Shown here piece by piece: positions 1 to 64,000 of a stretch of DNA of 64,000 nucleotides; the first letter of the stretch is position 1, and each line of letters opens with the position of its first letter. The notes below the pieces were generated by a model that had not been told where the DNA came from, ran no database searches, and worked only from the letters and a program-made list of their open reading frames with translations. Source of the DNA: Sediminitomix flava (GTDB taxonomy: Bacteria > Bacteroidota > Bacteroidia > Cytophagales > Flammeovirgaceae); contig NZ_QGDO01000002.1 in the NCBI RefSeq assembly GCF_003149185.1, positions 310,001-374,000 on the forward strand. Reading direction: 5' to 3'. Made by a program: the position numbers and the translations under genes.

Positions 1-3000
1 GGCTGAGGAAGTGTTTCCATAGCTACTTTAATGGTATCGGCATACTGACAACCATTTGGGTCTGTAGCTAAGCAAACAATTTCTTGTGAGGAATTTACTT
101 CGTGTTCATAAAACCAAGTAGAGGCTAAACTTGCACTCGTACTTAGGTCAAACCATTCTACACTGCTCATTCCTGTTGGCCCATAAAGCAATACCGTTCC
201 ACCATCACAAAGCGTAGTATCGGCTCCTAGGTTAAAAGTTGGTAATGATCGCATCTCCAAAAAGAGTGTATCACTATATCGACAGCTTGACTCATTGAAA
301 GCTGTAAGGTAAATGGTATCATTTTCAAGTACTTCTAAACTCATCTCGGCTTCTGTAGAAATTACACCTAGCTTTGTACTTTCCCATTCATAACTTGCTG
401 CATCCAGTGTATTTAAGTCTAAATGTAATACTTCTTGAAAACACAAAGCTGTATCTGTACCAAGATCAAATTCGGGTAAGGTTATTGGACGAATTAGTAG
501 TGTGTCATAGCTTACACAAGATTTAGCATTGAATACTTCTGCGACTAGTTCCAAAGTTTCTGTTACTTCGTAAGTAAACTGATCTGAGTTTAGACTTAAA
601 GCAAGAGGATTTCCTTTTTCATACCAATTTACTTCTGCGTATCCTTCTGTGCTTAAATCTATTTGGGTAAACTGATTGAGACAGACATTTCGATCTTCTC
701 CTAAATCTATGACAGGAAGTTCAAGGTGATCGATAAAAACCGTATCGTAGTTTACACAACTATTTTCATCGGTTACGCTCACTTCCAGTAAAATATCTTC
801 TGTAATCTCAAGGCTTAAATCTGGCTCATTCCCAAGTATGGAATCTGTTAGAATATTTCGCCAAACTATTGTTTGATAGTCATATATGGTCAGATCAAAA
901 GTTGTAATCTCTTCATCACATACTTCTTGATCTTCCCCTAGACTTATCGCTGGCAATTCATACACATTGACGGTCAATTCGTCACTGCTTTCGCAACCTT
1001 CTTCAGAAGTAACTATGACTTTTATATCCATAGCTGCACTTGGTGTGATACTCAAACTGGCAGCATCTAAAAGCAAGGTATCAGCTGTGGCATCATACCA
1101 ACTTACACTTGCGTAACTTTCAGCACTCAAGTCGAGTGTAATCGTTTCAGATGTACATATCCAAGGATTCTCCCCCAATTCAACCACTGGAAGCTCATCC
1201 ACTTCTAGCGTAATGGTATCACGCCCTACACAACCTTTATTATCTATTACTTCTAGCATAATCATAGATGCTGAAGTAAATGTGTGCGTATAAGTTTCTT
1301 CTGTTCCTAGTTCTAAACCTGATGGCAATGAAATCCACTTTAAGGATGCCCAAGCTTCTTCGGTTTGATCAAATGTGTAAGTTGTATTTTCACATTGAGA
1401 AAAGTCTTCTCCCAATTCGACATTTACTTCCTCTAACTTTCTGAGCCACACTGTATCTTTTGCATTACAGGTATTGGCATCCGTTACTGTCACCTCTATC
1501 TGAATGTCTTCGATCGGTAAAATTTCCAGTTGAGCGTCAGTTCCTACTATTGAATCATTATCAAGCAGTCTCCAACTCACGCTTTCCCAATTCTCCAATC
1601 TGAGGTCAAAGGTATAGCTCTCTCCATTACAGACTTCTATTTCATCGCCAATATCAACCCTTGGCTTATCATATGCTCTTACCCAAATTGAAGTTGAGTC
1701 TACACAACCATTTTCGTTACTGACCACTACAGTCACCTCTGTATCTGTCTCTACATCAAATGACCAAATGGCTTCCGTTGACTGCAAACTATGGTCTGAA
1801 GTAAAATACCATTTAATCTCATCCCAACCCTCATCACTCAGATCAAAGGTGTGAGTCTCATATTGGCAGACGTAAGGTGTTGCCCCTAAATTCACATCGG
1901 GTAGATTATTTTTAGTGACTGCAATTGTATCTCTACTGCTACAAGCATTTTGAGTAACTACAGCTTCAAGATTAAAACTCTCTGTAACCGTGTAAGAAAA
2001 AACATTTTCTGTAGATAGTCTTTCACCTGTATCAATATTGTACCACTCAATCGTTTCGTAAGATGCAGTACTCAAGTCAAATGCCATCGTTTCTCCTTCA
2101 CAAAAGCTTAAATCATCACCAAGGTCAGGTACAGGTAAATCTTTTTTAGTAATAGTAATCTCATCTGAATAAGTACAACCGTTGGCATCTGTCGTTTCAA
2201 CTCTCACAGTTCTATCTGCTGAAATTTGAATGTTTAAACTTGCCGTAGTTGCTAACACCGTATCAGGATCAACATCAATCCACTGAATACTTTCCCAATG
2301 ATCTGAGGAAAGATCAAAAGACACTTCCTCTCCTTCACAAACTTCTAAATCACTACCTAAACTCAATTCTTCTTGAACAAATACATCTACCTCTATTGTA
2401 TCTTTTACAACACAACCTAGGGGCTTGAGCACTTGGACTTCAATTTCAACTTTTTCTGAAATGCTCATTGTAAGTTCATTGCCTGAAGAAATCAAACTAT
2501 GATCAGCTAGGTTATACCAATTGACAACATCATCGGTAGTACCCTCATTGAGTATAATCTCAGTATTTACACAAACAGAAAAATCATCTCCTAAGTCGGC
2601 TTTATCACAGATGATAAAAGAATCCTCCGTCGAAAAAGCTGAACCTACACCATCTTGATCAATACTCTGTACCCCATAATAATATTGTCCTTCGGCTAAA
2701 TTTTCTAAGCGAAGTTCTTGACCTGAAAACTGAGTAGAAGAAAGCCCTGAAGAGTACCGGTAACCAGTATTCAAATCGGCTAAAGGTGAAAGAATATCTG
2801 CACTCCCTGTCGTTGTCCCGACATAATAACTATAAGCTAAAGCGGATAATGGTGTTAAGTCATCATTCCCTTCAACTGAAAAGCTAAGGCTTACATCATT
2901 TAGATTAACTGCGGCATTTAGATTTGAAGGTGCTGAAGGTGCTGTATTCGAGCTTGCTCCCACATTCTGATAGAGGTAAGTAAAATTCCCCCCATCGCCT

Positions 3001-4082
3001 TTTCCTGTGATAAGCAGATCATTTTTGTAATCAGCATTGTAATCTGCCTTCCGAATAACTCCAGAGGTTACATCTGGGAAGTCTGCTGTTTGAATAGAGA
3101 AAGTAGAAAGGTCATTTCGGTATACTTTTGCAGTAATACTGCCTGACTCATCTCCTGATAGAAAGACATCGACATCTCCATCATAATCATAATCTAAAAC
3201 TTCGATGGCTACATCTTGGGTAGCATCAAATTCAAACACTTCTGTAAATCCAAGACCTGATTGATTTTCATAGAGTTTTACAAATTCGTTGGTACTACTA
3301 AACCCCGCTAAAATTACATCTGTAAAGCCATCAATATTCCAGTCTAATAGCTCAATTTTACCCGAAGAAGCGATGGGTGTAAAAGATTGATTGGTATTTG
3401 AAAATGAGAAATTACCATCATGTTCATACAGGCTACTTTCGAGGGAAAAATTGTCATTTGTTCCTGTAACTAAAATCTCAAAATTTCCATCTTGATCATA
3501 GTCCATCGCTTTAAATTGCCCATAAGAAATTGCGGGTAAGTTATGTTCTTGTTCCTCGAATGTAGTCCCGTTATATTTTAAAAGCTTTGTGTATAGGTTG
3601 AAGTTTTCATCAAAACCACTAAGTATTAGTTCTTCAATTCCATCCCGATCTAAATCTACCCAACACAAACCACCTTGAGCTAAATCTACTCCTAAATCTA
3701 CCTCTGTAAAACCTAATCCTACATTATTCAGATAAACTCTGCTTATAGGTTCATTGGAAACACTCTTCCCTGCCATTGCAAAATCGGGATAGCCATCATT
3801 ATTTATATCTGAAACTGCTAATTCTGCTTCATAGATCTGTTGTAATCCAGAAGTCACATTATCCCAAGAGCCATCTCCATTATTTCTATATAGATAAGTA
3901 ATTGGTGTACTCCCTTGCATTCCCGTAATCAACACATCCATATTGCCATCAAGATTGTAGTCCAACCACAGGGCATTTGCTTTCTCTACGGCAGGCAAAG
4001 AAACACTATTGTCATAACTAAATGTTTGTCCAAAAGTAAGCTTACTTAACAATAGAAAAATCACAAAAAATATCTTCCTCAT
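1..4082 (-). CDS. FG-GAP/VCBS and Ig-like array surface protein (C-terminus beyond window)
   Basis: Large exported protein whose reading frame stays open to base 1; about 1,360 residues are visible. It starts with ATG at 4082 and a signal peptide (MRKIFFVIFLLLSKLTFGQ). Residues about 20-360 are FG-GAP/VCBS repeats with calcium-loop patterns such as DYNLDGNMDV and DINNDGYPDF, expected to form a beta-propeller. A fibronectin-like domain follows (about 375-485, beginning near TAPSAPSNL). Then come at least eleven modules of about 80 residues, each opening with a motif like DLGDDLSFCEGE and closing with a second Cys before DTI; these resemble Ig/PKD-like modules of T9SS adhesins. It lies 39 nt after the SprB-type gene, so probably in the same operon. 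A sorting domain is expected past the edge but cannot be seen. Function is inferred to be cell-surface binding. Confidence 0.9.
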   Translation of the reverse strand, partial: MRKIFFVIFLLLSKLTFGQTFSYDNSVSLPAVEKANALWLDYNLDGNMDVLITGMQGSTPITYLYRNNGDGSWDNVTSGLQQIYEAELAVSDINNDGYPDFAMAGKSVSNEPISRVYLNNVGLGFTEVDLGVDLAQGGLCWVDLDRDGIEELILSGFDENFNLYTKLLKYNGTTFEEQEHNLPAISYGQFKAMDYDQDGNFEILVTGTNDNFSLESSLYEHDGNFSFSNTNQSFTPIASSGKIELLDWNIDGFTDVILAGFSSTNEFVKLYENQSGLGFTEVFEFDATQDVAIEVLDYDYDGDVDVFLSGDESGSITAKVYRNDLSTFSIQTADFPDVTSGVIRKADYNADYKNDLLITGKGDGGNFTYLYQNVGASSNTAPSAPSNLNAAVNLNDVSLSFSVEGNDDLTPLSALAYSYYVGTTTGSADILSPLADLNTGYRYSSGLSSTQFSGQELRLENLAEGQYYYGVQSIDQDGVGSAFSTEDSFIICDKADLGDDFSVCVNTEIILNEGTTDDVVNWYNLADHSLISSGNELTMSISEKVEIEVQVLKPLGCVVKDTIEVDVFVQEELSLGSDLEVCEGEEVSFDLSSDHWESIQWIDVDPDTVLATTASLNIQISADRTVRVETTDANGCTYSDEITITKKDLPVPDLGDDLSFCEGETMAFDLSTASYETIEWYNIDTGERLSTENVFSYTVTESFNLEAVVTQNACSSRDTIAVTKNNLPDVNLGATPYVCQYETHTFDLSDEGWDEIKWYFTSDHSLQSTEAIWSFDVETDTEVTVVVSNENGCVDSTSIWVRAYDKPRVDIGDEIEVCNGESYTFDLRLENWESVSWRLLDNDSIVGTDAQLEILPIEDIQIEVTVTDANTCNAKDTVWLRKLEEVNVELGEDFSQCENTTYTFDQTEEAWASLKWISLPSGLELGTEETYTHTFTSASMIMLEVIDNKGCVGRDTITLEVDELPVVELGENPWICTSETITLDLSAESYASVSWYDATADTLLLDAASLSITPSAAMDIKVIVTSEEGCESSDELTVNVYELPAISLGEDQEVCDEEITTFDLTIYDYQTIVWRNILTDSILGNEPDLSLEITEDILLEVSVTDENSCVNYDTVFIDHLELPVIDLGEDRNVCLNQFTQIDLSTEGYAEVNWYEKGNPLALSLNSDQFTYEVTETLELVAEVFNAKSCVSYDTLLIRPITLPEFDLGTDTALCFQEVLHLDLNTLDAASYEWESTKLGVISTEAEMSLEVLENDTIYLTAFNESSCRYSDTLFLEMRSLPTFNLGADTTLCDGGTVLLYGPTGMSSVEWFDLSTSASLASTWFYEHEVNSSQEIVCLATDPNGCQYADTIKVAMETLPQ

Positions 4083-4121
4083 TTCACTAAATGCTTCTTA
4101 TCTGAAAAAATGTCTTAAACA

Positions 4122-7100
4122 CTAATATTTAGATACTTTCCTACTACTACGTTCTGTTACACTAATGATTTCTATAATATACATCCCTGTTGGAAGTTGA
4201 CTTACATCCCATTCTGTACTCACCTGTGTACTTCCACTGTTTTCGAGATATTCAAAATAGACACGACCAAGCATTCCCCTCAGTATAAGGCGTACTGGTT
4301 CTGCTTTTTCTAAATCTACTTTTACACTCAGAAGATTTGAAACAGGATTTGGCTTAGCCTGTATATTAATAATATTACTGTCGTTTTCTTGTTTACGTGT
4401 ATTCGTTTCTATATCAGAACTTGCTACAACTTCAACCCATTTAGTCACACTGTCTACACAACCTAGCTCAGAAGCTACGTACATTGTAAACTCATAACTT
4501 CCCTCTTCACTAAAAATGACTTCTTGCCTATGAATACTATCTGTTTCTAAAATTTCTACTTTATCCGATTCTGGATAACTCCATGTCACATTATCTGTTC
4601 TAGGCCAAGTGACGTCTACAAAAACTACAGTATCTCCAACTACAGCTTCTGAACTAATCACAAAATCAGTCTCTAATGTATTTTCAAGGTAATTTAGGGT
4701 AAAGCTTTTTTCAGCTAAACAACCATCTTCAGAAGATACATTTAAAGTATATGTTCCTGCTTCGGTAAGCACAATTTCAGAATTATAATAGTCTAGTCCG
4801 TTTACAGAAGTCCATTGATAACTCGCATAACCATCAGGATTCAGTACTAACTCTTGTCCTTCACATAAAGTGTATTCTAATTCTATTTCAGTAATTTCAA
4901 GTGGTGCAGGATCGATTAAGGTCACACTTCCTTCCACCTCACAGCCATTTGCATCTTGAACAATCAGCGTATAGGTTCCTTCACACAAGTCAGTCGCTTG
5001 CTGAGTTTTACTCCCCGAAGACCATGTGTATGTATAAGGTGCAGTACCTCCCGTAACAACCGCCTCAGCTTGTCCACTACACGATTCAAAACAAATTGGC
5101 ATAGTTGGGGAAATAGAAAGGTTGAGAGGTTCAGGGTCAGTCAATCTTACTATCAACTCATCACTACAACCTTCGCCATCATAAACGGTTACTACATATT
5201 TACCAGCAGATAGGTCTGTGCGTGAACTCGCGATTAAGCTATCTTCCCATACAAATTCATACTGACCATCTCCACCTGAGGCACTTAAATAAATCTCTCC
5301 ATTACTAGCCCCTACACACAAAGGTTCTTGAAGGCTATCTAGAGCTAAAACAATTTGTTCTGGCTCTCCCAGTTTTATATTTGAAAAGAAGGAACTACAA
5401 CCATTTACATCTTGAACTGTAAGGCTATACACTCCCGAAATTAATTGAGTTGCAATACTATCTTTACTTGCATTGCTCCAAGTAAATGTATAGGGTTTTT
5501 CACCTCCGCTTACAAGTGGGGTAATCATTCCATCTGTTCCACCATAACAACTTGGTTGCTGTTTTAAAGAATCTGGGATAACAATAGTTATTCCCTCTGG
5601 CTCGGCTACTACTACTGATAATGTAGTTTGACAATTCTGACTGTCTGTAACTGTAGCGATGTAAGTCCCTGATGTTAAACCACTAATATTCGTCCCTCTT
5701 TTATTATTACTCCAAGAAACTTGATATGGTGCTGTACCTCCTTCTATTGCTATTTTGATAGCAGCATCAGCTCCACCATAGCAACTTAATGCCGTTACGG
5801 AATCCAAAGTTGCAACTAATGACGTCGGTTGGTTTCCTATAGTTACAGCATCTGTAAGCTGACAACCATTCTTATCTGTAATTGTAAAAGTATAGCTTCC
5901 TAGTCCTAAGCCTGTTCGAGTTGTTCCAATCACTTCATTTCCCCAATCAACAAAGTACTCTCCTGCTCCTCCAGATATATTCAATGTTAATGTACCATTA
6001 TTGTCTCCTTCACATAGAGGGTCTGTCACTTCATAATCATATGTAATAGGCGATCTTTCAGGAATACTTACTTCTAGTGTTTTTGAACAACGCATTGCAT
6101 CCATAACTGTAACACTATGTATTCCACTTGTTAATGAATCTGCGAGTAAGGTAGTCTCACCATTATCCCACAAATACGTATAAGGCAATGTACCTCCACT
6201 TACCTGAACACTTGCTGTTGCATCACTCCCCTCTGTACAAGAAGGTGATAGTACAGCTACTAAAGTCAGTTCTAAAGAGTCTGGAGCAATAAGTTCAATA
6301 CTATCTAGCGCTAAACAATTATTCGCATCTTGAATTTCTATGAAATATTTTCCTACTGCTAAATCATTCACTTGCTCAGTTGTCGCTATTGTCTCTAAAC
6401 TTTCATTATACCATTTGAAAGCATATGGTGGTGTTCCTCCAAAATAAGACAAAGTAGCTTGTCCATTTTCTCCTCCAAAACAACTTAGGTCTTGCGACTC
6501 TGCAAATACACTTAAGATATTAGGTTCATTGATCACTAAAATGTTAGATGCTGTTGTAATTTCAAATAAGCAATTGTTGGCATCAAGAACTTGTAAACTA
6601 TGTGTTTCTGCTGCTAAATTTTCTTTTGTAGAAAGACCTTCTACAAAAGCCCCGCCATCCCAACTATAGCGATAAGGAGCTAAACCTTTTGTTATATCTA
6701 CTGAAATGGAACCATCATTTCCTCCATTACAACTCACATCTTTTAGAGAAACAGACACAACTTCCATCGCTTCCATTTCTGTAATTGAGAAGTAGAATCG
6801 TTCACTCTCACAACCATTTTGATCTAAAAGTTTAACACTATACTCACCAGCAGAAAGAGAAGTTAAAGAATCTACTTGAGTCTCTGCAATTTCGTCCCCG
6901 TTCAAGTTAAACCAAACATAAGCCAAAGCTGTAGTTACATTCAATGTTGAACTTACCTTCGCTGTACCTATAGCCTTATTACAAGCAGATACCGTTGTCT
7001 CAACATTTGTAATTTGTGGCTGTACTTCTGAATCTGCTAATGAAACCTGAAGTGTATCTCCACAAGAGTCTGCTCTACGTATTTCTAAATAATAAACTCC

Positions 7101-10100
7101 AGCTGAGATATCTGAAATGCTACTGCCCAAAGCAATTTGCTGCCACTCTTCCGAATACCAAACGTATTCACTTGCGGTGTAATCCTCTGCATTATCGGGT
7201 AAGAAAACAATTGATCCATCTGCTTGACCACAATGCGAAGGTGTTTTTTCAAATGTATGAGAACCAAACTCTTCTCTAACAGACTCTATTGTAAAGCTCA
7301 AAGTGTTTGAACATCCTCTACTATCTGAAAAACTAACATAATGTGTCCCTGCTCCAAGTTTCGAAATCAGTACCGATTCTTCAGATACAATTTCAGATGC
7401 TTTGGAAATAGATGCACCATTTGATAGGCTTGTAATTTGATATGGAGCAGAACCTCCAGTAAAACTGATACTGTAAGTTCCGTTTGAAAGCTCACATGTT
7501 GGTGAGCTTACTAAAGATGAATCAAAAAGGCTTGGGCCATCAATGCTTCCAATTGAGATATATTGTGCTACACTACAATTGCTTTCTGCATTTATTGTTA
7601 TAGGATAATTGACTCCTGCTGAAAGACCTGAGATATAAAATAACCCTAAAGTAGAATTTGCTGAGTCTAAACTTAGACTTTCATCTAAATCTATGATTTC
7701 ATAACTGTTTTCAATTACATCAGAAGAAATGACTTCTATAACTCCTGTCCCATTAGCCTCTCCACATGCCGCTAGGTCTATTGGTGTAAAAGAAAAGCTA
7801 AAAGCATCTTCTGAAGGTATAGATACTAAAAGTGATACGGAACATGTCGTGGAATCATCTTCTGCAAAGAAAATATAATCTCCAGCAGCTAAACCATCAA
7901 AATTGCATTCTAAGTCAACAAACAAGCTATTTTTTTGAGCCCCAATTTGATCTAGTTGATACGACCAATTTATTGTGGATAAATTTCCTTCGACACCTAA
8001 TTTTCCTCCGCCATTATTAAACTGGCAATAATCAGGAGTGACTTCCAAAAGATTAATTGATAACTCGTCCGTTGTTTCTACTGTAACTTCTTGAGAAATG
8101 GAACATAAAGAATCATCTACAACGCGTAAAGTATGTATGCCTTCTTCTAAATTATAAATAGTAAATGTATTCGCTATTAAATCATCTTCGTTTACATTAA
8201 AACTCAAGTCCCCTATTTGAATTAAATAAGGACTTACCCCTCCTGTCAAGTTAAATGATAACACTCCATTAGCTGCATTTGAACATGCAGCATCTTCAAT
8301 TACAATATGATCTACTATTAACTGTTCTGGGGCTGTAATCTGAAGCTCAAATACTTCAGAAAGACAATCAAAACTATCCTTAGCTCTAAAGTAATATGTC
8401 CCTTCCCCCAACTCAAAAGAATTTGTTAAAGTCCAACTCTCAATGATGTTGTTTCCATCAGCATCTTCAAACATTGCATATTCGACTTGTCCAACGTTTC
8501 CTTCAACAACTTCTAGATGGACATCTGTCAGATCTCCAAAACATGATAGTTGAATCTGTTGAACATCATCCATAGACTCTCCTTCAACACTACTGATTAC
8601 AAAACTTTGAGCTAATAAAGAAATAGAGTCTTCGACAAAACAACTTCCATTTTCAGTATTGATTGCTCTCACCCAATAATCTCCTACCCCTATATTTTCT
8701 ATAAGGTGTGAAGTGTATGAACTCGTATTTTCGATTTCAAAATCAGGCGTTGTTGATACTTCAAAATCATAGTTGGAAGGGTTTCCGTCCATTCGTACTT
8801 CTAAAGTATAAATATCACAGGCTTGAAGTTGTGATCTAATTTCAACAATTCGATTAAGGTTGGGCTGACTTAATTGTATATCATTAGAGCTAACACTACA
8901 GCCTAATGAGTCCTCTATGAGTACCGTATATTTTCCAGCAGCTAAATCTGTAAAAATCACTTTCGTGTTAAGCGGAATATCAACGAATTGGTAATCTTGA
9001 GAATTATTTGATAAGGTAATTGTATATAATCGATCATTATCTCCTCCAATAATTTCAAAACCTAACTGACCATCACCTCCTTCATAACAACTTAAGTCTT
9101 CTTTATCTGTCAATTGGTAAGCTATCTCATTGGCATTTTCCGTTGTGAATTCAAACAATTCTTCACAACTTCCTAAGTTATATTCTGCTTTATCTTCATT
9201 GTTTTGATCAAAATAGATTCGATCTCTGACGTAAAAATTAAAGTCTTCTCCACCTTTTAATCCATAAATCTTTAAACTATTAGAATCATTCCATGACGCA
9301 TATACTTTGAAATCCTCCGATACTCTTTGATATGAAAAATCTATCAGAATCGAATCTGAAATTGTTAAATCTGTCCAGTTAAAATTGGATTTATTTCCAT
9401 CAAATTCTTGCTCTGAGAGTAGTATTTGATAGTCTTCACTTCGACCCCCATTTAGATTTATAGTATAAGTTGCATCATAACCGTCATTACATATTGGAGC
9501 TCCAAAATTTTCATTCATTCTTGTGATTGGCTCAGGTCCTTCGAACCTAAAACTAAAGACAGAATCATCTTTACACAGTTGGTCTTCTGAGATATCATAG
9601 TAAACATCAAACTGATAATCCCCTGCCACAAAACCACTAAGGTCTAGACTGTCACTATAATTCAATAAAGTAGTAGTCGCATTTGAGTCATAAACATAAC
9701 TTCCATCTGGGTTTTCAGAGAAAGTAAGCGTATCTGTTCCACTCCTAATTGAGATGGTATAATCCCCCACTATAGAAGGGCTGCCTCCAGATATATTTCT
9801 GATATGGAAAACTCCATCATTAGCCCCATAACAGAATGGCCCATCTTGAGAAGTTGATAAGCTTATTCTTGGGTAAGAAGCTACCTTATATGCAAATTCA
9901 AATAGATGATCGGAGGTTCTATTATCCAACACTACTTCATTTGGATAGGCATTTTCTTTATCTACAATTTCACACGGACAAGCAAGGCTATCAGTAACCG
10001 TTAGATAGTATTCTAAAGAATCAAAAACTAGGTGATCACCTTCTCCATCCACAACATTATATGTAAGTGTATCAACAGTGTAATATTGGTTTGGCAAGCT

Positions 10101-13100
10101 TGTATCTTCTACCAGACTACTATACACCTTATACTCTCTACCATTCCAAGGTCTTCCTCCTTCAACTTTCAGTCGAATTCCACCTGTAAACTCTCCTAAA
10201 CATTCAGGTTTTATCGATTCCAAAAGTACAACCTTGAGTTTTTTGGGCTGAAGAATTTCTACTTCATAAGAAGTACTTTGTTCTCCATTTACAAGAAACG
10301 TGGTACAAGCTGCAGCATCAATTATCTCAATCTGATAACTACCACTTATTAGCCCTGAGAATTGTGCAATGGCATTTCCATTATTATTGGTCCTACTACT
10401 AACTATATTACCATCTTTTCTCAAGTTTATCGTGTAAGGTTTCGTTCCTCCCTTAATACTATCGATATAGACTATACCATTGGCATCACCATTACAGTTG
10501 ACCTCTCTTAAACTATAAAACAGTTCTATCTGATCGGGATCATTTATTTCAAAAGCATGAGTGAAGGTAGAATCGTAGCCATTAGCATCTGTGATCTGTA
10601 CAGAATACGTATCCTCTGTTAGTTGGTTCAAAATAAAAGTATCGCTTTGTACATTACTTAAACCAACGGTTATTTCATCAGAGAACACTTCTACCGTATA
10701 TGGCGGAACTCCTCCCGATACTTCTACTGCAATGGAGTCGGCTAAACCTTCAAAACATGAAATCGCTAATTGTGAATCAGTAGTCAAAGAATCGACTACA
10801 ATAGCTAAAGGAGCTGGCTCTCTTAATTCAAAAGAACTTACTTCTTCTTCAATAGGTAGCAACCTAAATCCATCATAATTTAATGTCTCAACATCTGAAT
10901 TTTCGCGTACAAATAACTCGTAAGCCACTCCGGGATCTATTCCTGAAACCGTCACTGAGTCAGAGATTGCAGATAGTAACGTATAACTTGTATCAGAGGC
11001 AGACCTAAGCTCTAGTTGAGCAGGAGTGATAACGGTACCCATCTTAAAGCGAATACTCCCTAAGTCACCAGGTTCAACTACATCATAGTCTTCATAACCA
11101 TAAGTTGGGCGGGTTGTCAATATTTGATCTAAAGCTACACGAGTAGATGAAGCCTCAAAACTCATTGAAGGTTGATTTGGAGCATCTATGTTGACAGTTA
11201 CACTTGTACTACAGCTCAATGTTGTTGCTGAAGCTAACATTACATTATAGCTTCCTTCATATAATTCTTCAATACGAATGATGAGTTCTGAATTATTAGA
11301 AATATAAATGCTATCAGCCCCTGCTTCTGTTAGTCTATATGTATTTGAAGAAACTAACTCAAAACCGTAACCTTCCTCCAAATCATCAATCCATAAAACC
11401 CTTCCCTCTGTAGGGTCTCCATCTCCTGAAATGCTCAACTCCATCACCCCATCTCTAGCATTTTTAAGGCTAACCTCTCGATGTTGTGCAAGTACTTCTG
11501 TTAAAATTAATTCAGATGGTTCTGAGATTTGAAATGTAGATGAGGTTAATGTTTCTTCTATTAATACACTAAAACATTCTAAATAAACTTTAACTGTATA
11601 ACTTCCTTCTCCTAAGTTTTGAAAACTAACTTGAATAGGGTTTGTTGTATCATTTACCTTATCATCTATAGTTCTTATTACTTCCTCATTTTTTATAAGC
11701 TCAAAGATTAAATTTCGATTATCTGCCAAACTAGAACGAATCGAATAGTCTATTTGCCCATTATTTTGCCCATGACAAATAGATACATCTGTAAGCATAT
11801 AGCTTTCTTGTGTTAAAGTAACAATTGGAGCTTGATTAATAGTTACTGATTCGGAAGGTTGAAAACAAAACTCACCATTCTCTAACATATACCCTATCTC
11901 CAACTGGTAAGTTCCTTGCTCTAAGCCAGTGATATTTAAACTTCCATTTACATAAGCTATTGCAGCAGCAGAACTTGATGCATCATATACATATTCACCA
12001 TCTATCAAATTAAAGTTGAGTGGTACGTCTGAATTATTTCGATAGACTATCACTCTATAAGCATTGGAATGTACCAGATTCCCCCCTGTAATATTATTCA
12101 ATACAATCTTACCATTACTCGCATCTCTACAACTTGGTGTGATTGTACTTGCATTTAGTTGTATGGCAGGAAAAGCATCAACTTCGTAATCAAATTCAGC
12201 GACAGTCTCACCAATTATAAGTGAACTATTATCCCTAAGTGTTAAATTCTGAGAATTTTCATCAATAGCTTCTTCACAAGAGCAATTATATTCATCTGTG
12301 ACAACTATTTTATATTGGTCTGAATCAAAAATTAAGGAGTTTCCATCTGTATCTTTCACGAACTGATCGCTAGGATTCAACGTATAGATAGTTGTTTCAT
12401 CAAAGACTCTTTCCCCATTTTCATCAAAAATATAGACATTATAATTACCATCAGCAGATGGCGTTCCACCTGTCACATTCAATTTGATAGCTCCTGTGTT
12501 TTCATTAAAACAAGCGGGTTTTACTGATTCAATAAGGCTTACGCTTATTGGATTTGTGGGTTGACCTAAAGTTATTGTATTTGTTGATATACTACAGCTT
12601 TCAGAATCAATCACCTTTACAGTATAATTTCCGCTATAAAGCCCCTCAAACAGTGTAGCTGAACTACTAGCTAAGTTTTCTATTTTCTGATTGTAGCTAC
12701 CATTTTTATACAATTCAACAGTATATGGAGCGATTCCTCCTGTTACTCCACTTATTGAAATAGAAGCATTATTTCTATTGAAACAAGTTGCATCTGTGTG
12801 ACTATATGTAATATCTAATTGGTCTGGCGCTTCTAAAGTAAAATCTATTTGCTTGTTTATTGAATTATAATCTGTAACAGAAATAGTATATGTTCCCTCT
12901 GTTAAGCTTGATAATTGAATTTCACTTTCTTCAGCTACTCCTGTTTGTGTAAAGTTATAGGCTATATCGTTGCTTTTAGTAATCGTTATATTAAAAGGTG
13001 CTTCCCCTCCCTCTACAGATATTTTCACAGGATCAGCTACTCCTCCATTACATTTAATTTGATATTTCGTACTGGGATTTGTGTTAATATCTTCAGCTAC

Positions 13101-16100
13101 AGTAGTAATTGTTGTGGTTATTACGATTTCATCTGGTTGAGTCAAATAAAAAGTATCATCACTAGCATCTGTTAGTGGTAATAATCTATACCCATCATAA
13201 TCTACTTGCCCTACTGATTCTTTTACATAAATCCTGTATTTATTCTCTTGACCAGGAATAATATCTGAAAAAGTAATCACTTCAGACAGATTATCTACAT
13301 CTATCGACCTAATCACACTCTCCTCATCATGACTATCTAATTGCCTTAGTTCAAATGTAGCAGGAAGTGTAACTGTACTCATGGTAAACTTTATCTCAGC
13401 CTTTTCACCAAACTTGCTTACATCTTTTCGCCCATCGACATGAGTAGTCACTATCTCATTAAGAATTTCTCTTGTTGTACCTGCTACAGACAATGTTGGC
13501 TCATTACTATTCTCAAGTACTGTCAATGATTTACTATCTGTTTTACAATCACTTAAACTTGCAGAATACAAATGAAAAGTATAAGTATGAGGAACGAGAT
13601 CAGTTACTGTAATTATTTTACTTGAATTATCACTAAGCTCTATTGTTGTATTACTACTTAAAGGATCTAACTTATATGAATTTCCAGAATCATGTACTAT
13701 TCCAAAACCATTAGGTAAGCTCGTAAATGATATGATTCGATTAACTCCACTTCCATTATCTTCACCTTCTCCATTTACCATAAAAGTAATCTGCCCATTA
13801 TTCCCTCCTACAATCGTTGGATCACTCGAACTTAAATTCGTAATACTCAATTGCACAGGTTCATTAATTGTAGCAGATTCAGACAAAGAACTACTTATAC
13901 AGCCTCCTGTAGCATTTACTGTAAAAGTTCCAGATGAAAATTCAGTCAAACGTGCTGTCCAAGCTTTCTTTTGATCTGAAATAGAATTATCAGTAAACTC
14001 ATAGCTTGGAGTAGTTCCATCTAACTTATAAGAATAAGTACCTGGATCGTCCTCGTCAACCTCTAATGCAATCTCTATAGCACCATTATTACCACCAAAA
14101 CATCCTTGTACATCAATAGGTGTAAGTGTCAGACTAGGTGCCGTATATTCAGTTATAGCAATATTAAAAGTAATCGACGAGCTACAACTATTCGAGGTGA
14201 ATATTACTGTATTTTCACCTGCACTTAAGCTTATATTTCCTTCAGTATACGCTTCATCATTCACTTCAACACTTACCCCTGAAGTTCCTCCGCTTCCATT
14301 TGCATTTATGCTATAGCCAAAAGTATAAGATTCTCCTATACAAACCTTTTTATTAATATCATTTGAAGTACTTGTATAATCTCTTCCTTCGAATTTCACT
14401 GATAATGGAGATGATGGCTCTGTTATAGAGAAACTAAGTGATACTAAACCTTCAGTTTCAGTAAAAGTATTAGGAAACCCTACATCTGATTGACAATCAT
14501 CTCTTACTACGATAGTATAGTTCCCTACTTCAAGGCCTGTAATTTGTCCAAGACCACTGGAAAATGAAACAGTCTTTGTAACCTTAGCATTATCCTTATA
14601 AAGTTGATAACTAGGGTTTCCTAAAAAATTAACCAAGTTAAACTTATATTCTCCATTATTTCCCCCATAACAAGCCACATTTGTTAAATCATTTAGTGTA
14701 ATGCTTGGTGTACTTGTAGATTCCGTTAATGTTATAACCTCAGTTTTTCCGATAGCATCACTTAGATTAGCTAAATATGTTAATTCTGTAGGATCATAAA
14801 CTTGATTAAGAGTAAAGACATTCCCTTCACTATCCTTAGGAATGTTAATGTAAACACACTTATCTATGAGAATTGCTAGATAGCTCTCCTCCGTTTCGAA
14901 AAAACCTAAAGTTGAATTCCCATTTATTGTTGCTTTATAATTACTTTCATCAGCAGTAAACGAGGATAATGTTTCAATTGATATCAATTTATATTCGGTA
15001 CTAGATAATTCATTAAAAACAAGTGTAAAATATTCTGAATCATAATTTGTAGTTAATTCAACTGAATTATCTGTAACATTCAAACAATTTGGAGCTATGC
15101 TACTTAAGCTCACTTCAAGCTCATCAATACCCGTTTTCAATTCCTGATGATAATCAATCGTATTAATCTCTATTGACTCTTGTATATAATAACCTCCAGT
15201 ATATTCACCATCACTACATGAGCCTTTTTCAAAACAATAGGCAGGATTTGAAGACTCATATAATATTGTAAATTCTCCTTCACCAATTTCTAATGTTTCA
15301 TACGATTCTAAATGTGTCAGAATCTGTGTTTCGTCTCCTTTTAGAACAATAGAACTAGAATTTTTTAGTCCATTTTCTGTCAAATTATACACTTGTCCAG
15401 CAACAAGAACTGATGACAAATTTTGAGGATCAGGATCATTAGGATTAGGGGATTTAGCAATTTCAGAAAAATAGTCACAAAGACTCTTGGTTGGACGTAA
15501 TACAAAACCTGTTACTTCAAAGTTACTAGGAAATGGAGATTCAAACTCTATGTGAATCTCTCCATTTGTCCCCCCTTTACATTCTGGTGCTATTGTAGTT
15601 ACACTTTTTAATTTTGGTAAGGGTTTTTTAAGACTAATCGTTTGAGTTCCCATCCCAAATGAACCTACATTATTTGGTACATATACTCTAATATCAATAT
15701 CACCTTCTTCAACTAAGGTGTTGTTTTGTCTTAAAGTACCTTCTTCAGACAAATCCAAACTTGGATTTGCCATTCCACTTGCAAATTCGATCCAAGAGCC
15801 ATCAACGTCCTGTACTTCCCAGGTCAAATACTGATCATATGCATCTGAACCCGTAAATTCTACACCAAATTGACTATTCCAACATTGGTCGCCTATAGGT
15901 AGGTCTATTTCGCCTTCAAAGCTTTCTGTAGGTTCGACCCAAAAAGTTGCTGTCAGTTTACCAAAAAATCCCACTGTCAACTCTTCTTTCGGACCTGTAT
16001 TGAAATCGCAGAACTCTGCTGCTTTGTAAAGTTTGGTTAAAGAACCTGTAGCTGACTGAGTAACTGTTTTTGTTAAAGATGGATTTAAACTAGTATTAAT

Positions 16101-16469
16101 AGCTTTTGAACTTGTATATCCTGTATGGTTTTGTGGACCACAAGAAAATAGAAATTTTAGAGATGAACTAATACTAAATCCTCCTTTAAGATACAGTTGT
16201 GTAGGATCTGAAATCTCACTACCTACAGATACAGAACTACCATTTACTTCAAGCCCCAATGTTGAAGATGTGATAGAGTAATTAGACGCTGTTGTAGTTC
16301 CCTGATCTATAATTTCACCTTCAAACACCAGATCGTATATTGGAGGGGAATCCTCTGAAGCTACGGTCTCTAATTTAACTGCCCACTGAGCAAACAATAG
16401 GTTTACATTTAGCATGCTAAAAAAGAGAAACAAAAAGTATTTCGAAAAATAAAAAAACCTTTTTACCAT
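4122..16469 (-). CDS. Giant SprB-repeat protein with T9SS type A sorting domain
   Basis: A 4,115-residue exported protein. The signal peptide ends near FAQW (residue about 28). Roughly 30 divergent SprB-type repeats follow, recognised by openings like SCYGGADAAI, a middle GGTAPY and an ending such as VTDSQNC. The last repeats (about 3,150-3,850) are the most regular. An Ig-like domain and a PKD-like domain (about 3,930-4,020) precede a type A C-terminal domain (about 4,030-4,115) starting near AKPNPVSN and ending in RKVSKY. SprB of Flavobacterium johnsoniae is the mobile gliding adhesin exported by T9SS; this protein shares its repeat type, but orthology is not shown. It is the only visible member of the 25-kb operon with a sorting domain. 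Residues about 890-2,310 contain an old duplication of a 775-residue block. It could serve gliding, attachment or polymer binding. Confidence 0.93.
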   Translation of the reverse strand: MVKRFFYFSKYFLFLFFSMLNVNLLFAQWAVKLETVASEDSPPIYDLVFEGEIIDQGTTTASNYSITSSTLGLEVNGSSVSVGSEISDPTQLYLKGGFSISSSLKFLFSCGPQNHTGYTSSKAINTSLNPSLTKTVTQSATGSLTKLYKAAEFCDFNTGPKEELTVGFFGKLTATFWVEPTESFEGEIDLPIGDQCWNSQFGVEFTGSDAYDQYLTWEVQDVDGSWIEFASGMANPSLDLSEEGTLRQNNTLVEEGDIDIRVYVPNNVGSFGMGTQTISLKKPLPKLKSVTTIAPECKGGTNGEIHIEFESPFPSNFEVTGFVLRPTKSLCDYFSEIAKSPNPNDPDPQNLSSVLVAGQVYNLTENGLKNSSSIVLKGDETQILTHLESYETLEIGEGEFTILYESSNPAYCFEKGSCSDGEYTGGYYIQESIEINTIDYHQELKTGIDELEVSLSSIAPNCLNVTDNSVELTTNYDSEYFTLVFNELSSTEYKLISIETLSSFTADESNYKATINGNSTLGFFETEESYLAILIDKCVYINIPKDSEGNVFTLNQVYDPTELTYLANLSDAIGKTEVITLTESTSTPSITLNDLTNVACYGGNNGEYKFNLVNFLGNPSYQLYKDNAKVTKTVSFSSGLGQITGLEVGNYTIVVRDDCQSDVGFPNTFTETEGLVSLSFSITEPSSPLSVKFEGRDYTSTSNDINKKVCIGESYTFGYSINANGSGGTSGVSVEVNDEAYTEGNISLSAGENTVIFTSNSCSSSITFNIAITEYTAPSLTLTPIDVQGCFGGNNGAIEIALEVDEDDPGTYSYKLDGTTPSYEFTDNSISDQKKAWTARLTEFSSGTFTVNATGGCISSSLSESATINEPVQLSITNLSSSDPTIVGGNNGQITFMVNGEGEDNGSGVNRIISFTSLPNGFGIVHDSGNSYKLDPLSSNTTIELSDNSSKIITVTDLVPHTYTFHLYSASLSDCKTDSKSLTVLENSNEPTLSVAGTTREILNEIVTTHVDGRKDVSKFGEKAEIKFTMSTVTLPATFELRQLDSHDEESVIRSIDVDNLSEVITFSDIIPGQENKYRIYVKESVGQVDYDGYRLLPLTDASDDTFYLTQPDEIVITTTITTVAEDINTNPSTKYQIKCNGGVADPVKISVEGGEAPFNITITKSNDIAYNFTQTGVAEESEIQLSSLTEGTYTISVTDYNSINKQIDFTLEAPDQLDITYSHTDATCFNRNNASISISGVTGGIAPYTVELYKNGSYNQKIENLASSSATLFEGLYSGNYTVKVIDSESCSISTNTITLGQPTNPISVSLIESVKPACFNENTGAIKLNVTGGTPSADGNYNVYIFDENGERVFDETTIYTLNPSDQFVKDTDGNSLIFDSDQYKIVVTDEYNCSCEEAIDENSQNLTLRDNSSLIIGETVAEFDYEVDAFPAIQLNASTITPSCRDASNGKIVLNNITGGNLVHSNAYRVIVYRNNSDVPLNFNLIDGEYVYDASSSAAAIAYVNGSLNITGLEQGTYQLEIGYMLENGEFCFQPSESVTINQAPIVTLTQESYMLTDVSICHGQNNGQIDYSIRSSLADNRNLIFELIKNEEVIRTIDDKVNDTTNPIQVSFQNLGEGSYTVKVYLECFSVLIEETLTSSTFQISEPSELILTEVLAQHREVSLKNARDGVMELSISGDGDPTEGRVLWIDDLEEGYGFELVSSNTYRLTEAGADSIYISNNSELIIRIEELYEGSYNVMLASATTLSCSTSVTVNIDAPNQPSMSFEASSTRVALDQILTTRPTYGYEDYDVVEPGDLGSIRFKMGTVITPAQLELRSASDTSYTLLSAISDSVTVSGIDPGVAYELFVRENSDVETLNYDGFRLLPIEEEVSSFELREPAPLAIVVDSLTTDSQLAISCFEGLADSIAVEVSGGVPPYTVEVFSDEITVGLSNVQSDTFILNQLTEDTYSVQITDANGYDSTFTHAFEINDPDQIELFYSLREVNCNGDANGIVYIDSIKGGTKPYTINLRKDGNIVSSRTNNNGNAIAQFSGLISGSYQIEIIDAAACTTFLVNGEQSTSYEVEILQPKKLKVVLLESIKPECLGEFTGGIRLKVEGGRPWNGREYKVYSSLVEDTSLPNQYYTVDTLTYNVVDGEGDHLVFDSLEYYLTVTDSLACPCEIVDKENAYPNEVVLDNRTSDHLFEFAYKVASYPRISLSTSQDGPFCYGANDGVFHIRNISGGSPSIVGDYTISIRSGTDTLTFSENPDGSYVYDSNATTTLLNYSDSLDLSGFVAGDYQFDVYYDISEDQLCKDDSVFSFRFEGPEPITRMNENFGAPICNDGYDATYTINLNGGRSEDYQILLSEQEFDGNKSNFNWTDLTISDSILIDFSYQRVSEDFKVYASWNDSNSLKIYGLKGGEDFNFYVRDRIYFDQNNEDKAEYNLGSCEELFEFTTENANEIAYQLTDKEDLSCYEGGDGQLGFEIIGGDNDRLYTITLSNNSQDYQFVDIPLNTKVIFTDLAAGKYTVLIEDSLGCSVSSNDIQLSQPNLNRIVEIRSQLQACDIYTLEVRMDGNPSNYDFEVSTTPDFEIENTSSYTSHLIENIGVGDYWVRAINTENGSCFVEDSISLLAQSFVISSVEGESMDDVQQIQLSCFGDLTDVHLEVVEGNVGQVEYAMFEDADGNNIIESWTLTNSFELGEGTYYFRAKDSFDCLSEVFELQITAPEQLIVDHIVIEDAACSNAANGVLSFNLTGGVSPYLIQIGDLSFNVNEDDLIANTFTIYNLEEGIHTLRVVDDSLCSISQEVTVETTDELSINLLEVTPDYCQFNNGGGKLGVEGNLSTINWSYQLDQIGAQKNSLFVDLECNFDGLAAGDYIFFAEDDSTTCSVSLLVSIPSEDAFSFSFTPIDLAACGEANGTGVIEVISSDVIENSYEIIDLDESLSLDSANSTLGLFYISGLSAGVNYPITINAESNCSVAQYISIGSIDGPSLFDSSLVSSPTCELSNGTYSISFTGGSAPYQITSLSNGASISKASEIVSEESVLISKLGAGTHYVSFSDSRGCSNTLSFTIESVREEFGSHTFEKTPSHCGQADGSIVFLPDNAEDYTASEYVWYSEEWQQIALGSSISDISAGVYYLEIRRADSCGDTLQVSLADSEVQPQITNVETTVSACNKAIGTAKVSSTLNVTTALAYVWFNLNGDEIAETQVDSLTSLSAGEYSVKLLDQNGCESERFYFSITEMEAMEVVSVSLKDVSCNGGNDGSISVDITKGLAPYRYSWDGGAFVEGLSTKENLAAETHSLQVLDANNCLFEITTASNILVINEPNILSVFAESQDLSCFGGENGQATLSYFGGTPPYAFKWYNESLETIATTEQVNDLAVGKYFIEIQDANNCLALDSIELIAPDSLELTLVAVLSPSCTEGSDATASVQVSGGTLPYTYLWDNGETTLLADSLTSGIHSVTVMDAMRCSKTLEVSIPERSPITYDYEVTDPLCEGDNNGTLTLNISGGAGEYFVDWGNEVIGTTRTGLGLGSYTFTITDKNGCQLTDAVTIGNQPTSLVATLDSVTALSCYGGADAAIKIAIEGGTAPYQVSWSNNKRGTNISGLTSGTYIATVTDSQNCQTTLSVVVAEPEGITIVIPDSLKQQPSCYGGTDGMITPLVSGGEKPYTFTWSNASKDSIATQLISGVYSLTVQDVNGCSSFFSNIKLGEPEQIVLALDSLQEPLCVGASNGEIYLSASGGDGQYEFVWEDSLIASSRTDLSAGKYVVTVYDGEGCSDELIVRLTDPEPLNLSISPTMPICFESCSGQAEAVVTGGTAPYTYTWSSGSKTQQATDLCEGTYTLIVQDANGCEVEGSVTLIDPAPLEITEIELEYTLCEGQELVLNPDGYASYQWTSVNGLDYYNSEIVLTEAGTYTLNVSSEDGCLAEKSFTLNYLENTLETDFVISSEAVVGDTVVFVDVTWPRTDNVTWSYPESDKVEILETDSIHRQEVIFSEEGSYEFTMYVASELGCVDSVTKWVEVVASSDIETNTRKQENDSNIINIQAKPNPVSNLLSVKVDLEKAEPVRLILRGMLGRVYFEYLENSGSTQVSTEWDVSQLPTGMYIIEIISVTERSSRKVSKY
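9540..13810 (-). repeat. Two-copy tandem supra-module inside the SprB-type gene
   Basis: A block of about 2.3 kb (about 775 codons) occurs twice in tandem, visible at protein level. Paired anchors: NNGQITFMV near 13,790 with RDGVMELSI near 11,450; YDGYRLLPL near 13,180 with YDGFRLLPI near 10,860; CRDASNGKI near 12,120 with CYGANDGVF near 9,820. Spacing between anchors is constant, so whole sets of SprB-type modules moved together. The copies are strongly diverged, so the event is old. Confidence 0.75.
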
Positions 16470-16489
16470 TGATCTTAGTATTTAAAAAA

Positions 16490-18586
16490 TCAAATTTGAA
16501 GTATTTTACTAAACTCCGATTGCGCTCCATCCAACATCACAGCCCTAATTCGATAGTTATATATTACTCCAGTCTGGATAGCTGAATCTATAAATTCCGT
16601 ATCTACAGGACTGAGCTCTTTATAAAGGCGCAAGTTTCCATCTCCCACCTGACGATAAAGCATATATTTCACAACATCTTTTCGATCATAAGCCCACCAA
16701 AGTCTAATTTCTTTTTGCATAAGGTCTAGTTTTCCACTGAATTGACTAATAGCAGCCCGAATTTTATTGTCAATTCGCTTCCCCCTTACAGGTTTAGCTG
16801 GTGTTGATTCATTCTTTGCTCTATCCATGACTACTAAAGTGTAATAGTAACTTTCAAAGTCTGCCATACTTTGATCATTCCAAAGTAATGAATCACCGAT
16901 TGGACGAACACCAACTAAACTCCAATTTTCAGATGACTCTACCTTTTTTCTATACAATGCATAAACTGCGACATCATTGCTACTGCTTTTATACCAAGTC
17001 AAACTGACACCATCCGAGGTAGATTTCACATCCTTAAAAGTTGTTGGTGCAGGAGGAATTAAATCAGGTTTAGCCAATTGAATAATGGAACTTTTATCAG
17101 ACATATTACCCACTTTATCTACTGCTGCAATCTGATAATAGATATCTGAGTTCAAAGTTTTCATACTAACGGAGTCCAAATAGTATGTTGTTGTGACCAC
17201 TTTTCCATTTCTTAAGACAAACTCTTCATGCTTTTTATTCGCTCTGAAAATACTATAACCTGCTACATCTAAGTCTGGACTCTCGGTCCATTGGAGTGTC
17301 ACTTTCCCTTCTCGATCAACTTTTCCTCTAAAGTCTACTGGTATTTGTGGAGGGATACTATCAACCATAGTCACCATATAAGGCAAAGAATAACTGATTT
17401 GATTGGAGGAGTCTACATAAGCCAATTTGTAATAGTTACTTTGCAGAGGAGCCACATCCGTATAATGCGTAGATTTGTTTGATAAATTTTTAGCTATTGG
17501 TATATACTGGTCTTCTGCACTTGACGCTCTATAAATCTCTTGATGATGAATCAAATTCCTTTGATCTTTGGGCAATTCCCATTCAATTCGGACTTGCTTG
17601 TTATCCTCGTTTACAACTTCTTGAATAATTGGTATTGCTGTAAGCTCTTTAGATGCTTTGATGGTTACTACCCTAGATGACGGTCCAATATCTCCAAAAG
17701 CATCTACACCTAAGACTCTGTATTTATAGGTCTGGTAGTTTAAGGGAACCGAATCCATCTTAACCAAATAACGAGTACTGATTTTCGTTTCATCAAAGGT
17801 ATTTACAATTGGATTGGAATGAATTTTATGGAAGGATTTCCCCTTATCATCAGATCGTTCTATCCAAAAGCCTATATAGTTGAACACAGACAACTCTTGA
17901 TTCCAAGAGACTTCCACCATTCCATTACGGTATTGAGCTTGTACTTCTTGTACTTTAGGTAAATTCTTCACTTCAGCTAGTCCTGTCACTACCACTCCCG
18001 GAGCTGCCATTTCTAAATGGTTTGGGACATTAGAAATGACTCTATATAAATACGTCTCATTTGAATTTGCCGAATGATCTTCGTAATACAAGCCAGAATA
18101 TTCTGCCACTCTTATGGATTGATCGGCTGCTGAAAGTGCAAAAGCAAAACGCATTTCTCTTTCTTTCACAGTATTGATCACCGTAACCATATCCACTTGA
18201 GAAAGATTATTATCCATTGTCACATCTTCTCCATAAATAGATTGTGCCGCTACCCCAAATAAATTACTATCATGAATAACTTCTGCCCACTCCTCTACTG
18301 AAAGAGGCTTTAAAGTATCTGCTAGCACTTTCGTTTCAGGTTGAATAGATTTCCCATCACGATATAAGGTCACACGCTCTAACTTGTAACCATATTGGTT
18401 TGTAAACCACCATAAACTAGGGTTGGAAGGAGCCCAACGGAGCTTTATAGACTCACCATCTGTTTTACTCCTCACCATAATTGCTGAGGGAGTATCTTCT
18501 TGAGCATAAGAATTCGTCCCCAACATAAAAAAGCTGAATAATATAATTAGTAGTAATTTGTATGGTTTTATATTATAAACAATCAT
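16490..18586 (-). CDS. Exported fibronectin type III multidomain protein
   Basis: A 698-residue protein with a signal peptide (core LLLIILFSFFMLGTNSYA). After an N-terminal region of about 190 residues (opening with SAIMVRSKTDGES, itself Fn3-like) come about five fibronectin type III domains. They are recognised by the strand pattern VSWNQ, IEWELP, LQWTES, LTWYKS and LWWAYD, each followed by YxxYR-type and YYY-type strands. The protein ends on the last Fn3 strand (FSKILQI) with no T9SS sorting domain, so it is probably periplasmic or tied to the outer membrane through partners. It begins 19 nt after the 1,571-aa gene and ends 20 nt before the SprB-type gene. A scaffold or adaptor role for the giant cargo is inference. 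Confidence 0.9.
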   Translation of the reverse strand: MIVYNIKPYKLLLIILFSFFMLGTNSYAQEDTPSAIMVRSKTDGESIKLRWAPSNPSLWWFTNQYGYKLERVTLYRDGKSIQPETKVLADTLKPLSVEEWAEVIHDSNLFGVAAQSIYGEDVTMDNNLSQVDMVTVINTVKEREMRFAFALSAADQSIRVAEYSGLYYEDHSANSNETYLYRVISNVPNHLEMAAPGVVVTGLAEVKNLPKVQEVQAQYRNGMVEVSWNQELSVFNYIGFWIERSDDKGKSFHKIHSNPIVNTFDETKISTRYLVKMDSVPLNYQTYKYRVLGVDAFGDIGPSSRVVTIKASKELTAIPIIQEVVNEDNKQVRIEWELPKDQRNLIHHQEIYRASSAEDQYIPIAKNLSNKSTHYTDVAPLQSNYYKLAYVDSSNQISYSLPYMVTMVDSIPPQIPVDFRGKVDREGKVTLQWTESPDLDVAGYSIFRANKKHEEFVLRNGKVVTTTYYLDSVSMKTLNSDIYYQIAAVDKVGNMSDKSSIIQLAKPDLIPPAPTTFKDVKSTSDGVSLTWYKSSSNDVAVYALYRKKVESSENWSLVGVRPIGDSLLWNDQSMADFESYYYTLVVMDRAKNESTPAKPVRGKRIDNKIRAAISQFSGKLDLMQKEIRLWWAYDRKDVVKYMLYRQVGDGNLRLYKELSPVDTEFIDSAIQTGVIYNYRIRAVMLDGAQSEFSKILQI

Positions 18587-18605
18587 AATTATCTCAGTTT
18601 TTTAA

Positions 18606-21600
18606 CTATTGCTCTGGTTCATGATCTGGTACAAGGTTTATCACTTCTGTCTCAATTTCTGTGGTGATTATATTTTTACCTGGAAGTCTATATCGAATGA
18701 CGTATGGATATCGCCCTTCTTTAATTCTAGGGAAATTACCTGTAAGTAGATTATCAAATCTTGATGGAGGAGTTACTCCTTGATTAATGAAATAATTTCC
18801 GATTTTATTTCTGAGATCTGTGAAATCCTCTTGGAAATAATATACTAGACTATACTTGATAAAAAATCCATCAAAGTAAGATGACGACGATTGACTTTGT
18901 ATCTCACTATCTTTCAGTAAAAGATCTATAGGGTATTGGTCAATGAAAATTCCTTTAGTAGGTACAACACCTAAAACATTTACATCTCTCTTGAATGTTT
19001 TACCATATAATGGATAATATTTATAAATCATAGGGTAAATTTCATCATCAAAATATGAGACATCTTGTCCCTCAAAAAGTGCCTCAATTTCAACCAATTG
19101 CTTTTCGTTATACCCTTTAACTTCAAATTGATCAAATAATTCACCCTCCAATTGGTTCAATAAATAGTGAACATTTGTTCCAATGGTCAATCGAGCATCA
19201 TTCTCCCTTACGAAAGAGTTAAACTTCTCATTAAATGATGTATACTTACTCGATCTAAAATTAATTTCATATAAGAAGTTTTCTTCTAAAGCTTCAATAG
19301 TTCCCTCTGCTTTATTATCACGTAAGGCCACTGTATTTTCACCTTTTCCCTTATCTTCTATATTCAATTTCTTCTCTCCTTTTACAATATTAGCATCGAA
19401 ATCTATTTCTACTATAGGAGATTGTACTAATTCCAACTTATATACTTTCTCTTTCGTCAAACTTGTTGGTATTGGAAAAGATACTTCTTTATTAGCCACA
19501 TTATAAAGAAGTTCAGTTTCTTCAGTCATTCCAGAGTTTGTTGTAAAACGCGCAACTTGTTTCCATTTAGACAGATCTATGTCAAAAAGTTTTGAACGTC
19601 CACTCTGAAGTTGTATGTAACCCTTATTGTACTCAGCTACATAGAAATTAAATTGCTTTTCTATTGGATAAGTATATTCAATATTAGATGCCACCAAATA
19701 CTTTGGTTCCTCACCGGATGTAAATACATGAGTTCGTTCTTGATCTTCTCCATCTATTTTTTTCCAACTTCCATTTTTATCTTCTTCAAAATGGACTTTA
19801 ACTGTAGCTACTAAAGTCGTTTCTCCAGGCAGAATCTCATAAGGATTAAAAATTAATACATCACCCGTTGAATTCCACTCCAGATCTCCTGTAACTTCAT
19901 TTTTACTTTCATCAAATACTCTAAAATAATCTAGTACTGCTCGGAATTTATGGGTATTTCCATCATAATCTTTCAATTCAAATACTTTACCCACTTCCAT
20001 ATTAAATGCTACCTGTGGAGTTGTAAATACATTGATATCAGTTTTTGAGTCCGCAGGAGTCAAATCTGCGATGATGTCTATATTACTCAGCATACTATCT
20101 TCACCCTCAATCTGACATTTTTCTCCCATTTCAAATTCGAACTTACAACTACCCTTAATCAGTCCGCCTAAGATATTGTATTTCCCCCCTACTATTCCTC
20201 TCATCCAAAATGGATTAGGGCCTCTCGCTTGTAAAACAGCTGCTACTGCTAAATCAAGGATCTGATAGTCTCCCTTTATAAATCTTGGTTTTTTAACTGA
20301 AATTCCAATTTCAGCCTCTAGGTATGCATACATTTGACCATTTGCATACCACCCATTAATCCCCAAAGGTCCACTTCTACCAGCACAAGTAGCATCCGAG
20401 CCATAGTTTGCCATCATGACATCCATACCTGCCCCAAAGGAAAATTTACCATAAAAGATCAAGAAACTTTTTCGTCCAGATTTAGCCTCTCCATCATTCT
20501 CTCCTCTGCTAAATCCTGCTCCAAAATGTACTCCAAATGCAAACCCAAGACCTTTCTCTAAATTAGATACATCATCCATGTAACTCAAATCCATTCCGCC
20601 AAGGATACTTGAAACTTTACCAGGTGGAGTAGGAGGTTCTGGCATTTTATATCCCGCCATAAAATACCCCGATGATTCAAATAAATTTGCTACATTTACA
20701 GCTATTGGAGCTTCAGGCGTACCTACATGGATGTACCACTTCTCAGGAGAGAAATGCATCACTGATAAACCTCCTCCTGTTACTGGTGGAGCATTTAGAG
20801 TAAGTGCTAAACTCGCATTAAAGGTCTTATTAGGATGATCATAGAGCATATTAAGTTTGGCTGTTAGACCTACATCCTTACTCGTTGCTATTTCGGGTAA
20901 ATTTTCACCTTCTTTTGACTTCCCGGCAGCGGCTACACTTTGAACACTTTCCGTAAATTGGTCTAACTCTAAACCTGTAAACTTATTTACTGCTACATTG
21001 GCTGAGCCATTAAAACTCATCTGGTTCAGTCCTCCTCTAGTCGTAAAACTCATCTCAAAAGTAGCATCTGCAGTCATTATACCTGAAGGGATACTAACCA
21101 CTGCAGTAGCTTTAAAACCAAGCCCTACATCTTCATTTGGAACATATTTTATACCTGATAAAGAACAGCCTATTTCTCCTTCGCCACAAGGTGCTACTCC
21201 TGCTTGCTCAATACCATAATAGAGGCCTCCACCAATACCCATCAAGTTAATTGTACCCATAGGAATTCCAGAGGCACCAAAAGTCCCTAACACATCCGCA
21301 TACCAGTATCTATGTCCTTCAACTTTACCGAACAAAACCATACTTTCTACTCCTGCACTGATGCTTTCCAACTTTAGATCCAACATCCCTTGAAAACCTT
21401 TTCCATAGACTGGGTCTCCATCAATAAAGTGTACTGCACCATAAAGGGAGAAGGTTCCGGGTTTGGTAATATCTACTTCAATTTTCTTAAGTTGTATTTT
21501 ACGAAATGCATATGATCCACTAAGCTTTTCTTCTCCCCAAATCACAAAAGAAGTCGTTCCTCCAAAATCTTTACTTAAAGCAATGGAAGTCTCTATACCT

Positions 21601-23321
21601 AAACCGACCCAACCTGTTTCGGGGTCTGAGGTCAACGAAACTTCATCAATAGATAAACCAAAACCTGCTAAGGCTTGATTTGCAGCATCTGAGCTAACCG
21701 AAAAATACTCTGCACTAATTTTTGGTGCTACAGTCTGAATCTGAAGATTTTGAAATTCCATAGCAGCCAAACTCACCCCAGGATCGCTCAATTGAATATC
21801 CATTGAACCATACAAATTGGCTTTTGGCTTAAACCTCCCTGACTCTACAGTCACTTCAAGTGAGGAATTAGGTAATACCTCTACATTGCTTGCTGCAAAC
21901 ATCGGGATATTCATCGTATCTAATGCCTCTACCTGAAATGTGTAATCTTGCCAACCATAGATTCCAGCATGGTAGTCTAATTGTTTATCTTCCTTATTGA
22001 TAGGCAATTGGATTAAACCATCAAAAGTTGCATACTCAAACTGATTAGCCGTTATTTTTACTTGTACTTCTTCCAAAGAAAAATTCCAAGTACCTAGCTT
22101 CCCTTTTTCTAGCGTAATAATATTATAGCCCGTAAATTTCCCTGTCAATCCTACATCATCAAGAATAAGATTATCTACAAGGAAGGAAGTCCTTCCATTA
22201 TTAACTCGGCTTCCCCTATTGTCAACTGTAGTTTCTATTTCAACATCATATTCTATTTCACCATCTTCACCTTCCGTTTCTGTCACTTTTTCTTCCTGCT
22301 TTAACTCTTGGGGTAAATGAACTTCAGCTCTGCGAATGTAAAATCCTCTCCATAAATTCTTATTTTCTCCAATAATTAAAGGTGAAGTATAACCTTCTGG
22401 GAATGTCATTCCTGAACCATTATAGGTATCGCTCATATCAAAAATGGCATCTTGCACTTTGAAAGACATTCCATTCCCGTTCGTCAATTGAAACTTTGGA
22501 ATATCAACTTCCAGAATAAAATCATCCCAAGAGTTTACTTGCGTAGTTAAGCTAGAAGTTACATAACCATCTGCTGGCATTCCTGAAGCATCTTCTGGTA
22601 CAATGATATCTCTTGAAAAAACTATGTCTAAGTCTAGTGCCATACTTTTAAAGCCACCACAATCCCATTCTACAAATGTCAATCCCTGCCCTCCTTTAAA
22701 AACAAGCTGAGTGTTGGGTGAGATACTTACAGGTGTTTCTGTCAGCAATTCCAATCTTGCATCACCTTGAATACCTCCACTTTTAGACATTTGGATATGT
22801 TCTCCATAGAAGTATATTTTTTTCTCAGAACCTGGCATTGTAATCCCCATAAAGGCATTGAAGTAAGTTTCAGTAGGAGTCAATACTACGCTATCTATTC
22901 CAATGACAAATTCACCAGCAGTGTCACCTGATCCAATTTTCTTCCTAATTCCTACAGGAAAAGTGATTAGATCTTGCGGCATCAAATACTCTACAAAATT
23001 ATCAGCCAAAGCTATTTCATTCATTCCCTTTTCAATCAATTGTATTTTCCGCTGGATATCAGGGGATATACTATTGTTTAGGCTAGGCATAGCTGGAATT
23101 GAAGCATCCTCAATAAACGGTTCTTCAACATCTAAGAGGAGGTCATCAAAACTTTTCTCTAATGAAAGTCCATACAGATTTGCTACTGACTTTAAGTTAT
23201 GTTCAGTAGTTTCGTTATGTAAACCTTTATTATTTTTCTCTGTTGGTTCTGAAGTATTTGCATAACCTACAGAGAAACATATATTCAGTATAGCAATGAA
23301 AAATAGTAATCTGTATTTCAT
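18606..23321 (-). CDS. Very large beta-rich exported protein, family not recognised
   Basis: A 1,571-residue protein with a signal peptide (residues 1-22, ending SVGYA). I do not recognise a named family. The body from about 130 to 1,100 is rich in short amphipathic beta-strands and glycine, with phrases such as MGTINLMGIGGGLYYGIEQ, compatible with a long beta-solenoid or lipid-handling beta-sheet. Residues about 1,130-1,350 look like Ig-type domains (VAFNMEVGKVFELKD onward). The C-terminal 200 residues have a different, mixed composition and there is no T9SS sorting domain. The start codon lies 1 nt past the stop of the barrel gene, implying coupled translation, so the two products probably work together at the outer membrane. 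A secretion or anchoring accessory for the downstream SprB-type protein is the most economical inference. Confidence 0.9.
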   Translation of the reverse strand: MKYRLLFFIAILNICFSVGYANTSEPTEKNNKGLHNETTEHNLKSVANLYGLSLEKSFDDLLLDVEEPFIEDASIPAMPSLNNSISPDIQRKIQLIEKGMNEIALADNFVEYLMPQDLITFPVGIRKKIGSGDTAGEFVIGIDSVVLTPTETYFNAFMGITMPGSEKKIYFYGEHIQMSKSGGIQGDARLELLTETPVSISPNTQLVFKGGQGLTFVEWDCGGFKSMALDLDIVFSRDIIVPEDASGMPADGYVTSSLTTQVNSWDDFILEVDIPKFQLTNGNGMSFKVQDAIFDMSDTYNGSGMTFPEGYTSPLIIGENKNLWRGFYIRRAEVHLPQELKQEEKVTETEGEDGEIEYDVEIETTVDNRGSRVNNGRTSFLVDNLILDDVGLTGKFTGYNIITLEKGKLGTWNFSLEEVQVKITANQFEYATFDGLIQLPINKEDKQLDYHAGIYGWQDYTFQVEALDTMNIPMFAASNVEVLPNSSLEVTVESGRFKPKANLYGSMDIQLSDPGVSLAAMEFQNLQIQTVAPKISAEYFSVSSDAANQALAGFGLSIDEVSLTSDPETGWVGLGIETSIALSKDFGGTTSFVIWGEEKLSGSYAFRKIQLKKIEVDITKPGTFSLYGAVHFIDGDPVYGKGFQGMLDLKLESISAGVESMVLFGKVEGHRYWYADVLGTFGASGIPMGTINLMGIGGGLYYGIEQAGVAPCGEGEIGCSLSGIKYVPNEDVGLGFKATAVVSIPSGIMTADATFEMSFTTRGGLNQMSFNGSANVAVNKFTGLELDQFTESVQSVAAAGKSKEGENLPEIATSKDVGLTAKLNMLYDHPNKTFNASLALTLNAPPVTGGGLSVMHFSPEKWYIHVGTPEAPIAVNVANLFESSGYFMAGYKMPEPPTPPGKVSSILGGMDLSYMDDVSNLEKGLGFAFGVHFGAGFSRGENDGEAKSGRKSFLIFYGKFSFGAGMDVMMANYGSDATCAGRSGPLGINGWYANGQMYAYLEAEIGISVKKPRFIKGDYQILDLAVAAVLQARGPNPFWMRGIVGGKYNILGGLIKGSCKFEFEMGEKCQIEGEDSMLSNIDIIADLTPADSKTDINVFTTPQVAFNMEVGKVFELKDYDGNTHKFRAVLDYFRVFDESKNEVTGDLEWNSTGDVLIFNPYEILPGETTLVATVKVHFEEDKNGSWKKIDGEDQERTHVFTSGEEPKYLVASNIEYTYPIEKQFNFYVAEYNKGYIQLQSGRSKLFDIDLSKWKQVARFTTNSGMTEETELLYNVANKEVSFPIPTSLTKEKVYKLELVQSPIVEIDFDANIVKGEKKLNIEDKGKGENTVALRDNKAEGTIEALEENFLYEINFRSSKYTSFNEKFNSFVRENDARLTIGTNVHYLLNQLEGELFDQFEVKGYNEKQLVEIEALFEGQDVSYFDDEIYPMIYKYYPLYGKTFKRDVNVLGVVPTKGIFIDQYPIDLLLKDSEIQSQSSSSYFDGFFIKYSLVYYFQEDFTDLRNKIGNYFINQGVTPPSRFDNLLTGNFPRIKEGRYPYVIRYRLPGKNIITTEIETEVINLVPDHEPEQ

Positions 23322-23322
23322 A

Positions 23323-25071
23323 TTATTTCTCCTTTTTTTCTATCAGAGTCGCACCAAAATTATAAGCATAAGTTAGAGTTACAGTAAATTCTGATGCTGT
23401 TTGATCATTACTGTTTTTAACATTTCGACTAACTAACACTCCACTCAATTGAAAATTGTGTTTTTCCTTTAAAGAATAGTTTGCTGAAGACCTAAAATTC
23501 ATCACCTGATTTGTCAATTCCCCTTCAGTTTCGACACCATTCCAAGACATTGCATATCGTGTTTGAAGCTTTCTTTCGAAAAAAGACTTTGTAAATGAGC
23601 AATTTGGGCCATATGTTTTCACATTACTTTCAGGGCTCTGATTTAAACTTGCATTAGCACCAAAAGAAATTGCATAATTCCGTTCTCTATCTCTAATTCC
23701 AAAAACAGTATTTAGGTTATACATGCTTGTAGATGTATAACTATCTATCAAGGGTTGTTCATCAGAACTCTGCTGCCAAGAAAAGTTTACATTTAAGTTT
23801 TTAGAAAGTGTTTTTGAGGTTTGAATCTGCCAAGAGCTAGATATATTTGCTGTTTCAGCGATTTGAGTAAACTGAAGAGTATCTAACACATCATATTCAC
23901 TAAGTGTAGTGAATGATTCATCAATTGGCCTCACATTCGTATAGGTTCTAAAATTAGAATAAGAAGTACTCAACTGAAGCTTAGGATGAATTTGCCATCC
24001 TAAATTCATAGACCCAACTAAACGCTCCATATCTGAATGTTTAGTTTCTGCAATGTTATCTCGTTGGAGACCTACATTCGTTGATACACTTACCTTTCCT
24101 TCAAAAAGCTGTACACTAGCATTTGTTGTAATATTTTCTAGGTCATTATTAAAGTAATAAGCACCTAGAGTTTCATACTCAGGAGCAACACGTTCATACC
24201 GTACTCCTACTACATACCCTTTCCCTGTGTAACTTAATCCAGTGTTAAAAGCAACATATAAATTTGTTGCACTAGTATTTCTATAGCCTAAAAAAGAAAA
24301 TGGATTATCTGATACCTCTTCTGTAACTCTATTATCTCGATTCATCGATGAAAGTGCGACTTCACCTTGAAAGAATATTTTTTGAGCTATTGACTGAGAG
24401 ATATTCACTCCCAATACAATATTTGACAAGGGCTTTACATCAATAAAATCAAGTGAGTTTTGTAATGAATTTTCTTCATCTTTAGCTGAAAACAATGAAA
24501 AGCCATATCTATTATTTCCGCTTTGATAATTAATCTGTGTACCAAAGCCATTCCGTTTATAAGAACCTACTAGATTATCATTTTGATTCAAAGAATCATA
24601 CTCTATGGCTTTATGAAACCTGCCATAAAAAGCTTTTACATCCCAATGATCATTAAGCGTCACTTCGGTCCCAAAACCCGCAAAGGTGTATCCCTGATAA
24701 GTATAAGGTGAGAAAGACATATTCACATAGCCAATGTGTGTCCGTACATTTTTATAAGATGGATGTAGAGATATTTGATTAAAGGGCTGAGGATACGTAT
24801 AATCAAAATTTTGATTCGAATATGATAAACTTATGGGAATACTTATTCCATATAAGGATGCTGCAATATTTCCATTAAGTACATAGGTATAAGGAGACCG
24901 TCTATCTTCATCACCAAAAGCAGTATATGCTACTTGGTTTAAAGATATTCCGCCACTAATACTCAAAGGGTCTTCCTCTAATATCTGATCTATAGCTTGA
25001 GCAAAAACAGGAATTGAACTAGATATAAAGAAAAAAGTAAACAGTAATCTGATAGTAAAAAAATCCCTCAT
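23323..25071 (-). CDS. Outer-membrane beta-barrel protein, first gene of the giant-protein operon
   Basis: A 582-residue protein with a signal peptide (ending SSIPVFAQ). From about residue 35 it shows alternating aromatic/polar strands typical of outer-membrane barrels, for example YGISIPISLSYSNQNF and YGFSLFSA, up to a final strand FTVTLTYAYNFG and a short charged tail. Its length suggests more than 20 strands. It is too large for the PorP/SprF family (about 300-350 aa) that accompanies SprB in Flavobacterium, and I do not see that family's pattern. It heads the operon and is followed after 1 nt by the 1,571-aa gene. Inferred role: membrane anchor or conduit for the surface proteins encoded behind it. 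Confidence 0.88.
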   Translation of the reverse strand: MRDFFTIRLLFTFFFISSSIPVFAQAIDQILEEDPLSISGGISLNQVAYTAFGDEDRRSPYTYVLNGNIAASLYGISIPISLSYSNQNFDYTYPQPFNQISLHPSYKNVRTHIGYVNMSFSPYTYQGYTFAGFGTEVTLNDHWDVKAFYGRFHKAIEYDSLNQNDNLVGSYKRNGFGTQINYQSGNNRYGFSLFSAKDEENSLQNSLDFIDVKPLSNIVLGVNISQSIAQKIFFQGEVALSSMNRDNRVTEEVSDNPFSFLGYRNTSATNLYVAFNTGLSYTGKGYVVGVRYERVAPEYETLGAYYFNNDLENITTNASVQLFEGKVSVSTNVGLQRDNIAETKHSDMERLVGSMNLGWQIHPKLQLSTSYSNFRTYTNVRPIDESFTTLSEYDVLDTLQFTQIAETANISSSWQIQTSKTLSKNLNVNFSWQQSSDEQPLIDSYTSTSMYNLNTVFGIRDRERNYAISFGANASLNQSPESNVKTYGPNCSFTKSFFERKLQTRYAMSWNGVETEGELTNQVMNFRSSANYSLKEKHNFQLSGVLVSRNVKNSNDQTASEFTVTLTYAYNFGATLIEKKEK

Positions 25072-25231
25072 GAAAACTAAGGTGATCTGTAATGTAATAG
25101 TAAAATGAAATAAAAGTCAGTAGTAAGTTTAAATGCAAATAAACAAAATATATTTAAAAATGAAATTATATCACTTTTTTTGGAATGTATGAATCAAAAC
25201 TTTAACAAATTGATTCACAAGACTGAAAAAC

Positions 25232-25262
25232 AAAAAAAGCACCGAGTAAATACCCGATGCTT
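25232..25262 (-). terminator. Rho-independent terminator of hemL
   Basis: Imperfect palindrome with arms AAGCA/TGCTT and inner CG and GTA/TAC pairs; on the minus strand it is followed by a run of seven T. It lies 35 bp past the hemL stop. Confidence 0.8.
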
Positions 25263-25296
25263 CATATGCTATTTCGTAAGCTGTATCAGCGTAATT

Positions 25297-26589
25297 TTAG
25301 CTATGCATTTCTTTCAATACTTCGTAATGTGAAGTAATGATATGATCAATATCTTCTTGTGTAAGAGCTGTTGACAAGAACAAAGACTCAAACTGTGAAG
25401 GAGGTAGGTATACCCCACGCTCTAGCATTTTGTGGAAATAAGTACCAAACTTAGCTGTATCTGACTTTTTCGCATCTTCAAAGTTCTCAACTTTCACATC
25501 TGTGAAGAACATTGAAATCATAGAACCTAAAGAGTTGATTGTATAATTTAAACCAAGCTTCTCCAAGTTTTCTTCAAAACCTTTTCTGATCTTGGCTCCA
25601 ATCTGAGTCAACTGATCGTAGATCGCTGGATTTTCATTCAACTCTGTCAACATTGTAAGACCTGCAGCCATTGAAATTGGGTTACCTGAAAGTGTACCTG
25701 CCTGGTAAACGGGCCCTTGTGGAGAAACATAATCCATAATTTCTTTCTTTCCTCCGTAAGCTCCTACTGGCATTCCTCCACCAATAATTTTACCTAGCGT
25801 AGTCATATCTGGTGTCACACCAAAATGCTCTTGCGCTCCACCTTTCGCTAAACGGAAACCAGTCATGACTTCATCAAAGATCAATACGATGTTTTCTTTA
25901 TCACAAATTGATCTTAAGCCTTCCAAATAACCTGTATTTGGCAATACACAACCCATATTTCCAGGAACTGGCTCTACAATAATTGCCGCTATGTCATCCT
26001 TGTTGGCTTCCACTAACTTCTCAATTGAAGTCAAATCATTATAAGGAGCTAATAAAGTATCTTTTGCAGTGCCTTCCGTTACACCTGGGCTATCAGGACT
26101 TCCCATCGTTACAGCACCACTTCCTGCCGCAATCAAGAATGAGTCGCCATGACCGTGGTAACATCCTTCTATTTTGATGAATTTATTTCTATTGGTATAA
26201 CCTCTTGCTAGACGAATAGCAGACATAGTAGCCTCTGTTCCTGAGTTTACCATTCTTACTTTCTCAATACTAGGAACCATGCTTACAATAAGCTCTGCAA
26301 TCTCGATCTCACGTGAAGTAGGCGCTCCAAATGATAATGAGTTTTTAATTGCTTTACCAACCGCTTCTTCAATCTTAGGATTTGCATGTCCCAAAATCAT
26401 AGGCCCCCAAGAGTTGATCAATTCAACATACTTGTTTCCATCTTCATCATACATATAAGCACCTTCTGCTTTATTGATGAACAATGGGTTACCACCTACA
26501 GATTTAAACGCACGTACAGGTGAGTTTACACCTCCTGGAATTGATGACTGAGCCTGTTCGAACAGTTCTTTACTTCTTGAAGTTTCCAA
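25297..26589 (-). CDS. hemL: Glutamate-1-semialdehyde 2,1-aminomutase
   Basis: Converts glutamate-1-semialdehyde to 5-aminolevulinate in the C5 route of tetrapyrrole synthesis, using pyridoxal phosphate in the cytoplasm. Family hallmarks are IPGGVNSPVRAF at the N-terminus, NSGTEATMSAIR, the phosphate-loop region YHGHGDSFL, FDEVMTGFR with the cofactor Asp, and TLGKIIGGGMPVGAYGG with the catalytic Lys (about residue 267). I place the start at TTG 26589, giving 430 aa starting just before ETSRSKELF, the usual family length. The frame extends to another TTG at 26631 (444 aa), but the added residues have no family match. The gene stands alone with its own promoter and terminator. Confidence 0.95.
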   Translation of the reverse strand: METSRSKELFEQAQSSIPGGVNSPVRAFKSVGGNPLFINKAEGAYMYDEDGNKYVELINSWGPMILGHANPKIEEAVGKAIKNSLSFGAPTSREIEIAELIVSMVPSIEKVRMVNSGTEATMSAIRLARGYTNRNKFIKIEGCYHGHGDSFLIAAGSGAVTMGSPDSPGVTEGTAKDTLLAPYNDLTSIEKLVEANKDDIAAIIVEPVPGNMGCVLPNTGYLEGLRSICDKENIVLIFDEVMTGFRLAKGGAQEHFGVTPDMTTLGKIIGGGMPVGAYGGKKEIMDYVSPQGPVYQAGTLSGNPISMAAGLTMLTELNENPAIYDQLTQIGAKIRKGFEENLEKLGLNYTINSLGSMISMFFTDVKVENFEDAKKSDTAKFGTYFHKMLERGVYLPPSQFESLFLSTALTQEDIDHIITSHYEVLKEMHS

Positions 26590-26770
26590 AGTATTCTTGA
26601 TTTTATGAATAAAGTTGAGACAACAATTCAAAAGAAGAAATGACAGAGCATCTCCGTAAAAATTGTGGTTGTCCTCTTATATAACCTATTAATAACCAAA
26701 ATGTCTACACAAATTCAGAAAATCATTCAATGTAGATTAGTCATGATTTTCTTAAGACATCTTGTTTTAA

Positions 26771-26799
26771 CAAAAATACAAAAGAGAATAATAATACAA
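26771..26799 (-). promoter_or_regulatory. Probable hemL promoter
   Basis: On the minus strand TTG at 26,799-26,797 is followed after 18 nt by TATTTTTG (26,778-26,771), an exact match to the Bacteroidota -7 element TAnnTTTG. It implies a leader of about 170 nt before the proposed hemL start. Confidence 0.5.
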
Positions 26800-26906
26800 T
26801 TAAACTTAATGAAGATTAACGACCTAATTTTAAAAAAGGGAGAAATTAAAAAACCAAGACAACATTGTACTTTTCCAAGAGAGGTGTTTTAAAGTAGATT
26901 TTGGAC

Positions 26907-26940
26907 AAAAAAAAAGAAACCTCCGAATATCAGAGGTTCC
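26907..26940 (-). terminator. Strong terminator without an assigned gene
   Basis: Hairpin core AACCTC/GAGGTT with a 9-nt loop; on the minus strand it is followed by TTTC and then nine T. The nearest annotated minus-strand gene ends about 475 bp upstream and already has its own terminator. Confidence 0.75.
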
Positions 26941-27356
26941 TTCCCACTTTAATAAACTAAACTAACAAACAAACTTCATTGGAAATATAAGACTTTATTT
27001 CTAATTAACCTTCATTTACACTTTTATTTTTTCAAAAAGATTCGATTTTTATTGAATTGACAGAAAAATCCATAGAATATTCTATGACTTCCCTTTATTT
27101 TTATATTATTCACGAATATGAATAATCTAAGAAAAAGTTTGTCTTCATCTAAAAATAGATTTTACCACTCATTTTTAATTGACATTTAAACGAGTGTGTA
27201 AAATGATAAAAACAACACTTTTAAAAGTTGTACTTATCTTAAAATCAGAAACATAATAATAAAACAGTATTTAATTGAAAATTTGTTTCCTACATTCCAT
27301 TAAATCAGAAAAAATATCCAATTAACCCTACGTTGAAAGTGGAAGTATTTTATAAT

Positions 27357-27388
27357 AAAAAAGCATCCCCTTTTGCAAGAAGATGCTT
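27357..27388 (-). terminator. Terminator of the Xaa-Pro aminopeptidase gene
   Basis: Stem AAGCATC/GATGCTT with a 14-nt loop and a T-run on the minus strand, 27 bp past the stop at 27,415. Confidence 0.75.
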
Positions 27389-27414
27389 ATATATACTATA
27401 AAAGTGAATTCAGA

Positions 27415-28713
27415 TTACTTTCCTTCACTCATTAGAGCTTCAATTTCCTCAACAGTCACAGGAATGTTTTCCATCAAGTCTTTCGGCAATCCAGTCTCTT
27501 GAATGACTACATCATTCTCAATTCTGATACCAATGTTTTCTTCAGGGATATAGATACCTGGCTCAACAGTAAATACCATACCTGCTTCAAATGTATGGTA
27601 TCTGCTACCATAATCGTGAACATCTAACCCTAAGTGGTGAGATGTTCCGTGCATGAAGTATTTTTTGTATGCAGGCCAAGAAGGGTCTTGGTTTTTCACA
27701 TCTTCTTCAGTGATCAAGCCTAAGCCAATCAGCTCTTGCGTCATCAACTCTCCTACTTGCTCATGATAAGTGAACCAGTTATTACCTGGTACCAATAATT
27801 CATACGCTTTTTTCTGAACTCTTAGTACTGCATTATATACATCTTTCTGACGATCCGTAAACTTACCATTTACAGGAATTGTACGTGTCAAATCCGAAGA
27901 ATAGTTCGCATATTCTGCACCGAAGTCCATCAGAAGTAGATCTCCATCTTTACACTCTCTGTTATTCTCGATGTAGTGAAGCACACAAGCACTTCCACCA
28001 GAAGCAATAATAGGCTCATAAGCCATACCTACCGAACGGTTTCTGATAAACTCATGGTAAAGTTCTGCCTCAATTTCATACTCCATTACACCCGGTTTTA
28101 CAAAACCTAAGATTCTACGGAATCCTTTTTCTGTAATATCACATGCCTTCTGAATTAAATCAATCTCAATTTGAGACTTCACTGCTCTAAGCTCATGCAT
28201 GATCGGCGCTACACGCTCATATTTATGAAGTGGGAATCTCTCTTGACACCACGTTCTGAAACGATCATCTCTAGTCTGAACACTTACACCTGCTCTGTAG
28301 TGCTCGTTTGTATTCAAGTAGAAAAACTCAGATTCGAAAGCCACTTCAGCTAATACTCTCTCCATATCTGAAAGCCAGAAAACTGACTTAATGCCCGAAG
28401 TTTCAAATGCTTCCTCTTTAGTGTATTTGTGTCCTTCCCAAACTGCGATAGTTTCGTTTGTTTCTCTCAAGAACAACATCTCTTTGTGAGCTTCTTGTTT
28501 TGCATCTGGAGCAATTACAAGCACAGACTCTTCTTGATCAATTCCTGACAAGTAGAAGATATCTGTATGTTGAAGAAATGGTCTTGCTCCATCAGCACTT
28601 GAAGGGTAGATATCTGATGAATTGAAAACCGCAATTGAACCTGGTTTCAGCTTTTTTGCAAAACGTTTTCTGTTCTCGATGAACAGTTGACTATCGATTT
28701 TTTCGTATTTCAT
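27415..28713 (-). CDS. pepP: Xaa-Pro aminopeptidase (aminopeptidase P family)
   Basis: A 432-residue cytoplasmic metallopeptidase that removes the N-terminal residue from peptides with proline in position two. The N-terminal AMPP domain (about 1-150) contains FLQHTDIFYLSGIDQ; the C-terminal pita-bread domain carries the dimetal site: D263 and D274 (MDFGAEYANYSSDLTRT), H359 (HGTSHHLGLDVHD), E384 (TVEPGIY) and E399 (GIRIEND). Length and order of ligands match the family. It starts at ATG 28713, is monocistronic with its own terminator, and is divergent from the aminotransferase gene across 342 bp. Confidence 0.95.
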   Translation of the reverse strand: MKYEKIDSQLFIENRKRFAKKLKPGSIAVFNSSDIYPSSADGARPFLQHTDIFYLSGIDQEESVLVIAPDAKQEAHKEMLFLRETNETIAVWEGHKYTKEEAFETSGIKSVFWLSDMERVLAEVAFESEFFYLNTNEHYRAGVSVQTRDDRFRTWCQERFPLHKYERVAPIMHELRAVKSQIEIDLIQKACDITEKGFRRILGFVKPGVMEYEIEAELYHEFIRNRSVGMAYEPIIASGGSACVLHYIENNRECKDGDLLLMDFGAEYANYSSDLTRTIPVNGKFTDRQKDVYNAVLRVQKKAYELLVPGNNWFTYHEQVGELMTQELIGLGLITEEDVKNQDPSWPAYKKYFMHGTSHHLGLDVHDYGSRYHTFEAGMVFTVEPGIYIPEENIGIRIENDVVIQETGLPKDLMENIPVTVEEIEALMSEGK

Positions 28714-29055
28714 ATGAATATACTTTGACCTCTATACTTTGTATTTTAACAGCAATTTAAATGATTTCTTTCTGAACTCAGCTTTAATTTTTGATAAATT
28801 CTGAGTGGATTTTCAAAATGTAATTTCGCTTATAGGATGTTAACAATTGCTGATGATATTTTAGATGAAATCAGACCATGACTTCATTTTAAATCTAAAT
28901 TCTAGCTTTAGAATCGGTAGATAAATGATTTTCAAATTCATTGATAAAATTGGACAATGGATTTTTGTAAATTGCGAAGTATTGGTTTTTACTCTCTTTT
29001 CTTTGAAAGAAAGAAGTAAGCTTATTTCTAACCAAACTTCCTTGTTGTAAATAAC
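28714..29055. other. 342-bp divergent intergenic region
   Basis: Separates two divergent genes and must hold both promoters. I find no exact TAnnTTTG element, hairpin or convincing gene. Minus-strand frames here overlap the aminotransferase start and look like chance. Confidence 0.5.
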
Positions 29056-30267
29056 ATGAAAGATAATAGAAGCGTTTTTTTTGAACATCAAGCGCAAACA
29101 TCTCCTTATCCTTTGGCTATTGAGGTAGACCATGCAAAAGGAGTGTATATATATGGTCCGAACGGGGAGCGTTATATGGACTTAATTTCTGGAATCTCTG
29201 TAAATAACTTAGGGCATTGTCATCCTAATGTGGTAAAAGCCATCAAAGACCAAGCTGATAAATATATCTTCGCGATGGTCTATGGCGAAATGATCCAGAA
29301 ACCGCAAATTGAGCTGACAAAGCGATTGGTCGGTGCTTTACCCGAACAATTGAACTGTACATATTATGTAAACTCAGGTACTGAAGCCAACGAAGCCGCC
29401 TTGAAATTGGCTAAAAGATATACGGGCAGAACTGAGCTTGTGAGCTTCAATAGAAGTTATCATGGAAATACCCAAGGTTCTCTAAGTGTATCGGGAAATG
29501 AAGTGAAGAAAAATGCCTTTCGTCCGCTACTTCCTGATGTTCGTTTTATTGACTTCAATAAAATGGAAGACTTAGCGCAAATCACAGAAAATACAGCTGG
29601 GGTAATTGTAGAACCGATACAAGGGGATGCAGGTGTTCGAATTCCAGATTTAGCCTACATGAAGGCATTAAGAAAACGCTGTACGGAAGTAGGCGCTTTA
29701 TTGATCTTTGATGAAATACAAACTGGTTTTGGGCGTACAGGAAAATTATTTGCTTTTGAGCATTTTGATGTAGTTCCTGACATCCTGACTATTGCTAAAG
29801 GTATGGCTGGAGGAATGGCTATGGGTAGTTTTATTTCTTCTCAAGAAATCATGAAATGCCTATCCAATAATCCTATTCTTGGACATATCACGACTTTTGG
29901 GGGGCACCCGATTTGTTGTGCTGCAGCAGAGGCTACTTTAAGAACTTTACAGGAAGAAAAGTTAATTGAAGATGTAGAGCGAAAAGGCCAGATAATTGAA
30001 GATCGTTTAGCACAACACCCTGCCGTTAAGGAAATCAGGCGTAAAGGATTCATGTTCGCTATTGACATGGACAATTTTGAACTTGTGAATAAAGTAGTAA
30101 CTCGTTGTATTGAGAAAGGGGTGATTACTTACTGGTTCTTGTCTACGCCTTACGCTTTCAGAATTGCACCTCCTTTAATTATCACAGATGATGAAATCAA
30201 TTATGCTTGTGATGTGATTTTGGAATCTATAGATGAGGTTTTGAACACCGAAAAGGTTATTGACTAA
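29056..30267 (+). CDS. Class III PLP aminotransferase (acetylornithine/ornithine-like)
   Basis: A 403-residue pyridoxal-phosphate enzyme of the class III aminotransferases. Visible hallmarks are [20 protein letters not shown] (about 106-125), [36 protein letters not shown] with cofactor Asp219, and [13 protein letters not shown] with the Schiff-base Lys248. The family includes acetylornithine, ornithine and 4-aminobutyrate aminotransferases; the substrate cannot be fixed from sequence or context because no arginine or lysine pathway genes lie nearby. It starts at ATG 29056 and ends at a bidirectional terminator shared with the convergent methyltransferase gene. Confidence 0.93.
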
Positions 30268-30270
30268 TAA

Positions 30271-30309
30271 AAAAACAGAAGGCAAACTCTTGGTTAGAGT
30301 TTGCCTTTT
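30271..30309. terminator. Bidirectional terminator between convergent genes
   Basis: Perfect 10-bp stem GGCAAACTCT/AGAGTTTGCC with a 5-nt loop, flanked by an A-run on the left and TTTT on the right, so it can act in both directions. Confidence 0.85.
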
Positions 30310-30322
30310 GCTTGATGAAACC

Positions 30323-31018
30323 CTAGGCCATCAAAACAAAAATTGTAGGTCGCTTATGCAGATCTGGCAATTGCTTTTTCCACTCACCAATTGTTTTCGT
30401 CTTGATAAACTCATCTTTGGAGGTGATATCTGCAGCAATACAAAGTCTTACATTTGGCTTACAAAGTGCTAACAAGTCTTGTAATAATTTATTATTGCGA
30501 TAAGGAGTTTCCATAAAGATTTGAGAACAATTCTGTTTCAAAGAGTTGATCTCCATGTCTTTTATTGCTTTTGTTCTTTCGTGCTTGGCTATCGGAAGGT
30601 AACCTTTAAAGGTGAAATTTTGACCATTCATGCCTGAAGCCATCAGCGCCATAAAAATAGAGGACGGACCTGGCAAAGGAACTACTTCAATGTTCTTTTC
30701 ATGAGCACATTCAACTGCCACAGCACCTGGGTCTGCTATTCCTGGGCAACCTGCCTCAGAAATAATTCCGATATTTTCACCTTGTGGCACTTCCTTGAAG
30801 TAAGAAAGTACTTTTTGTTTACTTGTATCTTTATCAACCACATAAAATTTAAGTGAAGGAATATCGATTCCAAGTTTCAACGAACCAATAAACCTTCTGG
30901 CCGTTCTTACATTTTCAACGAAGTAATATGTGGTAGTTTGTACTGATTGCGTGACAATTGGAGGGATATAATGAGTTGTTTGTTCTGCCAGTGTAGTTGG
31001 TATTAAAAATACTTTCAT
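30323..31018 (-). CDS. RsmI-like tetrapyrrole-methylase-fold methyltransferase
   Basis: A 231-residue SAM-dependent methyltransferase. SEAGCPGIADPG (about residues 88-99) and PLPGPSS are the SAM-binding motifs shared with RsmI, which 2'-O-methylates C1402 of 16S rRNA. The protein is shorter than standard RsmI (about 280 aa), lacks its C-terminal extension, and begins with an unusual MKVFLIPTTLAEQ rather than the typical LYVVATPIGN. It may therefore be a paralogue with another substrate. It is monocistronic and convergent with the aminotransferase gene. Fold assignment is secure; the target is not. Confidence 0.88.
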   Translation of the reverse strand: MKVFLIPTTLAEQTTHYIPPIVTQSVQTTTYYFVENVRTARRFIGSLKLGIDIPSLKFYVVDKDTSKQKVLSYFKEVPQGENIGIISEAGCPGIADPGAVAVECAHEKNIEVVPLPGPSSIFMALMASGMNGQNFTFKGYLPIAKHERTKAIKDMEINSLKQNCSQIFMETPYRNNKLLQDLLALCKPNVRLCIAADITSKDEFIKTKTIGEWKKQLPDLHKRPTIFVLMA

Positions 31019-31214
31019 TTATGTTTTCCCTTTAAATTAATATTTATTAGTAACTCTTTATGATATAAGAACGTTATTTACATCAATATTTAAAATAGCT
31101 GATGATTTCGGATAAAGAAACAGATTTAAAATCATTTGAGATTTCATATACCGAGGCAACTATTTAAACTACAAACTTAATTATTTATTAAAGCATAGGC
31201 TTTATCTGAATTTT

Positions 31215-31222
31215 TATTTTTG
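31215..31222 (+). promoter_or_regulatory. Possible -7 element upstream of the Na/Pi cotransporter gene
   Basis: TATTTTTG matches TAnnTTTG exactly, 63 bp before the start at 31,286; no clear -33 TTG is visible. Confidence 0.35.
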
Positions 31223-31285
31223 TCTAGCTTTAGCATTTTAATTTTAAAATTATCCAAGTGATCGCTATTTCCTTGGAATGAATAA

Positions 31286-32407
31286 ATGGATTTAATGTAT
31301 TTAAAGTCAAAGAACGGAAAGGCATATGGTACTATTGTGGGAAGGGCTATATCCATTATCCTAAGTTTATATATTTTTCTCTTAGCAATAAATCTTATAG
31401 GCGAAACCTTCAGCCTAATGGGTTCTGAGTATATACATCAAATGATTGCTATTACTTCTAACCCTTTTGTTGGTTTACTTATCGGATTGTTGTCTACAGC
31501 CATTATTCAATCTAGCTCAACCGTAACAGCTGTAATTGTAGTAGCTGTTGGCTCAGGAGCTATAGGTTTAGAAAATGCTGTACCAATTATTATGGGTGCC
31601 AATATTGGTACCACAGTTACTTGTACACTCGTTTCTTTTGGGTACTTAAATAATGAAAAGGCTTTCCAAAGAGCCACAGGAGCGGCTTCTTTACATGGTT
31701 TTTTCAATATCTTAACCGCAATTATATTACTCCCATTAGAATTATATTTTGATGTTCTTTCTGGTGCGGCTAGTTATTTATCAACCCTGATAGCTGGTCA
31801 AGATCAGATTTACATTACTCCAACTCATTTTCTTGATTATCTAGTAAATCCTGTTTGGCTTTTCTTAAATCAAGATTTAGGAGCTTCATCTGTTGTGATA
31901 TTTCTAATTGCAATTGGCCTTGTATTTCTTTCGATCAAATGGCTCAACTTAAGTGCCAGATCACTTCTTTTAGGCGAAGACTCCAATAAGATTACTCAGT
32001 TCATGTTTGAGAACGATTGGAAATCCCTACTTTCTGGAACACTCTTGACACTGTGCATCCAATCTAGCTCTTTCACCTCTTCACTTGCGGTAGCATTTGC
32101 TGCAACTGATAAAATATCCATAAGGAGTACACTTTCATTCTTAGTTGGAGCAAATGTCGGAACTACAGTAACAGCCTTAATCGCTTCAATGGGTAACTCG
32201 CAAGAAGCCCTTTCGATTGCTTTAGTTCATTGTCTATTTAACCTTTGTGGGCTATTTATATTCATGGTTCCTCAAGTCTTTTCTTTGGCTCAAAGGTATG
32301 CTGCACGTATTTCAAAATTATCAGCAAATAGATTACACGGACTGCTTTACTTGATCTTAATCTTTTTTATTGTTCCTTTCATCCTCATTTGGCTATCTAC
32401 CAACTAA
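31286..32407 (+). CDS. Na+/phosphate cotransporter family protein
   Basis: A 373-residue inner-membrane protein with about eight to ten hydrophobic segments. The two inverted halves each carry the QSSS signature of the NptA/SLC34 family: QSSSTVTAV (about 75-83) and QSSSFTSSL (about 258-266), each followed by a GANIGTT or GANVGTT loop. It should import inorganic phosphate with sodium, fitting a marine lifestyle. There is no C-terminal PhoU domain. A strong terminator lies just downstream, and no Pho-type regulatory genes are near. Confidence 0.92.
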   Translation: MDLMYLKSKNGKAYGTIVGRAISIILSLYIFLLAINLIGETFSLMGSEYIHQMIAITSNPFVGLLIGLLSTAIIQSSSTVTAVIVVAVGSGAIGLENAVPIIMGANIGTTVTCTLVSFGYLNNEKAFQRATGAASLHGFFNILTAIILLPLELYFDVLSGAASYLSTLIAGQDQIYITPTHFLDYLVNPVWLFLNQDLGASSVVIFLIAIGLVFLSIKWLNLSARSLLLGEDSNKITQFMFENDWKSLLSGTLLTLCIQSSSFTSSLAVAFAATDKISIRSTLSFLVGANVGTTVTALIASMGNSQEALSIALVHCLFNLCGLFIFMVPQVFSLAQRYAARISKLSANRLHGLLYLILIFFIVPFILIWLSTN

Positions 32408-32432
32408 TCATAATTGTTTAATATTTGAGGAG

Positions 32433-32470
32433 AGACCTTATTTCTTGGCAGAAATAAGGTCTTTTTATTT
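32433..32470 (+). terminator. Terminator of the Na/Pi cotransporter gene
   Basis: Perfect 12-bp stem AGACCTTATTTC/GAAATAAGGTCT with a 6-nt loop followed by a T-rich run. Confidence 0.88.
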
Positions 32471-32643
32471 TTTAAAGTCGGTATATAAACAAGAAAAACA
32501 ATTTTGTTTAACTAAACTTAAACATTTTATAATTTTTCTAGTTCATTTAGTAGTATTCTAAATAATTACTTTTTCGATACAGCTAAAAATATTGTTTTTC
32601 AAGGTACTACACTCTTCACTACTGTTTATATATAGACCAAGCC

Positions 32644-33582
32644 ATGAACCAAGATTATATCTCATTTGATTACAAGAGCAAAGATCGACAAGCCTTAGAG
32701 AAAGAATTGAAAGATTTGAGAGAAGAACATCAGTCGATGCAAAGCATGTTTGAGATGACAACGGCTTATTTAAACGAGATTCGAGAAGAGTTAAAACAAT
32801 CAGAAGGTCAACTTAAAGTTGCAAATAAGTACCTTTTAGATAGTATCAACTACTCCAAACATATACAAGACGCATTTATTGGTAACGAGAAGGACCTTAA
32901 TTCTATTAACCCAAATTCATTTTTACTATCCCTACCCAAAGATACGGTTAGTGGTGATTTTTTATGGCAGCATAGCACTTCCCAATACAACTATTTAGGA
33001 ATTGGAGATTGTACAGGTCATGGTGTTTCAGGAGCTATGTTATCTATTTACATCACCAATAAACTCAAACAGATATCTACTACGCTATTAAGCAATAAGA
33101 AGCCTCGTAGAATTTTAAAATCACTTGACCACGCAATGGAAAATGATCTTAAAATTCATGATTTACAGATTCGTGATTCCGTTGAAATTGGAATGATCAG
33201 GTGGAATAAAAAACAATCTACTTTAGACTTTACTGGAGCAAAAAGATCCTTGATTCTTGTTCGTGATGGTCAACTAATTACGTTAAAAGGTGATCGGTTT
33301 ATTATGGGTAATCCTTTCAGAAGGATTGCTGATTTATCAAATCACCGAATCAATATTCAAAAGGGCGATACTTTTTACATCTATTCTGATGGTTTCCCTG
33401 ATCAATTTGGTGGAGAGCATGATCGAAAGTACTCAAGCAGAAAATTAAACACACTTCTAAAAGGAATTTCACAGCTTCCTCTTTTAGAGCAAAAAAAACA
33501 GCTAAAGCTAGAATTCGATACTTGGAAAGCCGATAAAAAACAACTTGATGATGTGATTTTATTGGGTTTAAAGTTTGAATAA
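32644..33582 (+). CDS. SpoIIE-type (PP2C) serine phosphatase with N-terminal coiled coil
   Basis: A 312-residue soluble protein. Residues about 12-65 form a charged coiled coil; the rest is a PP2C/SpoIIE phosphatase domain. Metal-binding acids are visible in SGDFLWQ (about D106), IGDCTGHGVSGAM (about D121), YSDGFPDQFGG (about D248) and LDDVILLG (about D302). SpoIIE-class enzymes typically dephosphorylate STAS-domain anti-sigma-factor antagonists. A STAS/SpoIIAA-like gene follows after 38 bp, so the pair is probably an operon forming a signalling couple. There is no membrane segment or obvious sensor, so input may come through the coiled coil. Confidence 0.9.
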   Translation: MNQDYISFDYKSKDRQALEKELKDLREEHQSMQSMFEMTTAYLNEIREELKQSEGQLKVANKYLLDSINYSKHIQDAFIGNEKDLNSINPNSFLLSLPKDTVSGDFLWQHSTSQYNYLGIGDCTGHGVSGAMLSIYITNKLKQISTTLLSNKKPRRILKSLDHAMENDLKIHDLQIRDSVEIGMIRWNKKQSTLDFTGAKRSLILVRDGQLITLKGDRFIMGNPFRRIADLSNHRINIQKGDTFYIYSDGFPDQFGGEHDRKYSSRKLNTLLKGISQLPLLEQKKQLKLEFDTWKADKKQLDDVILLGLKFE

Positions 33583-33620
33583 TAGCATCATAATTACACA
33601 AACACCATAATATTTATTCA

Positions 33621-34070
33621 ATGACAGCTAGAACTCTATTACCAACATTGGATTATGACTACAAAGTCATTATCACAAAAGACTATGGATTTGTTTATGT
33701 GCTACCCGCTAAACAAATTATGATTTGTGAGCTAACGAAGGGCTACGTACCGATTGAAGAATTCAGAGAGATCTTCAACCAAACTATTCCTTTCATCAAA
33801 GCTTACAATATTGAAAAATTCATTTTCGATAAGCAGAATTTAACCACCTTCCACCAACCTTCTATGGAGTGGTATTTCATTGATTGGAAGACTAAGATCT
33901 ATGACCTTGGAGTGACTAAACATCGAAAAATTCTACCCAAAAACAATCCCGTTTTCAAGCTTGCAGTTGAAGCTGGTAGAGCAAAAATCATGAAAGAATT
34001 TAAAGAAAGTATTATCCCCCAATTAGATATCCTTTATAAAGATACTTTGGAAGAAGCGATTTCAGAGTAA
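33621..34070 (+). CDS. Small STAS/SpoIIAA-like protein
   Basis: A 149-residue protein without signal peptide. The pattern (beta-strand FVYVLPAKQIMICELTKGYV, helix VPIEEFREIFNQTIPFI, strand NIEKFIFDKQNL, then an EWYFIDWKTKIYDLG helix and a strand) resembles the STAS/SEC14 or SpoIIAA-like fold common in Cytophagales. Assignment rests on pattern, not on a diagnostic motif. It follows the SpoIIE phosphatase gene closely and ends at a strong terminator. If it is the phosphatase substrate it should carry a phosphorylatable Ser/Thr; candidates such as T96 and S105 cannot be ranked from sequence alone. Confidence 0.7.
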   Translation: MTARTLLPTLDYDYKVIITKDYGFVYVLPAKQIMICELTKGYVPIEEFREIFNQTIPFIKAYNIEKFIFDKQNLTTFHQPSMEWYFIDWKTKIYDLGVTKHRKILPKNNPVFKLAVEAGRAKIMKEFKESIIPQLDILYKDTLEEAISE

Positions 34071-34090
34071 ACATTTGATGAACAGTAAAA

Positions 34091-34122
34091 AAGGGAATGA
34101 ATTATCATTCCCTTATTTTTTT
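34091..34122. terminator. Bidirectional terminator between STAS-like and P450 genes
   Basis: Perfect 10-bp stem AAGGGAATGA/TCATTCCCTT with a 4-nt loop, a T-run on the right and an A-rich run on the left. Confidence 0.85.
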
Positions 34123-34123
34123 A

Positions 34124-35890
34124 TCAAACCATTGATTCTTTTAATGTCGTACTTTTAGAATTTTCTCGCTTTGCGATAGTTACTTTTAAGTTTTCAGGAA
34201 ACATAGTAAAAGCAAAACGCTCTTTTACTTTGTCAGGAGATACTGCTAAGGATAAATTGAAGTTGTGACAAATAGCCGCAATCGCAATTTTCATTTCCAT
34301 GATCGCAAGGTTTTTACCCGGACAAAATCTTGGGCCACCTCCAAAGGTCTTAATCACATCAGTTTTATGAGCTTTATGATGTGGACAACCTCCTTCTAAC
34401 CACCTCTCAGGAATAAAACTATCAGCGGCTGTAAAATTAGACTCCTTAGTATGAGGAACCTTATTTTGCATCATCACTGTCATTCCTTTTTCTATAAACA
34501 AACCATCTATAGTTACATCTTCCAGAGCTTGCATATATAACGAAGGTGTTACAGGCTTTATTCGAAGTGCTTCTTGAATAACTGCTTCTGTATATACAAG
34601 CTGATTCAATTCATCTAACGAAGTCGGCAATTTCTTATTGGTCAAAACTCCCCTTACCTCACTTTGAATTTTTTCGAGTACCTCTGAATTCTGCAAAACA
34701 TAGAACAATGTCCAAGAAATTGAATTTGAAGTAGTATCCTCTCCCGCTAAGAGCATCGTAAAAACATTCCCAAATACATCGTGATCTGAGAAGCCTTTTG
34801 CTTTCGATTGCTCAAGTAGTAAGGCTTCCAGAAAATTAGTAGGATTTAGGTCTGATCCATTTATAAAATTATCTCTCGACTCATCAATAAGCTGCTGTAC
34901 ATAAGTTCTTATTTCTTGAAGAGCAATGTCTAATTCTTTATCCTTTTTCGTTTTATAAAACCTCCAAAATGGGATAGGTGCTGTAATGCGATCATTCACC
35001 ATTGGGAATATCTTCTCTAAATGCTCTTGGATAATGTCACCATCTTGCTCTAAGGTATTCGCATCATGTCCAAAAGCAATTAAACTCGTGATATCCACCG
35101 TATACCTCATCAGTTCTTGCTGTAGGTCTACCTCTAAGCTATTATTACTTTCTTCTCCCCAACGTTCCAACAGGCGTTCAGTCACTTTCACCATATTGGG
35201 AATGTAACTTTTTACGTTTTTAAGGTTCAACGCTTCTGCAATCAACTTACGATGTGTATACCACTCCTCTCCTTCTGTATTAAATACACCATTCACTCCC
35301 ATTTCACTCATGACCTCATCAATCTTATGAAATCTACGGAATACTTTAGGTCGTTTTTTTAAAATTTGTTGATTCAAGCTCTCATCAGCACTAACGATAA
35401 ACTCCTGCGTTGCTAACCTTATTTTATAGATATCTCCCAGTTCATTAGCCCATCGTTCTAAAACATTATGTTTATCTTCAGCTTTAAAGTCATTCAAGTT
35501 CCCTAATAGCCAACTGCCTTTAGGTTGTGGTAGATCACCAATTGTACGAATCTTTTTCTCCTCTAAAATTGCTTCATTCGAAATCGATTTAGAAAAATCA
35601 ACGTATAAGGTATTTCCATCTAACCTCGATGGAAACTTTACTAATTGGCTTCCAAAAGTATTATCCTTTCCCGTTTCTACTTCAAACTTACGCTTGTGTA
35701 AAGGGCAAATGATATGCTCTGCATCTATAGCGCCATCACACAAATTAGCTCCTTGGTGAGGGCATATTGCCGAATAAACATTGGGTTTTGAAGCCTTAAA
35801 AATTAGAATATACGATTGATCTTCATGTCTAAATGAATAAAGCTTTCCTTCTACTCTTTCATCAAATTCTCCTGTAGCAATGTAACTCAT
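34124..35890 (-). CDS. Rieske [2Fe-2S] domain fused to a cytochrome P450
   Basis: A 588-residue cytoplasmic fusion. Residues about 1-100 are a Rieske domain with ligands C43-P-H45 and C62-P-L-H65. Residues about 115-575 are a complete P450: C-helix W210xxxR214, I-helix AGEDTT (382-387) with the acid-Thr pair, ExxR at E440-R443, and heme loop FGGGPRFCPG with the axial thiolate C523. All key residues are intact. The Rieske domain presumably passes electrons to the heme, or receives them from an unknown reductase; no ferredoxin reductase gene lies nearby. The substrate is unknown. It is monocistronic and separated by terminators on both sides. Characterised natural P450 fusions known to me use other redox partners (CPR-type, PDR-type, ferredoxin, flavodoxin), making this arrangement unusual. 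Confidence 0.92.
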   Translation of the reverse strand: MSYIATGEFDERVEGKLYSFRHEDQSYILIFKASKPNVYSAICPHQGANLCDGAIDAEHIICPLHKRKFEVETGKDNTFGSQLVKFPSRLDGNTLYVDFSKSISNEAILEEKKIRTIGDLPQPKGSWLLGNLNDFKAEDKHNVLERWANELGDIYKIRLATQEFIVSADESLNQQILKKRPKVFRRFHKIDEVMSEMGVNGVFNTEGEEWYTHRKLIAEALNLKNVKSYIPNMVKVTERLLERWGEESNNSLEVDLQQELMRYTVDITSLIAFGHDANTLEQDGDIIQEHLEKIFPMVNDRITAPIPFWRFYKTKKDKELDIALQEIRTYVQQLIDESRDNFINGSDLNPTNFLEALLLEQSKAKGFSDHDVFGNVFTMLLAGEDTTSNSISWTLFYVLQNSEVLEKIQSEVRGVLTNKKLPTSLDELNQLVYTEAVIQEALRIKPVTPSLYMQALEDVTIDGLFIEKGMTVMMQNKVPHTKESNFTAADSFIPERWLEGGCPHHKAHKTDVIKTFGGGPRFCPGKNLAIMEMKIAIAAICHNFNLSLAVSPDKVKERFAFTMFPENLKVTIAKRENSKSTTLKESMV

Positions 35891-35912
35891 GGTTATAAAA
35901 AGTTGATAGTTA

Positions 35913-35944
35913 AAAATATAGTTTTGGGATTAAAACAATATCAA
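35913..35944 (-). promoter_or_regulatory. Possible promoter of the Rieske-P450 gene
   Basis: Minus-strand TTG (35,944-35,942), 21-nt spacer, then TATATTTT (35,920-35,913), seven of eight bases like TAnnTTTG. The element lies 23 nt before the start codon. Confidence 0.3.
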
Positions 35945-36023
35945 GATAGATAATCTTTAAAAAATTAAGCAAGGATCAATTGATTACTTGCCTAACCTAA
36001 GGTCAAATAAGTCTCTTTTATGT

Positions 36024-36057
36024 AAAAAAAATCGGTGTTGAAAACTTCAACACCGAT
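36024..36057 (-). terminator. Terminator of the 2,730-aa T9SS cargo gene
   Basis: Perfect 12-bp stem ATCGGTGTTGAA/TTCAACACCGAT with a 3-nt loop and a run of T on the minus strand. Confidence 0.9.
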
Positions 36058-36092
36058 CAAATTTTTTATAAGAATTATATACTTCAACTACA

Positions 36093-39000
36093 TTAGTTCA
36101 CTATAATTCTCTTTGTATAAACTCTTCCATTAATTCTTAGTGAAACTAGATACAAACCTGTATTCAAGTTCATGTCTAACATTTCTCTAATTACACCATC
36201 TGAATCAGACGTTAATTCCATATGCTTGATTAATGTACCATTACCACTTCTAAGCTCTAAATCAGCATCAGCATTTATACTAAGCCCTGAGTACACTAAT
36301 TTTAACTGATCAGCACTATGCAATGGATTTGGATAAACTTTAACATTAACTTCAGCATTAGAAGCTTCTACATTAGCATAATAATCTGCTTCAATGAACC
36401 CTCCAAAATTAACTTGTCTTAGTCTATAAACTACTTGTCCATTTCCAGGGTTTACATCTACAAAACTATACTGAACTTGTAGATCTGAATAGCCTTGTCC
36501 ATCAACCCAACCAATATTTTCAAAGTTTATTCCATCTCTCGATCGCTCAACATAGAATCCTTTATTATCAATCTCACTTGCAGTCATCCATTGTAATGAT
36601 ACAGCATTTGAATTTGTACGAGCAGCATTGAAATAAATCATACTTACAGGTAAAGTTTCATTCGTACCATCATTCACTCCTAAAGTAAAGTAGTAAGCTC
36701 CAGAAGCCTCAAATTTATAAGAGCTTGAGTATTGAATATTTCCTGACGAACTTGTTCCTGTTTTACTTATATCTCTTGCTGTCCAAGCTGGTAAACCGTT
36801 TGCATCTACATCTGCCATTCTTAGATCATCATCATCAAGTATAGTTTCAGATACGCCCCAGTCTATTCCATTACTTGTATCCCAAGGAATACTAATAAAT
36901 GCACTATCTTCCAATGTCTCAGTATAAACTTCATAATATCCAAATTCAACTAAACTTGATAATTCCGTATCTTCTAAATCACTTGTAACATCCTCTGGAC
37001 TCGAGTTTAGATATTTTACTGTCCAAGCTTGACCAGAGATATCGTCAGGTTTAATTTCTATAGGTCTATAAGATGAACTTCCACCAATAGGTAACCTAAC
37101 ATAGTTACTTGTAGAATTTATAGTAACCTCCACTTGTCCATCTACATAACTATCTTGTGATCCATTTACGATCACTGTTTCATCTGCAAATATAAGTTTA
37201 GCTGAGGTTGATAATACTCCATCAGTGAAGTCTAATTCTTGACTGACAGTTATATCTGAACTCAAAGAAGCTCCGCTTCCAGTATTATTTAATTTCAAAT
37301 AATTCAGTGAGCTAATACCAGAGATTGATTGACTAGAAGAACCATCTAGCTCCAAGTAAGAATCACCAAGATTAAATGTTCCCGAATTATTTGATAAATC
37401 ACCTTCTAATTCAATTGTAGAGGATGTTGAAGCTCCTGTTAAAGTACCTGTACTTTGTAGGGTCAGATTACCATCTAAATCTATTTCATTTCCATTATCA
37501 ATGGATAATTCACCACTTAGCGTTGTATTTCCTTGAATGTAGAAACTACTTACATTAGCATTTGCAGTTAAAGTAGCTCCAGCTCCAACAACTAGATTTC
37601 CACCAACCGTTAAACTTGAACTATTATCAAGTACGATATCTGTGGTAGCATTATGTGTAAAATCATTAGACACATTGAAAGCTACACCCGACTCTAAGTC
37701 TAATACACTGGCATTTTTCGTTTCAAAAGAACCTTGAACCTCTATATTCTGAGCAGAATTCTGATCTAAAATACCATTAGTAAGTACCAAGTCTTCGCAA
37801 ATCTCTAATGTATTGTCTGGTAACGTAAGTGTGTTTGTTGTTCCAACATCTACATTGATTGAACGTGCTTTATAAATTGGCACATTATAATTTGCAGTTC
37901 CTGTAAACTCAAAATTCACATCACAGTCGTCATCTACATCATCCGGATTGCTCCAATAATAACTAGGCATAATCAAGCCATTATTATTTTCAATATAGAA
38001 CTTAAATGTACCTGGTACACCGTTTGGTATATCAGCAGAACTAGAACCGATCAATGATGCAGCGTTCGTTACAGCTCCAGATACAGCACCCAATCTATTT
38101 CCTGGTGTTTCATCAAAGATTAACACCCCATTTTCATGAATATATGTTTTCAGCACTCGAATAGACTCATCTACCGTAACCTCATCATTGGCATCAATGA
38201 TTATAATACCACCTACAGGACCTACACCATCGGCTACACTACCTGTCGATACTCCAGTATCCCATGTATTTATATCAGAATAGTTACCACTTTGTTTAGT
38301 GATAAAGATTGGTAGATCATCGTTGATTGCACCATTAGTTCCAGTGAATAATTCATCGACACCATTACCAGCAATATTATCTTTATCATTACCGACACCT
38401 GCAGTATAATAACCAGAGATTGTTTCATCACCTTCTCCGTCCTTATATTCCCAAGTGAAATTATCATTGCTGTCATCTACTCCACCATACTGTTTATCCC
38501 AAGTTACAGATGATGTAGATAATAATGCTGCTACATAATGATCTGCCACATTAAATGTATATGACATGTCATCTGTACTAGACACAAGTGCATCAGTTCC
38601 CAAGTAAGAAAATTCGATTTGAACATCATCTAGGTCTCCTGCATCTTGGTCTGGTTTACTGATAGACAAACCACTTGATGTTAATACCCAATAATATTGT
38701 AATACGTTTTGAGTATCATCAAACTCAGGTACAGGCGATACCTCTGTATCATTACTAATCGTTGCAATCATTTGATTTTCTGCTTTCACAGTAATCCATC
38801 CTGCATCACTTCCTGTACGTTCCAAAGAACCATTATTCTCAAATAAAACTTGAATTGGAGTATACTTAGCAGAAGCGTCATCACGACCAATTGGAAAAAT
38901 ATAGTTCGTATTAAATGAAGCAGGGAATATCTTACGAACACCTTTATCTAGCTCAGATCCATTCGTTGAAATCATATTCGTCTCTGAGAAGTTGGTAGTA

Positions 39001-42000
39001 CCACTTTCATCTACAACGCTTGTATTTTCAGCTAGAATCAAAAGATTCTGATTCACATTAAATATTCCAGATTCCAATACTAAGACGCCGTCAATCGTGA
39101 TATCTCCATTGTCATCGGGTATTTCTACACCACTATTATTGTTGATATGTAATCTAGCAAATGTTCCTGTACCATTAATCTGCTGAGCAGTAGTACCAGA
39201 GAATAATATACCTCCTGTATTATCAGAATGAACTTGAGAGCCATCCATTTGAATATCACCATCAAGATCAAGCGTCACTCCAGTAGTTGTCAAACTACCA
39301 GCTAAGTTTTGAAGATCATTGCTGACCGTAATATCATGTGAAAAGCTAAGATCACTTGAACCAGAGTGTACTAAATCATAAAAACTAGACGTTCCTGAAC
39401 CTGATAAACTTTGATCTGATGATCCTGCAAATGTAACAGTTGTATTATCCGCAGTTGAGACCGTACCATTATTAATCAAGTTACCTTCTAATGTTAAGGC
39501 ACGAGAGTCTTCAATTTCAAAAGTTGTACCTGTCGATACCTCTAGGTCTCCAGAAAGATTTAGGTCTTTACTACCTGTTTCTACTAATAACTTCAAGCCC
39601 GAAAGAGATGAATGTGAATTCAGCTTGATATTAGTTAAATCTTTAGAAGTATTTATTTTGAAAGTCGTATTACTTGCAGCTGTGGAAACATCAATACCCG
39701 TACCATCAAAGTCTACATCCTCGTACCCAAATTCGATAACCGCATCACCCGATTGACTTAAGGTTATCGACTCACTTAAATGTAGTGCTTCATCATTATT
39801 ATAAACATCAGCTATAATAAATTTTGAACTAGCACCATCCAAATTAAATGTACTTGTGTTATCTAAATCGAAAGCAGCCCAATTACCATTTGTAGTAGAT
39901 GATGAATTCGCATTAAAACCTACTACAAAATTACCCCCAGTCTGGTTATAATTAAGAATTCCTTCATTCTCATTAGTTGAAGCACCTCTTACATAACCTC
40001 CGACTAATAAATTTCCATCTGAGATATTAATTGACGCATTCCCTGATGAAGTATATTCGATATATGAGTTACTTCCTTCTAATAAGAAATCTCCACCAGA
40101 TACTGTTAATGTACCATCGAGTGACAATCCATTAGATGAACCATCAATTCTTAATACACCTGCAGCAAGTTCTAATTCTCCACCCGAAGGAATGTAATAG
40201 TCATCACCACCACTAGATAGTGTATAATCTATTGAAGAATTATCTAAAACAAATTTACCCGATTCTACAACGATTGGTTTCGAATCATTACTACCATTTG
40301 AAGCTGATGTTAAGGAGTTGATACTTTGTCCCCATGTAAATGATTTCCCAGTATCTTTAGAGACTTTTATTCTATAAAGATCTGGTGAAATATTAGATGT
40401 TATAAACTCAGCATCATTGCTACCAGTTAATTCAAGTACAGCATTAGAATTCCCTGTATTTAAGTCAAAAGAACCTGCATTTACAAAAATCAAATCTCCG
40501 CCAATTTTTAATAAATGTTCACTTGAACCAGCATCTTCAACAGTAAAAGTAGAACCATCATCCAATTGTAAATACCCTCCAATATCAACAGTTATATCAC
40601 TTCCTGTATTCGCGATTACAATATTACCTAATTCATTATCTCCGATTTCTACATCATCTTCAATCTCTACATCATTGGTAATTCTGAATATTGAATTTTT
40701 ATCAACCAATAATGATTTTGCAAATATTGGTTGATCAAAAGTGACTGTAGTATTGGTAATAGCACTTGATCCAAAGAATCTCAAACCTGGAAAAACACTT
40801 CTATTAGAAATAGTTAAATCTTCATTATCAACTTGAATCCAATAGAACCATCCACTACTATCTTGCTCTGCAAAATCCCCTACATCTCCTTCTACTGTAG
40901 CATCACCAACTGCTCGTCCAATATCTAATGTAATTTCTCCAATTCCTGATAGTTGTCCAATATATGCAGTTGTCTTACTTGAGCTTGTTTGCATTCTCAG
41001 TCTTGAGAGACCTTGAGCATTTAATGGACCTGCACCGTCTTGCGAATCAAAGATTAAGGATGCGACATTGACATCTACGTCTGACCTCATTTGAACTCGA
41101 CCTGTCCCTCCACCTAGATGTGTTGAACCTATAATTGCAACATCTCCTTCTTTTGGATAATCATTTGTTGCATTTGTAGGGTCTGTATGACTTACGGTAG
41201 ACCAATTTGAAGAATTATTAAAATCTACCCATACCCCAGAAGATGTATATGAATAATAAATTTCAACACTTCCAGTAAATTTAGATGCTAGACCTGCTGT
41301 GTAATTTGCTTTATCTAGTTCAAACTCATTTCCATCACTACCATAAATGATTTCATTTCCACTAATAGCAGGACTAATTCCAGAGCCATCTTCTCTAGTA
41401 AAAGGATCTACATCTAATACACGACCAGGAATCCAGCCATATCCACTTGCATTAGTACCCGTATCGTCATTACTATCTTCATTGTTTGCCGTAAGTTTTA
41501 CATACTCTACATTTGGCAAGGATGCACCATCATCAAAGCCTGAGTAATCGACCCTCCAATAATATGAGAGTAACTCAGTAGCTCCAATACTTTGCTGCAC
41601 CGTTTGAAGGTATTCATCAGCAATTGATACTGTCACATAACCTTCAGAAGTTACATTCTCAAGTTTTATTTCAAGAGGAGTATATTTACCATCGCCTTCA
41701 TCATCTGTTGGGTCTAAATTGATTCCTAGCGGGAACCTATAAGTACCATCAGAAGTAACTTTTATAGATAATCCGCCATCAGAAGCATTTCCAGCTACTA
41801 ACATCATATCTTTTTCTTGCCAATCAGTTTCATCTAAAGGAGCGCCACCATTTACATCTTCAACTAATTCATCTACCTCAAGCTTATAAGTACCTAGTTC
41901 TAATCGACCATGTTTGTACTCAAGTCTGTCAATATGGACGTCAGAAGTGAAACGAATTACTTCTGTCTCACTGTTCATTCGAACATTACCAAAATTAGCT

Positions 42001-44285
42001 CCTTCTATGGTATTTATTGTATTATAACCGTATGAACCATTTGTACCTCTAAATTTGACCAATGCAGCAACGTTATCGTGCTCTGGATCATCTGCATCAT
42101 AAATACCTAGTGTACCATAGTTTGTTATATCTCCTAATAAATATGCTGAAAACTCTCTTAAATCTAAAGTACCAGCAAGCAACTCGAAAGCACCATCACT
42201 AGCCGTCTGTATCAAGTTACTATTCCAACTTTCAACATCATCCTTCGTTTCATCACCATATAAAGATAGTGTTGCTCCTTCTTTATTGATTTGAAGATTT
42301 TTAAACAGCTGCATATCAGCATCGTGATGATGATATAAAGCTAATTGAGCATCTTCTGTTCCTTGGAAGATTGTTGTATTTGCAGATGCATCATAACCTA
42401 TGTCTGTACCATCCTCTACAGTCATACTTCCATTTAGGGTTAATGTATATGTCTGAGCATCAAGAATATCTTTTTGGATATGGAGATCTCCCATTAATTC
42501 AAGGTCACTCTGCAAAGAAACCCCTAAACCTTGAGTTTCCTCTATTACAAATTCTCCTAGAGGTATATTTGATACAATACCAAATGCAACATCGCTCGCA
42601 TCTGTCATTGATAAAGTTATCTTATGATCTTTAGATACATTGTATTTTGTTACATCTACATCTACATTAATGGCAGTCCCTCCCTTAAATGCAGAATTAC
42701 CACTATTTGCAGACTTAGTTCTCTCAAAATATATTTCTCCTCCAAGTAAATTCACACTGTAATTAGTTCCAGATAGATCTAACACAGCATAGGTTTCATT
42801 CACATGCCCATCATGAGTTCCATCCTCAAAAAGTATAGTCCCTCCTGTTTGAGAAAATGATATAACTGCATCCGAAGTATAACTTGTAGGTCTTAATTGT
42901 CCTAACTTCACTGTTCCACCATTAACAGTAAAACTACCTGTATTACCAATAAAACAAGCGATACTTCCTTTTGAATCAAGTAATCCCTCATTTACAGTTA
43001 ACTCACCAATTATATACATTGACTGACCTGTCGCAGAGTTAGAAAAATCTAGTTGTACATCTGCTCCATTCAACTCTAGTCCTGCACTTTCTCCCAAAAC
43101 AAAGATATCTTCACTAGCACCACTTTCTTCACCTAAAGACCTTATATAAGTCTTCCCCTCTAGTGATAAAGTACCAGCTTTTATATATATATTTTTCTTT
43201 ACTTCTGGATCTTGAACATCCCTATCTACAGCACCATCGTTACTTCCCAAAATATATAGATCATCTGGGGTATTGGCTACATTTAAAGATAATTGGTATG
43301 TACGATCTGTTCCTTTATCAATAATTAGATTGTAAAGTATAGTAGAACTATTTACAAGAAAACTATTATCACTTGCTCCGGTAAAATAGAGTGAAACTGC
43401 AGCATCGTCTGTGTCATAATAATCAACAGATCCAACAACAAGACCAGGAGAAAAATCAATACTACCATTATTTGTAAAGTCCCCACCTACTGTTACTGTA
43501 TGCCAATCGCCATGATAAGTTGAAGAATTACCTGAAGCATAAATTGCCCCTGATCCAGCATTAAATTCACCATCACTTGAAATTGTAACGCTACCACTGA
43601 TTAAAATATCAAGTTGTTTTCCTTCACTTGAACCTCCAAACTCATTCGTATTTTGGTTGATACGTAACGTTCCTTTATCAACTTGAAGATTATTTGAGAT
43701 TTCTACATCTTCTAAAAAAACTACTTCATCAGCAGTTTCATCCATATCTACTTTAAATTCATATAAAGCTGATGTATTCGTTGATGTCCACTCTTGATTT
43801 ATGTATATATTATTTCCTCCCTTCGCAACGATAACACCTTCGAAGTTACTCCAATTAGAGTTTTCAGAAGAAGGAAGGTTATCATAGAAAACGCCTGTGT
43901 TATCATAGCCATAAAATTCTATGGTTCCATCACCTAGAATTTGGGCAAATACATATCGTTCACTATCAATAAGGTCTGTATCATCTGTATTATTACCATC
44001 TGATGTACCAAAGTTCAGTGTACCATAAATTGTTAGGCTTCCTGTAAAATCAGGTAAATCAGTATCATTCTGAACGGTAATAGTCCTACCTGATGTAATA
44101 ACGATATCATCATCTGCATCAGGTGTATCTCCACCAGGGTTATCATAGATAGGTAAAGAAGCACCGTCTAAAGTCCAAGAACCAGCGTCATCCCAGTCTC
44201 CAGACTTATAGCTGTACCAAGTTTCTTGAGAATAGGCAAAAAAGGTACATAAAAGCAATTTGAGAATAATAATAGACTTTTTCAT
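36093..44285 (-). CDS. Giant T9SS cargo protein with three G8-like/beta-helix cycles
   Basis: A 2,730-residue exported protein with a signal peptide ending FAYSQ (residue about 20) and a type A T9SS C-terminal domain (about 2,650-2,730; starts near VKVYPNPLHS, ends YTKRIIVN). Between them the architecture cycles. G8-like openings of the form SGxWxxxxxW stand at about residues 25, 1,012 and 1,992. Long beta-helix-like stretches rich in L, T, S, N, D and G follow. A sandwich-like domain containing FPLGIN, FPIGRD or LPIGG then YTPIQV-type strands stands near 850, 1,790 and 2,395. A domain beginning LPVSMIYFNA, common just before sorting domains, precedes the CTD. The acidic, Cys-poor composition suits a secreted adhesin or coat protein. 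It is monocistronic. Ligand unknown. Confidence 0.92.
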   Translation of the reverse strand: MKKSIIILKLLLCTFFAYSQETWYSYKSGDWDDAGSWTLDGASLPIYDNPGGDTPDADDDIVITSGRTITVQNDTDLPDFTGSLTIYGTLNFGTSDGNNTDDTDLIDSERYVFAQILGDGTIEFYGYDNTGVFYDNLPSSENSNWSNFEGVIVAKGGNNIYINQEWTSTNTSALYEFKVDMDETADEVVFLEDVEISNNLQVDKGTLRINQNTNEFGGSSEGKQLDILISGSVTISSDGEFNAGSGAIYASGNSSTYHGDWHTVTVGGDFTNNGSIDFSPGLVVGSVDYYDTDDAAVSLYFTGASDNSFLVNSSTILYNLIIDKGTDRTYQLSLNVANTPDDLYILGSNDGAVDRDVQDPEVKKNIYIKAGTLSLEGKTYIRSLGEESGASEDIFVLGESAGLELNGADVQLDFSNSATGQSMYIIGELTVNEGLLDSKGSIACFIGNTGSFTVNGGTVKLGQLRPTSYTSDAVISFSQTGGTILFEDGTHDGHVNETYAVLDLSGTNYSVNLLGGEIYFERTKSANSGNSAFKGGTAINVDVDVTKYNVSKDHKITLSMTDASDVAFGIVSNIPLGEFVIEETQGLGVSLQSDLELMGDLHIQKDILDAQTYTLTLNGSMTVEDGTDIGYDASANTTIFQGTEDAQLALYHHHDADMQLFKNLQINKEGATLSLYGDETKDDVESWNSNLIQTASDGAFELLAGTLDLREFSAYLLGDITNYGTLGIYDADDPEHDNVAALVKFRGTNGSYGYNTINTIEGANFGNVRMNSETEVIRFTSDVHIDRLEYKHGRLELGTYKLEVDELVEDVNGGAPLDETDWQEKDMMLVAGNASDGGLSIKVTSDGTYRFPLGINLDPTDDEGDGKYTPLEIKLENVTSEGYVTVSIADEYLQTVQQSIGATELLSYYWRVDYSGFDDGASLPNVEYVKLTANNEDSNDDTGTNASGYGWIPGRVLDVDPFTREDGSGISPAISGNEIIYGSDGNEFELDKANYTAGLASKFTGSVEIYYSYTSSGVWVDFNNSSNWSTVSHTDPTNATNDYPKEGDVAIIGSTHLGGGTGRVQMRSDVDVNVASLIFDSQDGAGPLNAQGLSRLRMQTSSSKTTAYIGQLSGIGEITLDIGRAVGDATVEGDVGDFAEQDSSGWFYWIQVDNEDLTISNRSVFPGLRFFGSSAITNTTVTFDQPIFAKSLLVDKNSIFRITNDVEIEDDVEIGDNELGNIVIANTGSDITVDIGGYLQLDDGSTFTVEDAGSSEHLLKIGGDLIFVNAGSFDLNTGNSNAVLELTGSNDAEFITSNISPDLYRIKVSKDTGKSFTWGQSINSLTSASNGSNDSKPIVVESGKFVLDNSSIDYTLSSGGDDYYIPSGGELELAAGVLRIDGSSNGLSLDGTLTVSGGDFLLEGSNSYIEYTSSGNASINISDGNLLVGGYVRGASTNENEGILNYNQTGGNFVVGFNANSSSTTNGNWAAFDLDNTSTFNLDGASSKFIIADVYNNDEALHLSESITLSQSGDAVIEFGYEDVDFDGTGIDVSTAASNTTFKINTSKDLTNIKLNSHSSLSGLKLLVETGSKDLNLSGDLEVSTGTTFEIEDSRALTLEGNLINNGTVSTADNTTVTFAGSSDQSLSGSGTSSFYDLVHSGSSDLSFSHDITVSNDLQNLAGSLTTTGVTLDLDGDIQMDGSQVHSDNTGGILFSGTTAQQINGTGTFARLHINNNSGVEIPDDNGDITIDGVLVLESGIFNVNQNLLILAENTSVVDESGTTNFSETNMISTNGSELDKGVRKIFPASFNTNYIFPIGRDDASAKYTPIQVLFENNGSLERTGSDAGWITVKAENQMIATISNDTEVSPVPEFDDTQNVLQYYWVLTSSGLSISKPDQDAGDLDDVQIEFSYLGTDALVSSTDDMSYTFNVADHYVAALLSTSSVTWDKQYGGVDDSNDNFTWEYKDGEGDETISGYYTAGVGNDKDNIAGNGVDELFTGTNGAINDDLPIFITKQSGNYSDINTWDTGVSTGSVADGVGPVGGIIIIDANDEVTVDESIRVLKTYIHENGVLIFDETPGNRLGAVSGAVTNAASLIGSSSADIPNGVPGTFKFYIENNNGLIMPSYYWSNPDDVDDDCDVNFEFTGTANYNVPIYKARSINVDVGTTNTLTLPDNTLEICEDLVLTNGILDQNSAQNIEVQGSFETKNASVLDLESGVAFNVSNDFTHNATTDIVLDNSSSLTVGGNLVVGAGATLTANANVSSFYIQGNTTLSGELSIDNGNEIDLDGNLTLQSTGTLTGASTSSTIELEGDLSNNSGTFNLGDSYLELDGSSSQSISGISSLNYLKLNNTGSGASLSSDITVSQELDFTDGVLSTSAKLIFADETVIVNGSQDSYVDGQVEVTINSTSNYVRLPIGGSSSYRPIEIKPDDISGQAWTVKYLNSSPEDVTSDLEDTELSSLVEFGYYEVYTETLEDSAFISIPWDTSNGIDWGVSETILDDDDLRMADVDANGLPAWTARDISKTGTSSSGNIQYSSSYKFEASGAYYFTLGVNDGTNETLPVSMIYFNAARTNSNAVSLQWMTASEIDNKGFYVERSRDGINFENIGWVDGQGYSDLQVQYSFVDVNPGNGQVVYRLRQVNFGGFIEADYYANVEASNAEVNVKVYPNPLHSADQLKLVYSGLSINADADLELRSGNGTLIKHMELTSDSDGVIREMLDMNLNTGLYLVSLRINGRVYTKRIIVN

Positions 44286-44946
44286 GAGTGATTGTTGACA
44301 AAATAGAATTTTGCTATATGAATAAAGTATTGTATTTCTGATATAAATAAAATGAGAAGAGTAAATGCTAATAGCTTGACTCTTTCAATTACCAAAGAGC
44401 AATATTAAACATTTTATAAAGAATCTCTATCGTAGAACGACAAAATAAATAACTCAAAAAAGTTCAAAACCCCTTTCTAAAAGTTATAATCTTTCTTAAG
44501 TAGAATGATTACAATAGCTATTTATTGTATTAATACTTTATTTTTTTGGTTGTTTTTAATAATAGGATTTAATAATATTTACAGTTTTATATTTTAAATA
44601 TCAACTCTATAAAACCATTTTAGTTTTATATCGTCTGTTAATAATGAGAGTATATATTCTTAATAAGGTAAAGTATCACAATAGAAGAAATATCGCTTTA
44701 AATTGATATTCTCCCTTGACTTAGTGTATGTAAGATCCCCTTAAATATTTCATTTTTTAACTTATAATCTATTAACAAATAAGAAATACCTCACGATGAG
44801 TACTATATAATTCTATTAGTAGTCTAAAAAATACTATTCCATAAGGTGTTATAAGCAAATAGACTCGACATTAGTATTGAGCATAAAAAAACTCACATAT
44901 CATTCACTCTGACATGTGAGTTCAATTCTATATATAAACTCTGCTT
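44286..44946. other. 661-bp AT-rich intergenic region
   Basis: Upstream region of the 2,730-aa cargo gene. Apart from the Sua5 terminator at its right end I find no gene, repeat or clear promoter match. Confidence 0.5.
44885..44922 (-). terminator. Terminator of the Sua5 gene
   Basis: Stem AACTCACAT/ATGTGAGTT with a 15-nt loop and a T-run on the minus strand, 25 bp past the stop. Confidence 0.8.
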
Positions 44947-45897
44947 TTATTTTGCTGCGGCTCTCCTTAATCGATCATTAATTCCAACACCTAAACCTTC
45001 TTCAGGAAGTAGTTCTGCCAAAATCAGATCGATATCCAGTTCACCCAATTCCCTTAGCATTTTAAATAAGTTCTGAGCAGCTTCATCTAAATTGCCATTA
45101 GAGGATAAAACAAACTGTAAATCATTTGGAATCTCTTCAAAAGTATCTTTGAACGAAAGCGTAGCTACCTTTAAGTCTTTATACTTTGCTATATTTTCCA
45201 CAATATCACCAATAATCATTTCAATACCTGGTGAATAATGTTTTTTAAGCATTCCTGGAGCTTCAGGCTGTGACGAAGAATGAGACTTAACCTCTACGGG
45301 ACCAATTACAGCTTCAATCTGCTCAATACTGATTCCGCCTTTTCTTAGAACAGTAGGTTTTCCTTGAATAAAACCAACAATAGTCGATTCAATACCCACT
45401 GAACAAGCTCCTCCATCTAGCACATAACCAATCTTATCGCCAAGTCCTGACTCTACATGCTCTGCTGTGGTTGGACTGACAAAACCGAAAAGATTTGCAC
45501 TCGGTGCTGCTACTGGAAAATCAATTTCTTTTAGCAAAGCCAAACTCAAAGGGTGATTGGGAACTCTGACAGCTACTGTATCTAGACCGGATGTCACAAG
45601 ATCATGAATGATTGGCTTTCGTGGTAACACCATCGTAAGTGGCCCTGGCCAAAATTTCTCAGCGAGAAGCATTGCTTCAGCTGGAATTTCCTGAACATAA
45701 TCCTTAACCTTCTCAATGCTGTCGCAATGGACAATCAAAGGGTCAAAAGCAGGTCGCTTTTTAGTCTCAAATATAGAAGCTACAGCCTTTGGATTTAGAG
45801 CATTACCAGCTAGCCCATAAACTGTTTCTGTGGGTAAGCCCACTAGTTCACCTCTTTCCAAACACGCCTTTGCGTATTGTATATCTTTTCCTTTCAC
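44947..45897 (-). CDS. sua5: Threonylcarbamoyl-AMP synthase, Sua5 type
   Basis: A 316-residue cytoplasmic enzyme making threonylcarbamoyl-AMP from Thr, bicarbonate and ATP, the first step of tRNA t6A37 synthesis. Residues 1-200 form the YrdC domain: LPTETVYGLAGNA, KKRPAFDPLIVH, WPGPLTMVL, VAVRVPNHP, APSANLFGFVSPT. The linker APGMLKKHYSPG (about 215-226) is the Sua5 signature. The last 80 residues form the Rossmann-like Sua5 domain, ending GVGINDRLRRAA. Full length, so Sua5 rather than the short TsaC. It lies 100 bp after lptD on the same strand; co-transcription is possible. Confidence 0.95.
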   Translation of the reverse strand: MKGKDIQYAKACLERGELVGLPTETVYGLAGNALNPKAVASIFETKKRPAFDPLIVHCDSIEKVKDYVQEIPAEAMLLAEKFWPGPLTMVLPRKPIIHDLVTSGLDTVAVRVPNHPLSLALLKEIDFPVAAPSANLFGFVSPTTAEHVESGLGDKIGYVLDGGACSVGIESTIVGFIQGKPTVLRKGGISIEQIEAVIGPVEVKSHSSSQPEAPGMLKKHYSPGIEMIIGDIVENIAKYKDLKVATLSFKDTFEEIPNDLQFVLSSNGNLDEAAQNLFKMLRELGELDIDLILAELLPEEGLGVGINDRLRRAAAK

Positions 45898-45997
45898 TCT
45901 TTGCCGATTCTACGTTTATTCAAGTAGTTAACTCAAAAAGCTGTAAAAGTCTCCTTTTCTTTAGCTTGTTTTAGTTAATAACATTCAATTGAATCTT

Positions 45998-48900
45998 TTA
46001 ACGAGTTCTATCATACCAAGAATCTCGCTTCTCAATTTTCAGGTCACTTAGCATAGATGACTTCACTGCTATCGTAAAGTTATAAGACTGTCTTTCACCG
46101 AATGGAATCCAGTTAAAACTCATTTGCCAACAGTGCAAATCTCTAGATAAATCTATAGTAGTATAAGAAAAATCACCTCTAGTAAAGTCATAACCACTTG
46201 AGTAATTAACTCTCCATTTTTCAGTCAATCCTAACTCGCCTCTAAATGTTAAAGACTGAGTAATGGTTCTTTCTTCAAACCCCCTTTGCGTATAGTTCAA
46301 GTTATAACTCAAATTCAATGACCATGGAACAGAAAAGTCCATGTATAAATCAGGATTTCTGAGAATATCATCTTTGATAGCAGCCTCCAGATCATTTTTA
46401 GGTTGATACTGTTCTACTTTACTTTCTTTTTTCTCTTTACTTCCCTTTGGTGAAAAGTTTGCTGAAATAGAAAGGTTGGCATTTGTCAAATCTACAAGTC
46501 GTCCTTCTGCATCCCATAAGAAAGTACCCGTTCTATTCTGTCTAGTCACCTCACCTGTACCAGGATCAGTTTCTAGTGCATCATAAGCATAAGGATCTAA
46601 AGTAGCACCAAAGTTCAATGATATGTTTTTAAATAATGTCGTGTTACCTGAAACTCTAATCGTTGACAAGTTTAACGAATCTGCTAAGAAGTTATATGAA
46701 CCACTTAATGATAAACTATTTAATATCTTAACTTTCTTAAATTTATCTTGCCCTTCTTCTCCTGTATAATTTTTATCTCTAACCTTTAATTCAAATTGGT
46801 TACCTAAAGAGAAACTTAGTGATGCGTTTTCACCAGCCCCAGGGCTATTAAATGTAGAACCTTGAATGGTTGATACTTCTCTAGTTGTACCGTCAGGATC
46901 AGTTTGAACATTTTCATAGTAACCAAACTGCGAATCTGCAAAATTTGGTCTATAACTGAAACTCAACGAAGGAGTCATCTGGTGACGTAAGGTAGAACCT
47001 CCTTTAAAATTATAGAAGGCATACATACGAGTAGTTGACCCTATAGCTGTACTATATTCATACTGTCTAGTGAATTCATTAAACTTTTCAACTTCAACCG
47101 CATTTTCTTCTTCATTATACGTGTACTCAAACCTTTCTGGTGACCATACCTCACGATAAGTAAAACTTGGTGTAAAATTAAAGTACTTCAATAAAGTGAA
47201 GTTTGTTGAAATTGGAATATTATGCTGAACACCATAGTTAATAAAGTTGCTATAGAAACCTAAGTTCTCAATTAATGAAGGTGGTCTATTTAAAGAATCA
47301 TACTCAACAATTGGTTCTGTTCTATTATTAACTACATCAAATGGAAAGTTTTCAAACCTCGTCGTATCATTGGTCATTTCTCCTTGTAATGAACCTGTAT
47401 ATGAAATACTAAGTTGAGAGATTGGATCTTTCTTATTCGACTTCCCTTTAAAAGGTTGAACCCTCGTCATATTCAGACCAAGGTCTCCTTGCAAGGTTTC
47501 AATACCATTTACCAAGTTTTGATTCAAACGCACACTACCTGTTGTAGAAAAAGGCGTTCCTTGAAATGTCTTTGAAAATCTAACGTTTGAGTTAGAAGTA
47601 GAACTCAAGTAATCGTTTGAATTCGCAAGGTTATTTCTATTATAATCTGTAGAAGCTAAGTTCACACTCGCACTAAACGAGAATGAATTTTTAGAATCCA
47701 TTGAGTGAGTCCACGCCAATCGGTAGTCATTTGTAATGTCATCACTACCATCATCTGCCATTGCAACTACTTTCCTGTAATTCAAGTCAAAGTTACCATT
47801 GAAGGCATAACGTTTCCTGTAATCGATTCTTGACCTGAGTCCCCAACCACCTAAGGTATAAATCTCACCTAAAAGTTGAACAGCGGCATAATCACTGATG
47901 GAAAAATAGAATCCACCATCTCTCAAATAAAAACCACGATCTGAAGATTCACCATAACTAGGCATTATAAATCCAGAGGAAGGGTTTCTTTGCGATGGAA
48001 ATAGTCCATAAACAAAACCAAGTGGTAAGGAAATTTCATTCAACTCAAAATTGAAAGGCCCCGATACAATATGTTTTTGAGGCACCAGTTTCATTTTACG
48101 AGCACGGATAGCATAATGAGGGTGTTCCAAGTTACAAGTAGTATAGATATTTCCTCCCATGTAGATAGACTCTCCTGGGGTTTTCTTCATCAATCTACTT
48201 TGCACAATACCATCACCTTCCTCAGTTACAATTCCTCTAATCAAACCTTTCTCTGTTTGAAGGTTATAGATCATTTCTCTTGCATTGTAAACTGCAGGTC
48301 CATCTTTAAAAACAGGTTGTCCTACTAATACTCCCGTAGAATCTGGAATACCTAAGGCTGTAACTGTATTGGTTGCAAAATTCACACGAATTTCACTAGC
48401 TTTCAACACCTTACTCCCATATACAATTTCAGCATTATTATAGAGTACCATTTCCTGATTAATTACATCCGTCCATGAAGAATCTGAAACATAATCAATA
48501 GGAAACTGAAATTTATCTTCTGACTGAGAAATGAGTATTGCACCATCTTCAAGGTAACTCCCAAACGTTTCCGAGATTGTTTTCCCTTCTACTTCATCGG
48601 TACCAAATTCGTAAACAATATCTGCTAAATCTTCAAAAATTGGGGTTCCAATCAGCTGTTCCATCAGACCTTTATCTTCTTGTAAGATCATCTGATTGAA
48701 AATCTTGAATTGCTCAACTGTTTCGGGATTATCTAATCGTTCTCTCAACACAATTTTACCACGCTCTGCCTTAAATACTTTATCATTGGCAAAAGCACGT
48801 AAAGATGCAGCCATATCTGTGAGCAGAAAACTATCTGTCACTTCGTTTAGGTCATCTAATGTTTCAGCTAAGATTAGGGCTTCTTTTTGTATTTCGGTCA

Positions 48901-49030
48901 AGGAATCTTTCAATACCAACTCCTCTTCCAATATCTCACGCGAATCTGCCTTTACGGTATGATTTGCTCCTAAAAAGAAGAGTTGAAACCAAATAAAAAG
49001 CAGTCCAAAAAAAATAAAAGACCTGTTCAA
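45998..49030 (-). CDS. lptD: LPS-assembly protein LptD, Bacteroidota type
   Basis: Outer-membrane translocon that inserts LPS into the outer leaflet. I start it at TTG 49030 (1,010 aa), which puts a signal peptide (FIFFGLLFIWFQLFFLG) at the N-terminus and an AAAAGAGA stretch just upstream. The frame reaches 49,111, but a consensus promoter lies inside that extra part, so the longer start would not be transcribed. The N-terminal half holds an OstA/LptA-like jellyroll with strands such as NAEIVYGSKVLKASEIRV and a CNLEHPHY segment. From about residue 340 there is a long barrel with SQRNPSSGFIMPSYGES. It ends on strands YNFTIAVKSSM with a charged tail. LptD identity is by family resemblance, as Bacteroidota homologues are distant from E. 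coli. Confidence 0.85.
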   Translation of the reverse strand: MNRSFIFFGLLFIWFQLFFLGANHTVKADSREILEEELVLKDSLTEIQKEALILAETLDDLNEVTDSFLLTDMAASLRAFANDKVFKAERGKIVLRERLDNPETVEQFKIFNQMILQEDKGLMEQLIGTPIFEDLADIVYEFGTDEVEGKTISETFGSYLEDGAILISQSEDKFQFPIDYVSDSSWTDVINQEMVLYNNAEIVYGSKVLKASEIRVNFATNTVTALGIPDSTGVLVGQPVFKDGPAVYNAREMIYNLQTEKGLIRGIVTEEGDGIVQSRLMKKTPGESIYMGGNIYTTCNLEHPHYAIRARKMKLVPQKHIVSGPFNFELNEISLPLGFVYGLFPSQRNPSSGFIMPSYGESSDRGFYLRDGGFYFSISDYAAVQLLGEIYTLGGWGLRSRIDYRKRYAFNGNFDLNYRKVVAMADDGSDDITNDYRLAWTHSMDSKNSFSFSASVNLASTDYNRNNLANSNDYLSSTSNSNVRFSKTFQGTPFSTTGSVRLNQNLVNGIETLQGDLGLNMTRVQPFKGKSNKKDPISQLSISYTGSLQGEMTNDTTRFENFPFDVVNNRTEPIVEYDSLNRPPSLIENLGFYSNFINYGVQHNIPISTNFTLLKYFNFTPSFTYREVWSPERFEYTYNEEENAVEVEKFNEFTRQYEYSTAIGSTTRMYAFYNFKGGSTLRHQMTPSLSFSYRPNFADSQFGYYENVQTDPDGTTREVSTIQGSTFNSPGAGENASLSFSLGNQFELKVRDKNYTGEEGQDKFKKVKILNSLSLSGSYNFLADSLNLSTIRVSGNTTLFKNISLNFGATLDPYAYDALETDPGTGEVTRQNRTGTFLWDAEGRLVDLTNANLSISANFSPKGSKEKKESKVEQYQPKNDLEAAIKDDILRNPDLYMDFSVPWSLNLSYNLNYTQRGFEERTITQSLTFRGELGLTEKWRVNYSSGYDFTRGDFSYTTIDLSRDLHCWQMSFNWIPFGERQSYNFTIAVKSSMLSDLKIEKRDSWYDRTR

Positions 49031-49081
49031 AATATATTCTCTTTTTACAAAATGCCTTATCAATATCGATCGTTCGACTCG

Positions 49082-49112
49082 CAAAGTTAAATCTAAACGG
49101 CAAAGGCACAAA
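49082..49112 (-). promoter_or_regulatory. Consensus Bacteroidota promoter for lptD
   Basis: On the minus strand TTTG (49,112-49,109), exactly 19 nt, then TAACTTTG (49,089-49,082): both elements match the Bacteroidota consensus. It predicts a start site near 49,075 and a leader of about 45 nt. Confidence 0.65.
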
Positions 49113-49581
49113 CCTTTATGTTTTTTTACACTCCGTTAACAAAGTCTCAAACGAGCCTAAAATTATAAAAAACCTTCCTATTCTCTAATTTTAAATGTTA
49201 ATCAATACAGATGATTTACATCCTAAGATTACACCTTCAAACATTTACAAAAAAGACTTTAGGAAAGATCACACACATTACTAATGACTTATCAAGTAAT
49301 CAGAAGATCATTATCTATAATGCGGGGAAATAATAAAAAAGAATAAACTTTACTTTCACGTACATTCTTTTTTAAGATTAATAAATTAGAATTTCCGCGT
49401 TATTCATTTATAAACTACAAGTTCCATCCCCCACTTTATGACATTCTGGATAGTATGGTGGTCATACTCACTCCTACCTAATAAATCTTTAAAACTGTCA
49501 ATTAGTATTAAATGTCATTCTCAAAAAAGCTATTTGTTTTAGTTTACACTACATGGTGGTTTAATGATAGCTATGTTTTAT
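49113..49581. other. 469-bp intergenic region
   Basis: AT-rich gap between two minus-strand genes. It holds a weak AT-only inverted repeat (AAAAAAGAAT/ATTCTTTTTT, 49,334-49,373), a 6-bp hairpin AGTATG/CATACT (49,452-49,468) and a 40-codon plus-strand frame at 49,211-49,333. None is convincing as a gene. Confidence 0.45.
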
Positions 49582-50043
49582 TTAGTATAAAGTTGCAAAA
49601 ACATCTTTTGCATCCTCCCAAAACTCATTCAATTTTAAGATTCTTGGTTTTAGAAAAGCATATATATCTGCATGATCGCTTTCTCTAAATAAGTTAACTC
49701 CATGTAACTCTGTATATATACAAGAAACAGTTTGCCCCATTTCATTTGTTGAATGTAATTCCCACTCCCATTCTTCCCCCAAGAGGTTATGTAAGTAGGT
49801 TTTCATTTCTTCAAATTGATCAAAAAAGATTTCCTGAATATCTGGGTCTTTATGCGTCAAATAAATACCAATACTTGCTTTCTTCTTATCGGCATCCATT
49901 TTAAAAAAGATATTCTTGACTCCTGTCTTGTAGTTCGTCCAGTTTATCCTCTTTCCTTCTCCTGAAGTATAAGGCCTAAGCATCTTCCCAAACTTGGTCC
50001 AAAACTCACTTCTAATTCTCGATGCTTCTTCTTTAGAAAACAT
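49582..50043 (-). CDS. DUF4268-type small protein
   Basis: A 153-residue cytoplasmic protein with no signal peptide. It resembles the DUF4268 family: an opening helix (SRIRSEFWTKFG), KMDADKKKASIGIYLTH, a YLHNLLGEEWEWE segment and a C-terminal KPRILKLNEFWEDAKDVF helix. DUF4268 occurs alone or attached to nuclease-like modules; no catalytic motif is visible in this stand-alone copy and its role is unknown. It lies 84 bp after the AraC-type regulator gene on the same strand. Confidence 0.8.
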   Translation of the reverse strand: MFSKEEASRIRSEFWTKFGKMLRPYTSGEGKRINWTNYKTGVKNIFFKMDADKKKASIGIYLTHKDPDIQEIFFDQFEEMKTYLHNLLGEEWEWELHSTNEMGQTVSCIYTELHGVNLFRESDHADIYAFLKPRILKLNEFWEDAKDVFATLY

Positions 50044-50075
50044 ATATTGTCTCTTTTTACTTCTTAAACTAGCCT

Positions 50076-50083
50076 CAAAGATA
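50076..50083 (-). promoter_or_regulatory. Possible -7 element of the DUF4268 gene
   Basis: TATCTTTG on the minus strand matches TAnnTTTG exactly, 32 bp before the start; no -33 TTG at the right distance. Confidence 0.3.
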
Positions 50084-50127
50084 GATACAATGTATTATTT
50101 TAATACTATGTTTTAATTAGTTTTTAC

Positions 50128-51282
50128 TTAAGACGCAGCTGCACTCATTTCTTTTCTGTATACCGAGGGTGTTTTTCCTGTATTTTGTTTGAACAAAGAA
50201 TTGAAAGTAGATTTTGAATTAAACCCACAATCAAATGCTATGGCTAGAATTGTCAGATGACTATTTGAAGGGTCAATCAACTTTTTCTTAACCTCATCAA
50301 TCCTATATTCATTGACAAAAGTATAAAAGTTTTTATCGATTACAGTATTTAAAAGCTGTGTGAGGTAATGCCTAGAAATCCCTAAATGCTCTGCCAAATC
50401 TTGAATGTTTAACTCAGAATTCAAATATGGTTTTTGAGCCTCCATATATTGAATAAGCTTATTTTCATAAACTTTAAGATCATCAGCTTTCAAGCCTGAC
50501 CTTTCATATTTTGCTACATCTTTTTTCTCTTCCTCTTCTTTTTCCTCAGCCTCAACATCATCTTCAGATTCATATAAATCGGAATGATAAAGAGCTTTTT
50601 GCTTCGCTCCATAATAAGTAATTGAGAATGCAAAAATCACTAAGCCTATGTTAGAGATCACTCCTGGTGATAATAACATATCCCGAGAATTCAGTGAAAG
50701 AAAGTATGCACCAAAGCCCCAAACCACAGGAATAATATTGATTGTTAGATAAGAGAATAAGATTATCCTTAACCAACTCAAGGTCACACTCCCATCGCTA
50801 TAAGAAAAAGAATCTCGAATTTTAGCATTATGGTTAATAACAAGGATTATAACGATGACCGCATACACAAAAAATGAAGTGATATAACTCACAAGTACAA
50901 GCAGTCGGAACCAAAGGTAATCATCCACTCGAAAGAACTTACCTTCGTCCATTACAAGATCATCTTTCAGATAGAAACCAATAAGAAATATAATGAGTGC
51001 TGGTAAAAAGTGAAGCCAGTCATACTTTTTCCAAGCTTGTTTTATAGCTATAAGATTTCTGGTATAAAGTAGTAAAAGTGGACCAGAACAAAGAGGAAGA
51101 AAAATAGATACAGGAGAGGAAAGATCTTTGGTATACAAATACTCAACTAAGCCTTCCACCCCTGCCAATATCAACCATGCAGCTAAAAGGTAATCGGATA
51201 ACCTTTTACGATCTTTATTGAAGATCACAACAGCTCCAAAGAAACATTGTACGATACCTATGTGCAGTAAAAATTCTCTCAT
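50128..51282 (-). CDS. Seven-helix membrane protein with cytoplasmic AraC-type HTH
   Basis: A 384-residue protein. Seven hydrophobic helices fill residues 1-235 (for example FLLHIGIVQCFFGAVVIF, WLHFLPALIIFLIGFYL, NIGLVIFAFSITYYG). An acidic linker (EEKEEEEKKD, about 245-255) follows, then a double helix-turn-helix AraC domain (about 275-378) with LNIQDLAEHLGISRHYLTQL and the second-helix signature FDCGFNSKSTFNSLFKQNTG. It is therefore a membrane-bound transcription regulator that could sense an envelope or lipid signal and bind DNA directly. Targets are unknown; purU lies 76 bp upstream on the same strand. Confidence 0.9.
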   Translation of the reverse strand: MREFLLHIGIVQCFFGAVVIFNKDRKRLSDYLLAAWLILAGVEGLVEYLYTKDLSSPVSIFLPLCSGPLLLLYTRNLIAIKQAWKKYDWLHFLPALIIFLIGFYLKDDLVMDEGKFFRVDDYLWFRLLVLVSYITSFFVYAVIVIILVINHNAKIRDSFSYSDGSVTLSWLRIILFSYLTINIIPVVWGFGAYFLSLNSRDMLLSPGVISNIGLVIFAFSITYYGAKQKALYHSDLYESEDDVEAEEKEEEEKKDVAKYERSGLKADDLKVYENKLIQYMEAQKPYLNSELNIQDLAEHLGISRHYLTQLLNTVIDKNFYTFVNEYRIDEVKKKLIDPSNSHLTILAIAFDCGFNSKSTFNSLFKQNTGKTPSVYRKEMSAAAS

Positions 51283-51358
51283 AACCGTAAATATATCCTC
51301 TCATTCGATGATATCCTTCCTACGGATAAGGTTTTTCACTTATTAACGAAATAACAAA

Positions 51359-52222
51359 TTATTCGAAAATCACCGTACGATTCTGAAAGGCTAGCAACTT
51401 GTGATTAATATGATACCAAATAGCTCTAGATAGAACAATTTTTTCTACATCTTTCCCCTTTCTAATCAAATCTTTAACTTCATCAGCATGGCTAATTTTA
51501 GCAATATCCTGTTCAATAATTGGCCCCGCATCCAAATCTTCGGTCACATAATGGCTAGTCGCACCAATCAACTTCACTCCTCTGTTATGAGCTGCATGAT
51601 ATGGTTTAGCCCCAACAAATGCAGGAAGGAAAGAATGATGAATATTGATAATCTTTAATGGGAATTTTTCTAAGAACTTAGGAGTGATAATCTGCATATA
51701 TCGAGCAAGAACAATAAAATCTACATTGTACTTTTCCATCAACTCCAATTGCTTTGCTTCCGCTTCTTCTTTAGTTTCTTTTGTTATTGGTACATACTCA
51801 AAAGGAATATCAAAACGCTTTGCTATTTTCTCAAGTTGAGGATGATTACCGACTATCACAGGAATTTCTACTTTCCACTCTCCAGACTCCATTCTATACA
51901 AAATATCATACAGACAATGAGACATTTTTGAAACAAAAACAGCCATTCTAGGTGTATGGGAAGAAAAATGCAATTCAAAGCTCATCTGATAGCGTGTAGC
52001 TACAAGTGTATTGAAATAGTCATGTAGTTTTTTCTTTGGAATTATAAACTGATCATAATCAAATTCGATTCTCATAAAAAATCGGTCTTGATCACGATCA
52101 ACATGCTGATCCAAATAAATAATATTCCCTCTGTTTTCATGAATAAAACTTGTGACGGCCGTCACTATCCCTGCCTGATCGGCACAGTGCATAAGAAGGA
52201 TTGCTGTTTCTGATTGTTGCAT
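51359..52222 (-). CDS. purU: Formyltetrahydrofolate deformylase
   Basis: A 287-residue cytoplasmic enzyme hydrolysing 10-formyl-THF to THF and formate, balancing one-carbon pools and feeding formate to purine synthesis. The N-terminal ACT domain (about 1-85, opening ILLMHCADQAGIV) precedes a formyltransferase-fold domain with ARYMQIITP, INIHHSFLPAFVGAKPYHAA (N193, H195) and SHYVTEDLDAGPII, containing the catalytic Asp231. The length and the ACT domain separate it from PurN. No gene of the same pathway is adjacent. Confidence 0.95.
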   Translation of the reverse strand: MQQSETAILLMHCADQAGIVTAVTSFIHENRGNIIYLDQHVDRDQDRFFMRIEFDYDQFIIPKKKLHDYFNTLVATRYQMSFELHFSSHTPRMAVFVSKMSHCLYDILYRMESGEWKVEIPVIVGNHPQLEKIAKRFDIPFEYVPITKETKEEAEAKQLELMEKYNVDFIVLARYMQIITPKFLEKFPLKIINIHHSFLPAFVGAKPYHAAHNRGVKLIGATSHYVTEDLDAGPIIEQDIAKISHADEVKDLIRKGKDVEKIVLSRAIWYHINHKLLAFQNRTVIFE

Positions 52223-52343
52223 AGTTTATATCAAATAACTTAAAATTACAATATCAACATTAAATAAGGTCAATATCTAAATAATTAACAACAGAAACTC
52301 GATTTCATTAACAAAAGCAAAACAAAATTGAGAAAGATTTAAT

Positions 52344-53459
52344 CTATAGCCCAAATCGATACTGTAAACCACCTATAAATTGAGTTCGTTCTCCTAAGAA
52401 CCCGACTTCTCCTCTGATCATCCAATGTTTGTTGTGTTGATACTGTGCTCCAATTATAAAATTCCAATTTTCTTTCTGACGTTTATCTAAACTGTATTGT
52501 ATCGACGAACTTGGCAAACGATTAACAGCATCATCCAAACGTGTCAACAATTCGTTTGCATTTCCTAGAAGTTCATTAGTTCTATCATACAGCTTCTGAT
52601 TTAAACGTTGTTGTGCTGGCGTCAGACTTTCCCACCAATCATCTACTTGTTGTTGTCTTGTTTCAACGGCTTCCAAACCACTGTCTATACGTTCTCCTAA
52701 ACTTCCATCTTGTGGCAACACATCTTCTAATTGAATACTTCCTTGTGTATCGCTTCTTATTTCTACACGGAACCCTCCAACCCAAGCAGATATATTCCGG
52801 TCTTTCTTTTTAAAATTATAGGTTTTACCCAACCTTGGCCCAAAAACATAGGAAAAAGCAGGACGTTCTAGCTCTTGGATATCAGTCCAAGAAAAATTCA
52901 TATCTAAAGCCAACCAACCTCCTCCAATACCTATGGTTGGTGTTATCCCAAAACCAAAGGTAGTTGCATCAAATTCGGCTTTTGTTTTATACCTAAAGAC
53001 TTCTTCAAAACTTTCTTGATTAGGAATAAATACACTGAAATCTACTTCCGTAGAAGTTTGAGAGGTAGCCACAATTCCGTATACATTCAGAAAAGGAAGA
53101 AGCCATATATCTGGTCTAAAATTTAAACCTTGCGTAGTCGCGGTAGCATTGTTAAAACGAACAATTTCATCCAATTCAATCAACCTACTATTATTCACCC
53201 CAACTTTCAGGTTATCAATTACAATTTCTGACTCTTGCCATAGGTAATTAATCCCTAAACCTGCTGAGTATGGCAACTCAAATCCTGCGGCAGTAGCCTT
53301 CTTTCCCAGAATTGGCAAGACGTAAGGATATTCTGAACTCATCAAACTATCTCGTAATTCTTCATTTTTTTTACCCACTACTTTATCACTATAGACTTGG
53401 GCATTGGCTACATACGAAAGTGAGCAAAATATTAAGAGACAGAGAATAATTCTATTCAT
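52344..53459 (-). CDS. Outer-membrane barrel protein with helical insert
   Basis: A 371-residue protein with a signal peptide ending YVANAQ (residue about 21). Barrel-like strands cover about 45-250 (for example PYSAGLGINYLWQES, TFGFGITPTIGIGGGWLALDMNFSW). A helical, charged segment (about 265-315, with QQVDDWWESLTPAQQRL and NELLTRLDDAVNRL) interrupts. Final strands end in QYRFGL, a typical barrel terminus. I do not recognise the family; it could be a porin-like or assembly factor. It is transcribed alone, 121 bp before purU on the same strand. Confidence 0.82.
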   Translation of the reverse strand: MNRIILCLLIFCSLSYVANAQVYSDKVVGKKNEELRDSLMSSEYPYVLPILGKKATAAGFELPYSAGLGINYLWQESEIVIDNLKVGVNNSRLIELDEIVRFNNATATTQGLNFRPDIWLLPFLNVYGIVATSQTSTEVDFSVFIPNQESFEEVFRYKTKAEFDATTFGFGITPTIGIGGGWLALDMNFSWTDIQELERPAFSYVFGPRLGKTYNFKKKDRNISAWVGGFRVEIRSDTQGSIQLEDVLPQDGSLGERIDSGLEAVETRQQQVDDWWESLTPAQQRLNQKLYDRTNELLGNANELLTRLDDAVNRLPSSSIQYSLDKRQKENWNFIIGAQYQHNKHWMIRGEVGFLGERTQFIGGLQYRFGL

Positions 53460-53735
53460 CGGATGCTATTTGAGAATTGACATTTTAGAGAACTATAAAA
53501 ATTAATGATTTGAGCTTTAAAAAAACCTTCTTCTCATGTATTGAATTACTCACTCCTAGAATATGCCTAAAAGAATACTTTTAAGTGCTGTTCCTCTATT
53601 AAAAGACTAATAGCTTTCCTCTCATCTTCTTTCTGAAACAAAAATGATAACGCATTTCCTTTACTTAAAGGCACTATTTACAATTCTCTTTTTGTTTGAT
53701 TCTTAGATTCTACTTCTAACTCAAAAACTACTCAA

Positions 53736-54530
53736 ATGAACAAAATGATTGTAGCCGTATTCGATACGGAAGAAAAAGCTTTCAAAGGATTAACTGCTCT
53801 AAAAGAACTACACAAAAGTGGAGATATCAGTCTGTATTCCGCTTCAGTAGTCCACAAAAATCAAGAAGGAAAAGCTGAACTGAAAGAAGAAGGAGAAAAA
53901 GGACCATTGGGTTCTGCGGTAGGAATGTTAACAGGTGCTTTCATTGGAATATTGGGAGGACCTGTAGGTATGGCTTTTGGTGCATCTGCAGGTCTATTGG
54001 GAGGCGCACTCTACGACATCGATCAGTCTGGTGTAGACACTGGCTTCATGGAAGAAGTTGCTGGTATTTTGTCAAATGGAAAAACAGCAATCATCGCTGA
54101 AGTTGAAGAAGGCTGGAAAGTTCCTGTTGATACTCGACTTGAAGAACTCGATGCAGTCATTTTCAGAAGACATCGTTCAGAAGTAATTGATGATCAACTA
54201 AGACGTGAATCGGAAGCTTTGAACGCTGAAATAGATGAACTAAAGGAAGAATGGAATGAGTCTACAGATGAAATGAAAGCTGATATTGAAAAGCATCTTG
54301 AAAATTCAAAGAAGAAGCTTGAGACCATGAAATTTACCATTCAGAAAAAATTGGAAAATACTCAAGAAGAATCATCAGCTAAAATCATAGAAATTGAGAA
54401 TCAGATTCAAGCCGCTAGTGATCGAAAAAAGAAGAAACTTGAAAAGCGTAAAGTTGAACTTGAGAAAAAATACAATGATCAAGTAGTGAAGCTAAAAGAA
54501 GCACTCAATTTCACAGATTCAGCAGCCTAA
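53736..54530 (+). CDS. DUF1269-type protein with long C-terminal coiled coil
   Basis: A 264-residue protein. Residues 1-160 match the DUF1269 pattern: an MNKMIVAVFDTEEKAFKGL strand-helix opening, a glycine-rich hydrophobic stretch SAVGMLTGAFIGILGGPVGMAFG (shown in part; about 65-95, possibly membrane-associated) and the TAIIAEVEEGW strand. Residues about 160-260 are a charged coiled coil rich in K and E, absent from the usual DUF1269 size of about 160 aa. The function of the family is unknown; stress or membrane association is sometimes proposed. It is monocistronic with a terminator. Confidence 0.85.
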   Translation: MNKMIVAVFDTEEKAFKGLTALKELHKSGDISLYSASVVHKNQEGKAELKEEGEKGPLGSAVGMLTGAFIGILGGPVGMAFGASAGLLGGALYDIDQSGVDTGFMEEVAGILSNGKTAIIAEVEEGWKVPVDTRLEELDAVIFRRHRSEVIDDQLRRESEALNAEIDELKEEWNESTDEMKADIEKHLENSKKKLETMKFTIQKKLENTQEESSAKIIEIENQIQAASDRKKKKLEKRKVELEKKYNDQVVKLKEALNFTDSAA

Positions 54531-54548
54531 AACTAAAAAATAGAACTT

Positions 54549-54582
54549 AGAGCTATGTTTGTAAAAAACATGGCTCTTTTTT
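54549..54582 (+). terminator. Terminator of the DUF1269 gene
   Basis: Twelve-pair stem (one U-G pair) AGAGCTATGTTT/AAACATGGCTCT with a 5-nt loop, followed by TTTTTT. Confidence 0.85.
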
Positions 54583-54726
54583 CACTCCTCTCTTTTATAG
54601 TACGAAAAACAAATTGGTGTTAACTATCTTAATTTCTCTTCACCAATAGAATCAATTTATATAGAAAGCTTTGTACTTTTGTGCTTTAGTAAGATCTACT
54701 CAAAGACAATTTAAAAGCGAGAGAAA

Positions 54727-56430
54727 GTGAGAAGTGAGCAAGAAATAGCACAAATGCAAAACTGTTTTAGAACCTTTGAAGGGAAAATTGATGATATAGA
54801 ATTACCAAAAAAATTCACTTTCCCATTTTATTACGAACCTCACCCCTTGTGCATTCAAGCCGCTAAAGAACTTCAGCATCATATTTCTACACAAACCGAT
54901 TGGACACATAACTTTGGACTGAACAAAGACCAAGAAGGAATGGTCATCGGAAAAATGTTTGGTGTATTAGTCGTAAGAAACAGCCAAAATCAGTTAGGAT
55001 ATTTAGCTGCATTCTCGGGTAAATTAGCCGATCAGAATCATCATAAAGGCTTTGTCCCTCCTGTCTTTGATATGCTTTCTAAAAACAGCTTTTTTCTAGA
55101 AGAGCAAGAACAAGTAAATGCCTTAAATGACAAGATTGAAAACCTTGAAAATGCTTTAGAATTAAAAGAAGCCCTACTTTTCTTTGAGTCAGAAAAAAGT
55201 TATGCTCAATCAGCTTTGGAAGAACAAAAACAAGTAATGAAAGCTGAAAAACAAGCTCGAAATCAACGAAGAAAAGAAGGAAAAGAAAACTTATCTGAAG
55301 AAGATTTTAGCGACTTAGAGAAAGAGCTTCAACAAGAAAGTATTAAAGGAAAAATCGTTTTAAAACACCTAAATCTTCATTGGAAAGAGCGTGTTGAAAA
55401 AGCTGAAAACAGTTACAATGAATTCATTCAAGAAATCAATCAACTGAAAAAAGAACGTAAACAGCGTTCTGCTAAGCTTCAAAGAAAACTTTTCGACCAA
55501 TACCAATTCTTAAATAAGGACAAGCAAAGAAAAGGGCTTTTCGAGATTTTTGAAAATACCACAAATGGAGTTCCTCCTGCTGCCGCTGGAGAATGTGCTG
55601 CTCCAAAACTTTTTCAATATGCCTTTGAAAATGACCTTGTGCCTGTTGCGATGGCAGAATTCTGGTGGGGAGCTTCTCCAAAATCAGAAATCAGAAAACA
55701 CGGCCAGTTTTACCCTTCTTGCAGAGGAAAATGCGAACCAATTTTAGGACATATGCTAGAAGGCATTGAAATGGATGAAAATCCGATGCTTACTAATCCT
55801 GCAACTAATAAAGAGCTTCCAATCGTATTTGAAGATGACTATCTTTTGGTTGTCAATAAGCCTCATGATTTTCTTTCGGTACCAGGTAAAACAATTCTTG
55901 ATTCCGTATATGCTCGAATGCGTGAGAAATTCCCGAATGCTTCTGGGCCTCTTATCGTTCACCGTTTGGACATGGCCACTTCTGGCTTAATGCTCATTGC
56001 TAAATCAGAGGAAATCTATAAAGACCTTCAAAGTCAATTCATCAACAGAACTGTCAAAAAAAGATATATAGCATTGCTTGACGGTGAAATTGAAGGAAAT
56101 TCTGGCGAAGTGAAATTACCTATTCGTGTAGACCTTGATGATAGACCAAGACAACTTGTTTGTTACGAATATGGAAAACATGCACATACCGAATGGGAAA
56201 AAATAGAGATGAAAGATGGTAAAACGAGAGTTCATTTCTATCCGATTACAGGACGAACACATCAATTAAGAGTACATTCTGCTCATTCCTTAGGATTAAA
56301 TAGTCCGATTGTTGGTGACGATTTGTATGGAACAAAAGCCAGTCGATTACATTTACATGCTGAAAAAATAGACTTCACTCATCCTATCAGTAAAGAGAGA
56401 CTTAGTATTCAGGTTGATCCAAACTTTTAG
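54727..56430 (+). CDS. RluA-family pseudouridine synthase with N-terminal extension
   Basis: A 567-residue protein. Residues about 355-560 form the RluA-type catalytic domain: VFEDDYLLVVNKPHDFLSVPG, HRLDMATSGLML with the catalytic Asp (about 415), RYIALLDG, and GRTHQLRVH. It should isomerise uridine in rRNA or tRNA; the site cannot be told. The first 330 residues are a folded N-terminal region (about 1-130), a charged coiled coil (about 130-265) and a segment with PPAAAGECAAPKL and SCRGKCEPILGHML. Such long RluA relatives are known in several phyla, with an unexplained N-terminus. The start is GTG 54727; a later ATG at codon 10 is possible. The 3' end overlaps the convergent histidine kinase gene by 29 bp. 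Confidence 0.92.
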   Translation: MRSEQEIAQMQNCFRTFEGKIDDIELPKKFTFPFYYEPHPLCIQAAKELQHHISTQTDWTHNFGLNKDQEGMVIGKMFGVLVVRNSQNQLGYLAAFSGKLADQNHHKGFVPPVFDMLSKNSFFLEEQEQVNALNDKIENLENALELKEALLFFESEKSYAQSALEEQKQVMKAEKQARNQRRKEGKENLSEEDFSDLEKELQQESIKGKIVLKHLNLHWKERVEKAENSYNEFIQEINQLKKERKQRSAKLQRKLFDQYQFLNKDKQRKGLFEIFENTTNGVPPAAAGECAAPKLFQYAFENDLVPVAMAEFWWGASPKSEIRKHGQFYPSCRGKCEPILGHMLEGIEMDENPMLTNPATNKELPIVFEDDYLLVVNKPHDFLSVPGKTILDSVYARMREKFPNASGPLIVHRLDMATSGLMLIAKSEEIYKDLQSQFINRTVKKRYIALLDGEIEGNSGEVKLPIRVDLDDRPRQLVCYEYGKHAHTEWEKIEMKDGKTRVHFYPITGRTHQLRVHSAHSLGLNSPIVGDDLYGTKASRLHLHAEKIDFTHPISKERLSIQVDPNF

Positions 56431-58084
56431 ATTGCTTTACTGAAGTAGCATTTGCAATTACATAAGGGAAACGAAGACTAACCTGAGTTCCTACATCTTT
56501 TGTACTCACAAAGTCAACCTTTCCTTTATGTAACCCTACAATATTTTTTACAAAGACTAATCCTAACCCTAAACCTTTAGAATTTTCAACTCCTTTCGCT
56601 CTAAAAAAAGGCTTTCCTATATTTTGTAAATCAGAGTCTGACATCCCAATACCAAAATCAATGATCTGAATTTTATAATACTCTTTCTCAAATTGAATAT
56701 TGATGATTGGATATTGCGAGGTATGAACTGAAAAGTTAAGTGCATTATTCAATAAATGAGTAAGCATCTCTTTAAACTTCAATTCTAGAACAGCTACTTT
56801 TCTAGATACTCCTTCAATATTTAATTCTACATTTCGAAACTTTTCTCCTTGAATTACAGACTCTATTAAATTAGAAATGTGTAACTCTTCAAATTCCACA
56901 TCAGCATTTTCTTCTTGAATCTCACTCAATAATAACAATGCCTGCATCATCTTTGTGAGGTGTTCAATTGATGTATCTACTTGTGTAAACTTCTTATTTA
57001 GAGAACTTTCCAATTTCGTAGACAAGGGGATTCGTGATAAATTAAGTCTGAGTAGTTCAGTTGCACTCGAAATTGTAGTTAGTGGTGTTCTGAATTGATG
57101 TGAAACCATCGAAATAAATTCATTTCTCAGCGTATTCAATTCTCGTTCTTTCTCTACGGACTTAGATAATTGATTTCTAGCTTTTACTTGTGAGGTTACT
57201 TCATGTATAATGAGATTCTTTGATTTCCCTTCATTAAAACTCTCATAGAAATGAATTTGAAGGTAAATTTCTTCTCCCGTCTTCAATTGAAACCTTTCCT
57301 CTTTAATCTTAACATCTTGACAAGATTCCAACTTCTTCGTGATTTTCACTAACAAAGAGAAAAAAGGTCTGTACCCATATTCTGGATCATAAACTTCACA
57401 TAAAGCCAAGGGTGAAGGACTCATATAACTTAAATCTCCTTTTTCATCAATTGTCGCCAATAGATAATCGTCTTTAATTGACTCAATTAATAATTTATAG
57501 GAAAGCTTTTGGCTAATTAGATCTGAATTAGATTTCTCTTCTTCTTTCTTAAAAATATAGATAAGTAATGCTAGAACAATTGAGTCAAAGAAAAACTGAT
57601 GTGTTCTTACCCCTTCAGCTACGACAGTCGGTTGGATTAGAGATGGATAAAATGTTTCCCCTAAAACAAGAAACGCTAATAAGGATAATAATATGAGATA
57701 AACATATTTATGCTTGGCTCTTGGAAATAAGTGCAATGAAAATATTAAGACCAGAATAAAAGTAAAACTACTTGTACCTGACAAACCTTCTTGCCACATC
57801 CACTCCAAAAAAATAAAAATAGACTGTCCACAAATCAGAAAGTACATAGCTGTACTTGTCTGTTTATAAAATCTACTAAGAACATATGCGATTGTAGAAG
57901 CTAATGACAGCACTAAAAAGCCATAAATAAAACCACCAATTTCACTTTTAGATGGATGGGTTACAAAAGCGAACATAGTTCCAAAACACCCTAAAAGTAA
58001 ACTAGTGTGAAATACCTTATCCTTGAAACTAAAGTCGTCGTCACTCCCTAAAAGTATCTCAAATTTCATATTGGAATTCAACAT
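56402..58084 (-). CDS. Membrane sensor histidine kinase
   Basis: A 560-residue inner-membrane kinase. About six hydrophobic segments lie within residues 25-195, then a PAS-like region (about 200-305, IDEKGDLSYMSPSP), a HisKA dimerisation domain with H-box SMVSHQFRTPLTT (His329), and an HATPase domain with N-box LLNNALNF, G1 DFGIGMSD and G2 GLGLGLVFVKNIV. There is no receiver domain and no response-regulator gene next to it, so it is an orphan kinase. The start at ATG 58084 or the ATG five codons later (MKFEILLG) are both possible. The signal is unknown. Confidence 0.93.
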   Translation of the reverse strand: MLNSNMKFEILLGSDDDFSFKDKVFHTSLLLGCFGTMFAFVTHPSKSEIGGFIYGFLVLSLASTIAYVLSRFYKQTSTAMYFLICGQSIFIFLEWMWQEGLSGTSSFTFILVLIFSLHLFPRAKHKYVYLILLSLLAFLVLGETFYPSLIQPTVVAEGVRTHQFFFDSIVLALLIYIFKKEEEKSNSDLISQKLSYKLLIESIKDDYLLATIDEKGDLSYMSPSPLALCEVYDPEYGYRPFFSLLVKITKKLESCQDVKIKEERFQLKTGEEIYLQIHFYESFNEGKSKNLIIHEVTSQVKARNQLSKSVEKERELNTLRNEFISMVSHQFRTPLTTISSATELLRLNLSRIPLSTKLESSLNKKFTQVDTSIEHLTKMMQALLLLSEIQEENADVEFEELHISNLIESVIQGEKFRNVELNIEGVSRKVAVLELKFKEMLTHLLNNALNFSVHTSQYPIINIQFEKEYYKIQIIDFGIGMSDSDLQNIGKPFFRAKGVENSKGLGLGLVFVKNIVGLHKGKVDFVSTKDVGTQVSLRFPYVIANATSVKQSKSLDQPEY

Positions 58085-58163
58085 TTAAACAACTTTCAAA
58101 ATGCAGATTCCTAATTGAAATCATTTCATCAAATACCTTTTAAAGAAACACAGGTAAGGAAAA

Positions 58164-58195
58164 ACAAAAAAAGGCTCACCATTTAGGTAAGCCTT
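58164..58195 (-). terminator. Terminator of the DUF368 gene
   Basis: Stem AAGGCTCACC/GGTAAGCCTT with one mismatch, a 5-nt loop and a T-run on the minus strand, 25 bp past the stop. Confidence 0.82.
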
Positions 58196-58219
58196 CTATA
58201 ATTATCTTAATATGATTGA

Positions 58220-59149
58220 CTAGTTCCTAGATGACAATTTTCTTTCAGCAAATTGCATAAAGAAAATCAAAAAGCCACCCAAAAAACATAAGCCGATAGC
58301 CATAAACAATTGATTATCTACTCCAGTAATCATCTGAAAATCAAATGGACTAATATTCTGCTCTACAAGTGGTTTTGTCTCACCATGTCTGTCCACATAA
58401 GTTTCTACAACTTCCTTCCAAGGCCAAACTTTGTTCAAAGAACCAATCATAAAACCCGTAAGAAGTGCCACAGTAGCGTCATGGAATCTTTTAAATAAGA
58501 ACCCTAATACTTTTGAAAAGCTTAAAATACCAACTACACATCCAGATGCAAAAATAGCAATTGTTTCAATCTGAAAGTTAGAAATAGCAGACATGATATG
58601 CTTATACTGTCCCATCAACAATAAAATAAATGCGCCAGAAATTCCTGGAAGAATCATAGCACAAATTGCAACTGCTCCTGCAATAAAAGTATATATCGCA
58701 CCTTCAGGTGCTTGTGCTGGAGAAATAAGTGTAATATAAAAGGAGAAAGCTGCTCCAACAATTAATGCCAATACTGTTGTTATATTCCAATTCTTTACTT
58801 GCTGTCCTACTTGAATTGCTGAAACGATAATCAAACCAAAAAAGAAAGACCAAAGTAAAATAGGCTGAGCTTCCAACAAATACTTCATCAACTTGGCTAG
58901 TGATAAAATAGCCGTTGCTATTCCTGCAAAAAGAGGTAACAGAAACTTACCGTCAATTTTCTCCCAAAAAGCTTTCAGATCCCCTTTTAATAAAAGTTGA
59001 AATGTACTCGGATTCACAGAATTGATTGCATTAAGTAACCTTTCATAGATTCCTGTGATAAATGCTATCGTACCTCCAGAAACACCTGGTACTACATCAG
59101 CACCTCCCATTGCGATCCCTTTTAAGTAGATCAACACCTGTTCTTTCAT
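58220..59149 (-). CDS. DUF368 membrane protein (undecaprenyl-phosphate translocase-like)
   Basis: A 309-residue inner-membrane protein with about eight to nine hydrophobic helices. The opening GIAMGGADVVPGVSGGTIAF and the repeat-like ILPGISGAFILLLMGQY are the paired signatures of DUF368. Members of this family (PopT) have been implicated in returning undecaprenyl phosphate across the membrane for peptidoglycan and polysaccharide synthesis; that role is carried over by homology. It is monocistronic. Confidence 0.92.
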   Translation of the reverse strand: MKEQVLIYLKGIAMGGADVVPGVSGGTIAFITGIYERLLNAINSVNPSTFQLLLKGDLKAFWEKIDGKFLLPLFAGIATAILSLAKLMKYLLEAQPILLWSFFFGLIIVSAIQVGQQVKNWNITTVLALIVGAAFSFYITLISPAQAPEGAIYTFIAGAVAICAMILPGISGAFILLLMGQYKHIMSAISNFQIETIAIFASGCVVGILSFSKVLGFLFKRFHDATVALLTGFMIGSLNKVWPWKEVVETYVDRHGETKPLVEQNISPFDFQMITGVDNQLFMAIGLCFLGGFLIFFMQFAERKLSSRN

Positions 59150-59182
59150 CTTATCGTATAATTTGATTTTCCGCTAAAATTA

Positions 59183-59190
59183 CAAATTTA
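59183..59190 (-). promoter_or_regulatory. Possible -7 element of the DUF368 gene
   Basis: TAAATTTG on the minus strand matches TAnnTTTG exactly, 33 bp before the start codon; no -33 TTG is visible. Confidence 0.35.
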
Positions 59191-59429
59191 AACCTAGTGA
59201 TATAGTTTAAAAGGTTTGTATTCAGAAATAATAATTTTATCACAGAAAATTTATAAAAAACTCATATCATTATATGGAAATAAAAATTCTATACGTTATT
59301 ATAAGAACCAGTTGAACCAAAAAGATAAAAAACCAAATAATTCATATCATTATCAGTAGATTATAACATATCTCGAACGGTCTCAATTATAACATTACCA
59401 CGTATCAACGATTATTTTTTCTATCTAAT

Positions 59430-60920
59430 ATGGCTGATTTTCAAAATATAAATATTGAAAGGTTAAACAAGATTGAAGAAGCTGAAAAACACGTATTAAT
59501 TAACAAATCCTTCATGGTTGTCATTCTTGGCATGCTTGTACTTGGGGGTTTTGCTGCATACATGGGATTTTACCTAGGTACCTTGATAGGTGCAATCACG
59601 ATTTTCTTTCTTCTGATTACTTTAGTTTGCTTCAAAAAAGAATGGATGGGTATCGACACCCTTACCATTGTTTACCCGGGGCTTCTTTATGCTATGTTTA
59701 TGGCATTATGTTATGTAACAGGCGGTATCCGTTCTTCAATGGCAGTCTGGTATATCACAACCATTGTATCTTCATTTATTTATGGAGGCAAGCGAAAAGG
59801 ACTTTTTTGGAGTTTCTTCGGGGTATTATCTTTTATGGTATTCTACATTGCAGAACTAAATGGTCATGTCTTCGAGAATGGTATTCCTGAACAATACAGA
59901 CTTGCCTTTGATGGAGTCACTTTCATGGGTATTCTTCTATACCTTGCGCTAGGACTTTCTACTTATGAAAAGTGGACTGTCAAATCTAGAGAACGACTAC
60001 AAGATATGAATGACGAGATTCTTTGTCAGAATGAAGAATTGACTCAACAAAAAGAAGAAATAACTGCTCAAAATACTCATTTAGCGGAATCTCAGCATGC
60101 TTTACAAGAATTAAACGATGAGGTTTCAAGTAAGAATGAAGAAATAGTCACTCAAAATAACCAACTAGAAAAAACACAACAAATCCTTTACTCTAGTTTG
60201 AATTATGGTCGCCGACTTCAGAAAAAGCTGTTTGATTTTGATGCAGAATTAAGAAGAGATTTCAATAGTCATTTTGTGTTCCAAAGACCTAGAAATATCG
60301 TTAGTGGTGACTTCTATTGGTATGAAAAAATCGGTGACTTTAAGATTGTTGTGGTTACTGACTGTACAGGTCATGGTGTTCCTAGTGCCTTCTTGACTAT
60401 TTTAGCACAATCTGCTCTTAAAAATCTTATCACTAGCCAACAGATTTTAAATACATCTCAAATTCTTAAAGAATTAGACACCTATATCATCGAGAACTTC
60501 AAAGGTGATTTTGATGAAGGCATGGATATGGGTATTCTGATGGTAAATGAAAAAGAAAATGTATTTGCGTATAGTGGTGCTAAAACACCTCTTTACCGAA
60601 TGCAGAATGGAGAACTTCAAGTTATTAAAGGAGATATCAATCCTGTTGGAGGTAGTCACTACAAGAATAAAACTTATACAACACACCTTCACAGTATTGA
60701 AAAGGGAGATATTTTCTACTTATCTACAGATGGATATCAAGATCAATTTGGAGGTGCTGAAAACAAAAAGTATTTACGTAAGCAATTCAGAGATTTCTTA
60801 GTCAAAATCCATGAGAAACCTCTTGATGAACAAAAAGAACTATTAGGATCAGAAATAGATTCGTGGAAAAAGAATCACTCTCAAACAGATGACATGCTTG
60901 TGTTGGGATTGAAAGTTTAA
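59430..60920 (+). CDS. Membrane-anchored SpoIIE-type phosphatase
   Basis: A 496-residue protein. Six hydrophobic segments within residues about 25-190 form an integral-membrane sensor. A coiled coil (about 190-250, repeated NEEL/NEEI heptads) leads to a PP2C/SpoIIE domain (about 270-496) with SGDFYWY (about D294), TDCTGHGVPSAFL (about D311), STDGYQDQFGG (about D434) and QTDDMLVLG (about D487). All metal acids are present, so it should be active. It probably dephosphorylates a STAS-type partner; no such gene is adjacent, though one stands 25 kb away at 33,621. Monocistronic with a strong terminator. Confidence 0.92.
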   Translation: MADFQNINIERLNKIEEAEKHVLINKSFMVVILGMLVLGGFAAYMGFYLGTLIGAITIFFLLITLVCFKKEWMGIDTLTIVYPGLLYAMFMALCYVTGGIRSSMAVWYITTIVSSFIYGGKRKGLFWSFFGVLSFMVFYIAELNGHVFENGIPEQYRLAFDGVTFMGILLYLALGLSTYEKWTVKSRERLQDMNDEILCQNEELTQQKEEITAQNTHLAESQHALQELNDEVSSKNEEIVTQNNQLEKTQQILYSSLNYGRRLQKKLFDFDAELRRDFNSHFVFQRPRNIVSGDFYWYEKIGDFKIVVVTDCTGHGVPSAFLTILAQSALKNLITSQQILNTSQILKELDTYIIENFKGDFDEGMDMGILMVNEKENVFAYSGAKTPLYRMQNGELQVIKGDINPVGGSHYKNKTYTTHLHSIEKGDIFYLSTDGYQDQFGGAENKKYLRKQFRDFLVKIHEKPLDEQKELLGSEIDSWKKNHSQTDDMLVLGLKV

Positions 60921-60946
60921 TAAAAACTCACGATAGTTTATTTATC

Positions 60947-60989
60947 AAAAAAGCACTTACAAACTTCATTTGTAAGTGCTTTTTATTTT
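60947..60989 (+). terminator. Terminator of the membrane SpoIIE phosphatase gene
   Basis: Perfect stem of about 16 bp, AAAAAGCACTTACAAA/TTTGTAAGTGCTTTTT, with a 5-nt loop, followed by ATTTTT. Confidence 0.9.
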
Positions 60990-61010
60990 TAGACATCTAA
61001 CTTTCAGATA

Positions 61011-61036
61011 AAAACAAAGCCACCCAAAAGGGTGGC
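61011..61036 (-). terminator. Terminator of the reductase-cobA operon
   Basis: Perfect 7-bp GC-rich stem GCCACCC/GGGTGGC with an AAAA loop; on the minus strand TTTGTTTT follows. It lies about 140 bp past the cobA stop; the space between holds no gene. Confidence 0.75.
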
Positions 61037-61174
61037 ATTTGTAGAAGTAGTAACTTGAAAAGTGTTAGAAAAGTATGTATTTGAATTAATATCTTTTGAG
61101 TTACCTCCTAGGAAGTAAAATAGTAGAAAGGCAAAAAGAAAATAGCTTGCTTTTTCACTGTTTATACGACTTAT

Positions 61175-61942
61175 TTAGTTTTCTGACATTTGATATTGGT
61201 ACACTTTCTTCTGTAATTTCTCTAGAGAGATTACTTTACCTACTACAATAATAGCAGGAGCACCAATTTTTTCTTCTTCAACTACAGTCTCAATTGTATC
61301 TACAGTAGCCGTAACTACTTTCTCATCAGGTCTACTCCCATTCTGAATAATCATCACTGGAGTGTCATTTTTTCCTACGGTCTGAAATTCGTTTACAATT
61401 TTCCCTAACTTTCTCATTCCCATGAGGATGACAACTGTTGCAGACGACTGAGCTGCTAGAGCTATATCATCTGAGAGCTTCCCTTCTCTTGTAGTTGCCG
61501 TCAACACCCAAAAGCTTTCTGACACACGACGTCTTGTCAAAGGAATTCCTTGTAACTCAGCCAATGAATAACATGAAGAAATACCAGGTACGATACTTAC
61601 TTCAACTCCACTTTTTTGAGCCCAAATCATTTCTTCATGTCCTCGACCAAAGATAAAAGGATCTCCGCCTTTCAAACGTACAACATGTCCATGCGAAAAA
61701 GCGTAATCAACGATCAATTGATTAATTTCTTCTTGTTTGAAACTATGTTGTCCTGCTCTTTTTCCCACATACACTTTCAGTGCATTTTTAGGAGCTAAAT
61801 CAAGCATTGATTCATCAACTAAGGCATCATAAAGCACAACACTAGCTTCTTGCAATGCTTTCATACCTTTAATCGTCAATAAATCTGGGTCACCAGGACC
61901 TGCCCCGATCAAGGAAACTTTTGGGTGTATATGACTAACCAT
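61175..61942 (-). CDS. cobA: Uroporphyrinogen-III C-methyltransferase
   Basis: A 255-residue SAM-dependent enzyme that methylates uroporphyrinogen III at C2 and C7 to precorrin-2, the first step to siroheme and cobalamin. Motifs: VSLIGAGPGDPDLLTIKG, YVGKRAGQHSFKQEEIN, VRLKGGDPFIFGRGHEE, VPGISSCYSLAELQGIPLTRR and VILMGMRKL. It lacks the CysG dehydrogenase/ferrochelatase domain, which must be encoded elsewhere. It begins 25 bp after the siroheme reductase gene, so supply of siroheme is coupled to production of the enzyme that needs it. Confidence 0.95.
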   Translation of the reverse strand: MVSHIHPKVSLIGAGPGDPDLLTIKGMKALQEASVVLYDALVDESMLDLAPKNALKVYVGKRAGQHSFKQEEINQLIVDYAFSHGHVVRLKGGDPFIFGRGHEEMIWAQKSGVEVSIVPGISSCYSLAELQGIPLTRRRVSESFWVLTATTREGKLSDDIALAAQSSATVVILMGMRKLGKIVNEFQTVGKNDTPVMIIQNGSRPDEKVVTATVDTIETVVEEEKIGAPAIIVVGKVISLEKLQKKVYQYQMSEN

Positions 61943-61967
61943 TAAACTGTCTCTTTAAATTGCAATG

Positions 61968-64000
61968 TTATGCTTTGTAATAACTTCCTACTACAGACTT
62001 ATCTTGTCCGTTTTCTGAAAGTTGTGCTTCTCTAATCACACTCACTTGTTTGATGAAATCAGCAGATTTTACGATATAATCTTTTGCCAATTCCTCTGAA
62101 GGCTCTTGAGTTTTCAAATTCAATACTAAATCCGAGAATGTTCCTTCTAATTTAATTTTTCCACTATCTACAAAGTGCTCTTGGAAATCTTTGATGATAC
62201 CAGCATGTGTATTACACTTGAAATCCTCACTCAAAAGTAATCCTTTAGCTCCAATGATTAAAGCTGCATAACTATGGTAGATACTATCTGCAAACATTCC
62301 TTCAGCAACTGTTTCTTGAGCCAATGATAGTTTCTCTTGAGCGTCTTGAAGAATTCCTCCAACAACGTCCATGATTACACCAGCACATTCTCCAACACCA
62401 ATTGCTTGCTCATATTTATGATCTTCACCCCAGTCAAATTGATCTGTACCTTCAAGTGTGGTTACCTCAGCTAAATGCTTCAAGATACCATAGAAGTACA
62501 TTTTCCCTTGTCTTCTGAAGTAGTTATTGTAGTATTCTCCTTCCTCTCTGTTTTCCTCATAATCATCCAAAAGGATTCTTACTGTTTGAGGAATTCTTTT
62601 CGTAGGAATTTTAATTACCTTTTCAGCAATAAAACCTTCTCCATCAGGATTAACACCTCCACCAATTACAACTTGCATAGCTGGAATTACCAAAGGCTTT
62701 TTCTTAATTGAACTACCGTGGAAACCAATGTTTGCGACCATGTGCTGACCACATGAGTTCATACATCCACTGATCTTGATTTTCACAGCATCATCCGACA
62801 ATAAATGAGGATATTCTTCTTGAATTAGTTTTTCTAACTCAACTGCTAATCCCATACTATTTGTCACACCAAGGTTACAAGTATCTGTACCTGGGCAAGA
62901 CGTTACATCTCCTGTAGAATCAAATCCTGGTTCAGCCAAACCAAGCGCATTCAATTTTTCGAATAAATGCACAAAGCTTTCTGGACGAACATATTTAATT
63001 AAGATACCTTGATTAATTGTCAAGCGAATATCATCTGCCGCAAATTCTTTTACAACAGCTGCAAATTGCCTTGCTCTTTCAGCATCAATATCTCCTTTTA
63101 AAACTTTGATTTGAACACCATAAAAACCTTTTTGCTTTTGCTCAAAAGTGTTCGTTGCTTTCCAAAGTTCAAATTTTGCAGCATCAGAAGGAGCTACATC
63201 AGCCCATTCTTTAGCTTCTGGAGGAGTTGGTTGTTTTACAAGCTCTCTATCAATCTTGAAAGTTTTGCTCTTAATTGCTTTTCTTTCTTCCTCTACTAAT
63301 TGTAGGAATGTTTCAAGTCCTAGATTCTTAATCAAGAACTTCATTCTTGCTTTATGTCTTTTCTCTCTTTCTCCGTATCTGTCAAAAACACGAATAGCAG
63401 CTTCCATAAAAGGAATTACTTGATCTTCCTCAAGAAACTCAAAAGCAACAGGTGCCATGAAAGACTGAGCTCCCAATCCACCACCAACAAGAACTTTAAA
63501 ACCTCTTACTTCCTCGCCATCTACTGTTTTCACTTTCGGGATAAATCCGAAATCATGAATATAAGTAAAAGCAGAATCTTGCTCACTTGAAGAGAATGCA
63601 GGCTTAATTTTACGTCCCATTTCCTGACAAATAGGATTTCTTAAGAAGTACTCATAAGCTGCATGTACATACGGAGAAACATCAAATGGTTCATTTGGAT
63701 CAACACCTGCTTTTGCAGACGCAGTCATGTTACGGACTGTATTACCACAAGCTTCACGCGCTGTTACTCCTAGCTCACCAAGTTCTTTCCAAATCAATGG
63801 AGAGTCATTCAATTTCACGTAGTGATACTGAATATTCTGACGAGTAGTCAAGTGAAGATTACCATTTGTATATTTTTCAGAGGTATCTGCCAAACGAATC
63901 AACTGATCAGCAGTCAATTTCCCATAAGGAATCTTTGTTCTGAACATATGTACGCCTAGTTGACGCTGTCCATAAACACCTCTTGTCAAACGGTAAAGCT
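61968..64000 (-). CDS. Siroheme nitrite/sulfite reductase with C-terminal HEPN-like domain (N-terminus beyond window)
   Basis: The frame is open to base 64,000, with LYRLTRGVYGQRQLGVHMFR at the edge, so the true start lies outside; about 677 residues are visible. It has two ferredoxin-like halves and the siroheme/[4Fe-4S] ligands CPGTDTC (near 62,880-62,897) and CMNSC (near 62,750-62,768). It reduces nitrite to ammonia or sulfite to sulfide; CobA context confirms siroheme but not the substrate. The last 145 residues or so (61,990-62,420) are not part of the reductase: the SIYHSYAALIIGAKGLLL and THAGIIKDFQEHFVDSG segments resemble a HEPN domain. Whether this tail regulates, binds nucleotide or helps assembly is unknown. 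Confidence 0.93.
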   Translation of the reverse strand, partial: LYRLTRGVYGQRQLGVHMFRTKIPYGKLTADQLIRLADTSEKYTNGNLHLTTRQNIQYHYVKLNDSPLIWKELGELGVTAREACGNTVRNMTASAKAGVDPNEPFDVSPYVHAAYEYFLRNPICQEMGRKIKPAFSSSEQDSAFTYIHDFGFIPKVKTVDGEEVRGFKVLVGGGLGAQSFMAPVAFEFLEEDQVIPFMEAAIRVFDRYGEREKRHKARMKFLIKNLGLETFLQLVEEERKAIKSKTFKIDRELVKQPTPPEAKEWADVAPSDAAKFELWKATNTFEQKQKGFYGVQIKVLKGDIDAERARQFAAVVKEFAADDIRLTINQGILIKYVRPESFVHLFEKLNALGLAEPGFDSTGDVTSCPGTDTCNLGVTNSMGLAVELEKLIQEEYPHLLSDDAVKIKISGCMNSCGQHMVANIGFHGSSIKKKPLVIPAMQVVIGGGVNPDGEGFIAEKVIKIPTKRIPQTVRILLDDYEENREEGEYYNNYFRRQGKMYFYGILKHLAEVTTLEGTDQFDWGEDHKYEQAIGVGECAGVIMDVVGGILQDAQEKLSLAQETVAEGMFADSIYHSYAALIIGAKGLLLSEDFKCNTHAGIIKDFQEHFVDSGKIKLEGTFSDLVLNLKTQEPSEELAKDYIVKSADFIKQVSVIREAQLSENGQDKSVVGSYYKA

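Follow-up and report, generated by a model that had tools for sequence, protein, structure and literature searches.

Polymorphic toxins of the TANFOR class were described in Bacteroidetes by Jana, Salomon and Bosis in 2020 (PMC7073777). SprB, Por_Secre_tail, Fn3 and PKD domains are enriched around their genes, export by the T9SS has been proposed, and the characterised toxin tail is BaCT, a PD-(D/E)xK DNase (PMC7073777). Among T9SS cargos, SprB carries a type B tail, and a type B cargo beside a PorP/SprF carrier is the usual pairing (PMC10202324). C-terminal twin cysteines tie SprF to the gliding track (PMC12635249). The locus that we describe here, from Sediminitomix flava, shares features with both systems, and we propose that its genes probably belong to a TANFOR toxin operon.

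We analysed a stretch of 64,000 nucleotides (the window; G000:C2:310001-374000) together with its left flank, L009, in which a position minus 15000 gives the window position. Five ORFs, all on the minus strand and separated by gaps of 1, 19, 20 and 39 nt, were found where the initial annotation had placed five exported proteins, and all five products have signal-peptide-like N-termini. The same annotation had them in one transcription unit of more than 25 kb. The tight spacing stands, and suggests that the genes are co-transcribed, but the extent of the unit does not, since the window edge truncates an operon that probably has eight genes rather than five. Beyond the left edge, the gene for the type B cargo is followed after 25 nt by that for a carrier and, after a further 131 nt, by a gene for a 2,111-aa protein that overlaps a gene for a 246-aa protein by 8 nt. 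Hence, the five genes probably make up the first part of a unit of eight, with toxin and immunity-like genes at its end. The features are as follows.

25236..25263, minus strand: terminator-like hairpin of the upstream aminotransferase gene (12-pair stem and T tract)
23323..25071, minus strand: outer-membrane beta-barrel as modelled (AlphaFold2, Foldseek), 582 aa, core gene 1, probably first in the operon
18606..23321, minus strand: predicted all-beta exported protein of 1,571 aa, core gene 2 (homologue search, TANFOR fusion in relatives, model pLDDT 79)
16490..18586, minus strand: Fn3-type exported protein of 698 aa, core gene 3 (neighbour of core gene 2 in relatives; Fn3-like matches in the PDB)
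4122..16469, minus strand: T9SS type A cargo of 4,115 aa with SprB repeats, probable adhesin (PF13573 ten times, PF18962 above cut-off)
1..4082 (ORF 3-4082, open at the window edge; end at L009:13296), minus strand: T9SS type B cargo of 1,928 aa with FG-GAP and Ig_7 repeats (CHU_C/TIGR04131 tail)
L009:11729-13270: PorP/SprF-OmpA carrier, 513 aa (TIGR03519 match)
L009:5262-11597: probable TANFOR toxin, 2,111 aa
L009:4529-5269: immunity-like gene, 246 aa
L009:4402-4363: terminator-like hairpin after the immunity-like gene

The aminotransferase gene is closed by its terminator-like hairpin (25263-25236), and therefore the barrel gene probably opens the unit, with the hairpin as the 5ʹ limit of the operon. 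The toxin gene could have its own promoter in the 131-nt gap, which is a point against a single eight-gene unit. A scan for Bacteroidota promoter motifs gave no excess over chance, and sigma-70-like sites occurred at chance level only.

Two further features of the region were observed. An IS200-like Y1 transposase gene lies just after the immunity-like gene (L009:3442-4402; G000:C2:298442-299402), flanked by two direct copies of a hairpin, ACTTTATCTTACNGTTTAGATGAAGT, that has no further copies in the genome; transposase and hairpins constitute a RAYT/REP-like element. Within the window (34124-35890, minus strand), a Rieske domain (residues 14-75) is fused ahead of a cytochrome P450 (residues 121-571). 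Across 118 genomes of the order, a full-length relative is present in one other genome (G051:C95:7733-9412, 51% identity), and the remaining P450 matches are without the Rieske part.

The architecture of the 2,111-aa protein suggests a polymorphic toxin of the TANFOR class, and a probable bacteria-killing one. Like the described TANFOR toxins (PMC7073777), it has a Sec signal, a TANFOR-like N-terminus with Fn3 and a variable C-terminal putative toxin domain, here of PD-(D/E)xK type, with a putative immunity gene downstream; an HExxH metalloprotease precedes the tail. The toxin class is already known, and the curated TANFOR cut-off is not reached by the protein of this locus, for which the match is weak (TIGR02542 model positions 1-140 of 145, E 1.3e-4, 22 bits for the N-terminal 300 aa versus an NCBIfam cut-off of 67). 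Among 38 toxin N-termini, those of this locus and 37 homologues, 30 match TANFOR at E <= 0.01, the best at 1e-12. For 27 long homologues, the N-terminal 300 aa are similar in 351 of 351 pairs and the C-terminal 200 aa in 12 of 351; in the unfused 1,571-aa family, examined as a control, 2,753 of 2,926 pairs have similar C-termini. The C-terminal domains of relatives include AHH, Endonuclea_NS_2 and EndoU, and a small ORF lies directly 3ʹ of most toxins in homologous loci. The tail of the S. flava protein is common to one relative, G034 (34% over 192 aa), which also has a homologue of the immunity-like protein. The motifs kept between the two tails (E..YV, PDG, IYDVK and EQL.DY) are typical of PD-(D/E)xK nucleases, and the 246-aa product of the overlapping gene is a predicted, immunity-like protein. 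At about residue 1030, between the N-terminus and the tail, stands a zinc-protease motif, HELGHGxFxLxH, which hardly varies among long TANFOR toxins despite the unrelated tails that follow; the embedded protease may serve for self-release. No T9SS tail of type A or B was found on the 2,111-aa protein, which ends in the putative nuclease.

What are the three proteins at the front of the operon? None of them, barrel, 1,571-aa protein or Fn3 protein, matched a named Pfam family or domain. The initial annotation had considered the barrel unlike SprF, and we agree: it has no match to a Pfam or NCBIfam family, including PF11751 and TIGR03519, and an AlphaFold2 model based on 33 homologues (pLDDT 82, pTM 0.67, 25 long strands) suggests a wide pore of about 25 strands. 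The best Foldseek match of this model is MtrB (6r2q_B, TM 0.54), followed by ushers, LptD and SprA. MtrB is a barrel that sheaths another protein, and the modelled core barrel resembles both the sheath-like MtrB and usher pores. An all-beta fold with long amphipathic strands is predicted for the 1,571-aa protein (model pLDDT 79, pTM 0.48). Foldseek gave no convincing match for it, with LptD and apolipoprotein B at TM <=0.15, and PDB sequence searches, single and profile, returned no match for this protein or the barrel. The 698-aa protein has Fn3-like matches in the PDB.

Recurrence of the neighbourhood in other genomes, which the initial annotation had set as the test of its own interpretation, was found in many genomes. 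Of 148 genomes of the order, 33 have the barrel, 29 the 1,571-aa family and 41 a TANFOR protein. TANFOR is present in every one of the 33 genomes with the barrel (9.1 expected, P 9e-26), and barrel and 1,571-aa protein occur together in 26 (6.5 expected, P 2e-19); these P values are inflated by genome relatedness, and a TANFOR match may lie either on a toxin or on a 1,571-aa homologue with which it is fused. Across the phylum, the 1,571-aa family is present in 44 of 395 genomes drawn, and 440 GTDB genome stretches encode a relative. Among the best 80 of these 440 stretches, which we refer to as split loci and many of which stop at contig ends, the Fn3 protein is found in 75 (mostly as the next gene), the barrel in 43 and TANFOR in 38. 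Gene order varies between loci but the members recur; one relative (G077) has the gene order of the window, plus two small genes between carrier and toxin. Together, these comparisons show a conserved, phylum-wide module of barrel, 1,571-aa protein and Fn3 protein, the presence of which tracks TANFOR and not SprB repeats. We also considered the 1,571-aa protein as a second toxin, and rejected this because its C-terminus is conserved and the Fn3 gene is mostly directly next to it.

The 1,571-aa homologue starts with a TANFOR domain of its own in 18 of 20 distant loci; these fused loci comprise 17 hits from across the phylum plus one locus from within the order, picked among more distant ones. 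The same fusion occurs in five further genomes of the order. Profiles of the toxin N-termini and the fused-protein N-termini match (hhalign, E 9e-48 over 260 columns), which indicates that the two are homologous. One branch of the 1,571-aa family tree, with a support of 100, parts fused from unfused forms, in a tree whose long branches and varying composition make it a guide rather than proof. Because a large sister clade has the two joined in one protein, TANFOR and the 1,571-aa protein would, by the usual fusion argument, act together. The barrel and the Fn3 protein are both present in 18 of 18 fused loci. No separate toxin is visible in these 18 loci of 20 kb, and the module therefore has some other basic function in the fused clade, which counts against a role in toxin export. 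The fused-clade C-termini diverge, with similarity in 14 of 253 pairs. We discarded the idea that the fused proteins are polymorphic toxins: by eye, several of their endings resemble one another, and the gene that comes next is that for the Fn3 protein or the barrel, with no immunity gene.

As at the described TANFOR loci, neighbours of the S. flava toxin have SprB repeats, Por_Secre_tail and Fn3 (PMC7073777). In contrast, the barrel, the protease domain, the 1,571-aa family and the fusion of TANFOR to it are not mentioned in the main text of that study (PMC7073777). Proteins without a named domain would escape a domain-enrichment survey around TANFOR genes. Among the open-licence papers that our literature search covered, none was found to describe the barrel, the 1,571-aa family or their link to TANFOR, which does not in itself prove that they are new.

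The CdiB/CdiA (type Vb) system has a similar outline, with an outer-membrane barrel, giant stick-like exported proteins, a variable C-terminal nuclease and an immunity gene. Unlike CdiB/CdiA, the locus has no Omp85/POTRA or haemagglutinin-repeat match, its barrel is unrelated by sequence, and adhesin and toxin are separate proteins.

We propose that the five genes front an eight-gene TANFOR polymorphic-toxin operon, in which the core serves as an outer-membrane docking and export module for TANFOR toxins and T9SS adhesins provide contact. We regard this explanation as the best and as moderately probable, the docking and export being read solely from co-occurrence and fusion. The three core proteins would assemble into an outer-membrane complex, for which TANFOR would be the docking domain, in cis when fused and in trans on the toxin. 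Since the toxin is without a T9SS tail and its TANFOR domain would be docked on the core, it would be displayed or exported through the core complex. The type A protein with SprB repeats and a type B fibre on an OmpA-anchored carrier would give cell contact, the embedded zinc protease may free the toxic tip, and the immunity-like product of the last gene would protect the producer. More tentatively, the core may be a dedicated export and delivery machine of the outer membrane, separate from the T9SS, with TANFOR as its targeting domain. It would then be a Bacteroidota secretion route not described so far, and toxins would have come to use it through the passage of TANFOR between the 1,571-aa protein and a toxin carrier separate from it.

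An alternative explanation is that the TANFOR toxin leaves by the T9SS, as proposed by Jana et al., and that the barrel is a dedicated carrier, analogous to PorV/SprF, that keeps the toxin on the surface. Indeed, T9SS type A cargo is encoded at 51 of the 80 split loci, SprA is encoded in the S. flava genome, >95% of TANFOR genomes have a T9SS (PMC7073777), and T9SS carriers are outer-membrane barrels (PMC10202324). However, the toxin ends in a predicted nuclease rather than a type A or B tail, the modelled barrel of about 25 strands has no PorV/SprF family match, and few T9SS cargos lie beside the core in the fused clade (3 of 18 loci, P 4e-4 for the difference from split loci). Hence, we consider this explanation unlikely. 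It also seems improbable to us that the core is a surface complex of an ordinary kind, serving adhesion, envelope structure or uptake, and that the toxin and T9SS genes of the split form are later passengers using it as an anchor only. The fused three-gene form, which is found across many families and in which neither a toxin tail nor an immunity gene is visible, is consistent with such a complex, but every barrel-bearing genome searched in the order has a TANFOR-type protein, and no other export route is visible for the toxin.

In the 4,115-aa protein, SprB repeats form 10 stretches (PF13573, E 2e-90), and the tail is type A (PF18962, 31 bits versus a cut-off of 27; also TIGR04183) and not type B (TIGR04131). 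The 1,928-aa protein, with its type B tail (CHU_C, 61 bits; TIGR04131, 53 bits, cut-off 35), has a TIGR03519 carrier next to it, like other type B cargos, although this carrier, unlike the usual ones, has a C-terminal OmpA domain. The initial annotation saw no SprF-type carrier in the set; a genuine member of the PorP/SprF family (TIGR03519, 93.4 bits versus a cut-off of 90.55) is encoded just outside the window. The SprF-type twin-cysteine C-tail is absent from the carrier, the sole cysteine of which is residue 31, in the N-terminal region. OmpA domains are of the peptidoglycan-binding type. Because the carrier has an OmpA domain in place of the twin cysteines, it may be a fixed anchor rather than part of gliding. 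In the order regions examined, type B cargo occurs only in four loci of the window's own family, and the pair is therefore accessory, outside the wider core. The operon thus resembles the SprB/SprF operon of Flavobacterium johnsoniae in having SprB repeats in a giant T9SS cargo and a PorP/SprF carrier, and differs in the type A tail, the OmpA-fused carrier without gliding-track cysteines, and the extra core and toxin genes. Hence, the view of the initial annotation that the set is an accessory system by which a SprB-like fibre, for gliding or attachment, is displayed, which is right as to SprB repeats and has T9SS tails on two giants and a PorP/SprF-type carrier in its favour, is very unlikely, since the SprB-repeat protein lacks the type B tail, the carrier lacks the gliding cysteines, the giants vary or are absent while the core stays and tracks TANFOR, type A cargo is near only 3 of 18 fused loci, and the operon ends with the toxin and its immunity-like partner.

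Other giant proteins were observed. In four genomes of the order, a protein of 5.3-5.9 kaa stands in place of the SprB-repeat giant; the one in G015 (L051:14630-20000 and L069:1-10925) has PKD, Ig and right-handed beta-helix repeats. The window encodes a second giant exported protein (36093-44285, minus strand). The N-terminus of this 2,730-aa protein gives a weak G8-like match, and its T9SS tail, of type A, scores below the Pfam cut-off and above that of NCBIfam. The 6.6 Mb S. flava genome has about 100 Por_Secre_tail (type A) matches, many on proteins longer than 1,000 aa.

An entire class of Bacteroidota weapons, the TANFOR toxins, lacks a T9SS signal, and their exit route was left open in 2020. 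The locus offers two conserved, unnamed partners, the wide-pore barrel and the giant beta protein, and fusion evidence that ties both to TANFOR. With these, the question of how the toxins leave the cell becomes directly testable.
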